Below, piece after piece: positions 1 through 64,000 of a DNA stretch of 64,000 nt. The notes below the pieces were generated by a model. That model saw only the letters and a list, made by a program, of their open reading frames with translations, ran no database searches and had not been told where the DNA came from. Source of the stretch: Argyresthia goedartella. Its lineage: Eukaryota > Arthropoda > Insecta > Lepidoptera > Argyresthiidae. Location: assembly GCA_949825045.1 (NCBI GenBank), contig OX463815.1, forward strand, positions 29,937,356 to 30,001,355. The letters run 5' to 3'. The position numbers and the translations under genes were made by a program. The number at the start of each line of letters is the position of its first letter. Position 1 is the first letter of the stretch.

Positions 1-114
1 CCTTCGACACATTCACATATCTAAGTGTGTACGCTCAGTGCGCGTGTCCGACTGGCACTTGATATTTTTCTTTTAAGTTTTTTTTAAACTAATGGCGCTG
101 TAACTATTTTAATA

Positions 115-338
115 TGGCTAGTATTTATTCGCACATCCGAAATACTGATTTGCGCAGCAAAAAAGGATCAGCAAAAACACTTTTTATGTTTTAAGTATTT
201 TTGTTGTTCTTGCATGTTCAAGAAGGATAAAGCGGGCTTCACTTCTCTCAAGCCATTTACCCTTCACCTAAGCTACCGCAGCATTTGCCCTGATATTTGC
301 AGTGAAAATCAGTATTTTTGATGTGCAGTTAATATTTC
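115..338 (+). mobile_element. Family A inverted-repeat element, decayed copy 1
   Basis: Non-autonomous DNA element. The left arm (from GGCTAGTATTT, about 115-161) matches the inverted right arm (about 297-338) around a central core at about 203-297. Both arms carry the AATACTGATTTG motif shared with the copies near 5.5, 6.2 and 29.6 kb. The core is degraded here (GGGCTTCACTTCTC in place of GGGCTTCGCTTCGC), and I find no clear target-site duplication, so this is the oldest of the four copies. Confidence 0.7.
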
Positions 339-1240
339 TTCGTTGACCGAGCGAGCGAAGCGAGCGAAGGGCTCCATTTCGACAAGATAGGAGGCCGATT
401 TTGCTTTCGTCTCTCTCTATGTCTGGTGTGTGTCAGTTCCGGTCTAGGGGCCACAGTTTTCAAGCGATCCTCACAAAACTTGGCACACGTGTTCCTTGAA
501 TTAAAAGATATATTAAAGGACTTCATGAGCCGGTTCTAAAAATATACTACACCATTACCTTTCGGCCACCTGTTTTCTAAAAATAAATGAAATATTTTCA
601 AAACATACCAAGTTTGGACTCCTCGAAGTAGGAGACGGATTAGTAAAGAGGATCTATACAGACCATGAGAGTGAGTGAAATAGACTACAACTATTTTCGT
701 GAAAAGTCAATAGATTGTATTTTAAATCGAAAAATGTAGTGTACAAAGTTATTGGTGCGGCTACTTTTCGACTTGATTTTGATTGAATCTAAAATACTTA
801 CGTATAAATTGGTCCACAGTCCCCCCTGTTAGCGAGGTCTGCTGCCCACAGGGCCACTAGTTTTTATATATTTCACTGTATGTGGACAAGTTCTGCTTCG
901 AGAACCTGGAATTTTAGTGTTGATTGCTCGTCAGCATTACCATAGGAGGACGTAAAGGGCTGTAGGATCCAAGCGTTCCCTTCGGACGTGAGCAAAGGAA
1001 TTGAATGAAACAAAGTGGAGCCATACTTTGAAGCAGCATCTGGCAGCTGTCAACACCATAAGGGAGATATGCTATATATCCTTTTCCAAACGGTGAAACA
1101 ACTGTTGACAGCTGTCAAATGCCCATATATATATCATATACACATATATCGCCCAAAAGGGAAAATTGCAGGTAGAAAGCCTTCAGCGTATACCGAGGCC
1201 ATGGCTCACAGTTAAATCGAATATCGATAACTGTAAAACA
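339..1240. other. No gene seen; short repeat fragments
   Basis: No supported gene. About 690-770 is a fragment of the ACGG-type dispersed repeat seen fully near 17.6 kb (shared phrase ACAAAGTTATTGGTG). Between 1020 and 1120 the palindromic word TGACAGCTGTCA recurs in both orientations and could form a weak foldback. Confidence 0.5.
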
Positions 1241-1242
1241 CA

Positions 1243-1243
<1 letters not shown>

Positions 1244-1274
<31 letters not shown>

Positions 1275-1275
1275 A
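1244..1275. repeat. (ATT)n microsatellite
   Basis: About ten ATT/TTA units in a row, directly upstream of a dispersed repeat copy at 1288. A short triplet tail of this kind often marks a retroelement end. Confidence 0.8.
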
Positions 1276-1287
1276 AGGCGTTATATT

Positions 1288-1402
1288 TAGTCAGTATACC
1301 ACAAGAGCTGATGCCCGCTCAATATGTGGGGACCCGGACATAGCAGGGAGGTCTGACTCCTGGGCATGGGTGATTCCATTTTTTTTTCCATCTAAAAAAA
1401 AA
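1288..1402 (+). repeat. Dispersed repeat, A-rich 3' tail, copy 1
   Basis: Nearly identical to 12263-12387 (shared phrases GAGCTGATGCCCGC and GGGACCCGGACATAGC). Both copies run into a T-rich then A-rich end, suggesting a retroposed sequence. I do not recognise the family. Confidence 0.7.
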
Positions 1403-1535
1403 CAGCTGTCAAATGCTACTTCTAAGAATGGTTTCACTTTAAGTGGCTAGTTTGACAGTTGTCATGTCATAATTGCAATCAAATTCGGTGTCGCAGTACC
1501 TGTCAAAGATAGAGAACCGAGTCACTATGAATTAA

Positions 1536-1646
1536 ACCCCTTAATGCATGGCCTGCCCCGAATGGGATCGTGATTTTCGACCTTATTGCTTGGTAATAAA
1601 GTTCAAAACCTATGAAACCATATATGGGTTAGTATGCAGTAAAGGG
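1536..1646. mobile_element. 111-bp TTAA-flanked miniature element, copy 1
   Basis: Very short inverted-repeat element. The left end ACCCCTTAATGCATGG is answered by a diverged right end (AGTATGCAGTAAAGGG). TTAA lies on both sides (1532-1535 and 1647-1650), the target choice of piggyBac- and Kolobok-type transposases. A second copy at 21439-21548 has the same ends and the same TTAA flanks. Confidence 0.8.
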
Positions 1647-2005
1647 TTAAATTGACAAATTGACTTATCGCAATCGCTACAAAAGACAGACAGGTTTGAA
1701 ATAGTCGTGTTCTGATGGATCAATAATCGTGGTCTGATGGGTCGATTTGTCAATACGGTGTTTGACTGCTAGCCAAAATAGATACTTTTTAAGATATTAA
1801 ATACTTGCCTGGGACGTCATAGTCAAATGCTGTCTTTTTAACACACGATTGAGTTTATAAAATACAACTGCTGGAAATTTACAATTCTGATATCGTCAAA
1901 CGTTTTTGTTGCAATAGGTTCAGCTTGAGACACGTTTATAAATTTATTGGACTACCTTGTCAAATAACGTATTACGTAGAAATACCTAGATTTCAGAGGT
2001 ACACA

Positions 2006-2359
2006 TGTCACCGTAACATTGTCAAAACCGTTAGTTTATAAGCCATCGAAATATTGTAAGCCAGACCGATACGGTTTAGAATTTATGTTTCTTTGTTCTT
2101 ACATGTCAACCTAACATGAAGACTATTCGGGGGCTTTGCTGCCCTCGCCCCCTCTAGTCTTCACCTAAGCTAAGCAGTGTTTGCCCTGGTATTTTCATTG
2201 CAATTCAAGTTTAAACCAGTTCACAATTTAACGGTTTTATAACAAACTAACGCGTCATATTGTGAGCAATATCGATACATTTTGCAATTTATCGATAATT
2301 TGTAAACTAATAAAACCGTTAGATTATAAACTATCGGCTTTGTCAATCTTACGGTGACA
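2006..2359 (+). mobile_element. Family B inverted-repeat element, copy 1
   Basis: About 354 bp with long inverted ends: TGTCACCGTAA on the left and TTACGGTGACA on the right, followed inward by a GTCAAAACCGTTAG motif. The centre (about 2093-2196) is the same core as in family A, here with GGGGGCTTTGCTGCCC. Other copies are at 20092-20455 and 49464-49848, with a split copy at 20555-21162. Confidence 0.85.
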
Positions 2360-2469
2360 CATGTCAGGATACTGGTTACCGTTGATAGAAACAAGCATCG
2401 CTGAGTTTAATCATATTTTCCAAAAACAATACTAGGATACAGGAGGATACATACAGGACATGAAACATC

Positions 2470-3010
2470 AGGAGAATTCAGAACTTTCTTCTTCGCCAGG
2501 CCAAAATAACTCTCGCTCAATCTCTTCCTCCTCCCCTCATTGATTATGCTGATGTTTGCTGAGCCAGCGCGAATGAAGAGGCTCTGAACAACTGAACAAA
2601 CTCGAACGACTTCAAAATCTCGGGATTCGGTTCATCTTCGGACTGCGCAAGTATGACCACGTATCTCAGCATCGCAGGGAACTGAAGTGGCTACCGATTT
2701 CGCTTCGACGGGACTTTCATATCCTGTGTTTCCTCTATAATATTTTGTGGAAGCCTCATTACCCTATAGGGTAACTTAGGGAGAGATTCGAAGATCACTC
2801 AGGTCTTCGAATCTCTTTCTTCAAGCAAGCCTCGGAGAACTCACATTTCGTCTATGATCAAAGCTCCGGATCGCTCCTCTGCAGCCTATGAGCAATGGTT
2901 CAGAATCCGAGCCATACGACTGTGAAATGAGCTTCCCTGCACTGTCAGTCACAGTACATCACTAAATATATTCAAAAACCGGCTAAAGAAGCACTATCTC
3001 TCCCTTTCTA
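2470..3010 (+). pseudogene. LINE relic, C-terminal part of reverse transcriptase ORF
   Basis: Conceptual translation, with stops and frame changes, gives jockey/CR1-type C-terminal phrases: LERLQNLGIRFIFGLRKYDH, then LKWLPISLRRDFHILCFLYN, and finally FKNRLKKHYLSLS. This is the region after the palm and thumb of the reverse transcriptase. No catalytic domain remains, so it is a dead 3' fragment. Its 3' UTR continues at 3272-3590 after an inserted element. Confidence 0.8.
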
Positions 3011-3032
3011 GTTCGATATATATTTATATATA

Positions 3033-3271
3033 TGTCGCAGTTAGTTGGTTAAATCAGACACTTAACTAACACCCTAGACCGTTAATAAAAGACCGTTAAT
3101 TTTGTTTTACATTATTTAACCAACACATCGGCTTTCGGTAAGACAGATTGTTAAACGTTTTCGACGATACTTTATTTAAATCAAAATGCTAGTGACTTGA
3201 TTAAAGGTCTGTCTTTAATTAACGGTCTAGGGTATTAGTTAAGTGTCTTATTTAACCAACCAACTGCGACA
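3033..3271. mobile_element. 239-bp inverted-repeat element in the LINE 3' UTR
   Basis: Inverted ends of more than 60 bp: TGTCGCAGTTAGTTGG on the left is mirrored by CCAACTGCGACA on the right, and further in CTAGACCGTTAAT pairs with ATTAACGGTCTAG. TATA lies on each side, consistent with a TA target duplication. It interrupts the LINE tail between 3010 and 3280. Confidence 0.85.
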
Positions 3272-3590
3272 TATATATTGGTATGTGTTATACGGTTTAT
3301 ATATATTGATACGTTGTATTTAAGTAATTGTGCATGCAGTCTAGTTTTAGCAATCAGGGTTATCTGTATGTATTGTTTGTAGTATACCTTGTATATATTA
3401 TTTTATATATATATATATTTCTTGTAGTACCTACTTATAGAGTTTATTGTACGCGGTCTTCCCCCGCTCAACCATCACTTTTCCTACCCATCATGGTTTG
3501 CTGGAAGAAATCTCTTGTTAGAGATAAGCTCGCCTTTGTACTTTAGTTATCTATATGTCGGTTTTCTGTAGTACAATAAAGAAATTAAGA
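3272..3590 (+). repeat. LINE 3' UTR with conserved terminal hairpin
   Basis: Contains TTTGCTGGAAGAAATC followed by CTCTTGTTAGAGAT and GCTCGCCTTTGTA, ending in AATAAAGAAATTAAG-type sequence. The same block closes fragments at about 19163, 31815, 25840(-), 43940(-) and 45740(-). ATCTCT/AGAGAT pairs as a small stem. I infer the 3' recognition structure of this LINE family. Confidence 0.75.
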
Positions 3591-3591
3591 A

Positions 3592-4190
3592 AATTACGAA
3601 ATAAACAAAAAGTACAAATCGATAATTTATTACTGTTTCATACAAAATCCTTTACTAAACCGAACTTAAATCTTACCGTTTTGGTTTAACTTAAAATTAA
3701 AATGTAAATTTTATTGCCAAAAATATCTCAATAAAGAGATCAAATGATTAAAATTACAGATTACATATTTTTATATACATATTTAGGAAACATCCAATTT
3801 AGTGGGTAGGTACCATTTTACTAATTACATTAAGAAGTAAATAATAATGAAATTTAATTAATTTGTATGTATGAACTTCCTTTTAAGCTTACGCTGTTTG
3901 ACGGTAGGAGCTTATATACTTATGCATATTTAATTTATCAACTTTTAAAGTGGGAGATACGAAAATAAGTTACATGACAGGTATGTGGCCCAGACAGCTG
4001 CTCGAAGATTCAGGGTTCAGAGTTCTTTATCAAGGGGTAGTATTTAAACGTATGACCGTAAATCCAGTTTTTGATTGACAAAAGTATTCGTTTTGTTCGA
4101 TAAAATTACAAAATTGCGCGAAAAAGTGAGCGCGAGTAGAAATGCTGGTTTTAACAACAGCGACTTAAAAACCGTATTTCGAGTAACATA
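3592..4190. other. AT-rich, no gene seen
   Basis: No supported gene, RNA gene or element with readable ends. Confidence 0.6.
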
Positions 4191-4216
4191 AAATACAAAA
4201 CTAGCGTTGTATTTCA

Positions 4217-4291
4217 TTGTTCTTACAAGTTCAACCTAACACGAAGGATAATGGGGGCTTCGCTTCGCTCCCCATCTTTACCTTCACCTAT
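4217..4291 (+). repeat. Isolated copy of the shared core cassette
   Basis: TTGTTCTTACAAGTTCAACC, then ACACGAAGGATAATGGGGG, then CTTCGCTTCGCTCCCC and CTTCACCTA. This is the core of families A-D, but no matching inverted ends were found around it. It may sit in a further, unrecognised element (about 4150-4430) or be a solo copy. Confidence 0.75.
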
Positions 4292-4489
4292 ACTGACCCA
4301 CCACTTCGCCTAGACAGTCCGGAAATAGCCAATAAGCGTTGGCAAATCATTCAGTATTTATTTCGCGCAATTCAGTACTTTCTTCGCGCATTTCAGTAAT
4401 TATCTCGATCATTTCAGCTACTTCCGCTGTTCATGGTCTTTCGCTCTATTAGTTTTTACTATGCCCCTTTATTACTGTAGGTATTTATA

Positions 4490-4565
4490 AAAATGTACAC
4501 GTAATTTTTTGCCTGTACCCTACTTTGGACCACTGTGGGAGAAAAAGGACAAAGAAACTCCCACA
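4490..4565. repeat. SINE-tail-like fragment
   Basis: TTGCCTGTACCCTACTTTGG and a CACTGTGGGAGAA block resemble 13490-13560 and the tail region of the third SINE family. Too short to place further. Confidence 0.4.
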
Positions 4566-4814
4566 GATAGTTTTTACGAACTCTTTCAAAAATATAGGTA
4601 GAGTTCAAATATGACATAATTTAAATATTAAGGATTATCAATAATAGATAGTAATAAATATAATATTAACACCGAGTTCTGTCTTGAGTTAGATTAACAC
4701 CCTCTTGTCGATTTTGATATCTTGGACTAACCCATTTTTAAATAAAGTAATCTACTTGCTTTTCAAATAAAGTGCATAACTCTGAGTGTCTGTCAATCGT
4801 CGGCCGTGCATCGG

Positions 4815-5052
4815 GGCCTTAGCGGGCCTCATACGGCCGGAATGCCTTTCTGAATTCAGAATAAGAATCCATATCGGATTTCCAGGAAAGCCTCAAACTT
4901 GTCTTAAAAAATCAGATTAATCGGTGCCCCATAGTTTCTGTGAGATCGATCTGAGAAATTTTGAATCAGAATTGATAAAATGTATGCATCTCCGGAATTT
5001 AGATTCAGATTCTGAATTCAGAGGCATTCCGGTCGTGTGACGTCAGCCTTAG
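4815..5052. mobile_element. Small inverted-repeat element
   Basis: ACGGCCGGAATGCC with CTGAATTCAGAATAAG (about 4834-4868) is mirrored at about 4997-5035 by ATTCTGAATTCAG and GGCATTCCGGTCGT. The outer limits are approximate and no coding sequence is present. Confidence 0.6.
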
Positions 5053-5513
5053 ACAGATTAGGTGTGGCGTCGTCGTTCTGATTGTCAATGTACTGTACTG
5101 TAACTTATTTTCTCGATCAAGGTGTACTAAACACTACAGGGCAGTGATATTTATTTACAGACATGTTCTATATTTACACATTTGATTTTAACTATTAATA
5201 CCCAACTATTAATACTTCGTTAAGTAATTACAAAAAATAACCTATATCTATAATACTTTGCAATTATAGGACGATGGGCACAACTTATGTACCTACCCCA
5301 AAGTTAAAACAATATAAGCCTCCCTATTTTTATGAATAAATCATAAATAATCGTACAATCTTCAATGAATGTTCTTTTTCATACATTTTAATGCTAATAC
5401 GTATGGGAACCAATTCTTTAGGTCAAGAACATTAAAACAGCAATAAAAATATTACAGCGACTATTATATAACACTATATGTATGTACACTGAGTACATAG
5501 CGACAAACTCGTA
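5053..5513. other. AT-rich, no gene seen
   Basis: No supported feature up to the target-site duplication of the family A element at 5514. Confidence 0.5.
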
Positions 5514-5522
5514 TTTTGTAGG

Positions 5523-5788
5523 GGCTAGTATTTAATCGCCATCAAAAATACTGATTTGCACAGCAAAAAAGGATCAGAATAACACTTTTTATATTTTAAA
5601 TATTTTATGTGTACTCAAGTTTATGTTTTAAGTATTTTTTGTTGTTCTTGCATGTTCAACCTAACACGAAGGATAAAGGAGGCTTCGCTTCGCTCACCCC
5701 CTTTACCCTTCACCTAAGCTAACGCAGCATTTTGCCCTGATATTTGCTGTGCAAATCAGTATTTTTGATATGCAGTTTAATATTTCCC
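5523..5788 (+). mobile_element. Family A element, copy 2, with 9-bp target duplication
   Basis: 266 bp from GGCTAGTATTTAATCG to GCAGTTTAATATTTCCC. The terminal and subterminal arms are inverted (ATCAAAAATACTGATTTGCA on the left; its mirror on the right). The same 9-mer TTTTGTAGG lies immediately outside each end (5514-5522 and 5789-5797). The shared core occupies about 5640-5743. A 9-bp duplication is typical of Mutator-like elements and is also reported for Merlin. No ORF. Confidence 0.92.
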
Positions 5789-6167
5789 TTTTGTAGGCAG
5801 TTATGGAGTTTTCAGAGAATAGTGTTGACTCGAGTTAGCAACACTTACTTACGTGCAAAGTTAGAAATGGCACCTAATCTCAAAGCTCATTGCAGATGGC
5901 GCTGGAGTAGTTGCTGGAGGCTGTCTAGCCGTCAAAGTTATCAAATTCTATTTACTTCTTATTATTTAAGGCATGCCCATTTGAGGTTAATTGTGCCAGT
6001 GTCAAATGCATTTGATAGATCATGTGACGTTTTTTTGAACCTAACCTTAGATGGACGAAAGTCTTTGCCTCCAACTTCGCCAGCGCAACGAAAGACGGAC
6101 ATAGCTGCTATTACTGCCGCTGTTACTATGCGGATTATTTGCATGGTTACCATGTATGATTTCGCAG

Positions 6168-6369
6168 GGGAAATATTAAACTGCACATCAATAATACTGA
6201 TTTGCACAGCAAATATACTGATTTTCACAGCAAATATTAGGGCAAAAGCGAAGCCCCCTTTATCCTTCGTATTAGGTTGCACATTGAACAAAAATATTTA
6301 AAACATGAAAAGTTTTTTGCTGATCCTTTTTTGCTGTGAAAATCAGTATTTTTGCTGTGAGTACTAGCC
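6168..6369 (-). mobile_element. Family A element, copy 3, inverted, with 9-bp target duplication
   Basis: 202 bp, shorter than its relatives and in the opposite orientation. It runs from GGGAAATATTAAACTGC to GTGAGTACTAGCC. The 9-mer ATTTCGCAG flanks both sides (6159-6167 and 6370-6378). About half of the core is deleted (remnant about 6231-6290, with AGCGAAGCCCCCTTTATCC). Confidence 0.9.
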
Positions 6370-6933
6370 ATTTCGCAGTAGCAGTCTGGTCGATGACTGC
6401 TATCCTAATGCTAACCCGTATACAATTACAGTAATTTAAAGTGTGGAGTTTACGAGCATAATCTATCTTTTTATGGCTAACATCGGTAACTAATATAATT
6501 GTTTAATTTGATTCACTTAAGATGGGTGGGTAATTAAATTAGTTTGGTAGTTAACACCTAGAATAATATATCGTTGATAACTTAACTGGTATTGTGTCAT
6601 GACTTTAATACAAATTACTTACTAGTATTCCCTATCGGCAGTGCGTATAACTGAGACCACTCACTTTTCTGACAGTAAACACTTAAAACTACATAAATTT
6701 GTATTCGTTAACTAAGATCACATCTCACAAAAGTTTCACATGTAAGTACATGTAAGTACCCACTTCCAGTTCATGTCAATGTAAAAGAACGTGGTAATGC
6801 CATCTTGTGTTAGGTGCCTAGCAACTTGCAACAATAATGGAAAATGAAATCCATCATCGTACCTACATACCAATTCCAATTATTTCCAATAGGAATATTT
6901 TTAATTTCTTCTAGATTGTTTCATTTTATTTTC
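6370..6933 (-). other. Downstream of the Spatzle-family gene, likely 3' UTR in part
   Basis: Lies 3' of the stop codon at 6934-6936 on the minus strand. A minus-strand AATAAA sits at 6925-6930, only four bases past the stop, probably too close to be the main cleavage signal. The true transcript end cannot be read here. Confidence 0.4.
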
Positions 6934-7105
6934 CTAGTTTGTAGCGATAATAGAGCACTGGCAACAGCTGGGTATCCAAAACACATCCGTGTAAAGATTC
7001 TGGCCGTTTCCCTCCAAAGCAACCAGTCTTTTCTGGATGTACTTCTGCTCGCACCGCGTTGTGTAGCCGAGAGGAACGGAGCAGAGACCGTTGCATACCG
7101 TTGAT
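6934..7105 (-). CDS. Spatzle-family gene, last exon (second half of the knot)
   Basis: The acceptor TTATTGCAG precedes 7105, and the exon's first base completes a Thr codon. It encodes residues 354-409, with Cys 357, 361, 371, 400, 401 and 403, the conserved RCEQKYIQKRLVAL and NLYTDVFW segments, and a TAG stop at 6936-6934. Placing the cysteine-rich end in its own exon is consistent with the reading frame entering from exon 7628-7455. Confidence 0.93.
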
Positions 7106-10100
7106 CTGCAATAATAAATCAATTATTCGCTTCTAATTACGAAAAATCTTTCTCAATATGCTTTTCAAAAATATTACTTTATTGAATACACTGCCATCTT
7201 TGAACATAAAACAAACTAAAATAGTATGTCTACTCGATGCTAGGTGGCGCTGTAATTTAACAAGGTTGAAACTTCCACAAGATGTCGCCAGCCGTTCTGC
7301 GTTTACTCATCCGAATACAAGATGTCTCCTCAAAACAAAACTGTGAATCATGAAAACTGGAGTTTCCACAGTAAATGCACGGCACCAAAGGGGTTACCGA
7401 AGCTGTTAGAACTAATCCTAAGAACTCTTCGGCAAAATCAACACATAAACTCACGTGCAAATCTCAGCCTTCACCAGCTGGGTCATGTTATCCGGCATGT
7501 TCACCACATACTTCCAGCTGCCTCTGTTGTTCAGAGCCGCTCGCGGCGTGATGAAGGAGGTGCGGACTTGGCAGAGCTCCTCCGTGCCGGAGGCCTGCCG
7601 CCGGGGGCGCTCCGCCGATGTCTCTGCGCTAGAAGACGAAATAATTCTTGTTTGGGTTAGTTACATATCTCTTTTGTTTAACTGTTTATCAAACATCCCA
7701 AAAGTAAATCATCCCAAATTTACAAAATGTTCATCAAAAGAAAGTGACCTATAGCAACCAATACGGTTCTGTGAAACTACATTGGGGCACAAAATTTTTA
7801 GTTAGTTAGAACATACATACAATCCTAAACAATATATCTGCTGCCGTTACATATAGTCGGCGTGATTCACTAGTTATGTTATGCAATGGACAAACCCTGC
7901 TTGCCAGATATATCGTGTTTTCACGTATTTGTCTGACAGATAAGGTCCATACATAACATAACTTGTGAAACAGGCCCTTAAGGTCGGACATTCAACAGTT
8001 GTAGTCAAAGTTTACTTACTCATAAGCTTTCCGATCAAAAGCATACAACCTTTTTAATTGGTTTTGGACTTTATCACCAAGACATGAAGTTGAATATTCG
8101 GTGGGAATATATTTCCCTCTAACCAGAAAAGGGTTAACCGGCCGTCTAGCTAGTCGACCTAAGAGCAGCAACACAGTAATCTAATGCGCACCACTAACTG
8201 TCACAAAATAATCCCTAATTTAGACCCGATGTGTCAAAAAACCCATAGATTTAACCAAGAAAATTTAGGGTTCATACGTGGTTTGCTTAAAAACCCCAAA
8301 AATCGTTCCTGGCTAGACCAAAAAACCCTAGTAACCCCTGCAAAGTCTTATACCCTGGTGTCCTCGGGCTGCACCAAAAATACAGGGTTCCTTTCTGGCT
8401 TTGAGAACCTAGTGTCTTTTGACTAGTCTAGAATATCCAGGTGTCTTACCTGGCGAGTCCGAGGGCGATCTTCAACGCCTCCGCGCCGCTGAGTTTCCTC
8501 TGCCTCGAAGCCCTCACCAGCTCCGCATTCCTGCGCTTCCTGCCGCGAGCCAGCAGCGTGGAGTTACGTCGGCTGGTGAAGGACCTGGTCGGGTATGTGA
8601 TGGAGCGCTGGACTGTCACGTCGGAGCGGGATGGTGATATGTATCTAGGATTAGGAGCGTAAAGTAAAGTAAAGTAAGTAAAGTAATGTTTATTTGCATG
8701 AATATGGGTTTAATAATGTATGTCACTTAAATTATGTTCCACTATATTCTGCCATGCAGACGTGAAAATGTTATTATTTACAACACAATAATCATACAAT
8801 TAAATTAAATTAAGTACCTATCTAAAAATTTCTAAGAGTATGTTTTATTTACAATAAATTTATTATTTTATCATCATGTTATTTATCTATTTATGTATCA
8901 TAAAATAACATATATTTGTCATCCAAGAAGTCCTCTAACATATATGATATTTCGATTAAAAAATATCTAAGTCCAGCCTTGTATGAATGTAGTTGGTCAA
9001 TGACTCTAATGGATTTAGTCAGCTCATTATATACATTATCTACAAACGTATCATAAACCCTCTTTACTGCGTCGAAAAACCGCATGTTAAGACCAGCATA
9101 ATGTAAAACTATTTGGTAAAAACTCATTTCTTATCTGAAAATTTGTACATTATGGTCATAATGTGTAATTTTTCTACATATTATGACATTCAAATTTCGA
9201 ACGCCGACGCCCGCCTGCGTGCCGCCCCTAGTTTGTCTGTGAAGTTGGTACTACTGAACAAGCTTAACAACTGTAGGAATGATCAATGCCACAATGCGGA
9301 CACGGAGCAAGGAACATGCGGTTCCTGAACACATCAAAGAGAGCTTATAATATGTGTGTAGATAAACTAGTGTATGTAACTGTACATAATTAGGCATTAA
9401 AACTCTCGAGTGATATTATTATGAAACTCGCCTTCGGCTTTTTTCATAAACCCACTCTCGAGTATTAATGCCCTCCATTATGTAGCAGTCAAATAAACTA
9501 CTATTTGGCGCCATTCCATGGAGACGGAAACGAATGACGTGATAAAGTTCACCAGACCATCCAAACCATTCCACCAACCAGCACCCGTGGTCGCGTTTAT
9601 CGCGCATTTCATAGCGTCTATGTATGGCACATTTTTGTGTTTAGAAGTGTCAGTGAGTCGCTAATTTTGACATTTAGACGCGATAAAATGCGTTAATAAC
9701 GCGAGTCGCGCGGGGTGTACCGGTGCAGGTCCAAATCTTAATGTTCAGGCACTAAATCTTCTGCACAGTCAACACCTGATGCATAGTCAACAACTCAAAG
9801 TTTATCGGCCACTCAAACTCAAATTATGCTGTTTAAGGTAATGTCAGCACCATTGTGCGGCATTTTATTGTGGTCTTTGTTGGCGAATGAATTATAACAG
9901 CAGAATGATTTTGAGTGGAACTATTTACAGCAGAAGATGACTTACCTCCACCAGTCATTAGGGTTATACTGCGTCGTCCCACTACCACCTCGAAACCAAT
10001 CCGTGGACTCATAATTCGGGTCATAAACCGGCGGGTACCGATTCTGGGTGTAACCCGAGTTCGGGTTACCCGTTTCTCTCAATAACTTCTTTTGGTAAGT

Positions 10101-12537
10101 ATTATAATTATCTGGCTGGGGGATATAATTTGTCGGTTGAGGGTTCCAGAAGTTGGCTGGTGCTGTGTGTTGGTAGCCTTGGAAGCCGTTGTATTTGGAG
10201 TAGTTGGAGGGTTGGTAGACGTTGGTGTTGTATGGGGTGGGGTCTGCGGCGGATGGTGGTTGTAGCGGCGTCTTTTGACCGAATATTTCTGCAAAAAAGG
10301 TTCAGGTTGGGCTAGTCCGAATGGAAACTAAATATTTACTGTTAATAATTAACATTAAACATAAACATTTATATTGAGGCATATACATTTATTCTGGCCC
10401 CACACTAGGATACCCTGAGTCGTGGGAACCAAAACAGCGACATCACTTGCATATAAACATCCAAGACCTGTTTTTTTTTTCTTTGTCCCCAGCCGGGGAT
10501 CGAACCCGGGACAGAACTACTAGCACAGCGCCACAGGGGCCGTCGTCAAAATTATAATAAGAAATTATAGCCCATTAATGTCTTTATAGCCCTTTGCCTG
10601 TACCCCTCGGTGGGGACGAGTAGATAAGATTGAGCCATATTCCACCACACTGGCTATAGATAGTTGTTTATAATTTTTATAAAGACATGCTTTGTTATTG
10701 TGAAATAAAAGCTAAAATTTAGAGTGTAGTGTGTATAAAATCACCAAAATTCAACTCACCATGATTAAAATGATTATTAAACTTGTTATAATTCTTTGGG
10801 AACACATCATTGACCAGCGATATCTGGTCGACGTTGGGCAGCGAGTTAGGGCCGTACCCGTACGGGTCCCGGCGGGTATTGAAGTCGTCTCGGCTCTCGT
10901 CTGAGAGCAGAGTCCGGATGTCGTACTGACCGGCCTCGACTAGATGCCGGATTACTGACCTGCAAATTTATAATAAATGACGTAATTAAAACAACTAAAA
11001 GCCCGACCGCGGTACACTAAAAACACAAAACAAGCAGATAAAACTTAACGTAATTATTGAGATTATATGAAATCATCATAGTTCAGTGTTGATTAAATTA
11101 AATTTAAAAGCAAGCTGAACCCTCTGTACACAATTTCGTTGGTCCCGCCTTCATTTAAATTTAATTTATTTTAACACCGTACTATAATAATTTAATCGAA
11201 TCTCAATCATTACCTGCTTGTTTTGAGCTTTTTAGTGTTCCGAAGTCGGGTATTTTTAATTCTTTTATTATGTCATTTACGACCCGAATGGCCGAGTTGG
11301 CAGTGACCCTGCCTACGAAGCCAAGGGTCCCGGGTTAGAGTCCCGGTGGGTGCAAATATTTGTCGACGAGAACGGATGTCTGAACCCTAGTCATGGTTGT
11401 TTATCTACCTAAGTATAATATTTATCCATATAAGTATGTGTATCGTTGTCTAGTACCCAAGATACAAGGAATCCTCGTTTGGGGCTAGAACAATGTGGGT
11501 AAGTATAGTGTCCAAGGTATTATTATTATTTATTATTTATTTCCAGTTTTTTAGTAGAAACTAACGAAAAATCTGTAAATTCTTAGTTTTAAACTAAGTG
11601 TTTTATTCATAGCTTGTGCAAGATTAAAAAATATTTCCGTGCTCGCCTTTATACGACATTTATTTTGATACGTCGCTCGAGGCTCGCGAATAAAGTTATT
11701 TTAACACGCGCATAAAATTCGTCATTTTCAGGGTTCCGTACCCGAAGGGTGCCAAATGGGACCATATTAATGAGCCTTCGATTCCGTCCGTCCGCCCGTC
11801 CGTCCGTCCATCCAACTGTCACCAGGCTGTATCTCATGAACCGTTAGACAGTTGAAAATTTCACAGATGATCTATTTCTTTTGCCGCTAAACAAACAACA
11901 AAAAGCAGAATACAATAAATATTTAAGGGGGCTCCCATTAAACAATTCTTTCAATACCACATACAAACTTATTAATGCACCTGGTTACGTACATGGAGTA
12001 TGAAAGTAGTCGCACCAATAACTTTGTAAACAAATTTTGCTCTGTAAAATCCAAACTATTCACTCCACACCATCCCTAACATTGTACGGTGGTACGGAGC
12101 CATTCGTGCGCGAGTTCAACTTGCACTTGACCGGTGTTTGAAATTTTATTATATGTACTCAGTGACTCTCTCGCCATCAAGATAAATCAGGTGACGTTAT
12201 CAAAATCGGTTCTTCGTTCTGTTACCAGTACCTGTTTACTCAGGATCGTAAACACAAATGTGTTGTTTTTAGTCCGTATAGCACACGAGCTGATGCCCGC
12301 CCAATATGTGGGGACCCGGACATAGCAGGGAGGTCTGACTCCTGGGCATGGGTAATTCCATTTTTTCCCCTCCAACAAAAAAAAAACTTACTCAGGATAG
12401 GGGTCGGGATGCACGCAGTAAGTCAACCCGGGTAATGCACAGGGCGGCGCCCGGCCCGGCGGCGCAGGCTCGAACGCGCAGTCCCCGCCGTAGGGGCAGC
12501 TGTACCCAGCCCCGGCCGACGTGGGCGTCCACACCAG
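6934..12537 (-). CDS. Spatzle-family Toll ligand precursor (5' incomplete), six exons
   Basis: Secreted cystine-knot cytokine of the Spatzle/neurotrophin family, which activates Toll receptors after proteolytic cleavage. Exons joined in order: 12537-12392, 10959-10760, 10288-9946, 8644-8450, 7628-7455, 7105-6934 (1230 nt, 409 residues plus TAG). Every junction has GT/AG ends and matching phase. Residues 1-48 hold a Cys-rich pro-region, followed by a VIRHLVEAGQYDIRTLL helix and a Tyr/Asn/Pro/Gln-rich segment (116-229). RGRKRR at 263-268 is a furin-type site. RPRR at 302-305 would release 104 residues, close to the roughly 106-residue active fragment of classical Spatzle. The knot has eight Cys (314, 352, 357, 361, 371, 400, 401, 403) and ends in YTDVFWIPSCCQC. 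I think it is closest to the Spz5/DNT2 type, but that is from memory of the family. The signal peptide and initiator exons are not identified. Confidence 0.92.
7106..7454 (-). other. Intron of the Spatzle-family gene
   Basis: 349 bp, GTGAGT donor at 7454 and TTGCAG acceptor. No inserted element is recognised. Confidence 0.8.
7455..7628 (-). CDS. Spatzle-family gene, exon with second cleavage site and start of the knot
   Basis: The acceptor CTTCTAG precedes 7628 and the donor GTGAGT follows 7455. It encodes residues 295-352, with phase-2 splits at both ends. It holds RPRR (302-305), the first knot cysteine (314), FITPRAALNNRGSWKYVVN and Cys 352. The G-x-W-x-x-V-V-N segment is a signature of the family. 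Confidence 0.93.
7629..8449 (-). other. Intron of the Spatzle-family gene
   Basis: 821 bp between a GTAAGA donor and a CTTCTAG acceptor. About 8220-8425 is unusually rich in AACCC/GGGTT words but matches nothing else in the window. Confidence 0.75.
8450..8644 (-). CDS. Spatzle-family gene, exon with furin-type site
   Basis: 195 nt, residues 230-294. The acceptor is CGCTCCTAATCCTAG and its pyrimidine tract is a (TTTAC)n run on the minus strand. The donor is GTAAGA. It encodes a very basic segment with RRNSTLLARGRKRRNAELV, then RQRKLSGAEALKIALGLA. The RGRKRR motif fits furin-like proprotein convertase cleavage. The plus-strand frame over the same bases is a shadow. Confidence 0.88.
8655..8688. 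repeat. (TAAAG)n-type short tandem repeat
   Basis: AAAGTAAAGTAAAGTAAGTAA-type run. On the minus strand it forms the pyrimidine tract of the acceptor at 8645-8646, so length changes could alter splicing strength. Confidence 0.75.
8880..9510. mobile_element. Family T repeat element, intronic copy
   Basis: From about 9035 to 9510 it matches two tandem copies at 41313-42125. Parts of its ends are inverted (TCATAAACCCTCTTT against AAAGAGAGCTTAT), and it ends with a strong stem ACTCTCGAGT on both sides of GAAACTCGCCTTCGGC. On the minus strand, 9127-8891 is open for 78 codons beginning MSFYQIVLHYAG. The two other copies share the first part of that frame but carry a stop after MSFYQ(I/V)V. I do not recognise the protein. 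Confidence 0.65.
9946..10288 (-). CDS. Spatzle-family gene, Tyr/Asn/Pro-rich pro-region exon
   Basis: 343 nt, residues 116-229. The acceptor TTTTTTGCAG precedes 10288 and a consensus donor AG/GTAAGT follows. The product is low-complexity, rich in Tyr, Asn, Gln, Pro and Ser (NYSKYNGFQGYQHTAPANFW, RYPPVYDPNYESTDWFRGG). No cysteines. It is probably a disordered linker in the pro-region; this exon is the least likely to be conserved between species. Confidence 0.88.
10375..10545 (-). mobile_element. SINE-2 (tRNA-derived), intronic copy
   Basis: Minus orientation. A B-box-like GGGTTCGATCCCCGGCTGGG (complement of about 10487-10506) shows tRNA ancestry. The distal end has the family phrase TTCTGGCCCCACACTAGGAT on the plus strand. 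Other copies: 25944-26132, 48194-48312, 54458-54637, with fragments at 37158-37230 and 53471-53530. Confidence 0.8.
10560..10665 (-). repeat. SINE-3 tail fragment
   Basis: Minus-strand AATATGGCTCAATCTTA, then CTCGTCCCCACCGAGGGG and TTAATGGGCTATAAT match the 3' part of the SINE-3 copies at 45350 and 62080. The tRNA-like head is missing, so this is 5'-truncated. Confidence 0.6.
10760..10959 (-). CDS. Spatzle-family gene, exon after the N-terminal Cys motif
   Basis: 200 nt, residues 49-115. Acceptor AATTTGCAG, donor G/GTGAGT. Encodes SVIRHLVEAGQYDIRTLLSD, then a DPYGYGPNSLPNVDQISLVN segment. In Spatzle-type precursors, a Cys-x-x-x-x-x-Tyr-Pro motif followed by an amphipathic stretch of this kind is commonly found upstream of the linker. 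Confidence 0.9.
11001..11253. mobile_element. Family G inverted-repeat element, copy 1
   Basis: The left end GGTACACTAAAAACAC, then AAAACAAGCAG, is mirrored by CTGCTTGTTTTGAGC, then TTTTTAGTGTTCCG, on the right. Further inward AATTATTGAGATT pairs with AATCTCAATCATT. The same ends occur at about 45283 and 46325, where the element is expanded by three insertions. Confidence 0.8.
11281..11540 (+). mobile_element. SINE-1 (tRNA-derived), intronic copy
   Basis: Head GACCCGAATGGCCGAGTTGG gives a good A box (TGGCCGAGTTGG). The B box is GGGTTAGAGTCC, one change from the GGTTCGAGTCC seen in other copies. The body contains GTCATGGTTGTTTATCT and ends in a TTATT run. Same family as 20801-21061, 46029-46257 and 50168-50428(-). 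Confidence 0.88.
11630..12125 (-). repeat. ACGG-type dispersed repeat, inverted copy
   Basis: Opposite-strand relative of 17590-18000. Shared phrases include AGGGGGCTCCCATTAAA, ACCTGGTTACGTACATGG, CATACAAACTTAT and a short (CCGT)n run at about 11786-11812 beside CACCAGGCTGTATCTCATG. Ends are not clear. Confidence 0.75.
12263..12387 (+). repeat. Dispersed repeat, A-rich 3' tail, copy 2, next to a splice donor
   Basis: Matches 1288-1402 (GAGCTGATGCCCGC, GGGACCCGGACATAGC, CTGACTCCTGGGCATGGG). Its A-run ends at about 12386, inside or touching the intron donor GTAAGT (12391-12386, minus strand). The donor hexamer itself is intact. Confidence 0.75.
12392..12537 (-). CDS. Spatzle-family gene, first recognised exon (N-terminal Cys motif)
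   Basis: 146 nt, residues 1-48, entered in phase 0 after a TTTTTCCCCAG acceptor. Encodes YSCPYGGDCAFEPAPPG, then CALPGLTYCVHPDPYPE. The paired cysteines and the Cys-x-x-x-x-x-Tyr-Pro are typical of the pro-region of Spatzle-type precursors. Much more GC-rich than its surroundings. At least one earlier exon with the signal peptide must exist. Confidence 0.87.
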
Positions 12538-12765
12538 CTGGGGAAAAAGGATAAATAAAATACCAAGTTAAATCAAGCAAGAATGGAAACCTTCATATGT
12601 CCATAACTACGGCGATGCAAAATAGGTTCATTGTTAGTTCAGAGCAAACACCAAGCTAGGCACAGCACAAGCACAACTGGGTAGGTTCCTGCGGTAGGGA
12701 AGCGGTATGACACTGGCCTGCATGACATTTATAATGTCACCCATCAAGCAAAGATCCGCTACCAC

Positions 12766-12826
12766 AGGAAACGGGTACCCGCCTGGCAGCGGCGCGGGCT
12801 CGTAGGACCACTCTCCACCGTAGACC
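12766..12826 (-). other. Exon-like sequence similar to the first recognised exon
   Basis: After a possible acceptor (CAAATGCAG) the minus strand reads VYGGEWSYEPAPLPGGYP, closely resembling CPYGGDCAFEPAPPG of the exon 300 bp away. About 30 of 37 bases match without gaps, but both cysteines differ. It is either an adjacent real exon with a repeated motif or a decayed duplicate. A possible donor (GTG/GTAGCG, about 12760) would be in phase with 12537. Confidence 0.45.
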
Positions 12827-12829
12827 CTG

Positions 12830-13607
12830 CATTTGACTGTCAGTCATCTTACAGCTATATGCTTTATTGAAAACACCCTTGTTGGTATTTAACATAGTTT
12901 CGTAATGTATGTGGAGTCCACATTGTGGACGTGACTCATTAAACATACCACTTTTACCAAAAATCCTTCAATGACGCAACAAAGCCATAATGCCAATGAA
13001 TCACGGCCTATTTGGATCAAGTGTTCACGACCATCACAGACACTCTTACTTTCAGTATTTCAAGTACAACAGTAACATTAACATCACTCATTCAACGACA
13101 AACTCTCGTATTCCACATTTCATAAGTGTTATCTGATAACTTCTTCCCATCGACGTTTCAGTGGATAATCGAAAAGCCTAATTATTTTGACGGAAAGCCG
13201 AGACATTTAAGCCGAGCTCCCTCTTCCTGCCTGCTACCCACAGACCCATAATCAAGCGAGTTATATTTTTACTAATATGTCAACATAACCTCCAGCGCCT
13301 AGACAAACCATCAAAGGTTTTTTGGCGTTCTAGATGACTAGATAAGTTTTTACAACTTGTTAATAAATTAAAAAAATAAGAGAGACGGTAACTGCGCCTC
13401 TCTTATTGCATAGCTGCAATTATCATTGCGTGTTGAAAATCCAAAATTCCAAATGTCTTTATTACTGTTGATATTTACATATACTTAGCAATCGTCATTT
13501 TTGCCACTTCTCTACATTGGACCAGTGTGGGAGAAGAAGGGCGTTGAAACTCCAACTGATTGATTTTTAGATCTCTTTTAAAAATTGCTTATGCTTAAAA
13601 TATATAC
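12830..13607. other. No gene seen
   Basis: Ends with a short SINE-tail-like fragment at 13490-13560 (TCTACATTGGACCAGTGTGG). Initiator exons of the Spatzle-family gene could lie here or beyond, but none is recognisable. Confidence 0.4.
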
Positions 13608-13620
13608 TTATCGCTGCCTC

Positions 13621-13902
13621 AGTGCTTGAATGTTCAACGGACCATTTTTCGGAAAATATACTTTTTGACGTCTACTTAAAGAACAGCTGATTTTACATCG
13701 TATAATGGGACAAAAAATGTCCTAAAGTGGTTACAATTCATGTTCTATGCAAAAATAAAAAAGTGCTTGAATGTTCAACGGACCATTTTTCGGAAAATAT
13801 ACTTTTTGACGTCTACTTAAAGAACAGCTGATTTTACATCGTATAATGGGACAAAAATGTCCTAAAGTGGTTTCAATTCATGTTCTATGCAAAAATAAAA
13901 AA
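13621..13902. repeat. Two tandem copies of a 141-bp subterminal unit
   Basis: GTGCTTGAATGTTCAACGG recurs at 13622 and 13763, followed by nearly identical sequence through CATGTTCTATGCAAAAATA. The unit starts within the terminal inverted repeat of the 13.6-kb element. Confidence 0.92.
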
Positions 13903-14153
13903 AGTTAATATCCAGTAGAAATATTGTGTTCAGTGCTTGTTTGGTCAACCTCCGTAATTTGCGTATTCTGAACGCATCGGAAACCGATCTCCGTATTTGT
14001 TTAATAGACAAGGTTTCAGCTATGACGCGCTTGCGCGACACCATCTTGCTTTCGAAGCGTCAGTCAGGTTGTGGCTTGTTTTGTTGAGGTTTTGGTAAAG
14101 ATTAATAATTTACTGAGCTTAGGACCTGTTACTGAGAAAAACCAACGGCAGAA

Positions 14154-14209
14154 ATGTCAGTGAAACGAAGGAAAACAAAAAATCACAGGAATTTGACGGA
14201 TTTGGAAAA
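14154..14209 (+). pseudogene. Possible surviving first exon of a transposase gene
   Basis: ATG opens MSVKRRKTKNHRNLTDLE and runs directly into a donor-like AA/GTATGT. The basic, short N-terminus suits a nuclear DNA-binding protein, but no following exon is readable within the element. Inference only. Confidence 0.35.
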
Positions 14210-15344
14210 GTATGTTGGACTTTTATTCATATTTTAATTTCTCTACTTTTTTACGTGACTGATACAGGCTGATGCAGTATTATTTTGGTCGGCCGAATTT
14301 GATAGGTAAATAGGTACCTATTCTAATCAGTGGTCTACCTACCCATTTAAAAATATTGGCGAATTAAGTACCTACGTAAATTCCCGACCATATTCTTGAT
14401 TACAATACTTAACAAAATGTTATTTTATACGTTAATTACCGTTCATCTACACCGTTCAAAAAATTCCGTTCGTTCACATCACCAAGTTGACGATCGAAAC
14501 GTTTTATTTCATACTTATGCATGCACATTTTGTATACCTAGAGATGGGCTGTGCTATTAATCGTGTTAATATTAATAGCCAAAATGGCTATTAACCCCGC
14601 TATCAATGTTTTTCTTACAAAATGTGTTTTTTATGGTTGTATTATCATTAGTGATCTGTAATTCGGATGCTTTTGGTCAAGTCCGTGGCGGATTTCTCGG
14701 CCAAGTGCCAATAAGAATTTTCGGAAAAATTTGACGAAAAAAAGGAATAATCCGAATTTCCGATCAGTAATGATAAAGCAACTAAAAAACAAGTTTTGTA
14801 TTAAAAATAGCCAGTTTAGCTGTTAATCGGCAAATTTACGGCTATTAACCGGTTAATAGCCCAACGATCCGGCTAATTACACATCTCTACCTTATACCTG
14901 TAACTACTTGCATAAACTTTATTAAACAAAATAGGTGGGTACCTTATTCCCGCTCGCGCACACTGCACACCTCGTGTCGTTAGTTACCTTAGATTCAAAT
15001 AAAATAAAACATCCTGTATTCTACCTATGTTTGTTTGAACACACAAGCACGCCACTAAAAAGTATTTTATGCTATGCAACCTCCACATGTTGTGTTCAAT
15101 ATCCAACTGCGTAATTTTTACAGCAGCATTTTGTTCAACATCCACTTTTAAATTTGAAATACTCAGTACTTAGCTTACATACCTATTTAAATTATGTATT
15201 TTACTTACTGGGCACGTTTAGACAATGCTTACATTCCGTAGATTCCTGTACACTACGCTTTAGAACAATGTCAAACAAAATAAACGTTTCCTGTGAAATT
15301 CACTCAGTGGTCTGTTGACCATTCAAGCACTGAGGCAGCGTTAT

Positions 15345-15660
15345 GTCATTATCATAATTAATAAGCAGGAATAAATAATTACAAAATTATTAACAGCAAG
15401 GTCTGTGTTGAGCCAGATTAACCCCATACCCGAACCGATATAATGGAACGTACCATGCCATATCATGTCAAGTAAACGCTGTAATGGAAGTGAGTATAGT
15501 GGCGATACGTTCATAGTAGAAGGGTTTTGCTCATATATATTAATTTAATTTTGATTAAAATAAGGGGTACTTGAACATAAAAATTAATTATCTCCATTCT
15601 GTCGCCAAATGTATTTGTGGTTGTTTATAAAACTTAGAATAGAGTAATTAATCATTATCG
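15345..15660. other. AT-rich, no gene seen
   Basis: No supported feature. Confidence 0.5.
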
Positions 15661-15689
15661 TGTTTAACTGACAAGTGTTACCGTGGCAC

Positions 15690-16030
15690 CGATGGAAAGC
15701 AGACTGGATTTTATCGGACTCACAGAAGAATCAAACCAGGTACATCGAAGAAGCAAACCAGGTACAGCGAAGAAGCAAACCAGGTACAGCAAAGAAGACT
15801 TAAGGTCAAATCCACGATACGTTATAACGCCTGTGTACTGTGCCTGCGAACCACACCCACACCACACCTTCTCTTTCTAACGCAGGCGTGATGACGTATC
15901 ATGATCGTGAATCCTTCCTTGAGCTTCTGGGCTGTACCTGTATGGTTCTACCATGACCACGCCTGTGCGCCAGGCATGATGACATATCATGGATTTGAAC
16001 TTGAGCTTCGAGGGTCAGACTCAACTCCGA
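15690..16030 (+). repeat. Dispersed repeat with about 22-bp tandem units
   Basis: Three units built on GAAGAAGCAAACCAGGTACA sit at about 15725-15800, between CGGACTCACAGAAG and AAATCCACGATACG. An inverted relative is at 20466-20560 with the same flanks. A second ATATCATGGATTTGAACTTG block near 15985 suggests part of the unit is repeated on a larger scale. Confidence 0.7.
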
Positions 16031-16745
16031 CAAAAAATCGGAGTTGGGACCCGCAAGGTGGGTCGACTTGCTGCACTATAGGTCTGTGCTGCTACCCATA
16101 TTGCAATGTAGGTTATTGCTACACCTTGTATAAGTCTACCTTCACCTAAACCCAACGACATGGTCTTGACACAGAATCCTTGATTAACACAACTTAACTC
16201 CTATTGTCCTGTAATTACTATGTAATCTGTACACCCCATACAATGTAATGTGATAATGTGTAATCTAGTTTAATAATGTCACCTTTGTCACCTTTGTGTA
16301 GTTAAGGTTGTTGAATATCGATCTTGATGATCGTGACCTTATCCAGAGAATAGAAAAATGGCCCCTCAATTTTAAAGTTACCGACATAGTGCGGGCTGCA
16401 CAAGAGGGGTTTCGTACCAAGATCGAGGAAAAATACCAAACAACTAAGTAACCTATAAATTAAAAATTTAATAAAGCCCCGGCCTAATAAATAAAACCGC
16501 AAAAAGTCAAGAAGGTTCAATTGTTTCTCTGTTAGGCTGGTAACTTTCGAACCACGAAACCGATTTTAATAAAACATGTCAAGCAATGCAGTGAAGTTAA
16601 CCTCAAATCACAAAAGACCGCATTAAAATCTGTCCACCCGTTTGACCGCCACATACATATACAGACACACACTCAGACGCTTCAAACCTATAAATAATTT
16701 GTCGAGGGTCAACATAAAACAAATTTCTCAAAGGTGTGCCTCTAG
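16031..16745. other. No gene seen
   Basis: CAACTCCGA and TCGGAGTTGG near 16022-16046 form a small hairpin. Nothing else supported. A CAGGGTGTCCC start at about 16755 resembles a transposon end, but no partner was found. Confidence 0.4.
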
Positions 16746-17318
16746 ATCTTATACAGGGTGTCCCATAACTCACACCCTACAGCGACTTCGCAAGTAGACC
16801 TGCCTTAGATGCTTCGAATAATCAAGACCTCAGTGCAAGTTGCATATAAGTCGAGATATCGTCGGTTGAAAGTTTTTTTTCAAAATTTCCCATTTTTTAC
16901 AATGTGTATTAAATAGTTTATTAAATAGCGCTTTTTTATTATTTCTACGCTGTTGTGAATAGTTACTTAATACAATATAAGTGTTATTTTGTCGATTCCT
17001 AACGTAAAATTCAAGAAATTAGTAATTTAATTGTAACTTAAATCTTCAGCAAAAACATTGAATTTGCCTTTGACCACCTGCCGTGTATTTTTTTTAAATT
17101 AGACACGGAATGAGAAAATAACTTATTTTTTTAATATATTATGCTGATTCAGGCCATTCCTGAATCAGCGTAAAATATAATTTTTATACAACAGTTGTAT
17201 CGTTATATAAGTGTTGTATAAAAATAAAAATAAAATTTTTATACAACATTTTATGGAGGATTGCAATAGTACATGATTTTGTATGAAAGATTAACTAATG
17301 CCATCGTTACTCATCAAA

Positions 17319-18065
17319 CCGGGGCTCCGCTTAGTAAGGAAAGGTGAAAGAAAAACACCGAATGCCTCAATTACTACAGAAATTATCAATAAGGTTAACT
17401 AGTGAAACCAATTCCAGAGTGACCACCACTTAACTAATTAAATCAACGAGTTTTAAGGTAGAACCTATGGCTACCACAAAACAGCTGTCGGGTTTCATGC
17501 TGTCATTTAGGTTCTCTCGTTAGTTACCTTTGACTAATTTAATTTATCTACCCACCTCTTTTCCTCTCTTACGTTTAACATATATAATAAAAAAAAAAAA
17601 AGTGCGAGTCGAAATCGCGCACGAAGGGTTCCGTACCTCCGTACTTTGGCAGGGATGGTGTGGAGTGAATAGTTTGGATTTTACATAGCAATATGTTGTT
17701 TACAAAGTTATTGGTGTGGCTACTTTCACACTCCATGTAGGTACGTAACCAGTTGCATCCATAAGTTTGTATGTGGTATTGAAAGAATTGTTGTATGGGA
17801 GCCCCCTTAAATATTTATTTTATTCTGTTTTAAAAATACTAAAGTATTTGTTGTTATAGCGGCAACAGAAATACTGTGAACATTTCATCTGTCTAACTAC
17901 CACGTTTCATGAGATACAGCCTGGTGACAGACGGACGGATGGACGGACGGACAGCGGAGGCTTAGTAATAGGGTCCCGTTTGGCACCCTACGGCTAAGGA
18001 AACCTAAAAAGTATAAAATATATTTAGTGATCTTCTTTCATCTTTCTTACTAAGCGGAGCCCCGG
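17319..18065. mobile_element. Inverted-repeat element nested in the foldback
   Basis: The left end CCGGGGCTCCGCTTAGTAAG continues with AAAGGTGAAAGAA. The right end is its inverse, TTCTTTCATCTTTC followed by TTACTAAGCGGAGCCCCGG. Most of the interior (17590-18000) is the ACGG-type dispersed repeat. No ORF. Confidence 0.8.
17590..18000 (+). repeat. ACGG-type dispersed repeat
   Basis: Includes GAAGGGTTCCGTACC, TATGGGAGCCCCCTTAAA, GTTGTTATAGCGGCAAC, GAGATACAGCCTGGTGAC and an (ACGG)n run at about 17931-17952. Relatives: 11630-12125(-), 31270-31420 (part), 26865-26960 (part), 52180-52810. Confidence 0.75.
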
Positions 18066-18137
18066 TATCTTACTAAGCGGAGCCCCGGTATCTTACTAAG
18101 CGGAGCCCCGGTATCTTACTAAGCGGAGCCCCGGTAT
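18046..18137. repeat. Four 23-bp tandem copies of a transposon end
   Basis: Exact units starting at 18046, 18069, 18092 and 18115, each CTTACTAAGCGGAGCCCCGG plus TAT. The unit is the outer part of the right inverted repeat of the element ending at 18065. Confidence 0.97.
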
Positions 18138-18350
18138 CAACAGTAAATTCCTCTTCTATGATATAATAGTTGTACCATGTCTGAATCAGCATAACATAAG
18201 CAAGTACTTAAAGTTATTTTAGGGAGAGAGGAGTACTCCCTAGTATTTTTTACACGGCAGCTGATCTAAGGTGCTGTCAATGTTTTGCTGAAGATTTATT
18301 AGGCATTTTGACAAAATAACAGTTCTTTCTTCTTTAAAACTATTCATGCT

Positions 18351-19040
18351 ATTATCCGCCGGCTTCACTCGACGGGTTAGTATCGGTACACCGTTTATTA
18401 TACGATTATCGTATCGCCAGGTCCGGGGCGGAATTGGTGTATAGTGTCCTTAATAATGTCGACATGGTCGCCTAAAGATCGCACTTAGTGTTACAACAAA
18501 CGATCTACTGACCCACGCATGCGCTTGCGTCACTGCACTGCTATTCCGATCACACAAATGAAAGCGGGTAAAGCAGCACGATCACTTTAGACTTGACTCA
18601 AACGATACAGTCCTCCGTTGGGGTTCTAGGTATTTCGATTACTAGGACTTAAAGGAAACTAACTGAGGTAAAAGAAGTGGCGTGAATAGCTCAATCAATA
18701 CGGTTAAAAGCCCCTTAGACTATAAGATATTTCCCTACCTTTATTTAAAAAATGTCGTGCATAAAAAACTACCTTTTATTGATTTGTATTGCCCTACAGG
18801 TCGTTTCCTCGGAGTCTGGAACACGGAATTACGCTCCAAGGCGAAAATAATCGACGCAGCTAACTGACGCATAGGGCTCGAAATAATAATAAAGAAAACT
18901 AGTTCATAAAAAGTCGAAAGTGCCACGAAATAAATGTAAACGTTAGCATTCTTTGAATAATACCACAGAATACTTAATAGTACTAATAATACTTGCATTC
19001 TCGTGCACTTTTTGACTTTCGAACCGCCGCCTAAGAAGTT
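18351..19040. other. No gene seen
   Basis: Short open frames on both strands lack recognisable motifs. Confidence 0.45.
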
Positions 19041-19282
19041 TTCAAAAACCGGGTAAAAGAGCACTTCCTCTCTCTTTCATGATAGTAGTAGTAGATTTAT
19101 TATAGATAAGTTATTTGATATTGTGCACTGCCTAGCACACTTTTCTTGGTAATTTTTCCTATCATGCCTTGGTTTGCTGGAAGAAATCTCTTTTTAGAGA
19201 AAAGCTCGCCTTTGTAGATATTTTTTCAACAAATGTAACTTTTTATTTATATTTGTGCAATAAAGAATTATGAATTATGAAG
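19040..19282 (+). repeat. LINE 3' end fragment with conserved hairpin block
   Basis: Begins with TTTTCAAAAACCGGGTAAAA, comparable to the FKNRL end of the relic at 2.98 kb, continues CACTTCCTCTCTCTTTCATG and closes with TTTGCTGGAAGAAATC, TTTTTAGAGAAAAGCTCG, and AATAAAGAATTATGAATTAT. The same LINE family as 2470-3590. Confidence 0.75.
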
Positions 19283-19289
19283 TTTTACT

Positions 19290-20090
19290 TCTAAAATTGT
19301 ACATGTCTTCAGATTGTACAAAAGGTGTAATTCATAAGAAAGCTAGACCATAGGTAAATACTATAAAAACCTAAATACACAAATGGTAATTTATCTGCCG
19401 TTCCAGTATCGGAACTGTTCCTGTATACTTGTATAGTCACGAGTGCATATCTGAGAAAATACTACAGGCCTTAAGATAATAATGATTAATTCGTCTAGTT
19501 CTTAGAATTTAAATTAAACACCATTGTAACGGCATGAACAATGCTCTAGTTTAAAATATTTACCAATCGTAGTGAGTGACTCGTGCAATAGTGACTCACC
19601 GGAAGATAGAAATGTCAATGTCAAAGTGTAGCCTCTGTTTGATGAAAGTCATTGAAAGTTTTATGACATGAATCACGAATTCATATGTTGTGTTAAGAAA
19701 TCGCTATTGCAGTCTTTCGACTGAGGCCCGGATGCGCGGCCGCAACTCAAAGTTTAACGGACTCTTTGGCTGCTATTGTCTCTCGATCGCGGAATCACGG
19801 CTCTGTATGCATACGCATTTGACCCTTTCTCTGCTGGCCGGAAAAGAAAAAATAATGACACAACAATTAAGGCAAATTTAATGTTTTTTGCCCATAAATG
19901 CCCACAATAGAATCTACAGTACTCTAGGTGACGTCTGTCATAAAAGTTCCGTGTTAGGGTTTACGCGAGTCTACAGGGGTTTGAACACGCGTCAATAACG
20001 CAGCTTTAGCTTTAATTCTAGGCCAAACCAGTTGGGAGAAGAGTATGGCATTAATATATGTAATACGGGGTATGAAAGAAAGATGTAGTT
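19290..20090. other. No gene seen
   Basis: No supported feature. The short frame near 19690 has no motif. Confidence 0.5.
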
Positions 20091-20091
20091 A

Positions 20092-20455
20092 TGTCACCGT
20101 AAGATTGTCAAAACTGTTAGTTGATAAAATAACGTTTTTTTCTCGTTAGTTGGTCAACTAGCGACAGATAGTAAACTGTAGCGTACTGCTTACTATATGT
20201 CGCGTTAGTTTAGTTGATAAACTAACGGTTGAAACTGTTAAATAGTAAACTGGTTTAAACTTGAATTGAAAACGAAATACCAGGGCAAACACTGCGGTAG
20301 CTTAGGCCCCCGAATATTCTTCGTGTTAGGTTGCCATGTAAGGACAAAAGAAACGTCAATTCTAAAACCTGTCGGTCTGGTTTACTATCTGTCGATAGTT
20401 GATCAACTAACGCGTTAGTTTATCAACCAACGGTTTTGACCATCTTCGGGTGACA
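20092..20455 (-). mobile_element. Family B element, copy 2, inverted
   Basis: TGTCACCGTAAGATTGTC at the left; TGACCATCTTCGGGTGACA at the right. TA precedes and follows the element. The shared core reads in reverse (about 20275-20352: CACTGCGGTAGCTTAGG, then CTTCGTGTTAGGTTGCC). Much of its hairpin arm is deleted. Confidence 0.85.
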
Positions 20456-20465
20456 TATATTAACG

Positions 20466-20560
20466 TATCGTGGATTTGACCTTAAGGCTTCTTTGCTGTA
20501 CCTGGTTTGCTTCTTCGCTGTACTGGTTTTTTCTTCTGTGAGTCCGATTAAAGCCATGTA
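20466..20560 (-). repeat. Dispersed repeat, inverted relative of 15.7 kb
   Basis: Reads CGTATCGTGGATTTGACC, CTGTACCTGGTTTGCTTC, CTTCTGTGAGTCCGAT, the reverse complement of the 15690-15830 repeat. One fewer tandem unit. Confidence 0.75.
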
Positions 20561-21162
20561 AGAACAAAAGGAATGTAAATTGTAAACCATGTCGGTCTGG
20601 TTTACTCCTTTTTTTTTGTTTTGTTAACCATTTTTTTTTATTATTATTATTATTGTAATTATGCGAAGTACTTCTTTTTTTTAATGTGTAATTATAATTT
20701 TGTATAACGGGAAGAAACTGTCTCCCAAGACACAGGTTACCTTAATTTGGGAGACAGGGAAACCCTTCTGCCAAGAACTTGATTTTGGAAATAAACGTTG
20801 GACGACCCGAATGGCCGAGTCGGCAATGACCCTGCCTACGAAACCAAGGGTCCCGGGTTCGAGTCCCGGTGGGGGTAAATATTTGTTTGATGATAACGGA
20901 TACTTGTAACCTAGTCATGGTTGTTTATCTATCTAAGTATAATATTTATCTATATAAGTATGTGTATCGTTCTCTAGCACCCAAGATACAGGGAATCCTA
21001 GTTTAGGGCTAGATCAATGTGTGTAAATAGTGTCCAAGGTATTATTATTATTATTATTATTTAAACGTATTTTTACTTTTTTTTTTTTTTACTATCTGTC
21101 AATAGTTGATCAACTGACAAGTTAGTTTATCAACTAACGGTTTTGACTATCTTACGGTGACA
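20555..21162 (-). mobile_element. Family B element, copy 3, split by an insertion
   Basis: 20555-20612 ends ...GTCGGTCTGGTTTACT and 21088-21162 resumes with TTTACTATCTGTCAATAG and ends TTACGGTGACA. Joined, they follow copy 2. TTTACT is present on both sides of the intervening 475 bp, as expected of a target duplication. The 5' part is missing. Confidence 0.75.
20801..21061 (+). mobile_element. SINE-1 (tRNA-derived)
   Basis: GACGACCCGAATGGCCGAGT, with A box TGGCCGAGTCGG and B box GGTTCGAGTCCC, both matching RNA polymerase III consensus. The body has CATGGTTGTTTATCTATC and CAAGGTATTATTATTATT. Lies within the insertion that splits the family B copy. Confidence 0.9.
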
Positions 21163-21224
21163 GTTATATTTTAAGGGGTTGTTGAGGGCCATCAGTCTGA
21201 GCAACTTTTATTATAGCACCGATT

Positions 21225-21370
21225 TTATTACAGCGACTTGATTTTTCTTTCCTGTTTTCGTTTTGGCCCGGCGGCGGTCAGCTGACTTGTATGGAGAAAA
21301 GAAAAATAAAGTTACTCTGATCAAAGCGGTTTCATACAGAAAGTTGCATCCTTACAGCCCCTTAAAATAT
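21225..21370 (+). repeat. Dispersed repeat H, copy 1
   Basis: Shares the arrangement AATAAAGTT, then TGATCAAAGCGGTTTCAT, with 27430-27560, 56640-56770 and 58930-59050. Ends not defined. Confidence 0.55.
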
Positions 21371-21438
21371 GGCTGCACTGTTGGAGTATAGCGCAGGTCA
21401 TCTTTATGAAGACTAGTCTCTTTGTATTTTTGAATTAA

Positions 21439-21548
21439 TCCCTTAATGCATGGCCTTAACCGAAATGGATCGCGATATTCAACCTTATTGCTTGGTAATA
21501 AAGTTCAAAACCTATGAAACCATATACGGGTTACCATGCATTAAGGGG
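21439..21548. mobile_element. 110-bp TTAA-flanked miniature element, copy 2
   Basis: TTAA (21435-21438), then TCCCTTAATGCATGGCC; the right end CCATGCATTAAGGGG is followed by TTAA (21549-21552). The centre (CCTTATTGCTTGGTAATAAA) is nearly the same as in copy 1. The inverted ends are better preserved here. Confidence 0.88.
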
Positions 21549-21945
21549 TTAAGTAGTCATAATAATGTCAGCGCTGTCTCAGTCAATTGTTTTATGTATT
21601 GAACAGATGTCATACAATGTGTGTAACATAATATATTTCAATATTTAGATTACTACTCGGGCGAGCTAAGTTGGCACCTGGCTCGAGTGACGTTTGTGCA
21701 AAGTACAGTGTGTACAGTAAGTGCTTACATATTGCTAAATCGAAATTCGATAATCGATATTAGCTTTATACTAACACACATATATAGATTACCTAGTCAA
21801 CGCAAGCACGGATGATTGACAGCGGGCTAGCCCATCGCTGCAGCTATGGAGATAAAAGGTTTCCTCACGATGTTTTTCATCATTGTTAGAACGTTCCATC
21901 ATCGATGTGGTGCACCATTGGTGTGACACGCTAAACTGACTGACA

Positions 21946-22396
21946 GTGAGTGACAGACTACGCACAACCAAACCAAAACATAACGATGTAGAACAGGCCC
22001 GTAAAGAAGAGAAGGCTCGAGCGCGGCTATGTTTAAGCGCTGACAAGCGTGTTCTGCATGTTGTGCAGGCAAAGACTGCACAGGATGTCTGGGATGCTTT
22101 ATGGAGGGCATACGGCGACTCTGGTTGACACAAAAAATTGACGTGCTTACGTACATTATGTTCGATTAAGTTAGAACAGTTTGATAGCATGGAAATATAC
22201 GTCAATGAGATCTTGTCAATGGCTAATCAACTACAGAGCATTGAGAAACCTCTTGACGATGAATTTCTGGCAGCTACATATTATGTTACAAGGGTTGCCT
22301 TAGGATAATGAGCCCATGATTATGGCGCTAGAGCATGGTCATAACTCAAGCATGGTCATAACAACAGATGAAGCTATCAAAATTAAGATGTCCTAA
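21946..22396 (+). pseudogene. Ty1/copia gag relic
   Basis: Frame-shifted and stop-containing remains of a copia-type gag. Readable pieces are KRVLHVVQAKTAQDVWDALW, then LEQFDSMEIYVNEILSMANQ, KPLDDEFLAATYY and, in another frame, EPMIMALEHGHNSS. These match the UBN2-type capsid region in order. No protease or polymerase follows on this strand. Confidence 0.8.
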
Positions 22397-22860
22397 TCGT
22401 TGATCCCTTATCATTATATCCTTAGACGGAGATGACGTTGTCAAATTGACTGACATTGATTGACAGTTGGTACCTGAAATACAGGACTACCTAGTTCGGG
22501 GCCGGCAAACCACTGTACCCATTAGCGAAACAAACTGATCAGTATTTGTAATATTAATTAAGCTTAATTTTGTAAAAAAAATAAGTTCAAGTCAAGTCAC
22601 CCTTACATACTCTAAAGACAATGTGAAGTCTGTAAACTCTCTCAACTTTCCTAGCATTTATAACTATTTGGCCAGCTTTTAGTATGTCACATCCAGTATT
22701 AGTAAAACTAAACATAAATCCCTAAGCAGCAAAAGAAGATAAAGATATCAAATTTATAGTAAGGTCAGGTACAAACATTACATCTTTTAAAGTTATATCT
22801 ATAGTATTTCCACGAAAGTTAACAGTAAAATGTCTCCTTTACCACTCACTACTAACTTCT
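22397..22860. other. No gene seen, upstream of LINE frame
   Basis: May include the decayed endonuclease part of the LINE, but I could not read conserved motifs here. Confidence 0.35.
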
Positions 22861-22869
22861 TGCCGTTAG

Positions 22870-25236
22870 CAACACATACCTCCTTCATACACATACATCA
22901 ACTATCTGTTTTTGGAGCCTACTAGAATTACTGCAACATCTGCTACCTGCATTGACAATATATTTACTAACATTACGCCCATTTTCAAATCGGTCATCAA
23001 TAAATTAACCTCTGATCACTCTGGTCAGATAGGTATATTCAATATTAAAATAAAAAAGGACCAAAAAGAGGATATTACATGTGTGCCCGTTAGTGACACT
23101 CGGCTTGAACACTACAGGAATAATATTTTAGATAAACTATGGGAAATACCATACAGTGACGATCCAAATTTGTTGTACAACTCAGTATTTAACCTTATCA
23201 AAAATGAATATGATACGGTATTTAAAACAAAAACTATAAAAGTTAATAACAAAGCTTTGTTTAGTGATTGGGCGACAGTTGGAATTCATAGGAGCAGACG
23301 AAGATTATATGAACTCTATGAAGAGAAATCATATAACAAAAATACGGCCTTTCTAGATTATGTTCGTAGTTATTCAAAAATGTTTAAACGCGTTTGTGCC
23401 GTAGTTAAATCTAATTTCATTAAAAACAAAATTGAATCTAGTAGCAATGTAATGAAAACGACTTGGCAAATTATAAACAGAGAGACTGGAAAGGCCAAAG
23501 CTACACATAATAACTTCAAGCTTAAGATAGATAATCAATTGCTAAGTACAGACCTAGAAGTAGCAAAAGCTTTCGAAAATTTCTTTACGGACATTCCAGT
23601 TTCAACAAGCAAGTCTTTAAATTCATCTCCCGCTGCTGCTGAATCAATACTTAAACAAAACTTTGAGGAATGTAAAACAGATTTTAAATTTAGGCACGTA
23701 AGTAATGAAGACATTGTAAAAGCGTTTAAATCCCTGGAAATGAAAAAGACAGCTGACGCCCATGGTCTATCAGTAAAAATTATTAGTTCCATTGTAGATT
23801 GTATTGCACCTCATCTTTGTTGTATATTTAATCAATGTATAGATAATGGTGTGTTTCCTGACTTAACGAAACTAAGTAAAGTTATACCTTTATTCAAAGC
23901 TGGTAGTACATCAGACCCCACCAATTTTAGACCCATATCGATACTACCAACGCTTAGCAAAATATTTGAAAAACTCATACTTAATCAATTGCAAAGTCAT
24001 TTTTATCTCAATAATTTAATTCATATTGCTCAGTTTGGTTTCACAAAAGGTCGTTCAACAGCCGATGCTGGTGTTGAACTAATCGACAATATTTTTGATG
24101 CCTGGGAAGACGCAATGGATGCAATAGGTGTCTTCTGCGATCTATCCAAGGCTTTTGATTGCGTCCATCATGACACTCTTGTCAGGAAGTTACGCCATTA
24201 TGGTGTAAAAGATCAGGCCCTTGGCCTTCTGGATTCATATCTAACAGATAGGGTTCAGATGGTCGATGTTAATGGGAAAAGATCACCTGGGTCTTCAATA
24301 AGTATGGGCGTACCGCAAGGTTCAATTCTTGGTCCTTTCTTGTTTTTAGTATATATTAATGATTTACCTTACCTTGTTAAAGCAAAACATGGGTTAGTAT
24401 TGTTTGCCGATGATACTTCTTTGATATTTAAAGTTAAAAGACAGCAATCAAATTATGACGAGGTAAACAATGCTATCTCTAGTATAGTGAACTGGTTTAC
24501 TGTTAACAATTTATTACTTAATGAAAAGAAAACTAAATTTATTAAATTCGTGTTACCCAATGTGAACCCGGTAACTACAGACATATTTATAAAAGGACAG
24601 AGATTGGACCTTGTGCAGTCGACTGTCTTTTTGGGCATTACTTTAGACGCCAAACTACAATGGGATCCTCATATAAATAAATTGTCGAACAGACTGAGTT
24701 CAGCAGCGTTCGCAGTTAAAAAAATTAGAGCTCTTACCGACGTAGACACCGCTAGACTAGTCTACTTTAGTTACTTTCATAGTCTAATGACCTATGGTAT
24801 TTTATTGTGGGGTCACGCTGCGAATGCTAATAGTATATTTATTCTGCAGAAACGGGCTGTTCGTGCAATTTATAGATTAGGGCCTAGAGTGTCACTGAGG
24901 GAAAAGTTTAAAGAAATCAATATTCTGACATTTGTGTCTCAATATATCTATGACAATCTTGTGTATGTAAAAAGAAATATAACTAATTTTCAGAAGTACA
25001 GTGATATACACAATTTTAATACTAGAAATAAAGACAAGTTGGTTGCTTATGTAAGCCGACTACATAAAATTAGTAATTCTTTTAAAGGCAATTGTATACG
25101 CTATTACAATAAGGTCCCTACTGATATTAAAAACTTACCTTTAGACAAGTTTAAAATAATAATAAAACAGAAATTGTATAAAAAAGGTTACTATAGGATA
25201 TCTGATTACTTAGAGGACAGATGTCCATGGGAATAG
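22870..25236 (+). CDS. LINE reverse transcriptase, 5'-truncated (jockey/CR1-like)
   Basis: Open for about 790 codons, with no credible ATG near its left end, so this is the surviving 3' part of ORF2. Numbering from 22912: the tail of an AP-endonuclease domain at 1-45 (PTRITATSATCIDNIF, SDHSG); a middle region; then reverse transcriptase with GFTKGRSTADAG, DLSKAFDCVHHDTL (410), SMGVPQGSILGPFLF (about 464) and the catalytic FADDTS (498-503); then a C-terminal domain ending HKISNSFKGNCIRYYNKVP. All expected catalytic aspartates are present. The tail is GATTTGATTTGATTTGATG, a short tandem end like that of CR1-type LINEs. The relics at 36.2, 43.6 and 51.9 kb look like relatives. Without its N-terminal endonuclease it is unlikely to move itself. 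Confidence 0.9.
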   Translation, partial: QHIPPSYTYINYLFLEPTRITATSATCIDNIFTNITPIFKSVINKLTSDHSGQIGIFNIKIKKDQKEDITCVPVSDTRLEHYRNNILDKLWEIPYSDDPNLLYNSVFNLIKNEYDTVFKTKTIKVNNKALFSDWATVGIHRSRRRLYELYEEKSYNKNTAFLDYVRSYSKMFKRVCAVVKSNFIKNKIESSSNVMKTTWQIINRETGKAKATHNNFKLKIDNQLLSTDLEVAKAFENFFTDIPVSTSKSLNSSPAAAESILKQNFEECKTDFKFRHVSNEDIVKAFKSLEMKKTADAHGLSVKIISSIVDCIAPHLCCIFNQCIDNGVFPDLTKLSKVIPLFKAGSTSDPTNFRPISILPTLSKIFEKLILNQLQSHFYLNNLIHIAQFGFTKGRSTADAGVELIDNIFDAWEDAMDAIGVFCDLSKAFDCVHHDTLVRKLRHYGVKDQALGLLDSYLTDRVQMVDVNGKRSPGSSISMGVPQGSILGPFLFLVYINDLPYLVKAKHGLVLFADDTSLIFKVKRQQSNYDEVNNAISSIVNWFTVNNLLLNEKKTKFIKFVLPNVNPVTTDIFIKGQRLDLVQSTVFLGITLDAKLQWDPHINKLSNRLSSAAFAVKKIRALTDVDTARLVYFSYFHSLMTYGILLWGHAANANSIFILQKRAVRAIYRLGPRVSLREKFKEINILTFVSQYIYDNLVYVKRNITNFQKYSDIHNFNTRNKDKLVAYVSRLHKISNSFKGNCIRYYNKVPTDIKNLPLDKFKIIIKQKLYKKGYYRISDYLEDRCPWE

Positions 25237-25436
25237 ATTGTTTGAGTAACAGGCTGTTTCGATATATAATTAGCATTCATTTTGTAATTTGACAATATTT
25301 TATTTAAAAAAGGAAACGCAAAAGATGCGACGACTGTGGAGTTTCTTCGGTGAGCTCTTCTCCACAGATTCCGCGATTGTGTTAGTGAACTCACCCAAAA
25401 AAATGTAATGACGGATCTAAGTGATGTAACAACATC

Positions 25437-25478
25437 CTATGGAAATAAATTATTTTTGATTTGATTTGATTTGATGGA
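25437..25478 (+). repeat. LINE 3' tail of TTGAT units
   Basis: TTTTTGATTTGATTTGATTT directly follows the LINE 3' UTR and joins the interrupted copia protease sequence. The junction marks the insertion point. Confidence 0.85.
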
Positions 25479-25594
25479 TTGAGAGATTTGAACCATTCTC
25501 GACATCCAGACATGCAGTCCGTAGCACCCGAATCAATTATCCAAGAACTGTCAGTGTTAATCGCAGACAACACCATACATTGGCTCTTGTTCAA
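25479..25594 (-). pseudogene. Ty1/copia protease relic, minus strand
   Basis: Reads WIIDSGATDCMSGCREWFKS on the minus strand, with the aspartic protease DSGA motif of copia pol. It is cut off at the LINE tail; the open frame continues into LINE sequence only by chance. Opposite in orientation to the gag relic at 21.9 kb. Confidence 0.82.
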
Positions 25595-25684
25595 GCCTTA
25601 AGTGGCACTTTATTTGAGCAGTCAGCGTCTTCGGACATACATAGGTGCATCAAATGTAAGATTTATAAAATATTGTGAGGCGCC

Positions 25685-25745
25685 TGTGCTATATACAAAA
25701 ACATGTCGTCACGCATTTCCCCATACGGGTGGCAGAGGCACTATT
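25685..25745 (-). repeat. Dispersed repeat J, inverted fragment
   Basis: CCCCATACGGGTGGCAGAGG and ATTCAATACTC are the reverse of phrases at about 56845-56915 and 60090-60165. Confidence 0.5.
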
Positions 25746-25834
25746 CAATACTCAATTATCCTTGATAAGGGGCTATCCCATTACTTTAATTATACCGTTT
25801 ACTTTATAGAGTGGGTGTAGATACTAATACACAG

Positions 25835-25875
25835 GTTATCTCTAAGAAGAGATTTCTTCCAGAAAACCTGGAATG
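25835..25875 (-). repeat. LINE 3' hairpin block, inverted
   Basis: AAGAGATTTCTTCCAGAAAA is the complement of the GGAAGAAATCTCTT block found at the 3' end of this LINE family. Confidence 0.65.
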
Positions 25876-25943
25876 GTCAGGATATATTTAACAACAGGTT
25901 GGCCTTATGTAATTAAAATAATAAGCTTTAAAATATATTAAAA

Positions 25944-26132
25944 TACAGGCATATACATTGCTTCTGGCCCTGCACAAGGTCACCCTGGGTCGTAGGAACC
26001 AAAAACAATGACGTTACACACATATAAACATTCAAGAACTGGAGATTTTTTCCCTCCCCAGTCGGGATTCGAAGCCGGGACGTATCGCTTAGATGCAGAC
26101 CCTCGGACCGCAACGCCACAGGGTCGTCCCAT
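25944..26132 (-). mobile_element. SINE-2 (tRNA-derived)
   Basis: The complement carries GGCGTTGCGGTCCGAGGGTC, A-box like, and GGCTTCGAATCCCGACTGGG, B-box like. Plus-strand body TTGCTTCTGGCCCTGCACAA. The head is well preserved in this copy. Confidence 0.85.
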
Positions 26133-26167
26133 ACTACACATACTAAATACATCGAAGCAGATCGATT

Positions 26168-26264
26168 GAGAACTATTTAAAGATACTTAGTAGTACTAAG
26201 TATCTTTAAATAGTTCTCTTTACTTTTAGGAAAGTATTAAGTTAGTACTTTCCTAAAAGTAAAG
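26168..26264. repeat. Two consecutive perfect hairpins
   Basis: 26168-26190 and 26196-26218 are perfect 23-base inverted arms around a 5-base loop (GAGAACTATTTAAAGATACT...). Immediately after, 26218-26236 and 26246-26264 are perfect 19-base arms (CTTTACTTTTAGGAAAGTA) around a 9-base loop. Confidence 0.95.
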
Positions 26265-26269
26265 TATAG

Positions 26270-27390
26270 TAAGAAGTATAATAAGAAAGTAATTTCTGAG
26301 TGATTTCTTAACAAAACACACAAACACTCCTATAAAAGCTACTACCTACATAACATTGTCTTATCTCTTCCGATTTTTTCCTCCCAACGAGTTCCTGAGT
26401 CTACGTAACTCTATGACGCTTGGTTTTGTGTAGATTATAGAGATACGGAAAGTTCCTTGTTATGCACTTTCTTATTCGAAGTTTAGTTGTAATTTTGCCT
26501 AGCTCGGCCGTTTTACCTATTATAGTATGTCTGGGGTGAGTTGGAGAGAGCCAGTCGGACTGGCGCACCGAGGACTCCACACAACTCGCATATATTTTGT
26601 GAAGTAACTACAAATTACCGGTTTTCGGATTTTTTCCCGTTACTTGAACTATAAGCGCTATTCCATGATTCTAGGCCAACGGGAAGTATCCTATAGTATA
26701 GTTTCTGATTGCCTTACGAAAATTAAGCAAATTATGCAAATTAACGGCCTATACGGCCATATCTTTTAATTTAGTTGATTTTTTGAGTTCTTTGGCTGTA
26801 GTCCCAAAGACCTGAGTAATTGATATAAATTTCAACTTGACAAAATCTCTACGTGTTCCTGAGAAAGAGGGACTTGAAGACGGACGGACGGACAACGAAG
26901 TAATCCTATAAGGGTTGCTTTTTCCATTTAAGGTACAGACACGTAAAACGTCACATAAGGAGAAACTCCGACGGACCCGAAGTCGGTTCATAAGGGAGAC
27001 TTCATCGCCTGATACTCAGATGAACGCAACCCTAGCAACACAAACGCTATAACCTAACCTCACCCAACCTCGTTCCGACTAGGCTTTCGACTGCTCATCT
27101 GAAGTCTGAGCAGATTCCTCTAGAAAGGATAACAAAAAAGAGTGTGATTTAGACCACACAACTGAAGTAAAACTTCTTTAGCTTCAAAAATAAATCTCCT
27201 GCACTGTGTCTGGCTATGAGAGGAAGAAAGAAAGAAAATGTGCGCGCACCTCTCGTTCGCCTCGCCTGATCACACTTTTCGTAACGCTCTCGTCACGCAT
27301 TCGCCAGCTTACTCCCCAAGTCAAGCGTGCGTAAAGAAGTTTTACTTCAATAACAAAATAATCCTCTAATAGTATGCGTGTACTCATACC
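26270..27390. other. No gene seen; repeat fragment
   Basis: About 26865-26960 holds an (ACGG)n fragment (GACGGACGGACGGACAACG) of the dispersed type. No supported coding sequence. Confidence 0.5.
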
Positions 27391-27429
27391 GTTGCAATAT
27401 TAGATTCAGGGTTTGCCAGAAATATCTTT

Positions 27430-27560
27430 ATTTTTCACTTCTAGTTTGTATGGAAGTTTTGGGCCGGTTGGCAGCAGAAGTGAACGACGAATATAAAAAT
27501 AAAGTTGCTGTATCAAATCGGTGTTTAATGATATTTGTTCAGAATAATGTCCCTAATCAT
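27430..27560 (+). repeat. Dispersed repeat H, copy 2
   Basis: AAATAAAGTTGCTGTATC, AAATCGGTGTTTAATG, TTCAGAATAATGTCCCTAA; see 56640-56770. Confidence 0.6.
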
Positions 27561-27894
27561 AATTAAATACTTCCACACCTCTGGTCAGATGCATAAGGAG
27601 CTGCTGAAATTTTATTATAAATTGTAATATTATATTATATAAAATTGTTTACTTCCTAAGCTGTAGCGCCATTACATTGATCATACATTAATGTTTATTT
27701 TGGTTGGAGGGGAATAAATATTTTTCGAAAATGCCCAGAAGCCAGATCTCACTGATAATGTTCGCCTGATTCTCTATGTTGATCGGGCCTCAGGTCGTGG
27801 CATTCGGACTAAAAAAAACCTGTGTATATGAGTCAAAGTCAAAGTCAAAACATTATTTACTGCTGTAGACATTTAAATATACTTAGTGAAAGTA

Positions 27895-28095
27895 ATTTTT
27901 TGTCTCTTCTCTACATTGAACCACTATAGTAGCCGGGGCTTACAGCTTAACGTGTCATCGGAAACACGGAAGCGTCCGAAACAAATGCCTCATAGAACGG
28001 GCACCCATCCAGTGCCCGCCTCGGTCAAAAGTTGCTACCCGCACGATCTTTTCCGATTGCGAATACCGCTACGCCACGGACGCCTATCCACACAT
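27895..28095 (-). mobile_element. SINE-3-related element with a different tRNA-like head
   Basis: Minus strand begins GGCGTCCGTGGCGTAGCGGT (A box TGGCGTAGCGGT) and continues to TTTCCGATGACACGTTAAGC and AGCCCCGGCTACT. The latter block is shared with the SINE-3 copies at 45350 and 62080, whose heads are unrelated. Confidence 0.75.
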
Positions 28096-28099
28096 CTTA

Positions 28100-28560
28100 A
28101 CTTGGCTTACCAATAAAATGTGACAATATAGTGTTGTAGAAATTTCTGAATGAACTGCCCGGATCTGTTTTATTTTTATATGTTTTACGGCTCTGGAATC
28201 TGGTCCTTTTAGGCCATTCCGGGTCTGATATAATTGATTGTTGAATGAATGAAATTAATTCCGTATTATGTTTGTCATGAATCATTTTTAAATTTAAAAT
28301 GTTTTGAAATGTCCGGAGAAACACTCTCTGACAGATAAAACGTATCTTTTCTCCATACATTATTTGTTAAATATATGTTTTTCTCGAAAAGTATGCAACC
28401 TACAGATTTTTCCTACATCAAAATGTCTAGTCTATTTAATGTCTGTCCTACAAAAAATAATTAAATCGATATTCTGACCTAAAATAATGGAGGTGGCTGT
28501 GTCTTCGAAATAAATATAAGGTAGTTTAAAAAAAAGGATGTATCAAAACATTTAAAAAAA
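28100..28560. other. No gene seen
   Basis: No supported feature. Confidence 0.5.
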
Positions 28561-28679
28561 TCCAACGAGACCATACTCGAGGGGTTTACTAGTAGCCGTT
28601 GAAGAATTCCACGGCTAGCCTTTAGAAAGTATTCGGGACCGTGGGGATGTGGGAGTATTAGGGTGGGGAAACGACGAAT

Positions 28680-28930
28680 TTACCGTTTATTGAACTTTAG
28701 ATGTCGTTCAAAGTTCATTGTCCTCGTGGGCATTTTTAACAACCTTGAACTTGACCTTGAACTAGACCTTTCGTGTATTTTTCGCAGAAAATTATCAGTT
28801 TTGCCATTTTTTACGCTCGATGTTGTTCATTGACCTCGAGGGCCTTGACCTTGTCCTTTAGTGCATATTTCGCCGACAATTCGGAGTTTGGCCTTTTTTT
28901 GACGCTTGATATCGTTTACAGTTCAATAAC
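28680..28930. repeat. Degenerate tandem repeat of about 100 bp
   Basis: Three imperfect units, each with a gene-like GTTCATTGNCCTCG step, a GGCC/CCTTGAC(C/T)TTG block, and a TTTCGC step. Followed by CAAATTTTAGCTCAATCGGA. Confidence 0.5.
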
Positions 28931-29029
28931 CTAGATGTATTGCACTGTCACCAAACTTACATAATTATTTCAAATTTTAGCTCAATCGGAAACCGGGAGG
29001 ATTCAATTTAACTTGCAAGATTTGCTTGC

Positions 29030-29640
29030 CTAGTTATTACTTCCTTCGTTACAGGTGAACCTCATAAAAGCTTGTTAGAAAGGCTCCACTGTGTATCGTT
29101 AGCAAACTAAAAGCGAACGCACTTAAATTATAACATCTATAATTTCTGCAGGAAATATATGTTGATATTTTAGTTACCATACCCTTCGTTCGCACGTATT
29201 TCATTCAATCGTTCTTTCATTCACTTCATCCCCCATATTTTAAACAAAATTTTAAACTAACTGTCTCATTTTGCTAATATGTGTTCAGATTTTTGTCGGT
29301 GAAATCTAGTTTATTTGTGTTTAAATTAGTGCCTACAACTGAACGTGGTCTACATCGAGTGATCTATTTGGAATATCGAGTTTTGGGATCACGTGACATA
29401 TATTTACCTTCTGGTCAAGTTAAGATGTATGGAATATAGGTGTTTCTATTCTATCCTATCCTACTAAATTTGCATATGTAAATATATTTTTTCATTTATT
29501 CTTGTAAGTCCAATGGGTTGGGTTTTGATCACGGACACCTGATTATAATTACTTGAGTTATTTAGGAGGATAGTTATATTCTTGAACCTTTTATCCTAGT
29601 CTTAATTGTCGGAAACTTGTTTTGGATTTATAATACCTAA
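29030..29640. other. No gene seen
   Basis: No supported feature. Confidence 0.5.
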
Positions 29641-29648
29641 AACAAAAT

Positions 29649-29914
29649 GGCTAGTATTTAATCGCACATCAAAAATACTGATTTGCACGGCAAAAAAGGA
29701 TCAGCAAAAACATTTTTAAGTTTTAAATATTTTATGTGTACTCAAGTTTATGTTTTAAGAATTTTTGGTTCGTCTTTCATGTTCAACATAACACGAAGGA
29801 TAATAGGGGCTTCGGTCCGCTCACCCCCTTTACCCTTCACCTAAGCTACCGCAGCATTTTGACCTGATATTTGCTGTGCAAATCGGTATTTTTGATGTGC
29901 AGTTAATATTTCCC
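29649..29914 (+). mobile_element. Family A element, copy 4, with 9-bp target duplication
   Basis: 266 bp, the same length and ends as copy 2 (GGCTAGTATTTAATCGC ... GCAGTTAATATTTCCC). The 9-mer AAACAAAAT flanks both sides (29640-29648, 29915-29923). Core at about 29770-29873. Confidence 0.92.
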
Positions 29915-29924
29915 AAACAAAATA

Positions 29925-31265
29925 TAACATATGATAAACAAAGTTTTTCATGATAGATGTCAAGTACATATTGTAAAGTTGGATGAAATGGAACGTAAAG
30001 TGATGCGAGATGCCGCCAATTTGCAAATGTCATTAATTCCGTTTTCCGAGTGTTTACGTGAATGCGCACTTTCCTGTTTCCAATTTCTTTACGACGACGT
30101 TTTGGCTGTGTTTTTGGACTTGTTTTCCTCCCTATACTCTTGACTTTTTACTAGGCATCCTGTGGCTACTATTAGGTTAGTGTTGGTACCAAACCGACAA
30201 CTGAGCAGTCTTGGGCTACTCCCTAGAGTATTTTTTTAAGAGCCGGAGCCTCGTAGTAGCCGGAGCTAAGGCGATTTCGAACATCAATACTACAACAATG
30301 ACAAAATTAACCTCAAAATGCGATTTTTGAAAATTATTAACAAAAAAACCCCTGGTTTCCGACAGTTGAGACTAAGTGGGGGAGGTACCCCCCCCCCCTA
30401 AATTCAGGTGTCCGTGATCAAAACCGTTACCCTTTTATATATGTGCTTCAATAGTCCATCTGTTACAATGACGTCACAAAGTGATGGATGCCTAAGGCCT
30501 TTCTGTTACACGATGTATAAAAGTTAGCAGGTAAACACATAGGCACAGGAAGCGTTACAAGATTTGCACGGTGTTGCCAACTTTCTAACCGACAATTTTC
30601 CAGAAAACCGGCGTTTTACGAAACTATTGAGGCAGTCTTGTTTGACAAGCGCTGTGTTCTAAGTTGCATAATGGACGTGTGACATTGTCCGTTGTTTAAC
30701 TTGATTTAGGCCGGCAGAGATGGTATTATGAGGACCATAAAGTTAAATTGCCTTGTACAAGATTATCGCATCCTACCATACTTGCCCCTAATCTTGTATT
30801 TGCGCAATACTTTTATAACTAAATTTTCCAAAGTAGATTAAGATAACAATTGACCGACAAATCTGGAGTCGCAAGAATGGGCTCTGTGCGCCGTAGGCCT
30901 AATATATTATGAAAAACGGATTTTGTGACTTTTATTTTCTTTTCTATCGGGCCAAAATGAAATATATACATGTTAGCGAATACATGCTGACAGTTATGTA
31001 TGACATGAAGTCGATCAACAAGCTAGTATACCTCGCGCCATGAATTAAGAGCGCTGGGCGACGTTTTGGCGGGAATTACTGCGCATATATGTACAGGTAT
31101 TGAAAAGTGACTACTGCGCATTCAAGGCCACCGCTCATAAGGTGTGGCGCGACGTATACAAGGGGCTCTGTGAGCTATATGTAGACCTTGCGAGCGACAC
31201 AGAAAATATGCGTTTTTTTTTTCATTATTTTCTACCCCTCATAACCCAGACCCCTTGAAATTTAT
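29925..31265. other. No gene seen
   Basis: A C-run is present at about 30390-30400. No reading frame with family motifs. Confidence 0.45.
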
Positions 31266-31269
31266 CGGA

Positions 31270-31420
31270 CGAGCAAGTGGAATTATTATACAAATAACCC
31301 GACTGCATTTTCTTTCAATACCATATACAAACTTATGAATGCACCTGGTTACTTGCATGGAGTAGGAAACTATAATTTTGTAACCCAAAAGCCCCACCAT
31401 TTTGAAAAAAATCCAAAAAC
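31270..31420 (-). repeat. ACGG-type repeat, fragment
   Basis: TTTCAATACCATATACAAAC, ATGAATGCACCTGGTTAC and TGCATGGAGTAGGAAA match 11950-12010. The (CCGT)n part is missing. Confidence 0.65.
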
Positions 31421-31749
31421 CGAATCGAAAAAATAAACATAATTATCGAACCTACTCACAAAATTTCACGAGAACCGGTTGAGAAATGCGACTTAGGCCT
31501 CAACAACGATATGTCTAAGAGTCACCGTTCTACGACATGTCAGAAACTAAAATTTGTCGAGTAACATGAAAATTTTAGTTCCCTAGTTTAGTTATCAACC
31601 ACGATATGTGAATAGCAGTTCTTCGATATATCAGAAAATAAAATCTGTCGAGTAGTAAGAAAATATAGGTTTTGTAAAATTATTATTATTACCTTGAAAT
31701 TTATTTTGTAAAACCAATTAGACCTTAGAAGATAATTCCTTCTTAAAAA

Positions 31750-31925
31750 TATATATATCATGTTTCTATTTGTATGCGTAGTTTCCCCCGCTTGATCAAC
31801 CTCTTCTGTCAAACCATGGTTGGCTGGAATAAATCTCTTGTTAGAGGTAATCTCGCCTTTGTACACTTTTATCTTGTAAGTTTTCTAATAATTTCATTGC
31901 AATATAATTAATAAATTATGAAATT
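31750..31925 (+). repeat. LINE 3' end with hairpin block
   Basis: CCATGGTTGGCTGGAATAAA, then TCTCTTGTTAGAGGTAATC and TCGCCTTTGTACACTTTTAT, ending AATTAATAAATTATGAAATT. Same block as 3.5 kb. Upstream coding part absent. Confidence 0.75.
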
Positions 31926-31929
31926 ATGA

Positions 31930-32660
31930 TTTTGTGTCGAAGCCCATCTATTAAAAATATCCCGCACAGATGGCTGCCATTTGGATTTACAGCAAACAGG
32001 CCCCCAGAGGTCGCGCACAAGTTGCCTGCGGGGTTACCTAAATCCTTAAGACCTAACCTAAGGCCACACACCACGTTTCAAAAACATGGCATACGATTAT
32101 TATAAATTTTGAATAATTCCTGCTCAGCTATAGACCTATTAGATCTCGCGAGCTTATATATAAGAGTAACTGGCGCTGACTGTACACTTATCTCACAATC
32201 GATCAATTTTTTGCGCCCTGATCAACACTGCAGATATCGACTTAATTAGATAAACTTCTACTCCCATGTTTTATATCCTGTTCTTGCTGTCTTTTGATTG
32301 TCACAAAAACAATTAAATGAGACTTCCGACTACAATGCGATAAGGATCTGCTCGAGGACATTGTTTAAAAAAACGTCTGACTGTACCTACACATACACAT
32401 ACTATAAACATTCGGTAGATGCTTGTCAGCCATCCATAGAATCCGTGGAATTCTGACGGCAAACAAGCTGACTAAAGTGACACTATCAATGAATTAAAGA
32501 TAATAATAATAATAATAATTATACAGTAGGTAGCACATACCTAGTTGAACTACAATAAATGAGGTCTTGTTAGCTCGTGCATCGTAATTTGAAATACTTT
32601 ATGATAAATCGATAAATATCGAGGCATGATATCTAGATCGTAACAAAATTTATCGACAAG
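31930..32660. other. No gene seen; (TAA)n at 32504-32519
   Basis: Short TAA microsatellite; otherwise nothing supported. Confidence 0.5.
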
Positions 32661-32671
32661 ATAGTTAATAA

Positions 32672-33125
32672 ATGAGTAGCCAAAAGGCACGTTTGGCTGT
32701 CCATAATGGAGTGTTGAGTCCGACATTGTTGTATGGGAGTGAATGTTGGGTATGGCAGAATAAACGCATTGAAAACCGATCGTTAATGAGTATGTGTGGA
32801 GTAACATTGAAAGTTAGATTGAAGAATAAAGTTTTAGGGCAACGCTGTGGCTTGAAAGAAGATATAGTGTCACGGGTAGAGAAAGGTCAGCTTAGATGAT
32901 TTTTCACGTCGAAAGGATGAATGACAGCGGGTGTGAATGGAGCCGTCGGAAGTGGACGCCTAAGAAGGTCCTACAAAGACCAAATAGGCGATTTAGTTAT
33001 GTATGAAGGGACTTTTGAATGTTGAGGAAGCAAGAGATGTTTGCCAGGTGGAGCGTAGCAGGTGGAGGTCTTAGTCTCTGCCAATCCCTCATCCGGAAAA
33101 AGGCGTGAGCATATGTATGTATGTG
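32672..33125 (+). pseudogene. RTE-like LINE relic, C-terminal end
   Basis: Reads VHNGVLSPTLLYGSECWVWQ, then MCGVTLKVRLKNKVLGQRCG and LKEDIVSRVEKGQLR before a stop, continuing in pieces (GRLRRSYKDQIGDLV). The order LLYGSE(S/C)W, RSMCGV, RCGLKEDV, DQIGD is that of RTE-type reverse transcriptase C-termini in moths. It ends near an ATGTATGTATGTG run. Confidence 0.8.
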
Positions 33126-33129
33126 TATT

Positions 33130-34495
33130 TATGGTTAATAAGGGCACAGCGCAAGGTGTCAATAAAGTTTCAAAGTGTGTTGTCGACGACTTTAGAGAAT
33201 AAATCAGACAAACAAAAGGATTATACAAAAGCTACCTCTAATAGTTTGCAACTTTCGTTAGTTAGCGCAACTTAATAATACTGAAAACCAATCTTCATTT
33301 ACAGTCTCCTTTCTAGCCTACATGATAAAAAGTAAAGATTTTCCATAATTCCCAAATGCGTAAAACCTAATGTTACTATGCTTATTTTATCCGTTCAAAC
33401 ATTTTGCGGGTTGTTGCCATTTTGCATATTGCATTTGCAATATATGGGATTCTAATTAGATAACATTTATCGCTAAGAGCGAGGACCTACTCAGAAGCAT
33501 AGTGCATTCTTACTCAGTCGTTCAACTGCTTCATCTCCATGTTCCACCAAGTAATAATATCTTAAGCATTACTTTATACTCATGTTCTTGTTCACGGCAG
33601 TCCGGGCCTCGCTCCAGTTGCATGTCATTATGGCAACAATATGGTTTGTTTTGGAATATTAATTGTTTACACAGCCTCTTCCAGAGCAGTTGTGAGGTGA
33701 AAAGAAATATTTTTTCATGCACACATACTTGTCTCTGTCCACACCGGGTTCTCTATGCGATTTCGAAAGTAATTTGATCGATAATCCTTTCACCGAACAC
33801 CATTGATTGATTGCTCAGTTGGATGATGGCATATTTATGATGCCTTAATATCCGATGTATAGCTTTATCGAAAGACGATACCACAATCCACGCTTTTATC
33901 CAAACGGGGATGCAGAGGCAGAGGTCGATCGCCGCAGTAATCTAGCAATGGTGGCCCTGTATGTAGACACCGCAACTCCATAGACTGACGCTCTGTCATT
34001 TCCCCAGCGAGTTACAGCGCCAGCAGGGCTTAAGTGTCAGTCAAACTTGATTCGGCAATATGCGTCCGGGCCTCACTCGCATAAATAATTTATGACAATG
34101 AAAACAAAAACTTACATTAAATAGAAACCAACTGCGCCCAATCAATTATGATCTAAAAATCATAGAGACAAAAAATATTAACAAATTGACAGATTGATCG
34201 TTCAACACATATCTATTGTGTGTGTTTTACAACTGTGTTAACAGCGCTATTGTTTCATAGTCAACTGAGATTATTCTGCTAATGCTAAACTAAGTATTAA
34301 AATAAGAGGGTTACAGTATTTGTTCGATCGGGGGTGGTCCTTGTGAGTACAAACAAATAACAAACATCAAATAATACATTCAATATATTCCTTACAACAA
34401 TATATGACCTATTGGTCTTAAATCTGTGTCAAAACTTGAAATAATTCTGTCAGTATTTTTGGCCACAAGCCCGACTCCTTTCATCGAAGCGCTCT
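33130..34495. other. No gene seen
   Basis: No supported gene or element ends. Confidence 0.45.
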
Positions 34496-34539
34496 GATAA
34501 TGCTCGATCTCACTCAGTTCCATTCCGCATTCATTTTGA

Positions 34540-34590
34540 AGGCCTGTGCCTCTCGGTGGGAACTTTACTGGGCTACATTAACTTCTACTT
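34540..34590 (+). repeat. SINE-3 tail fragment
   Basis: GTGCCTCTCGGTGGGAACTT followed by GGGCTACATTAACTTCTAC resembles the ends at 45590-45640. Confidence 0.5.
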
Positions 34591-34904
34591 ACAACATTAG
34601 GGATATTCGATCAAACAGGATGCAGTATATAACTAAACGACATTATGCCATGATTAAGGATTTGAATGCTAAAACTATAAAGCGACTAAGAATGTTGTTG
34701 CAGAATTCGCAATAGGCCGTTGACCCGGATTTGATGATCGAATTCCGTTGTGCGTTGGTAGTAGCCAGAGAGCAAGTGGTGTTGTACAATTTAGACTAAT
34801 ACATATTGGATTCAAGACTATTCAACACTATTATTTTCCTTTATTTCTAAACCTAGAAAATACCTCGTTTATTTCCAGTAAACAGGGAACAAAGTAGCAC
34901 TTCA

Positions 34905-35625
34905 TTTAGATACCTCTAGGAATATGCTTAAGATGGTATCCCGTAATCTTCACTACATATTTTTCTTGTCCCTCCTTCATCCACGTCTCATTGAGTGCGA
35001 GTATATATGGCTTGTATTTTTGCAAGCTAACTATTAGCTCATCCTGTCTAGTTATTCCTCTTCTGACCCGCGCTGCGTTGATGAACATGTCGCGAAGCAG
35101 CTTCCGGGACAGACACACGGCGATGCTTGGTCCGCTGGGCTTCCACGTCGCGGCCGCGCCGGGCTCCCACACGAGTCGCTCTCACTTTTCATGCTCTTGA
35201 AGGCTGAAACCGAGCTTCGTGGCTGAAGCAAGAACAATATGTCCCACAGACTCATTTCCGAATTGAGGAATATTTGCTGTCTCAATTTGTTGGATAGGTT
35301 CGATTGCATACTTTCGTTTAGTTCCATCTTTAGTTCAGCGTAGTCGCTATGTTTTCCAGGTAATTAGGCCGAAGTTTGTTGGTTCTTTAGTGCAGAGAGT
35401 TCCAAGCGCAGTTTATCATTTTCTCGCTCCAGTTTCTCGATCTTTAGCCCAATTTCTGATATACCTTTCAGAAAAGGGCAATCTTGGGTAACATTACATA
35501 GTGTTTTAATGTTACAGACTTTAAGGAAACCAATTACGACTCGCAGCAAAAAATGTAGTTGTATGTTTATTCACTTACTTTATTATCAGGGTACCTTAGC
35601 GTCAGGTACATCTTCATTCGTGTTA
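34905..35625 (-). pseudogene. LINE relic, ORF1 tail and start of endonuclease, minus strand
   Basis: From the right: IEKLERENDKLRLELSALKN (coiled coil), a Met-rich linker, then, after frame changes, LSRKLLRDMFINAARVRRGI and LQKYKPYILALNETWMKEGQ. The last phrase is the start of an AP-endonuclease domain (ILALNETW). An ORF1/ORF2 fragment with gaps. Confidence 0.75.
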
Positions 35626-36185
35626 AGAAAACAGTGACACATCCTGAGGCAATCGCGCCGCAGGATGTGTCAGTGTTTTCTCGCTCACGCTGTTTTCACG
35701 CTCATTACTATGAAAGGTTCTAATATCGTATGTAATAGTGCAGTCTGGTTGCAATTTGCTTAATGCAGCACTATTGGGCCGATTGAATATAGCATGCACA
35801 GAGTACATTCAAAGGAAGACAACGCATTGGCGAACGGGTTCTGAAATTGGGCTGTGTTTCCACTTTCGATTTCGTATCCCTCCCTGTCTCTATCTCTCTA
35901 GCTACCTTCCGTTTCGAGACTAATTGTACCAAAGTGCTGAACCGAATTGATAGATAGAGTGAAACTATAATAACGATTGTTATCCGATTGTTTGATTTAA
36001 ATTATAGCTAATCTGGTCCACGAGGAAATCCGCGTATCCAAGGTAGGTCGTTCATGTCCATACTGATATGCCTTCAGGCTAAAATTTATTAGAGCTACAA
36101 GAAGTAGTTGCTGAGACCGTTTCCAGAGGTGTCATAAAACGAGTTTGGAATAGAACCTAAGCTATGGAATCTGAAGCTATAAGTT
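35626..36185. other. No gene seen
   Basis: About 35640-35665 and 35660-35690 contain inverted CATCCTG.GG/CAGGATGTG words. Nothing more supported. Confidence 0.45.
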
Positions 36186-36189
36186 TAGT

Positions 36190-36990
36190 CCGTTAGCATG
36201 CTTTGACGCCTTGAGAATTATACAGTCCATTATTGTGAGATTTATGAATCTGATTTGTTTAGTGTTAGACAGAAACAAGTTGGAATTAGTATTCGATACG
36301 GAGTTTCTTGGAATGACCATTGATAGCAATTTGCCGTGGTGACCCCGCATGGACAAATTAGCTGGTAGATGAAGTTCTGCGGCTTACGATGTTAGGAACA
36401 TCAGACAAAACACAGATGTGGCTACATCTAGGCTAGTCTATTTTCGTTACTTTCATGTTAATACCTTGGACACTATTTATCTAGCCCCAAACTAGGATTC
36501 CCTGTATCTTGGGTGCTAGACAACGATACACATACTTATATAGATAAATATTATACTTAGATAGATAAACAACCATGACTAGTAGTTAGTGACTAGTTAA
36601 GTACTATAGTATCTTAGTGTGGGTGAAACCTGCTTATATTCAACTTATTTTTAGATTAGAAAATAGAGCTTTTCAAGAAATTTATAATTCAAAACTCACA
36701 GACTCCCTAGGATAACTTAAAAAAAATGCCATACGAACTGTAGCTTGTCAACTTATTTTCGAAAATACTCAAATATACATTTTTTAAATCTAGCGATAGC
36801 TGTAATGTTAATCTAAGAAATTATCTAGGTTTAGTCTCGCCATAGTTAGCAATTCCTTCAAGGGTCAGTGCATTTTCTACTACAACAAGATACAGGTTTT
36901 GAAATTGCCATTTGAACAATGGGATATTACTATGTTCAAGATTACTTTAAGGACGGGACTGTATGGGGTTACTTACTCTACACAGAACTC
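36190..36990 (+). pseudogene. LINE reverse transcriptase relic interrupted by SINE-1
   Basis: 36190-36456 follows the intact LINE at 24610-24780 (GGAGTTTCTTGGAATGACC; GACAAATTAGCTGG; GGCTAGTCTATTTTCGTTAC, translating near RLVYFRYFH). 36630-36990 continues with AGCAATTCCTTCAAGGG and TTCTACTACAACAAG, matching SNSFKG...YYNK. The gap holds the SINE at 36459-36600. Confidence 0.82.
36459..36600 (-). mobile_element. SINE-1, truncated, inside LINE relic
   Basis: AATACCTTGGACACTATTTA, CTAGCCCCAAACTAGGATTC and AAACAACCATGACTAG are the complement of the SINE-1 body. The tRNA-like head is absent. Confidence 0.85.
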
Positions 36991-37157
36991 GTTGTTAATA
37001 ATTGTGTGATCATTTATTCCTGCTTATTATTTATAATAATAAATATTGTAATATTTGTGTTATCTAAACACAACCAATTTTTAAAAGAGATCTAAAAATC
37101 AATCTGTGGGTGTTTCTTCGGCCTCCTTCTTCCACTTATGCGACGTGGCTGTTTCTG

Positions 37158-37230
37158 GATCCCACGACACTGGGTATCTTAGGGTGGGGCCAGAAGTAAC
37201 GTATGTGCCTGTATGTAAATGTTTATAGTG
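37158..37230 (+). repeat. SINE-2 end fragment
   Basis: CCCACGACACTGGGTATC, TGGGGCCAGAAGTAACG: complement of the SINE-2 distal end. No head. Confidence 0.6.
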
Positions 37231-37721
37231 GTCGTAGAGGAAGCAAAAAATGGCGTTTGCTAAGTTTATGTAAATATCTATAGTAATAAAGAAATTTTGA
37301 ACTATGGCTTATAATTTTTACATTCAATTGTGATTGTTGCTAAAAAGCGTGAAAGTGAAAGCAGAATCAATGCATTAACATAAATAACATAAATATTTCC
37401 TGTAGACCAATATCGCGGTCTCGGTTTCGGCTATTTTGCGTGTCTCGGTCTCGGCAAAGGCCTAGAATTTGGTCCACTTGTGAGTCCCGTGACCGCGGTA
37501 GGCAATAGGTGATGTGACGTTCCACAGGTGAAGGTACCTTATGGCGGTTTCTAGTTACGGAGATAATCGAAGTTAAATGATTTGAAAATGTTATTTTTTA
37601 TTATGTTGTATAATCTTAGGCTACATCATATAACCTTTGTTCACGTGCAAATTTATTAATTTATGTATATTATTTAGTCCGCAATTTGGTCCCAAAGTTT
37701 AGTAGAAAAGGTACCTTATGC

Positions 37722-37779
37722 GAAACGCTTATCCAACTTCCCATACATACAGATGTATGGCAAGTTGGATAAGCGTTTC
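37722..37779. repeat. 27-bp near-perfect hairpin inside the transposon
   Basis: 37722-37748 and 37753-37779 pair with one mismatch around ACAG (GAAACGCTTATCCAACTT ... AAGTTGGATAAGCGTTTC). Confidence 0.95.
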
Positions 37780-37934
37780 ACGCAGGCCGTCGTCGTCTCG
37801 TCGCAGTATTTAATTTATACAACTACCCCCAGGTTGGACGTTTAATACTTTATTCGCAAGCTTATTTGTTTCGACATACGTCTCTGCGATTAATGGTCAG
37901 TTTTAATATATAAAAGTGCAGTGTTTCAGCGAAT

Positions 37935-37974
37935 ATGGAAGAAAGTAATAATGCTAGTCCTCTTAATAAAAGGC
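37935..37974 (+). pseudogene. Possible surviving first exon of a transposase gene
   Basis: ATG opens MEESNNASPLNKR and meets the donor AGGC/GTAAGT at once. Short acidic/Ser-rich leaders ending in a basic patch are common in insect transposases, but no second exon is readable. Confidence 0.4.
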
Positions 37975-39089
37975 GTAAGTAACGTTGCAATTACAAATTT
38001 AAAGTCTATATTAAGCCCGCCATTTTATAATATGACCTTTTTCATAAGGCCGATTTTCATGAAAAGCATTTTTATTCAGGATTACATGGTGTTTTTTGTG
38101 TAATACATCCCAAAATAACACGAAGAAAATTGCGCATTTCATGATATGCCCAATTGTATGATCGGCCGCCGACATAGACATGCTTGTTGCTTGACCTTGC
38201 GATTTATGTAAAGTTGTATTAAGGTACCTTTTCTTTACATAATTATTTAAACCTGAAATTTTATTGATTAGACTTGGACTACGACTTTTATTTGTCTTAG
38301 TGAAGACGTTCTTGAGAAGTTAATGTCATGTTAATTTAATACTTTTGAAAAATGGTTTGTTACGTAATAACAAATAAGGTACGGTAAGGTACCTTTTCTC
38401 AAATATATGGAGCAATAAATTTGTCTGTTATGCAGTTCTAGTGCCTGCAAATATAAAAATAAGCGATTAATTACAATTGTGTTGCTTCTATGATGTTGAA
38501 ACCAGTAATCCTTAAGGGATTATTGTGTTGTGAATTGTTATGTGCATTATAGTTAACATCGAATCTCAAAAGTTGTAATTTTTATTAATCAGTACTTATT
38601 ATTATTAAAAAGTAATGGTCATCAATGAATTATTTTTTTATTTACTCCTCATAAAGTGTTTTGGAGCATATCTTTAAAATCTTCAAGCCTTGCTGCCAAA
38701 TCCTCTTGAAATAAATTTAAAACATAGATAATGAAAAATATTGAGTAGACATATTTGGACACCCTTTAACAAACCTCTGTATTGCTGAAAACATATATCA
38801 AACATATATATTATGAACATTTATGAATACTTGAAAGCTCGAAGAATAAGAATTCGTAACTAATCATATAACTTCCCACTACAACAAACTTTTTCGAATC
38901 ATCTAACTTTAGTCGATGTTTTTATAAAATCATGTTATTTCGAATAAATTTTCAAAAAAAAAACTCCGTAACTACTCATCATAGGAGGTCAATACTTTTT
39001 GATAACGATAGCTTATCTTACACAGATTACTGGGGTATGCTTAACTCCTTACCCGCCATAAGGTTCCTTCACCTGTGGAACGTGATAAC

Positions 39090-40020
39090 ATTATGAAGTT
39101 ATGTAAAAAATATCAAATATTTAGTTCAGTTCTTTTTGCGTCCGACTGTACTTTAGCGCCAAGTTAACCTTGACTGTTGACCTCAGCTTTCTTTCTTCAT
39201 TTTGTTGACTTTGTCTTGGTACGTATACATTAACACGGTTTTGGATAAGCAACCCACTTGAGTATGCAGCTTGAGGTATACATATGTATGTATTATCGCA
39301 GGCTGCTTATCCTATACAGATAAGAATTATCAACCCTTCGTAATCCAGTGACGGTAGATTAACGATTGTAATTTAATCGCTATCGTTTTAGTCATACTTC
39401 TAGATGACGCTATGCTCTAATCTTAGAATGTAAATGATTGTCTGTAAAGTCGGTTTACGGACGATAGTTTTACGTGATAACGTCATAAAAAACGCTTAGG
39501 CCGATCGTGCCTCTCTATCGCTTGCTCCGCGCTCTCGCTTGCACGCTCGGCTCAGGCGGAACGTGACAGTGGAACGTGACACGTTTTAGTGACCCGGCGT
39601 TCATATATTTATGAGAAGTTATCACGTCAAAATTAATATATAACAGAAATGGAAATCTATGGGTTATTTGAAATCTTTTTAATATTTATTGAATTTTATT
39701 GAAATAGTAAAAGAAATTATTGTTGAAATTTAATCATCTATGCCATCTCGTAGTATTTGCAATAATAAAGCACTGAACGACGAAGTTAAGATGGTTTTAT
39801 AGCATCTCTGATTACGCGCCGGTGACATATTGTCACGTTATGAAGGGTTGGGGTGAATAACCCCCACGGTGACGGAAGCCTAATGAAGATAATTTTGAAA
39901 TTAAAGAGAGAATTGAGTAAGTTATTTTTTATTTAAACAAAAGTTTTCCTAAATTTACAAAAGTTATCCTACCTACCTAATTATATACGAAAGAACCTAG
40001 AAACTGACCCCTGGGCGACG
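39090..40020. other. No gene seen
   Basis: About 39500-39560 is a GC-rich patch (GCTTGCTCCGCGCTCTCGC) within a possible small element; its ends were not found. Confidence 0.4.
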
Positions 40021-40096
40021 TGGTGACAGGGGCAGGTAGGCGGGTAACTTCGTCAAGTCCGGAGATGGAGGTGGGCAGCGGCTATCCTTGTCCAGG

Positions 40097-40175
40097 CCGT
40101 GTAGTGGTGGTCAGGCCCGTGGAGTGGTGGTCAGGCCGTGTAGCGGAGGTCAAGGCCTAGTAGCGGTGGTCAGGA
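40097..40175 (+). repeat. Four degenerate units of about 22 bp
   Basis: Repeats of GTGTAGTGGTGGTCAGG, with variants GTGGAGTGGTGGTCAGG and GTGTAGCGGAGGTCAAGG. Confidence 0.75.
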
Positions 40176-40179
40176 TACA

Positions 40180-41310
40180 CCGTATTAGATCACTGATTCA
40201 TTGATTTCGTTTCCACACACATGACACACACTATTTATTGAGACAGAGAGAGAGTACTCTTTCAACGTAACCTGGGCCAGCAGGGACCATAGATAAAGGA
40301 TATATGAAGCGTATAAAAAAACATAGATCAAATAAGTAGAATTTTGTCAAAAACTAAAGTGAAGAAAAATATAACATGCTGTCAAAGATGTAAACTAAAC
40401 AAGTCATAGTTATTCTTAAAAAATAATAATTGGGAATCAAGTCCAATACATAAGTTAATGGCAAGCTGGACTATTCAGACGATATTACTTGAGTGTAAAG
40501 TTCAAGTCTTTTAAAACGTGAGAAGGATATTATCACTTGAATTTTCAAACCTTATCTTTATTTGGGGAGTCATTTTAAGGTACAGCCGTTGGTGTAGAGA
40601 AAATCCTACGACATTTTATTCTACGTGGTCTGTTTAGTATTTCGTATTTAGATATTCTTGTAGTTCTTAGAGCGCTGGTTCATTCACAACTGGGGTTTGG
40701 CAGTCAGCAACAAATATCCCGCCGGTCTTTTGCCGTTTTCGATATTTCGTATAATTAAAAAACATTTAGTAACAACAATAACTTTACTCATTCACATTCG
40801 ATTAAGGCTGGGCAACCCCAAAGCGGAACTTAGAATTTCACCTTCAGCATTTTAGGGGAATGTAGGAATTCAAATATTTAAAAACGCTCTTAGGCCATCT
40901 TTAGAGGACTAACTGAGCAACATAACCTAATATTTATTCCAACGAACTAAATCCGGTGTGAAATTGTAAATAAAAATGTATTACGAAAAACGAATTTTGT
41001 GATATCTTCGGGAGACTTACAGTTATGATCAACAAGCTAGCTCACAGAAACAACTGATTTATTCTCCTATTTTGCGTAACTTGAGATTTGCCAAACCTTA
41101 CGCGGCGCCTTAACGCACCGTATGCCTTAACACGACGTACCTATAAAATAACAATAATACAAATACGTTTGTTTACTTTGCGTAGACATGGTTACATAAT
41201 AGATGGGAATATAACATTTATGGGCAATGCATAATTAGCCACATAGTGACTTGCAAAATATCTCCCCATAAGTGCCATATGATGCAAATACAAATGTATA
41301 ATAATATTAT
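40180..41310. other. No gene seen
   Basis: No supported feature. Confidence 0.45.
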
Positions 41311-41312
41311 TT

Positions 41313-42125
41313 ATCTACACACGTATCATAAACCCTCTTTACTGCGTACAAAAACCGCACGTTACAATCAGCATAATGTTAAACTATTTGATAAAAACTC
41401 ATTTCTTATCTGAAAAACTACACATTATGACCATAATGTGTAATTTTTCTACATATTATGACATTCAAATTTCGAACGCCGACGCCCGCCTGCGTGAAGT
41501 TGGTACTACAGAACAAGCTAAACAACTGCAGAGCCACAATGCCGGTCAAACATGCGGTTCCTGAACACATCAAAGAGAGCTTATGATTTGTGTGTAGATA
41601 AACTATTGTATGTAACTGTACATAATTAGGCATTAAAACTCTCGAGTGATATTATTATGAAACTCGCCTTCGGCTCGTTTCATAAACCCACTCTCGAGTA
41701 TTAATGCCCTCCATTATGTAGCAGTCACATAAACTACTATTATCTACACACGTATCATAAACCCTCTTTACTGCGTACAAAAACCGCACGTTACGATCAG
41801 CATAATGTTAAACTACTTGGTAAAAACTCATTTCTTATCTGAAAAATTACACATTATGACTATAATGTGTAATTTTACTAAATTAACAAGCTAAACAAGT
41901 GCAAAGGAATTATCAATGCCACCATGCCGGTCGAACATGCGGTTCCTGAACACGTTAAAGAGAGCTTATGATATGTGTGTAGATAAACTAGTGTATGTAA
42001 CTGTAGATAATTAGGTATTAAAACTCCCGCGTGACATTATTGTGAAACTCGCCTTAGGCTCGTTTCATAAACCCACACTCGAGTTTTAATGCCGTCCATT
42101 ATGTATCAGTCACATAAACTACTAT
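41313..42125. mobile_element. Family T repeat, two tandem copies
   Basis: Units begin at about 41313 and 41745 (TTATCTACACACGTATCAT). Each has CATTATG.CATAATGTGTAAT, AACATGCGGTTCCTGAACAC, and the closing stem CTCTCGAGT/ACTCTCGAG (second copy partly changed to CTCCCGCGT). The left end is partly inverted relative to AAAGAGAGCTTATGAT at about 41573. Same family as the intronic copy at 9 kb. Confidence 0.8.
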
Positions 42126-42194
42126 TTGATTTAAATTTAATGTGTTAATTATAAATATGCTATAGCTGAACGTAGATTTTGCTAGTGCCTTTTT

Positions 42195-43026
42195 GCGATA
42201 CGACGCGACGTGGCGGCTACTGCGATACGACGCGACGTGGCGGCTATTGCGATACGACGTGACGTGACGGCTATTGCGATACGACGCGACGTGACATCTA
42301 GTGCGGTACGACGCGACGTGGCGGCGATTGCGGTACGACGCAACGTGGCATCTAGTGCGATAAGACGCGACGTGGCGGCTATTGCGGTACGACGCGACGT
42401 GGCGTCTATTGCGGTAAGACGCGACGTGGCGGCTATTGCGATACGACGCAACGTGGCGTCTAGTGCGATAAGACGCGACGTGGCGGCTATTGCGATACGA
42501 CGCGATGTGGCGTCTAGTGCGATAAGATGCGACGTGGCGGCTATTGCGATACGACGTGACGTGGCGGCTATTGCAATACGACGCGACGTGGCGTCTAGTG
42601 CGATAAGACGCGACGTGGCAGCTATTGCGATACGACGCGACGTGGCGGCTATTGCTATACGAGGCGACTTGGTGGCTATTTCGATAAGACGCGACGTGGC
42701 GGCTATTACGATACGACGCGACGTGGCGGCTATTGCGATACGACGCGACGTGGCGTCTAGTGCGATAAGACGCGACGTGGCGTCTAGTGCGATAAGACGC
42801 GACGTGGCGTCTAGTGCGATAAGACGCGACGTGGCGGCTATTGCGATACGACGCGACGTGGCGGCTATTGCGATACGACGCGACGTGGCGTCTAGTGCGA
42901 TAAGACGCAACGTTGCGGCTATTGCGATACGACGCGACGTGGCGGCTACTGCGATACGACGCGACGTGGCGTCTAGTGCGATAAGACGCGACGTGGCGGC
43001 TATTGCGATACGACGCGACGTGGCGG
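42195..43026. repeat. 27-bp minisatellite, about 31 units
   Basis: Unit GCGACGTGG followed by CGGCTATTGCGATACGAC or CGTCTAGTGCGATAAGAC. The two types alternate in patches. Because 27 is a multiple of three and no unit frame has a frequent stop, long frames exist on both strands (about 280-316 codons: RHVASYRNS, ATSRRIAIA, RRDVAAIAI repeats). I regard these as by-products. Copies with extra changes lie mainly toward the left. Confidence 0.97.
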
Positions 43027-43049
43027 TACCACTTTCCGTCGCAGGACAT

Positions 43050-43240
43050 GAGTAATGACGCGGATATATATGTTGGGCGCGCATGTACTTAAGTAAAATA
43101 TCCCCGCTAGCCAGTTTCTTGTTTACTTCATAAATATTTTTTATTTACACGTGCGTAAGATGATTTTCGACTCCGACATTGCTCGCTTCACTCGCTCGTG
43201 AATATAAATTCCACTTATCGGAAATCACCAACTATCCACA
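43050..43240. repeat. Dispersed element flanking the minisatellite
   Basis: GGGCGCGCATGTACTTAA, CACGTGCGTAAGATGATTTT and GCTCGCTTCACTCGCTCGTG match 61765-61940, where the minisatellite position holds only a single unit-like stretch. Confidence 0.75.
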
Positions 43241-43600
43241 CTTGTAGCATAAATAGCCATTACAGCCAATAATATAATTACAGTAATTATTATTCCAATG
43301 TGTGTGTCAAATATTCGGCGACCGAGTAAAAAGTTTCATTGACGGGCAGAGTTTCAAATTTATTAGTAATTGCTCGGTATCAATAAATTTCTGCGGAAGC
43401 TGATGTTGCTCTGCGAAGAGTTTATTTGCATGACGTTTTGCTTTTTAACTTTTTATAGAGGTGCGAATTGCCCTTACAAATACACGTGTTTCATATACAG
43501 GTGTCATTTAATTAAATGACCTTATTTTGGAGAATAATAGTGTGAACAAATTTCCCCAAAAAACACATAATCGCAAATAAAAAAAAAAAAAAACACGGTA
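43240..43600. other. No gene seen
   Basis: An A-run sits at 43578-43592. Nothing else supported. Confidence 0.5.
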
Positions 43601-43604
43601 AATT

Positions 43605-43830
43605 GCCCGATCAGCTGATTGCTAAGAGAGACACATATTTTTTTTCGTTTGCGACCATATATTTCGTAGGGACAAGTTTGCACTCTGCCCTAATACACTT
43701 CTTCTGTGATTCAATGATTTCGTCGTTGTCTGTGGATTTGCCCCAGAAAATGATACCGTATCGCAGGGATGATTCAACGAAGCCGTAGTATGCGGTAATC
43801 ACGGCACCAGCGTTAACAGTAACACCTCTT
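43605..43830 (-). pseudogene. LINE reverse transcriptase relic, C-terminal part
   Basis: Minus strand reads VITAYYGFVESSLRYGIIFW, then GKSTDNDEIIESQKKCIRAE: the LRYGI.FWG...IQKK(C/A)(I/V)R motif found after the reverse transcriptase palm in jockey/CR1-like LINEs. Bounded by an A/T-run. Confidence 0.8.
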
Positions 43831-43847
43831 GCCTAGAAATCACACAG

Positions 43848-43990
43848 TTAATAATAATAATAATAATTCTTTATTGCACAGAAAACACAATGGAAAAATA
43901 TAAAGAGCAATATGCAAAGGTGGGCTTATTTCTAAAAAGAAATTTCTTACAGCTTACCTTTGAGGAAAGGCAAAAATATTTATAGAGACG
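43848..43990 (-). repeat. LINE 3' end, inverted, with (AAT)n
   Basis: TAATAATAATAATAATTC, TTTATTGCACAGAAAACAC, then AAAGAAATTTCTTACAGC. It is the complement of the GGAAGAAAT...AATAAAG end of the LINE family. Confidence 0.7.
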
Positions 43991-43999
43991 TAGTCCTAG

Positions 44000-44640
44000 T
44001 GTACAATTAAGAGTTAAAAGAAAGAAATATAGTCAATATACTATCAGATAAATCACAATAAAACCTACACACTTACTATAAAATAAATTAATAGAATACA
44101 ATAAATACATACATACACATACATAATATAAGATGCCCACTATGCGGAAGAGAGGAGATGCTGTTTTAATTTTTTCTTAAAAGTGAACAAGGATGTGCAG
44201 TCTCTAATAGCGCAAGGAAGTGCATTCCACAAACGTATTGCCCTTAACCTAAACGAGTGCTCGTAAGCAACTGTGTAGTGCAGTTTGTAAAAAATATCGG
44301 CGGTCCTCATATTAGGTCAGACCTGTGTAGATAGCACGAATATTTACGCATCGAAAAACTATTCAAATTGAACTGTCAGTGACTCTTATGTACAACGTCA
44401 CCAGGTTCATTTCATCTGAACCGTGAGGTTCTGTATCGTGAGGTTCACGAACCGCACCGCAGAACTCGCTTGCAGAAAACTCTGCGTGCGCTACGTAGGC
44501 GAAACTATCGTCGCTTTGAGACCACAACATTAATTTTACTTCTATGCATACTTCAACTGAAAATCACCTTGTGTTTGTCACAACAGCCACTCTATGACCT
44601 ATAACAAGTGCAATACTCAGCAAGCACAGTTTGGCAATTT
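44000..44640. other. No gene seen
   Basis: A possible LINE 3' UTR continuation to about 44290. No coding motif. Confidence 0.4.
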
Positions 44641-44650
44641 GTTCGTAGAA

Positions 44651-44722
44651 TCACTCGCGCCAAGGACTATCCTCTAGTGAGTCAATCACTCGCGCCAAGG
44701 ACTATCCTCTAGTGAGTCAAAC
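44651..44722. repeat. Exact 36-bp direct duplication
   Basis: TCACTCGCGCCAAGGACTAT with CCTCTAGTGAGTCAA is present twice in a row. Confidence 0.95.
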
Positions 44723-44724
44723 GA

Positions 44725-45280
44725 CAGTTTAAAAAGTCTGCGTTTGTGCAATAAAACATAAGATTATGTACTTTGCATAAAACATGCCGTGGCTTGGATT
44801 CCGCTAACAAAACAGCGATTCAATGACAGTGATGTGACACAGGCACACATCAGCGGTCCCCTTGTTTTACTAAGGTTCGATTGGGACAGTCCCTTTCCTT
44901 TAAGTATTTGTATTTTGACTTTCAAATTGCACTAACTTTTCTCTGTACGCAAATAATGTATACCAGTGGACCGCCGCTGTCTCGTCATTGTAACCGAACC
45001 GCCACAATTTTGCTAGCGGAATCAAAACCCTGATGTGTACACGCAATTGATGTGCAAACGCAAATTCAATATTGATACGATCGGTTTTATAAACGGCCAT
45101 ATTTCGAAATTGGACTCGCATAGGTTAATTCAAGTTAAATTGTTTTTGATTTTTTGTCGCGACCTTCTCTGCTTGTTAAGCTAAAGACAGCAAGAAGACT
45201 GTCTCTTCAAACGATGGATTTATATGCAACCGGTAGAATAATAATTAAAGAAGAAAAATAATTAAAAATACTAAAAATCA
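44725..45280. other. No gene seen
   Basis: No supported feature. Confidence 0.5.
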
Positions 45281-45348
45281 TCACTGTGGTACATTAAAAA
45301 GCACAAAACAAGCAGACGTAATTATTGGGATTTGATATAATTATATAG

Positions 45349-45655
45349 CCGTCGTCTTATCCGTGGTCTAATGAGTTTCACGCTTGCTTGTCACACAGGA
45401 GATGCAGGTTCGATAATTAGACCAATGAGATAATTAATTTATCTTAAGTATATTATCGGTCGTTCAGTGTTTCGGAAGACACGTCAAGCTCTAGTTCCCG
45501 GCTACTATCGCTACGTGGTAATGCCGTAATACCCCTCCACGTGGTGAGAGTAGGCGTATGGCATCAACTTACTCGTATCCGAGTAAAGGCTTTTGCCCCT
45601 CGGTGAGAACCTTAATGGGCTACATTTATTATATTTATTATTATATGTATAGTGT
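45349..45655 (+). mobile_element. SINE-3 (tRNA-derived), copy 1
   Basis: A box-like TGGTCTAATGAGTTT, B box-like GCAGGTTCGATAATTAG, core block TCAGTGTTTCGGAAGACACG, tail TACTCGTATCCGAGTAAAGG and GGGCTACATTTATTAT. A near relative is at 62076-62427. Confidence 0.85.
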
Positions 45656-45684
45656 TAAAAATAACTTCGGGTACATATTAATAT

Positions 45685-45960
45685 TTTCTTTATTGCACAC
45701 AAAACTTATAAAAGGAACAACACTTACATGAAAATACACAAAGGCGAGCTTATCTCTAATAAGTGATCTCTTCCAGCAAACCAGGGTGAGATGGTAAAGG
45801 TTTGTTACTGAGCAGGGGTAGACCTATGTGTACAACAATATAAGGAAATAAACAAGTACTTACAATAAATAAAATAAATTATATAATTACTATGATAAAT
45901 ACTAAATACTTATAATAAACTACTACTATTATATATATATTTGTATACATATATATATGT
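45685..45960 (-). repeat. LINE 3' end, inverted
   Basis: TCTTTATTGCACACAAAAC, AAAGGCGAGCTTATCTCTAA, TGATCTCTTCCAGCAAACCA: the complement of the TTTGCTGGAAGA...GCTCGCCTTTGTA block. 3' UTR only. Confidence 0.8.
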
Positions 45961-46028
45961 ACTAATAAATACTTACATGCATAACTTAAATTTAAAAGCA
46001 AGCGAAACCTACTCTATTTAAAATAATT

Positions 46029-46257
46029 GACGACCCGAATGGCCGAGTCGTCAGTGACCCTGCTTACGAAGCCAAGGGTCCCGGGTTCGAGTCCCGGTGG
46101 GGGCAAATATTTATTTGATGAGAACGGATGTTTGTACCACTGTCATGGTTGTTTATCTATCTAAGTATAATATTTATATCCAGGGAATCCTAGTTTGGGG
46201 CTAGATCAATGTGTATAAATAGTTTCCAAGGTATTATATTTATATATATTATTATAA
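46029..46257 (+). mobile_element. SINE-1 (tRNA-derived)
   Basis: GACGACCCGAATGGCCGAGT start, A box TGGCCGAGTCGT, B box GGTTCGAGTCCC; an internal deletion of the TATGTGTATCGTT part. Confidence 0.9.
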
Positions 46258-46433
46258 TTGATGCCGCCTGCATTTTAATTTAATTTAGTATTATCTTTTG
46301 AGCTTTTTAGTGTACCGCAGTCGGCATTTTGAGCATTTTTAGCCCGCACATTGAAGCCCACAAAATCCGCCATTTTTTCCATCGGTTTAGCCGTTGAGTC
46401 CAGGTAGGGAATCGAGGAACTGACAAACATATT

Positions 46434-47255
46434 TACATACAGTTCAAACACATAACCCTCATTTTTGCGCGCTGCAGTCGGGTAACAAACACAGGGAATC
46501 GAGAAACAGACCAGCAAACATATATGTGTATGTTACGGCTAAAGCTAGGTGTGAAACTAAACTTAAGTTTAGCCGGCTAGTCTTAAGATTAATTTCGAGC
46601 CTCCGCAAACGTCCGAAATAATGTTCATTGCGATAAATGATTTCAACATTAGTCGGCTAAACTGCAGTTTAGCCTCGACGATGTTGAGGCTAAAGATGGG
46701 TGAGAAAATATGGTTGGCATTAGCCGACTAAACTTAAGTTTATTTTTCAGTATACCTAGGCTAATGTTGGCAAATTACCGTCTTAATCTGGAATAAATGA
46801 TGATAATGATGAACAACAAAAAATACTTATGTTCGTCTTATTATAGTTTTTGTTGTTCTTACATGTTCAACCTAACACGAAGGATAAAGGGGGCTTCGCT
46901 TCGCTCACCCCCTTTACCCTTCACCTAAGCTACCGCAGTGTTTTGCCCTGATATTAGAAATAGCTTTCTCATCTGAATAAAATTACCCCGCCCCGCTCCG
47001 CAGTCGCACGAATACTTCGTTTTCAACATTAGCTAGCTAATGTCCAACATTAACCGAAACGCATCGGCTAATGTGTAGTCTAGCCGATTAAAGATGAGAT
47101 CCGTTATCACAAATGAACATGACTTCGGACATTAGCCGAGGCTCGAAATTAATCTTAAGACTAGCCGTTAGTTTAGTTTCACACCTAGCTTTAGCCGTAA
47201 CATATACATACAGTTCAAACACATAACCCTCATTTTTGTGCGCTGCAGTCGGTTA
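46434..47255. repeat. Direct repeat around the family C element
   Basis: ACATACAGTTCAAACACATA, ACCCTCATTTTTG.GCGCTGC, AGTCGG occurs at 46434-46485 and again at 47206-47255. It is much longer than any target duplication, so the element sits between two copies of a local repeat. Confidence 0.8.
46531..47203 (+). mobile_element. Family C inverted-repeat element
   Basis: Inverted ends of about 70 bp: TGTTACGGCTAAAGCTAGGT, AACTAAAC, then CTAGTCTTAAGATTAATTTC, mirrored on the right. TA precedes and follows. Internal inverted AACATTAG/CTAATGTT words repeat. The shared core is at about 46851-46955, with a full hairpin arm TAAAGGGGG/CCCCCTTTA. Confidence 0.88.
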
Positions 47256-47259
47256 AAAA

Positions 47260-47728
47260 GTACATAAAAAGCCTGACATCTCTCTTATCGATTGTAATAA
47301 GTGTCAAGCGATCGACTTCCGCATAAAACACACACTAGTCACACTCATACTACATAGTTCCGTGAAAGAATTTATAATCTCGATATACAATAGTAAGTAT
47401 CTTGCGCAATGTTTAAATTTATGCGTCGCACGCGCAGCTAAGCCGGCACGAACCAAAGGAACCTTTAAATGAACCGATTAGGTGGTTTTGTAATCATAAT
47501 CATATTGTTGACCATATAACTAGGAAAGGTTGCATTATTTTGCATAGAGGTTTAACAGAAAGTTGTAGCCAAGATTTGGGTTTTCTTTTTGTTGAAATAG
47601 AGAGCGATAAAATGTAAGACGCGCCGCCAAATGAAAACAACATATTTTCTTTCTGTTCAGGGAAAGGAAGCTTTTGAACTGTGAAGACTATTAAAGATAG
47701 ATAATTTCATTTACTTATATAATATAAT
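47260..47728. other. No gene seen
   Basis: No supported feature. Confidence 0.5.
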
Positions 47729-47730
47729 AT

Positions 47731-48115
47731 ACAAGGTGATTTCGGAGTCGTGATCCCAACCATTTTTTTCTGACTCAGTAAATTATTGCGATGCTACCTG
47801 TATTTATTTTAATTGAAACAAAGATGATTCGTTATTTACGTATTTTTATTTAAAAATTATTATTGACTCAAAATGCGTGGTCACCCTACTTTTAATATTA
47901 CACCTTTTTAGAAAATTAATAAGTTGTTAAGTCCATGCACTTGACATAAGTTTTCTTGGGAAATAGTAGGGTGACCATGATCTCGAAATATCGCAGTTTT
48001 TTTTTGCTGACAAAAATAAGTCGCTGGTGTACTGTTAGTCCTAACCTATCATGATCCTTAGGAGAAAGTAAGTTAAATGCTTCTTTCTTGCTCCACGACC
48101 CCGTAATCATCCTGT
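47731..48115. mobile_element. 385-bp inverted-repeat element
   Basis: Left ACAAGGTGATTTCGGAGTCG with TGATCCC; inverted right end GGGGTCGTGGAG, AATCATCCTGT. TAT/ATA flanks suggest a TA target. Internally GTGGTCACCCTACTTTTAAT is partly answered by ATAGTAGGGTGACCATG. Confidence 0.75.
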
Positions 48116-48193
48116 ATATATAACAAAACAGAAATTAAGTAAAACAATAAATAATAATGAAAATTGACAAAAACAAATATTGTGGATAACATT

Positions 48194-48312
48194 TACGTAT
48201 AGGCACCAACATTGCTTCTGGCCCCATACTAGGATACCCTGTGACCTAGGGATTATTTTTCTTTATTCCCAGCCGGGATTCGAACCCGGGACCGCTACAC
48301 CGCAGAGGTCGA
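48194..48312 (-). mobile_element. SINE-2 (tRNA-derived)
   Basis: TTGCTTCTGGCCCCATACTA; the complement has GGGTTCGAATCCCGGCTGGG as B box. Internally shortened. Confidence 0.82.
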
Positions 48313-48319
48313 CATGGTA

Positions 48320-49460
48320 AGGATCATTAAGTAAAATTGTGACCGTACCGTCAAAGACCCACTCCATCTTCTTCAGCATTACATTGAAATGGTCCCTTCA
48401 ATGACGAAGGATGTTCGTAATTGTTGCTAGATTTGAGGTGCTATCCAGCTAGCCCGGTGGATCCTCCTCTAACCAGGGAAGAGCCAAATTCTGGGAGGAT
48501 GGTAGTAATTCATTACATAGAGCCTTAAGAGTAGAGAATACGGACCAATGTGGTGTCTATGCCGGTTCTATTGTGAGTTACACCGCACAGTAGCTCTCGT
48601 ATTGTCAAGGAATTAGCATAAGACAGTCGTGAGTTGAGCAAACCCGCTATGATCCCTGCTGCCACAGGTGTCTCGAGCCAGTGTGTCAAGTGCGTACGCG
48701 CACACGTTTGATTTGTGACAGTGACGCAACATTGACGTGGAGTTGGCATGGCACGGATGGACTTGTCGTTCGGTTGCTTAGTTTTTTTCTCTTTGCGACG
48801 GGTATATTCTTTAATTATGTTTGGACCGAGGTTTGGTTAGAGCCCGGTAACGGGTGAAATGAACCATTAGACAAACAATTTAAGGGTCATAATACTAATA
48901 ATAAATTTTGCTTCTGCCATTCCCAATAGCATGCAAAAATTCTTAAAACTTTCAGTATAGAACCGCTACAATCAGAGTATTTATTTCTCACTTTCCTCAA
49001 TTCATGAAAAAGTGAAAATTTACCACAGACTGATCTTGATAGCCTACTTATGAATATGGTAATAATTTACAGAACGTACAAGTTATTTACTTACAAGAAT
49101 AAATGTGCGTAGATATAAAATGAGACGCTTCATTTTGGTCGCCATAGTCGTTTAGTTAAATCTGAAACAAACAAAAACACACATATAGGACAAGAGCCAA
49201 AAATGCCTCATAACCAGGTCCAGGCGTCCAGTCAGAGTCACTATATCAAAGGTACCAAACTTTTTTGTTTTTGTGTTCACATTCGTCGTGCGCCATAGGA
49301 AATAAGAGGGCTGTCTTCGACGCCATCTATTGGATTTTAAAATAATCCTGCTCAGAAACTATCCCATTACTTCAATACCTGTCAGTAAATATAATGTCTG
49401 CAGAATGGTATTAGCTTGTAACGTCAGGGCGTGTGAACTGTCATGAACATATATGTATGT
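48320..49460. other. No gene seen
   Basis: The 74-codon minus frame near 48.6 kb has no recognisable motif. Confidence 0.45.
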
Positions 49461-49463
49461 ATA

Positions 49464-49848
49464 TGTCACCGGAAGATAGTCGAAACCGTTAGTTGATAAA
49501 CTACCGCGGTAGTTGATCAACTATCGATAGATAGTAAACCAGACCGACAGGGTTTAGAATTTACGTTTCTTTTGTTCTAACATGTCTACCTAACACGAAG
49601 ACTATTCGGGGCTTTGCTGCGCTCGACCCCTCTAGTCTTCACCTAAGCTATCGCAGTGTTTGCCCTGGTATTTCGTTTGCAATTTAAGTTTAAACTAGTT
49701 TACTATTTAACGGTTTTAACCGTTAGTTGATCAACTAACGTATAGTAAGCAGTACGCTATAGTTTACTATCTGTCGATAGTTGACCAACTTACGAGAAAA
49801 AAAAACGTTAGTTTATCAACTAACGGTTTTGACTATCTTACGGTAACA
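49464..49848 (+). mobile_element. Family B element, copy 4
   Basis: 385 bp. TGTCACCGGAAGATAGTCG at the left, GACTATCTTACGGTAACA at the right, with TA outside each. Core at about 49566-49676 (CTAACACGAAGACTATTCGG, GCTTTGCTGCGCTCGACCCC). Confidence 0.88.
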
Positions 49849-49919
49849 TATACATATTTTAACCAACGTAAAAAGGCGGAAGATTCTCAATTTGTCAGGA
49901 TCTTATGTGGTGGTTATAT

Positions 49920-50780
49920 ATTTTTATCGATGTTCAGCGATTTCTCGAAGACGGCTGGATTGATTTGGAAAATAGTATTTTTTTTTGAAAGGGTTTACCT
50001 TCCAATTGATCCCATTGCATCCGGTGAGGATCTAAAGATAGGATCCTGGAGAAATCGAGGGAACTCTTCAAATTTAACAGGCAGACCCATTTCGATTTTT
50101 AATTTTTCTTAGTGCTTTTAGTCGCGGGAAGCATAATTTTAAGACGACAGATTGCGACGGAACTGCTCTATAATAATAATAATAATAATAATAATTTGGA
50201 CACCATTTACACACATTGATCTAGCCCCAAACTAGAATTCCCTGTATCTTGGGTACTAGACAACGATACACATACGTATATAGATAAATATTAATACTGA
50301 GATAGATAAACAACCATGACTAGGGTACAAACATCCGTTCTCATCAAACATATATTTGCCCCCACCGGGACTCGAACCCGGGACCCTTGGTTTCGTAGGC
50401 AGCGTCACTGTCGACTCGGCCATTCGTCTATACTTGGTTCCCGCAGATTGCTATGTGGTTACTTTATTACGGTTTCAAGTAATGTATTCTCGTGAATGCA
50501 TATGGTGATGTGGATGTGATAGTGACATACTTGGAGAGCTTCTCAATTATTTATCAGTCATACAGGACCTCATCATGGGATGGTGGAGAAATCGAGGGAA
50601 CTCTTCAAATAATAAATGCATGCCTATAGCAACTTGGGTATTTTGCATAGTAACTCGCGTATTTGGAAGCTTAGCTCTCGGGATGACTTGGTGAGTTGGA
50701 ACTGATGATAAAAACTACAGATGTCCACCGGAACTACTCAATTCAGGGTATTTAGTAAATTGCTTAATGGTTGCTAATCA
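49920..50780 (+). repeat. Dispersed repeat interrupted by SINE-1
   Basis: TTCAGCGATTTCTCGAAGAC, GGCTGGATTGATTTGG, GGAGAAATCGAGGGAACTCT appear at 49930-50075; the last phrase recurs at 50589-50610. A related start (TTCAGCAATTTCTCCCAGGC) is at 50896. Ends unclear. Confidence 0.6.
50168..50428 (-). mobile_element. SINE-1 (tRNA-derived), inverted
   Basis: Starts with (AAT)n, then CACACATTGATCTAGCCCCA, and ends with CGGGACTCGAACCCGGGAC (B box complement) and CGACTCGGCCATTCGTC (A box complement). Confidence 0.9.
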
Positions 50781-50867
50781 AATGGGGATTAAGTGAAGTT
50801 AGTTTTTTATAAAGTTTTAATTTTTGTTTAAATTATGTTACTTTTTTATTTTTTATGTACAACAAAT

Positions 50868-50896
50868 AATATATATTTTTATATTATTTGTTGTTC
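50868..50896. repeat. Small AT-rich hairpin
   Basis: AACAAATAATATA and TATATTATTTGTTGTT pair across an ATATTTT loop region. Confidence 0.7.
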
Positions 50897-51116
50897 AGCA
50901 ATTTCTCCCAGGCAGATGGACCGATTTGGAAATTCCTTTTGAAGTAAATTACGTCATATGTGTCGCTGTGAGTTTGTATGGGGGCAAAATTTATAGATTA
51001 TGCAACGGACGATCTTAAAGCGCATTAATTTTCTATTTACTATCGAAAAGCATAAAATGAATAAGATATGGTTACTTATCAATTAATGATAGATTGATGT
51101 CGGTTTTTTATGGTTC

Positions 51117-51140
51117 CGTCAATCAATCAATCAATCAATC
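51117..51140. repeat. (AATC)n microsatellite
   Basis: GTCAATCAATCAATCAATC run of about six units. Confidence 0.95.
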
Positions 51141-51885
51141 AATATATTTTTTATTCTATTGGATGATTACATATCTCTTGGCGCACGACATCATTTAATA
51201 GTAGGTGTACGTTCCAAAAGCAGATGCTTCTCAAAGAAGAACGTACAAGAAACTCTGAGCTGCTCTTTTCCTTAGGAAATACTTATAACTAATAATATTT
51301 CATTTACGTTTATTTTTAAGACAGCCAATGGAAGAAAAGTAGTTTACCCCCAAGGATTTACGTCCTCTAGATAATTTGACAATAAGTAATATCCCTTCGA
51401 ACATAATTGAATTTTAAAAAAAGTTTTGAATTTATGTGTCGGTAAGCTTTGAATCGTATCGGGGTATTTATTGTACATTAGCTGATGAAGGTATTGGACA
51501 TTTTGTAGAGTCTACTAGAGTAGCTGGACGGTTTATTCTTACTTCTAGTATTAAAATTATGGTTAACGCATTTCTTTTTGAACCGGTGGATATTTTTCTT
51601 GACACTTGTTGGTCACCTAAAACTTGTCTCTTATCAACTCCCTCGGACCGGTTTCTGCAGAATAAATATGCGATATACATCCGAGGCATTACCCCACAGC
51701 TGGATACCATAAGACTTCAAGCTGTGGAAGTAGCCGAAGTAAACTAATCTCGCGGTATCCACATCCGAAATACGTCGGATTATTTTTATGGCTAATGCTA
51801 TAGAAATATGCTCTGTCTACCCGCTAGTGCCTAGATTTATCCACAAGGCTCAGTCTTTTATTTTTTTATTATATTAGTGGGTGTC
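51141..51885. other. No gene seen
   Basis: A 103-codon plus-strand frame at 51436 has no recognisable motif. Position beside a LINE relic suggests mobile DNA. Confidence 0.4.
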
Positions 51886-51889
51886 TGTT

Positions 51890-52140
51890 TTACATTGGGT
51901 GGAGAAACTTTACAGATTTGGTTTTATTTTCATTAAGTAGAAAACCAATCAACTACTTTGGAGATAGCTTTGTTCACTTTATCATAAACTTGTTGTCCTT
52001 TAACTTTAAAGAGTAAGGAAGTATCATCCGCGAACATACAATTTCATGCTCAATATTAACATAATCGGCTAGGTCGTTTATAATAAGAAAAAGAAACGGA
52101 CCTAATATTAAGCCCTGTGGAACGCCCATGCGTACCGGAT
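51890..52140 (-). pseudogene. LINE reverse transcriptase relic with catalytic region, frameshifted
   Basis: Minus strand reads RMGVPQGLILGPFLFLI, INDLADYVNIEHEIV, then only in shifted frames ADDT, SLKLKDNKF and AISKVVDWFST. This parallels residues 464-540 of the LINE at 23-25 kb. A small deletion removes the YIND tyrosine, and shifts break the FADD box. Confidence 0.85.
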
Positions 52141-52179
52141 CGTCGATACGCATGGGCGAGGGGTCAAAACGGAGCACTA

Positions 52180-52810
52180 ATCTGACACTCACGTGTCCGT
52201 CCGTCCGACCGTCGTCTGTCACACAGGTTTAGCAGTCAAACGGTTAATGCTACGGTCTTCAAGTTTTCACAGTATAAACATCTTGTTTACCCAAAGCCTT
52301 AAAAAAAATCATTTTTTTAATGTGTTTAAGGGGAGCTTCCAACGATTAAAGGGGGACGTGAAAAAAAATATGATCCCCATCGAATATGCTATCGATGTTT
52401 AAAACTAGTTGAGTACTTAAATACTATCCATGTTACTATAAACAATTCTACACATAGTTTAACCTCAAAACAAACGTCAAATCCTATATATATTTGTTTT
52501 TAAATAAGTGTTTTACAGGAGTTTTTTTTGGTAAGACCCAATGTTTTGTTTTAAAAATATTGGAAAACAAAGGAATTAGAAGCCACCACAGTCAGCTATT
52601 TTTGCAAAGTTTGTACCGAAGATATCTTTAATTTCCCATTGACCTTTGACTTTAAAATTTGGTGATAATGTTTATTATTACGTATATATCTATAAACGTA
52701 TCTTTGAATTTTCCTCATTTTTAGGCTTGTATTCTACATTTATTACGGAATCCTAAAGCGAATTCCGACGCGCACTTGGCCGGGCTTTTTTACTTTTGAC
52801 TTTTTGTTAA
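52180..52810 (-). repeat. ACGG-type dispersed repeat, longer variant
   Basis: GTGTCCGTCCGTCCGACCGT, GTCACACAGGTTTAGCAGTC, TTAAGGGGAGCTTCC, TATGATCCCCATCGAATATG, ending in GCGCACTTGGCCGGGCTTT. Confidence 0.6.
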
Positions 52811-52814
52811 ATTC

Positions 52815-53470
52815 TTAACAAACATTTTTATCCCGCACCCTGCCTTCAGTTACGCTCTATGCCTGTAATTTCGATACTAACGGTCACAAAGCAAATTGAC
52901 CTTGCAAAGGTATTGCCCAAATAGACGACAGAACTGCTCAGCATAAAAGATCAAGAACCACGGCCGCTATCACCAAACAACTATCTACTCTCTGATCGCA
53001 CATTAATCTGTGACCACAGAGTTGACATTTATTGCCTTGGAATAAGACCGAAAGTGTGCTAGAAAGGGTCAGTGTAGGGTATTATGGGTAATTGGTTACA
53101 AGGTATGAGGTCCACGTAATGTAACTACGAAACAGTGCTATGGGGAATACCGATTGTTATCGACCAAGCTATTGTGCTAAACCTTTCGCCTTAATCTACT
53201 AGACATAGAGTCCAAAAGTTGCCTAGTGTAGAGTTTACTGATGTTTCTTTGGATTGAGGATTAGCCTGATCACAATCGGATACGTGAGTTGTGAAATTTT
53301 GCGTTAGGTCTTACTCCATTGAATGATGATATGGGGTACGCAATAACTACACTACATACTTACAAGATGTGTTCTGTTGATTTTTATGTACCCTTCAGGA
53401 GCTTTGCATTTTTTCGGGATATAACCCCAATACAAAACCCAACCACCCAAAACACAAAGAAATATTTATA
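52815..53470. other. No gene seen
   Basis: No supported feature. Confidence 0.5.
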
Positions 53471-53530
53471 TAGTTACAGGCAAATACATTGCTTCTGGCC
53501 GCACCCTAGGATACCCTGTGTCATATATAA
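53471..53530 (-). repeat. SINE-2 end fragment
   Basis: CAAATACATTGCTTCTGGCC and CACCCTAGGATACCCTGTG only. Confidence 0.7.
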
Positions 53531-53539
53531 CATACTTGT

Positions 53540-54455
53540 TTACATATATTGTATGTATTCAACGTATCTACTAGGAAATGAGAGGTATGGTCACGGCACG
53601 TGGTTTTTTACTCGTAGCGAGAGAGAGAATAGAGAAGAGATAGATACAGAGACTTATTGACCGGGTTATACCAAGGCACCCGTTACCTTATTACTTTCGG
53701 AGTCGACACACATTCACGTGAAAACCCACCCTACATCAATTATTCCACCATAAGGCCGCCAGGAAGTTATCGTAGGTCATGTCCACGTCAATAACAGAAA
53801 GAAGAAAGGGCGATTCCAGAAATTAAGACATTGAGTCTGTAAAAGGTCATTATTGGTCTCTCGCCAACTTTGACTTTTCCTGTTGATATTTGTACATTAA
53901 AACGCGTTTATAGAAATGAAGCATGGCTGCTGTTAAGTTGATCAGATTAAGACGACCTTAATGTATGATTGGTAGAATGAAAAGCCAGAGGTCTTGTGGT
54001 CGAATGTTGGCCATGGAAGTGAAAACTTTTCCTAAGATGTCTTCTATGATATATATTTTCCGACTTCAGTTTTCGATTTTGCCAATGTCACAGATACTGC
54101 TTTCAATTTTTAAGACGATTGCAACATCTGTGCTATTAAATTCCAAATTATTTTATTCTATCTCTTAGCCATTCTGATTGATAAATAATTCAATCAGCTA
54201 AATATTCCGTAGCGTAAATTGGTCGAAGTTTGTCATGAAAAAATTACAATAAATGTTAGTTGATTTTCATTGTTGTATTTTTTATCCAGTGCAACACGAT
54301 ACCAAAGTTATTTGCATCTAGTGCCTTTGAGACCCTCGCTCACTCAGGATTCTAAGGTAGAATCACTCGCTAAGCTCGTAATTCAAATATCACTCGCAGC
54401 AAAAATCAACTTTGCTCTCTTATTGCACAAATTACTATGACAGTTATATTTGCAT
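53540..54455. other. No gene seen
   Basis: No supported feature. Confidence 0.5.
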
Positions 54456-54457
54456 AA

Positions 54458-54637
54458 AGGCATTGCTTCTGGCCCCACACTACGATACCCTCTGTCGTGG
54501 GAACCAGACACAGCGATGTCACATACATATAAACATCCAAGACCTGGGGTTTTATTTACGTTACCCCAAGTTGGGGTTCGAGCCCGGGACCTCTTGCATG
54601 GTAGGCAGAGCCACAACTGCTCGCCACATAGGTCGTC
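54458..54637 (-). mobile_element. SINE-2 (tRNA-derived), longest copy
   Basis: TTGCTTCTGGCCCCACACTA through CACATAGGTCGTC. The complement carries a good B box (GTCCCGGGCTCGAACCCCA) and an A-box-like TATGTGGCGAGCAGTTGTGG. Confidence 0.85.
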
Positions 54638-54754
54638 AAAACAGATACAGGGTGATCGGTTCGAATGTGTCAGTATGGAAAAGTCAGAAACTATAAGAAA
54701 TAGCGAAATCTGTTCTTGGGACCCATGGCCTCGATTTAAGATTAAATATATATA

Positions 54755-56062
54755 CACAGTCAGGTCATAAGTTCTGTCACACAATAAAAACTTTTGAATT
54801 AAAAACGCTGGCCACAAAAAAGTTTATTGAATTCGAATTTCGAATTTTTCATGAAAATAAAAATGTGTACGTTTTAGAATTTTCCTCATTTTTAAATATG
54901 GAGTGGACACTTAAAGAAGACCGTGTCGCAGTTATTGCGTTGCATCGTTGCGGTTACGCGCCAATTCAGATTTTCGACTTACTGAAAAATTTGAATATAA
55001 CCAAAAGATTCGTTTATCGTACCATAAAACGATACAATGAAGACTCTAGTGTAGATGACAGGTCAAGAAGTGGTCGCCCTCGCTCTGTTAGGACTCCAGC
55101 AGTGATAAAAGCTGTGAAGGCGCGAATTCAAAGAAATCCCATATGTAAGCAGAAACTGTTGGCCCTTCAGATGGGGTTAAGCAGGACCACGGTGAAAAGG
55201 GTGTTAAATGAAGACTTAGGGCTTAGGGCATATCGAAGAAAAACAGGACATCGTTTGGACGCTCGTTTAATGGACCTGAGACTGAAGAGATGCCGCGCTT
55301 TGTTGAAGCGGTACGCGGGAAAAAAGCATCGGGAAATTCTTTTTTCGGATGAAAAAATTTTCACCGTGGAAGAGAGCTACAACAAACAAAATGATAAGGT
55401 GTACGCACACAGCGGTGAAGAAGCATGCAACCGTATTCCGCGTGTCCAACGAGGTCATTTTCCATCCTCGCTCATGGTTTGGTTGGGAGTCTCTTATTGG
55501 GGCTTAACTGAGGTACATTTTTGTGAGAAAGGCGTAAAAACGAATGCAGTTGTGTATCAAAATACAGTCCTCAAGAACTTGTGGAACCTGTTTCTCATAC
55601 CATGTTTAATAACAGTTACTGGGTATTCCAACAAGATTCTGCGCCAGCTCATAGAGCGAAAAGCACACAAGACTGGCTGGCGGCGCGTGAAATCGACTTC
55701 ATCCGGCACGAAGACTGGCCCTCCTCCAGTCCAGATTTGAGTCCGTTAGATTATAAGATATGGCAACACTTGGAGGAAAAGGCCTGCTCAAAGCCTCATC
55801 CTGATTTGGAGTCACTAAAGGCATCCTTGATTAAGGCAGCCGCCGATATTGACATGGACCTCGTTCGTGCTGCGATAGACGACTGGCCGCGCAGAATAAA
55901 GGCCTGTATTCAAAATCGCGGGGGTCATTTTGAATAAACTTTATTACCATAAGAATCTATGTTTTATTAAGTTCATTTTGCTATATAAATGTTTACATAA
56001 ATAATAAACATGTCTAAATTATTTCATATTGCACATGTGACAGAACTTATGACCTGACTATG
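54755..56062 (+). mobile_element. mariner transposon, 1308 bp, nearly complete
   Basis: Inverted ends of 27 bp (CAYAGTCAGGTCATAAGTTC...TGTCACA) differ at one position. TA lies immediately outside both (54753-54754, 56063-56064). Length, TA target and transposase fit the Tc1/mariner superfamily. It carries one frameshifted transposase gene and no other cargo. The well-kept ends suggest that it could still be moved by a transposase supplied in trans. Confidence 0.96.
54898..55937 (+). pseudogene. mariner DD37D transposase with one frameshift
   Basis: ATG at 54898 (MEWTLKEDRVAVIALHRCGY). Two N-terminal helix-turn-helix regions (about 1-120) are joined by the linker RSRSGRPRSVRT. The catalytic triad is visible: FSDEKIF (first Asp, before the shift), VFQQDSAPAH (second) and SPDLSPLDYKIW (third). 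There are 37 residues between the second and third Asp, the DD37D (maT-type) spacing. The frame breaks near 55575, between AGAACTT and GTGGAACC: one base is missing, after which the correct frame runs to TAA at 55935. The whole would be about 346 residues, the usual family length. No other stop was found. Confidence 0.93.
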
Positions 56063-56071
56063 TATATATGG

Positions 56072-56125
56072 CTACGATGTAGCTACGACAAATATATATA
56101 TATATATGTCGTAGCTACATCGTAG
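56072..56125. repeat. 19-bp perfect hairpin next to the mariner end
   Basis: CTACGATGTAGCTACGACA (56072-56090) and its exact inverse (56107-56125) flank an (AT)n loop. Confidence 0.95.
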
Positions 56126-56164
56126 AATTTGATTATTTCATAAAATAGCCAACCATTTATTTCC

Positions 56165-56300
56165 TGAAATGATCAGAAAGGGTTGAATTTCACGACAACA
56201 TGTCTTTTTAAAAGCATTTGTATTCAGAACTACGTGGTGTTTCTTGTGTTATACATGTCGACCTATCACGATGGCCTTCGCTGCGCTCGCTTAAATATTT
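56165..56300 (+). repeat. Dispersed fragment similar to 38.04-38.15 kb
   Basis: AAAGCATTTGTATTCAGAAC, TACGTGGTGTTTCTTGTG, TTATACAT correspond to AAGCATTTTTATTCAGGATT, ACATGGTGTTTTTTGTG, TAATACAT inside the 37.5-kb transposon. It then has CTTCGCTGCGCTCGC, similar to the core cassette. Confidence 0.55.
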
Positions 56301-56309
56301 CTTCGTTTA

Positions 56310-56635
56310 ATGTATTTTCTAATTCAACCATGGTTGATATAGTCAATTCTATGATATTTGTTACGACATATATATGGTTTCGTTTATGATGTATATTTAA
56401 AATGTCCACCATTTGGGTTATTTTGCGGATGTTATGCTATGAGTAGTGATTAGACAAAACCACTGTAATGCTACAAAAAATGCCTTTATTGGCAATTAGG
56501 AAAGATACATATTTTTTTGCCTCCAATTATATAAAGCAAACTTGCTCGTGAAATAGTCGTAAGCTTCTAATAATAGCTCTTAAGTAACCTATCTCGTATG
56601 TTTTGATCTATTCAGGATGTAAAAGAAAGATGTAG
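56310..56635. other. No gene seen
   Basis: No supported feature. Confidence 0.5.
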
Positions 56636-56639
56636 TCAT

Positions 56640-56770
56640 ATTAAAGGGATCAGCTGACCTCCCGGCCCGAAATGTGTAGAGAAGTGAAAAAATAAAGTTG
56701 GTCTCATCAAATTGGTATCATAGTGAAAATTATTCAGAATGATGTCCCTAACAACTCCCTAAAACATGAC
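56640..56770 (+). repeat. Dispersed repeat H, copy 3
   Basis: CCGAAATGTGTAGAGAAGTG, ATAAAGTTGGTCTCATC, TTCAGAATGATGTCCCTAA; matches 58930-59050. Confidence 0.7.
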
Positions 56771-56844
56771 TGCACCTTTCTGTTAAATCCTGTATATGTG
56801 ACCAAAACAAATAATGTGGAACGTATTATATTGTAATGAGCTAG

Positions 56845-56930
56845 CCCCCTGTTACGCAAAATGGAATACTAAATTGAAGGACTGGCTAAACCTGCCACCC
56901 CGTATGGAAAACGGAGTTACGCTAAGAATG
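56845..56930 (+). repeat. Dispersed repeat J
   Basis: TGGAATACTAAATTGAAGG, CTGCCACCCCGTATGG; similar to 60090-60165 and 25685-25745(-). Confidence 0.55.
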
Positions 56931-57117
56931 AATGTATGTTGCATAATTGTCAATTTTCTGAAGATGGCTTTGGGACCTCATCAATTAAGTGATGCTTCCG
57001 AGCTGACTGCCCCTTATGCAAACAGGGTATAACAGAGAGGTGTGGGTAATCATATTTCAAAAGGTTTTTGGGGACACTTTTTTAATCAACTTTTTCGTTG
57101 AAGTTAATATGATCAGC

Positions 57118-57494
57118 CTTCATTCTTCCCTTCCCCATTTATCCGTCGGCCGCAGTTGCTCGCATCGCATCGGTTTCCATTTATCCGTCGGCCGCAGTTG
57201 CTCGCATCGCATCGGTTTATTCTTCCCTTCCCCATTTATCCGTCGGCCGCAGTTGCTCGCATCGCATCGGTTTATTCTTCCCTTCCCCATTTATCCGTCG
57301 GCCGCAGTTGCTCGCATCGCATCGGTTTATTCTTCCCTTCCCCATTTATCCATCGGCCGCAGTTGCTCGCATCGCATCGGTTTATTTTTCCCTTCCCCAT
57401 TTATCCGTCGGCCGCAGTTGCTCGCATCGCACCGGTTTATTCTTCCCTTCCCCATTTATCCGTCGGCCGCAGTTGCTCGCATCGCATCGGTTTC
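57118..57494. repeat. 55-bp minisatellite, seven units
   Basis: Unit CATTTATCCGTCGGCCGCAG, TTGCTCGCATCGCATCGG, TTTATTCTTCCCTTCCC. Starts are spaced exactly 55 bp from 57183 on, with the first interval only 42. Only a few point differences among units, so amplification is recent. As 55 is not a multiple of three, the same peptide phrases (SVGRSCSHRIG, RRPQLLASHR) appear in all three plus frames; none is a credible gene. Confidence 0.97.
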
Positions 57495-57499
57495 ATTGT

Positions 57500-58175
57500 G
57501 AATGTTGTTGAGAATTAGGTCAAAAACCACCCTTTACTATACAGGAATAGGTATGCAAGAAAGCGCCTACTTAAGGCTCGTTACTGGCTGCTACCACTTC
57601 CTTATGCCCTTTTGCCCTATGTGGGGTCGGCGGCCGATATGAGTTGTCTTCATTTTTCTCTGTCCAGAAATCAGAATACAGAAATCAGATCATTTATTGT
57701 GGTACGTAGTTTAAACAAGTAACAGATTTTAATTTAAAAGATGTCAAATATTAGGTCCTTTTATAGGAAATTGGCGTTTTGTATGGAGAAATTGAAGTTA
57801 ACTCAATTTTCAGTACAAACATATTTCTATTTTTTTTTTTGGAATGACAGATCCTAATTTTATAAACTTTGTGCGTATGAATGAGACAACATTTAGCTAA
57901 CAGAAAATTTTATATAATTTTTCAAAAGTGTCAGCCGTAAAAAAATATTACGAATATTATCATGAAAATTTATGACATTTAGGAGGCACTGATTTTGAAG
58001 ATAACATTTTAGTTATCAAACTGAAAATTAAAAGAAAATATAATAAGTAGATGTAAAATATTGAAATTAATTTTAAAACAATAAAAAAACTGGAAAGAGC
58101 TATAGAATTACTCGAACTATGAACTCCTGAATCTGTAAGAAAAATTCGCCAATTTCATAGGTAAGGACCCAATAT
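57500..58175. other. No gene seen
   Basis: AT-rich with a T-run at 57830-57840. No supported feature. Confidence 0.5.
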
Positions 58176-58184
58176 TAATAGATT

Positions 58185-58512
58185 GGAAGTGCCTCCGCAG
58201 CCGGCGCCGGCTTCCAAGATGTATGCGATTGGGAGCCGGCACATGTGTAGGTATGTTGGCAGGACTGAATCAAGTGTATGTCAATGTCAAAATGTTGAAC
58301 GTCATGAGGTTGGTTGGTTTCAAATATCAGGGGAAAACACTGCGGTAGTTTATGTAAAGGGTAAAGGGGGTAAGCGAACCGGAGCCCCCTTTATCTTTCG
58401 TGTTAGGTTGAACATGTAAGAACAACAAAACATGCTTAGTTTTAAGTACCTAAGCTACCGCTGTGTTTACGGCTACCGAATCGCCGCCGGCGCCGGCTGC
58501 GGAAGCACTACC
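58185..58512 (-). mobile_element. Family D element with GC-rich ends and 9-bp target duplication
   Basis: 328 bp. The left end GGAAGTGCCTCCGCAGCCGG, CGCCGGC is mirrored by GCCGGCGCCGGCTGCGGAAG, CACTACC on the right. The 9-mer TAATAGATT flanks both sides (58176-58184 and 58513-58521). The shared core lies inside in reverse (about 58326-58428: AACACTGCGGTAG, CGTGTTAGGTTGAACATG). Confidence 0.93.
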
Positions 58513-58524
58513 TAATAGATTTCC

Positions 58525-58925
58525 TAGTAGATAATAATGTCAATACAATGCTAAATATTCACCTACAGAATAATATGCCTTATCAGCCATATACTAGTGC
58601 AATAATTTAGGAAATACCCCTTAAAATACGTCTGTTGATTCCCAGTGATGTTAAGTAATTGTGTACAGTTAACATGATACCGGCGTGGGAGTCATTGTTG
58701 TCACCGCAACACAATAAGGTGTATCACAGGTTACTGTGCTAATGGGGGAGAATGTTGCGAATCTGTTATTACGACTGAAGTGTGTTTTACGGTAAGCCGG
58801 AATTTGAATATATACAAAATTTGCGGCAAGCCTATTCCTAGGGGGCTAGCTTATCACCACAGCTAAAAGAGAGAAATATGTGTTGTAAGTAGCTAGAGCT
58901 TTTGGGTAGCTTGATCAGAGAAACT
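58525..58925. other. No gene seen
   Basis: No supported feature. Confidence 0.5.
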
Positions 58926-58929
58926 TAAT

Positions 58930-59050
58930 TTTTCAATTCTCTGTATAAATCAGCTGATTACCGCTCGGTCCAAAATGTATTGAGAAGTGAGAAATCAAGT
59001 TGCTCAGATCAAATCGGTTTCATGGTGAAATTTCTTCAGAATGATGTCTC
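58930..59050 (+). repeat. Dispersed repeat H, copy 4
   Basis: CAAAATGTATTGAGAAGTG, CAAATCGGTTTCATGGTG, TTCTTCAGAATGATGTC. Confidence 0.7.
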
Positions 59051-59054
59051 CTAC

Positions 59055-60505
59055 TTAACCAGAGTAAGACTCTCTCACTCAGTACAAACTCATATACATC
59101 TCACAACCAGAAAAACTATGTTCTTTTCTTTTATTTGTTAAATAAAATTATAATATTAAGTTTTTTTTTACTAATTAATTATTTTTTTAAGAACCTAATG
59201 TTTTTTTAAGCAGACTGAGATGAGCACACAGCAACAAAAACAAAAACAACACCCGTTACAGTTTCTATCGTAAGGAGGTTTTTGATAACACAATAAAACT
59301 TTATTATTACAACCTGTCAATCTCTTAGTTCTCAATAAATTTAGGGAAAGTTCGAAAATCTCAGGTTTTGCCGTAAGTTTATGAGAGAAATTTGCGATTT
59401 TGCTATTGTTTGATGCGATTCTTGGGTTTGCGGTTGTCCAGTCATATTATCATAAAATATATATGCACTGTATACGTACGTATCCAACTGTACACTTGTA
59501 GAAACGTTGTGCCAAAAATGTATTTAAAAAAAATACCTTAATGGCTATAGCAGCGTTTTTTTCAACCGGAATAGTGTCATATATTTGATGAACGCCATTT
59601 TCACTAATCATACTATACTCTTATATTACAGCTTTTTTACGTGACCTATGATATATATTTTTAATTTAATAATTATCATCATCTTATGAGGTAATAGAGG
59701 TCTATACAACAATACAGTCACTTAAATGTTTTCATCTTAGTTATAGTTTTCATTTATACATATCTATAATAAAATATGATAATTTCTAATAATATGCACG
59801 ATCTAAAATATTGGTACTTAACTCTACTCTAACTTACGAGTGCGCTATAACAAACAACTTAAGAATTACATAAACAATTCATACAATACTAGTTTTAGCA
59901 CCTCATATCATTAGTCAGAGACCACACTAAGTGAGGTTGACTACCAATAAGAGTTGTACTTAAATTGTGTGTACTTAAATAGCAGGAATCGAGAAAGGTT
60001 GGGTTAGGTCAGGTATGGTAGGCTATTCTAAAACGTTCTGCCGCCGGATCACGAATAAGGAGATACTTTCTAGCGATCTGTCACGCCAAATGCAATACTG
60101 AATAACTGGATAAAAGTGGACACAATTGTGCCTCTGCCACCCCGTATGGGAAAAGACTTGGCGCTATTTTATTTTTGTTGTTTCTGAGCAGGTGTTTTCA
60201 AAATCTAATCGATGGCGCTGTAGACAACCTGTCCCGTTTTTCCTTTAGTGCATGATAATGATGAATGTGGTTTATAGTACACACTTGTAAAAACAAAAAA
60301 ATGTTAATATGGTACCCCAAAGTATCAAATTTGCGACATAATAGCAATTAAAGAATCAATGTTCTCCAATATTTATCATTACTTTTTTTAAATGGCTAAA
60401 TGGTTAGTGGCAAAAGATACACTCTTTTGCAAAGAACACAGGTTGTCAGCAAATTGCGTTTTACAAAAAATTAGGAGAGATCGCGACGAGATCAACATGG
60501 AATAT
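59055..60505. other. No gene seen; repeat J fragment at 60090-60165
   Basis: AT-rich. The only recognised piece is TGCCTCTGCCACCCCGTATG at about 60130. No coding motif. Confidence 0.5.
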
Positions 60506-60519
60506 CTTTGTCTGATCTA

Positions 60520-61260
60520 ATATTATTTACATTAATACATTTTGCGAGGATCAAAATACCTTTACAGGAAGGGAGTGTAAGGAGGTAGTGGAGTTTATAG
60601 GGAGAGGGATTTCGGAATTTGAAGGAAGATAATACAAGGGAGGGGAGTTGTTATTCAGGGGGCAGTTAAATACAATATGATTAATGGACCCTTCCTCTAA
60701 ACCACAGTCGCATTACTATGCGACTGTGGTTTAGAGGAAGGGTCTTCCTACTGGAAGTCTCGGATTTTGAATTTACAAAATAAGCCGGGGCACAACATTG
60801 ACCAAGTCTAAGATGGGTTATGAAGCTCCTGACGCCTTTGTCAATCCTCATAAAATAAAAAACCAGGGTTGAGATGGAGTGGATGGTTGGAGAGCTGAAT
60901 AACGTTATGAAAAGTATTCTCACTCAGCAGCCCAATCAGCAGACAGAGACCTAGACGAGAGTGTCATTATTTCTTGGCAGCCTGATCACATCCTCGTTGC
61001 CACGTATTCCAGAGTGACTCGGTGTCCAGTCTAACATATACAACATACAATCATCTCGAGTTCTTTTTTCACAGATGTCTAGAAGTGCATTGATTTTACA
61101 AATGAGAGGATTCCCGATACAATTCCTGAATGGGCTCCGACTTATGGACTGTGAGGCGCTCAGATAGTCAAAAAAAACTCCTCAGAAACTATACGCTTAG
61201 CGCACCGAAGTAAGTCAGCGTAAGGACTGATCTTTCCGTCATCGTCGTCATGTTAGACGT
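60520..61260 (-). pseudogene. LINE RNase H domain relic, minus strand
   Basis: Reads, from the right and with gaps, LDWTPSHSGIRGNED (RNase H tail), then FITHLRLGQCCAPAYFVNS and CGLEEGSINHIVFNCPLNN. A Cys-x-Cys-x(n)-His-x(4)-Cys tail after an RNase H is known from some jockey/R1-like elements. Interrupted by a perfect hairpin at 60687-60744. Confidence 0.8.
60687..60744. repeat. 27-bp perfect hairpin within the LINE relic
   Basis: 60687-60713 (GACCCTTCCTCTAAACCACA...) and 60718-60744 are exact inverses around TACT. Both arms correspond to the CGLEEGS-coding segment. Confidence 0.97.
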
Positions 61261-61269
61261 TTTCTACTC

Positions 61270-61580
61270 TATGTACAGATTAAATATATTTTTTAATCGG
61301 GAACAATTAAGTATCATTTAGAAGGAAGGAAAAATGTTTCGAACAACAGCTTTCTATTTAATCATGAGATTAGTTAATCTTGAGATTAGTTGCCATTTAG
61401 CTAAGGGAAAATTAGCGGTGATTTCGTGCAACTCAGCGCTAGTGAATCAAATCCCGGAGCTTATCATGTTCCATTGAGAAGCGGAAAGTGCCAGTTTTTC
61501 GGACTAAAGCCTTTTACCAGTTTTCGTTTTAAAACTGTCGTTAGCCCGACGTAAATAGCTTTTATTATTTGAGTTAAGTT
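61270..61580. other. No gene seen
   Basis: No supported feature. Confidence 0.5.
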
Positions 61581-61639
61581 TTACAAATTAGTCAAGTATT
61601 ATTATTCATATAAAAGGTACAAAACAACTAACACTTCAA

Positions 61640-61960
61640 TTAACCCGTATGACTTTAAATTACGATTTTGATCGATAAATAAATTTAAAATATTAATTAA
61701 ATACGTTTGTCTGTTCGTGCCTCTTTGTGACACGAGATGACAGCTACTTGCACTTGCACAGTAGTGAATATGTTGAGCGCGCATACATTTAAAATAACCC
61801 CACCATTTTACTAATTACTTGTTTAGTTCATATTTGTTTTTATTTCCTCGCACAATGCTTAATAAATAACACGTGCTTAAGATGATTTCCGACTCGTGTC
61901 GACTTATACAATCGCTCGCTTCACTCGTTCGTGAATAAAAGTGCGGAGAGTAGGTGATTT
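61640..61960. repeat. Dispersed element, copy without the minisatellite expansion
   Basis: GTGCCTCTTTGTGACACGAG, TTGAGCGCGCATACATTTAA, ACACGTGCTTAAGATGATTT, TCGCTCGCTTCACTCG. Collinear with 42120-42200 plus 43050-43215. Confidence 0.75.
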
Positions 61961-62075
61961 CCGAACATCACTTTTAATCTCCGCACTTGTACATAAATAT
62001 ATATTTGAATTTGTTTTATAGGTTAGGTAGTGAGTTAAAGAATACGAAAGCTTGCAAAACTCGAAAAAAAATACA

Positions 62076-62427
62076 CGTCCGTGGTACCAGAGCTCTGTGG
62101 TCTATTGGGTTTCACGCTTGCTTCTCACACAGGAGATGCAGAGTCGAATCCTGACCATGTACCGTTGAGATAATTGAATGAATGATTAATCGATCTCATT
62201 GGTACATGGTCTTAGTACATTACCGGACGTTCAGTGTTTCGGATGACACGTTAAGCTGTAGCTACCGGCTACAATCGCTACTTGGTAGTGGTCATAAAAC
62301 CCCTCCAACAACACACACTGAGCCAGCGTGGTGGAGTATGGCTTAATCTTACTCGTATCCGTGTAAAGGCTTGTGGCCCTCGGCGGGGACATTAATGGGC
62401 TACATTTATTATATTATATTATTAGTA
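62076..62427 (+). mobile_element. SINE-3 (tRNA-derived), copy 2
   Basis: TGTGGTCTATTGGGTTTCAC (A-box region), GAGTCGAATCCTGACC (B box), core TTTCGGATGACACGTTAAGC, tail CGTATCCGTGTAAAGGC and GGGCTACATTTATTATATT. Slightly longer than copy 1. Confidence 0.87.
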
Positions 62428-62429
62428 AC

Positions 62430-63090
62430 ACGTCTCTTTCCATTTGGGGTGGTAGAAGCACAAGAATGCCCACTTTCAGCACTTTTTTTTAAATTATCTC
62501 TCTTTAGATATAGGTGTGCGATAGTTGTAGGCTACTTTTTATATTAAACAAATGCACCGCCTACTTTAGGACATACAATATATGAAATTGTGTTGATATA
62601 CCTATATAGGCCAATGTGATACTAATATGTGGAATTACGTATTCTGCAAAATATAAGGTATTTCAACGCTATATAAGTAGAATAGTCCCTAAGCCCTTAG
62701 AGTCGGTGGCATAGGGCAAGCTAGGAAGTCTAGAACGATTCTAGGGTCTATGTAGCAAAGGGCACGATCGTGCGTCGTTACCTCGCTACGTTACGATTTA
62801 TGTAATAGGTGCGATAGGTTTCCTCATATCATGATATCAAGTAAACCTGTTAACAAATAATTGGGATTAAACGGATAAAATGAGAAAGATGATGGACTGT
62901 TCAATCTTAATCGAATTTAGTAAAATTCTAAGTGAGACATTTATTTTACTATATATTGTCTTGATGATAAATATCTACATTTATTCTCTACAGGCATTGA
63001 TAGAGCTATTGGTGTAATATAGTAGGTTGCGCTTATTGTAGGCACCACGTTGATGTCTTTTCTACGGAAGCGGAATTCGCAAGCTTATTT
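62430..63090. other. No gene seen
   Basis: No supported feature. Confidence 0.5.
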
Positions 63091-63097
63091 TGTCTTT

Positions 63098-63370
63098 CAC
63101 AGGCCCGGTCCGGATGCGTCTTCTGAAAAGCCCGCTGGGCCGCGGTGTGCCCCAAGGGCTTTTCAGAATATCGAACCGCTCGAAAAGCCAGAGCGCTCCA
63201 GCGCGACGCTGCGTTGTACCACGCGGGGTTTTTCGGCGCTCACATCGACCGGGGTAGAACCGTACAACGCGTGCGCCCCATGCGCTAGGCGTGAAAGAGA
63301 AAGCGGATTAGTGCACCAAGCGCGTTCGGTGCGAAGGTGCGGCGCATGCGCCAGACGTGAAAGAGAGCGT
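63098..63370. repeat. GC-rich hairpin modules, first cluster
   Basis: 63122-63133 (TCTGAAAAGCCC) and 63156-63167 are exact inverses around a GC-rich loop. A second module (GAAAAGCCAGAGCGCTCC ... CACGCGGGGTTTTTCGG) follows. GCGTGAAAGAGAAAGCG and GACGTGAAAGAGAGCG are direct repeats at about 63287 and 63354. The 107-codon plus frame is Arg/Pro-rich and not credible as a gene. Confidence 0.75.
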
Positions 63371-63719
63371 TGAGTACCTTATTGATGAGTGGAACAAAGA
63401 GATCCAATATGATTAGGCAGTTTTGGGAAACATGTGTTAGGTCACAACTTCTCACCGGTGATTCGTGGACATTTTGTTTTGATGCAGTTATTGCCAGTAT
63501 CATAATCAAGATGTGCGACACAATTTTAAAGACTGTTATTATTCTCGGATGAGGATTTTGAGTTGAGTAGATTTGACAATGACAATACTGGAGAACGAAA
63601 ATTCTCAAAAAAAAGATTGTCTGAGGATTTTAAAATCGGCCATAACTTGAACAAACTTGGTCTATAAGAAGTATAAATTTGGAATTACTTAAACTTGTAG
63701 CGTTGTAGCGCTCTGGTTT

Positions 63720-63900
63720 TTTAACTAGAAGCTAATTCACGAAAAGCCAGAGGGACACAGAGCCGCAGGCGCTGTACCCCACGGGCTATTCAGTCAGTCA
63801 ATATTTTCGAGAGGTTCGAAATTTTGAAAAGCCCGCGGGGCACAGCGCGGCCCAACGTTGTGCTCCGCGGGTTTTTTGAAAAGACGCTTCCCGAATAGCC
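63720..63900. repeat. GC-rich hairpin modules, second cluster
   Basis: 63827-63844 (AAAAGCCCGCGGGGCACA) pairs with 63859-63876 with two mismatches. Just before, GAAAAGCCAGAGGGACACAG is answered by CTGTACCCCACGGGCT. The same AAAAGCC...GGGCTTTT design as at 63.1 kb. Confidence 0.75.
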
Positions 63901-64000
63901 CCGGGTGTTCAAAGGACAATTACACAAAGTTTGATGACACTCAAAGTCATGATGTCACTGTCTCTCGCTCGGGAAATGACATTGTCTATATGATATTTAA

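Follow-up and report, generated by a model that had tools for sequence, protein, structure and literature searches.

A short non-coding core recurs in small DNA transposon families with dissimilar ends in Argyresthia goedartella

Results

The window, which is the whole 64,000-nucleotide stretch of A. goedartella DNA that was analysed, carries repeated copies of a non-coding block of about 102 bp, here called the core. With up to three mismatches allowed, the sequence CTTCGCTTCGCTCACCCCC has 5 matches in the window where 0.01 would be expected, and the genome contains 6,990 exact copies of a 28-base stretch of the core. The positions of core copies given by a first-pass annotation were reproduced by a blastn search with the copy at 5640-5743 as the query; two of the matches are minus-strand fragments (6246-6284 and 20277-20347). 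Repeat families with the core number at least ten (A, B, D, E, F, G, H, I, J, and K, where E is the family that the annotation called C), and most of them are small DNA transposons. A known RNA was considered as the identity of the core and rejected, as no Rfam family matched it in a gathering scan of the window; the sole match of that scan was mir-2780 at 55187-55274. A core 21-mer had 0 exact matches in viral contigs.

Family A is represented on the plus strand by elements at 116-343 (core 202-296, identified by its blastn core match and A flank matches), 5523-5788 (core 5640-5743, with the duplication TTTTGTAGG at 5514-5522 and 5789-5797), and 29649-29914 (core 29773-29870, with the target duplication AAACAAAAT), and on the minus strand by a remnant at 6168-6359 that holds the broken core 6246-6284. 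Family B elements lie at 2006-2359 (plus strand; core 2093-2192, of a second core type), 20090-20460 (minus strand; broken core 20277-20347), and 49464-49848 (plus strand; core 49572-49671). The family E element spans 46531-47202 on the plus strand (core 46851-46954), and a family D element with a 9-bp duplication spans 58185-58512 on the minus strand (core 58324-58427). A family K element at 56098-56370, to which no strand is assigned, was recognized by matches to K ends and interiors and by alignments, and has a broken core at about 56247-56289. Alignment with four core-bearing H copies identifies 3033-3271 (plus strand) as a family H element without the core. Finally, the diverged core at 4217-4310 had been described as isolated, which proved incorrect: genome matches and alignment place it in a repeat of family J (4098-4386, plus strand, ends not fixed), which has at least 40 copies. 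The window's J copy contains an inverted repeat (4098-4123/4361-4386, 81%), and the 40 genome matches to 4150-4360 that were scored are 79-85% identical to it.

Terminal inverted repeats were found in seven families (A, B, D, E, G, H, and K), although those of G are imperfect. The 9-bp target duplications previously claimed for A and D hold up, with 12 of 20 A end pairs from sampled loci and the window showing one (0.6 in shuffled pairing) and with one D copy, seen on both strands. Family G behaves similarly (8 of 12 core-bearing end pairs). For B and E, the earlier reading of a probable TA duplication stands as far as location is concerned, because both are found at TA or TATA sites, but a 2-bp duplication there is not separable from target preference. 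The corresponding target-site rows for E number 43 of 72, versus 43.9 when shuffled, with near-symmetric E counted on both strands. Family H is also located at TA sites, and the carriers span at least two target-site types.

The outer flanks of the carriers are largely unlike one another. Among eight families, only 3 of 49 outer-flank comparisons gave a likeness that no more than 3 of 300 shuffles attained. A/B and A/E account for two of these, each 12-13 bp long on the right side, and the third, between E and I, is the core's second arm in inverted orientation. No outer-flank likeness of J or K to other families was found by the alignment test. Families A, B, C, and D had been reported to have dissimilar ends, with descent from one element with alignable ends named as the finding that would overturn this, and in our comparisons the dissimilarity persisted (46 of 49 without likeness).

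The core consensus is nearly identical in seven families (A, D, E, F, G, H, and I), and net divergence over core columns 1-65 ranges from -0.006 to 0.010 across all 21 pairs of these, with two F, three D, and three I copies behind the values. Families B and K carry the second core type. Family K, found together with a symmetric E copy by a palindrome search, was entertained as the core's source, but the core of K copy L044 is nearer B's type (score 97 versus 85), and K is regarded as a further carrier. A tree of 83 cores has 28 family changes, compared with 42-55 when shuffled; the cores therefore retain some family signal, which argues that exchange is not continual. Copies joining the halves of two families number 3 of 104, of which one has a weak left score and one lies inside a tandem array. 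One 3-unit array with a 108-bp period was seen, and the other sampled loci hold single cores or inverted pairs.

Core-containing modules take more than one form. Families A, F, G, and H have a single-arm module, E and I have a module with facing inverted arms (124 nt at 98% in E copy L166), and D retains a remnant of the latter form. The right border is nearly constant, consisting of CCTGATAT followed by differing bases in A, D, E, G, and I, whereas the left border varies between groups of families. In F and H, GCTGTGCAAATCAG of A's right terminal repeat comes directly after the core, such that these families have 14-18 bp of A's inverted repeat in addition to the core, while their left flanks lack an inverted partner. 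This partnerless piece, as judged from sequence, points to F and H modules having arisen by partial copying from an A element rather than by insertion of a whole A element. The hairpin earlier ascribed to the core is supported in the consensus (z -3.2), whereas individual copies show it weakly (z -1.1, -0.6, and -1.7). Its loop is flipped in 3 and absent in 11 of 158 scored cores, as copying errors at a hairpin would give.

Sampling for additional families drew on 107 core copies in which ATAT is followed by C or G. No clear new family emerged in 20 such copies, all with C at that place, although the L135 right flank and three left flanks (L130, L132, and L141) are unassigned.

Discussion

We conclude that the families likely acquired the block from one another by faulty DNA-repair copying and not by jumping of the block itself. 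On balance, we favor a process in which new miniature transposons received a copy of an existing core in the course of an interrupted gap repair, where the copying step is what we infer. Excision of a transposon would leave a gap, and repair of that gap would be interrupted. Template switching during the repair, perhaps assisted by the hairpin, could then copy an existing core with ragged edges. The copied core would end up in newly shrunken transposons and would be amplified along with them as they multiply. With 6,990 exact copies of its 28-base part, the core would be a common ectopic template. Copying of this kind is supported by the combination of the same core, dissimilar flanks, differing left borders, and the lack of core-only copies (0 of 40 copies sampled by the core 28-mer). 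The exchange part of the first-pass proposal of an exchanged module is likewise upheld by the near-identical core, the dissimilar outer flanks, and the partial A repeat in F and H. Weighing against gap-repair copying are the nearly constant right border, the small number of joined halves, and the family signal in the cores.

Gap repair alone leaves unexplained why one filler recurs in families of different ages. It is conceivable, though we consider it doubtful, that the core is retained for a benefit to its carriers, either in multiplying or in escaping silencing, which would be compatible with gap-repair copying. The differing ages of the carriers (note the identity of J places to the window's copy, and the second core type of B and K) are consistent with such a benefit. 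So is the divergence of the core in a set of 20 G copies, which is half that of the flanks (0.040 versus 0.075 and 0.088; p = 0.003 and 0.048). However, a younger core or homogenization fits the G divergence equally well, and among the sampled A and H copies divergence is not clearly lower in the core than in the left flank (0.060 versus 0.062 in A). Perhaps the core represents the first central domain known to be shared among DNA transposons, a hairpin cassette which would favor any miniature carrier, whichever transposase it uses, and on which unrelated families of different ages have converged, but this extension is a tentative speculation.

Another possibility, raised by the first-pass annotation as a small element that repeatedly lands in others, is that the core is a tiny transposon, perhaps palindromic, that jumped into the ancestors of the families. 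A jumping element would also give the nearly constant right border, and the facing inverted arms of E and I, including those of E copy L166, would suit it. We nevertheless consider this explanation unlikely, given the lack of core-only copies and the left borders that differ between groups of families. Core-less members are also scarce. Strict searches recovered three G copies with almost no interior against 3,007 with a core-sized interior (G being the only family for which core-bearing copies were counted in parallel), and all three are deletion remnants that retain pieces of the module. The same searches found no core-less E copy and five core-less A places, of which three are plainly remnants and two are of unclear nature; these two A places aside, the strict patterns revealed no clean empty site or duplication of the core's own in G, A, or E. 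An F copy without the core is an internal deletion. A genuine nested repeat, X, behaves otherwise: it occurs at differing places and in both orientations within A and H, and also beside an F half. Repeat X was tagged in L002, L006, L008, L060, L126, L128, and L137 and had been considered as a left-flank chimeric partner; closer examination of six of these places (all but L060) identified it as a separate nested repeat, and it was therefore removed from the evidence for exchange.

Common descent of the ten families from a single core-bearing element, with later divergence or replacement of its ends, is very improbable, because even though the ends of B, E, and H all start with TGT at TA sites and those of A and G with GGC alongside 9-bp duplications, such that some families may share a transposase, the outer flanks are almost uniformly without likeness and the carriers use at least two target-site types.

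Miniature DNA transposons are classified by their ends, and a common interior is expected only within one family. A core common to ten families, with target sites of at least two types, would imply an exchange of interior sequence between miniature elements. Grouping by interior similarity would then merge unrelated families, and a sequence could persist by passing between host transposons. Should the core benefit its carriers as well, it would amount to a cis-acting booster that could be tested directly.

Our literature search, in which coverage of subscription journals was thin, found no title or abstract on one core common to DNA transposons with different ends. The nearest moth elements are the silkworm BmMITE-1 to -17, which are small and non-autonomous with 2-9 bp target duplications (PMC2997013). 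In four of those families, similar inverted repeats enclose interiors that are dissimilar, which is the reverse of our finding. The oyster Helentrons Cg_HINE have satellite-like central repeats, and filler DNA is discussed in connection with them (PMC7492417). As in our families, flank and central modules are variously combined in non-autonomous elements. However, Cg_HINE form one superfamily in which every pair of flanks goes with tandem repeats of its own, whereas the core described here is mostly single-copy and its carrier families use at least two types of target site.

Another close likeness is to SINE families, which have the conserved central domains CORE, V, Deu, and Ceph, and include HaSE1 and HaSE2 of Helicoverpa armigera; template switching has been proposed for chimeric SINEs (PMC3272025). 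As with our core, a short non-coding middle is common to families that otherwise differ. The difference is that SINEs are RNA-copied retroelements, while the carriers described here have the inverted repeats and duplications of DNA transposons. No retroposon with a Pol III head was found as a carrier, given the DNA-transposon ends and the lack of an Rfam match to the core in the window. The core resembles the shared central domains of SINEs, but in DNA transposons.

The core and its carriers

The core, a non-coding block of about 102 bp, is confirmed in the window at the positions reported by the first-pass annotation, in numbers far above chance. Across the assembly (1.109 Gb in 89 contigs; the window is contig 9, 29,937,356-30,001,355), a 28-base piece of the core's left half has 6,990 exact occurrences, and 37 bases from the right end of the E type have 323 (control 0 for each). 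We sorted families in the first 78 sampled loci, of about 3 kb each, together with the window. These hold 115 copies with a core reaching its right end, or 104 once overlapping loci are removed, and family shares among them are biased because the 37-mer supplied most of the loci and a similarity search with an A core supplied 8. The sole Rfam match in the window, at 55187-55274, is to mir-2780, a silkworm family (102.8 bits; gathering 95.5). The genome is probably that of a moth or butterfly.

When left and right flank motifs are scored separately, 80 of the 104 copies represent one family on both sides, 3 carry different families left and right, and 21 are assigned on one side or nowhere. Flank motifs define eight families, namely A, B, D, E (the annotation's C), F, G, H, and I, and two more, K and J, were identified later. 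The copy previously regarded as isolated is in fact a member of J, for which a 211-bp query has 40 scored matches: the window itself and 39 others, which are 79-85% identical to the query.

For the eight families, pairs of flank consensus sequences were tested against shuffles; 20 of the 105 tests reached 3 or fewer of 300 shuffles, the strong ones being edges of the module (the core plus its left extension or second arm). By this comparison, A, G, and H have 41-45 bp in common immediately left of the core; A, F, and H have 14-18 bp immediately right of it; D, E, and I have 28-35 bp in the left flank; and E and I have 112 bp of an inverted second arm. The outer left flank of E also holds a 22-bp stretch resembling the left edge of A, G, and H. 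With the outer parts alone, 3 of 49 tests passed; one is E/I, through the second arm, and the other two span 12-13 bp. No match for the flanks of J and K reached the cutoff of 4 in 200 shuffles. Some loci combine families: at L019 an A left half is joined via the core to an I right half, and at L009 an A left half meets the first bases of the E right flank. A K end lies beside a G element at L096.

Duplications of 9 bases occur at 12 of 20 end pairs of A (0.6 in shuffled pairing), at 8 of 12 core-bearing end pairs of G (0.4 expected over all 16 pairs), and at one copy of D, and E, B, and H are located at TA sites. Judging from A, B, D, E, G, and H, the carriers thus have two or more target-site types and probably draw on two transposases.

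Forms and divergence of the core

The core of A, F, G, and H consists of one arm with a left extension that these families share. E and I add a second copy, which is inverted and faces the first, and D keeps a remnant. B and K have a second core type, and one stem of the B hairpin is altered on both sides (GAAGGATA/TACCCTTC to GAAGACTA/TAGTCTTC). The core consensus forms a more stable fold than shuffled versions do (z -3.2; 2 of 200 equally good), and single copies fold weakly (z -1.1, -0.6, and -1.7). The core's left motif matches 206 times: the loop is normal in 144, flipped in 3, and missing in 11 (at least one of these being a chance match), and no right arm lies within 60 bases in 48. The loop is inverted between the stems at L084, L105, and L038. 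On contig 2 (L034-L036, ~34,458,820-34,459,073), three core-derived units lie head-to-tail with a 108-bp period, with a B right half beyond the array.

The core consensus is nearly identical in A, D, E, F, G, H, and I. Over core columns 1-65, the 21 pairs among these families have a net divergence of -0.006 to 0.010, compared with 0.117-0.136 for the seven pairs that include B, based on 76 of the 104 copies (28 with a truncated core start were dropped; n = 2 for F and 3 each for D and I). Near its right end the core reads CCGCAGCATTTT in A, CCGCAGTATTTT in G, CCGCAGTGTTTT in E, D, and I, and often CCGCAATGTTTT in H copies not chosen by the 37-mer. Family changes on a tree built from 83 cores number 28 (minimum 7; shuffled 42-55), rising to 37 without the last 17 bp, indicating that much of the family signal resides at the right end.

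For 20 G copies picked by flank motifs alone, the core and the left extension diverge from consensus by 0.040 and 0.032, versus 0.075 for the left flank and 0.088 for the right (paired tests, p = 0.003 and 0.048). Two groups among 44 G copies differ at 7 of 64 left-flank sites, a circular result because the groups were split on that flank, at none of the 150 sites in the module, and at 2 of 72 in the right flank (right flank versus module, p = 0.1); hand-made G groups of 3-8 copies point in the same direction. The contrast is weaker in the A and H samples, and absent for the A left flank (core 0.060, outside 0.062). The low divergence of the module could reflect its youth, homogenisation, or constraint.

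Origin of the shared core

Miniature elements probably arise when a transposon excises and the resulting gap is only partly refilled. We consider it most likely that the core came to be shared through such gap repair, which would copy a stretch of abundant hairpin sequence (the core) en route, so that the new miniature element would hold the core as filler and then amplify it. Copying of this kind would account for several observations: left borders are ragged, F and H hold half a repeat of A, empty sites were not found, and one core variant goes with one family. In F and H, GCTGTGCAAATCAG, part of A's terminal repeat, directly follows the core. The inverted partner of this piece, CTGATTTGCACAGC, is found close to A's left end and is absent from the consensus left flanks of F and H; had a complete A inserted, both of its ends would have come along. 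Flipped and missing loops are consistent with errors in copying a hairpin, without proving them, and such errors are the kind of switch that gap repair needs here. Gap repair gives no answer as to why the core rather than other filler was copied; either chance through abundance or a benefit to the carrier may be the reason.

The first-pass annotation proposed that the core might be a small element that jumps into others, a view that the copies do not favor. Of 40 picked by the 28-mer, 35 have both flanks and 5 have one flank of a known family, leaving none that is core-only. Strict genome patterns, which miss diverged copies, yield no clean core-less G or E: in G, the family in which both classes were counted, three core-less copies all keep pieces of the module, against 3,007 with a core-sized interior, and E gives zero core-less copies. 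Five core-less places emerge for A, of which 3 plainly retain core letters and 2 are ambiguous. In H, a core-less copy at 3033-3271 is missing more than the core. An extinct core-less ancestor is nonetheless conceivable. The F copy that lacks the core (L017:545-795) arose by internal deletion.

Repeat X, a separate nested repeat, exemplifies how insertion looks, in contrast to the core: it lies within elements of A and H, and next to an F half, in differing places and both orientations. X (TCTACACACGTATCATAAACCC ... CACATAAACTACTATTA) adjoins the core at L008:1062-1470, L002, L142, L143, and L144, sometimes in several copies.

Comparison with known systems

Our literature search, with most subscription journals outside its reach, returned no report of one interior in DNA transposon families with different ends. 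Partial parallels do exist. SINEs have central domains in common, as with the core here (PMC3272025), and oyster Helentrons are built from combinations of flanks and central repeats (PMC7492417). Four families of silkworm MITEs, in contrast, have similar ends and dissimilar interiors (PMC2997013).
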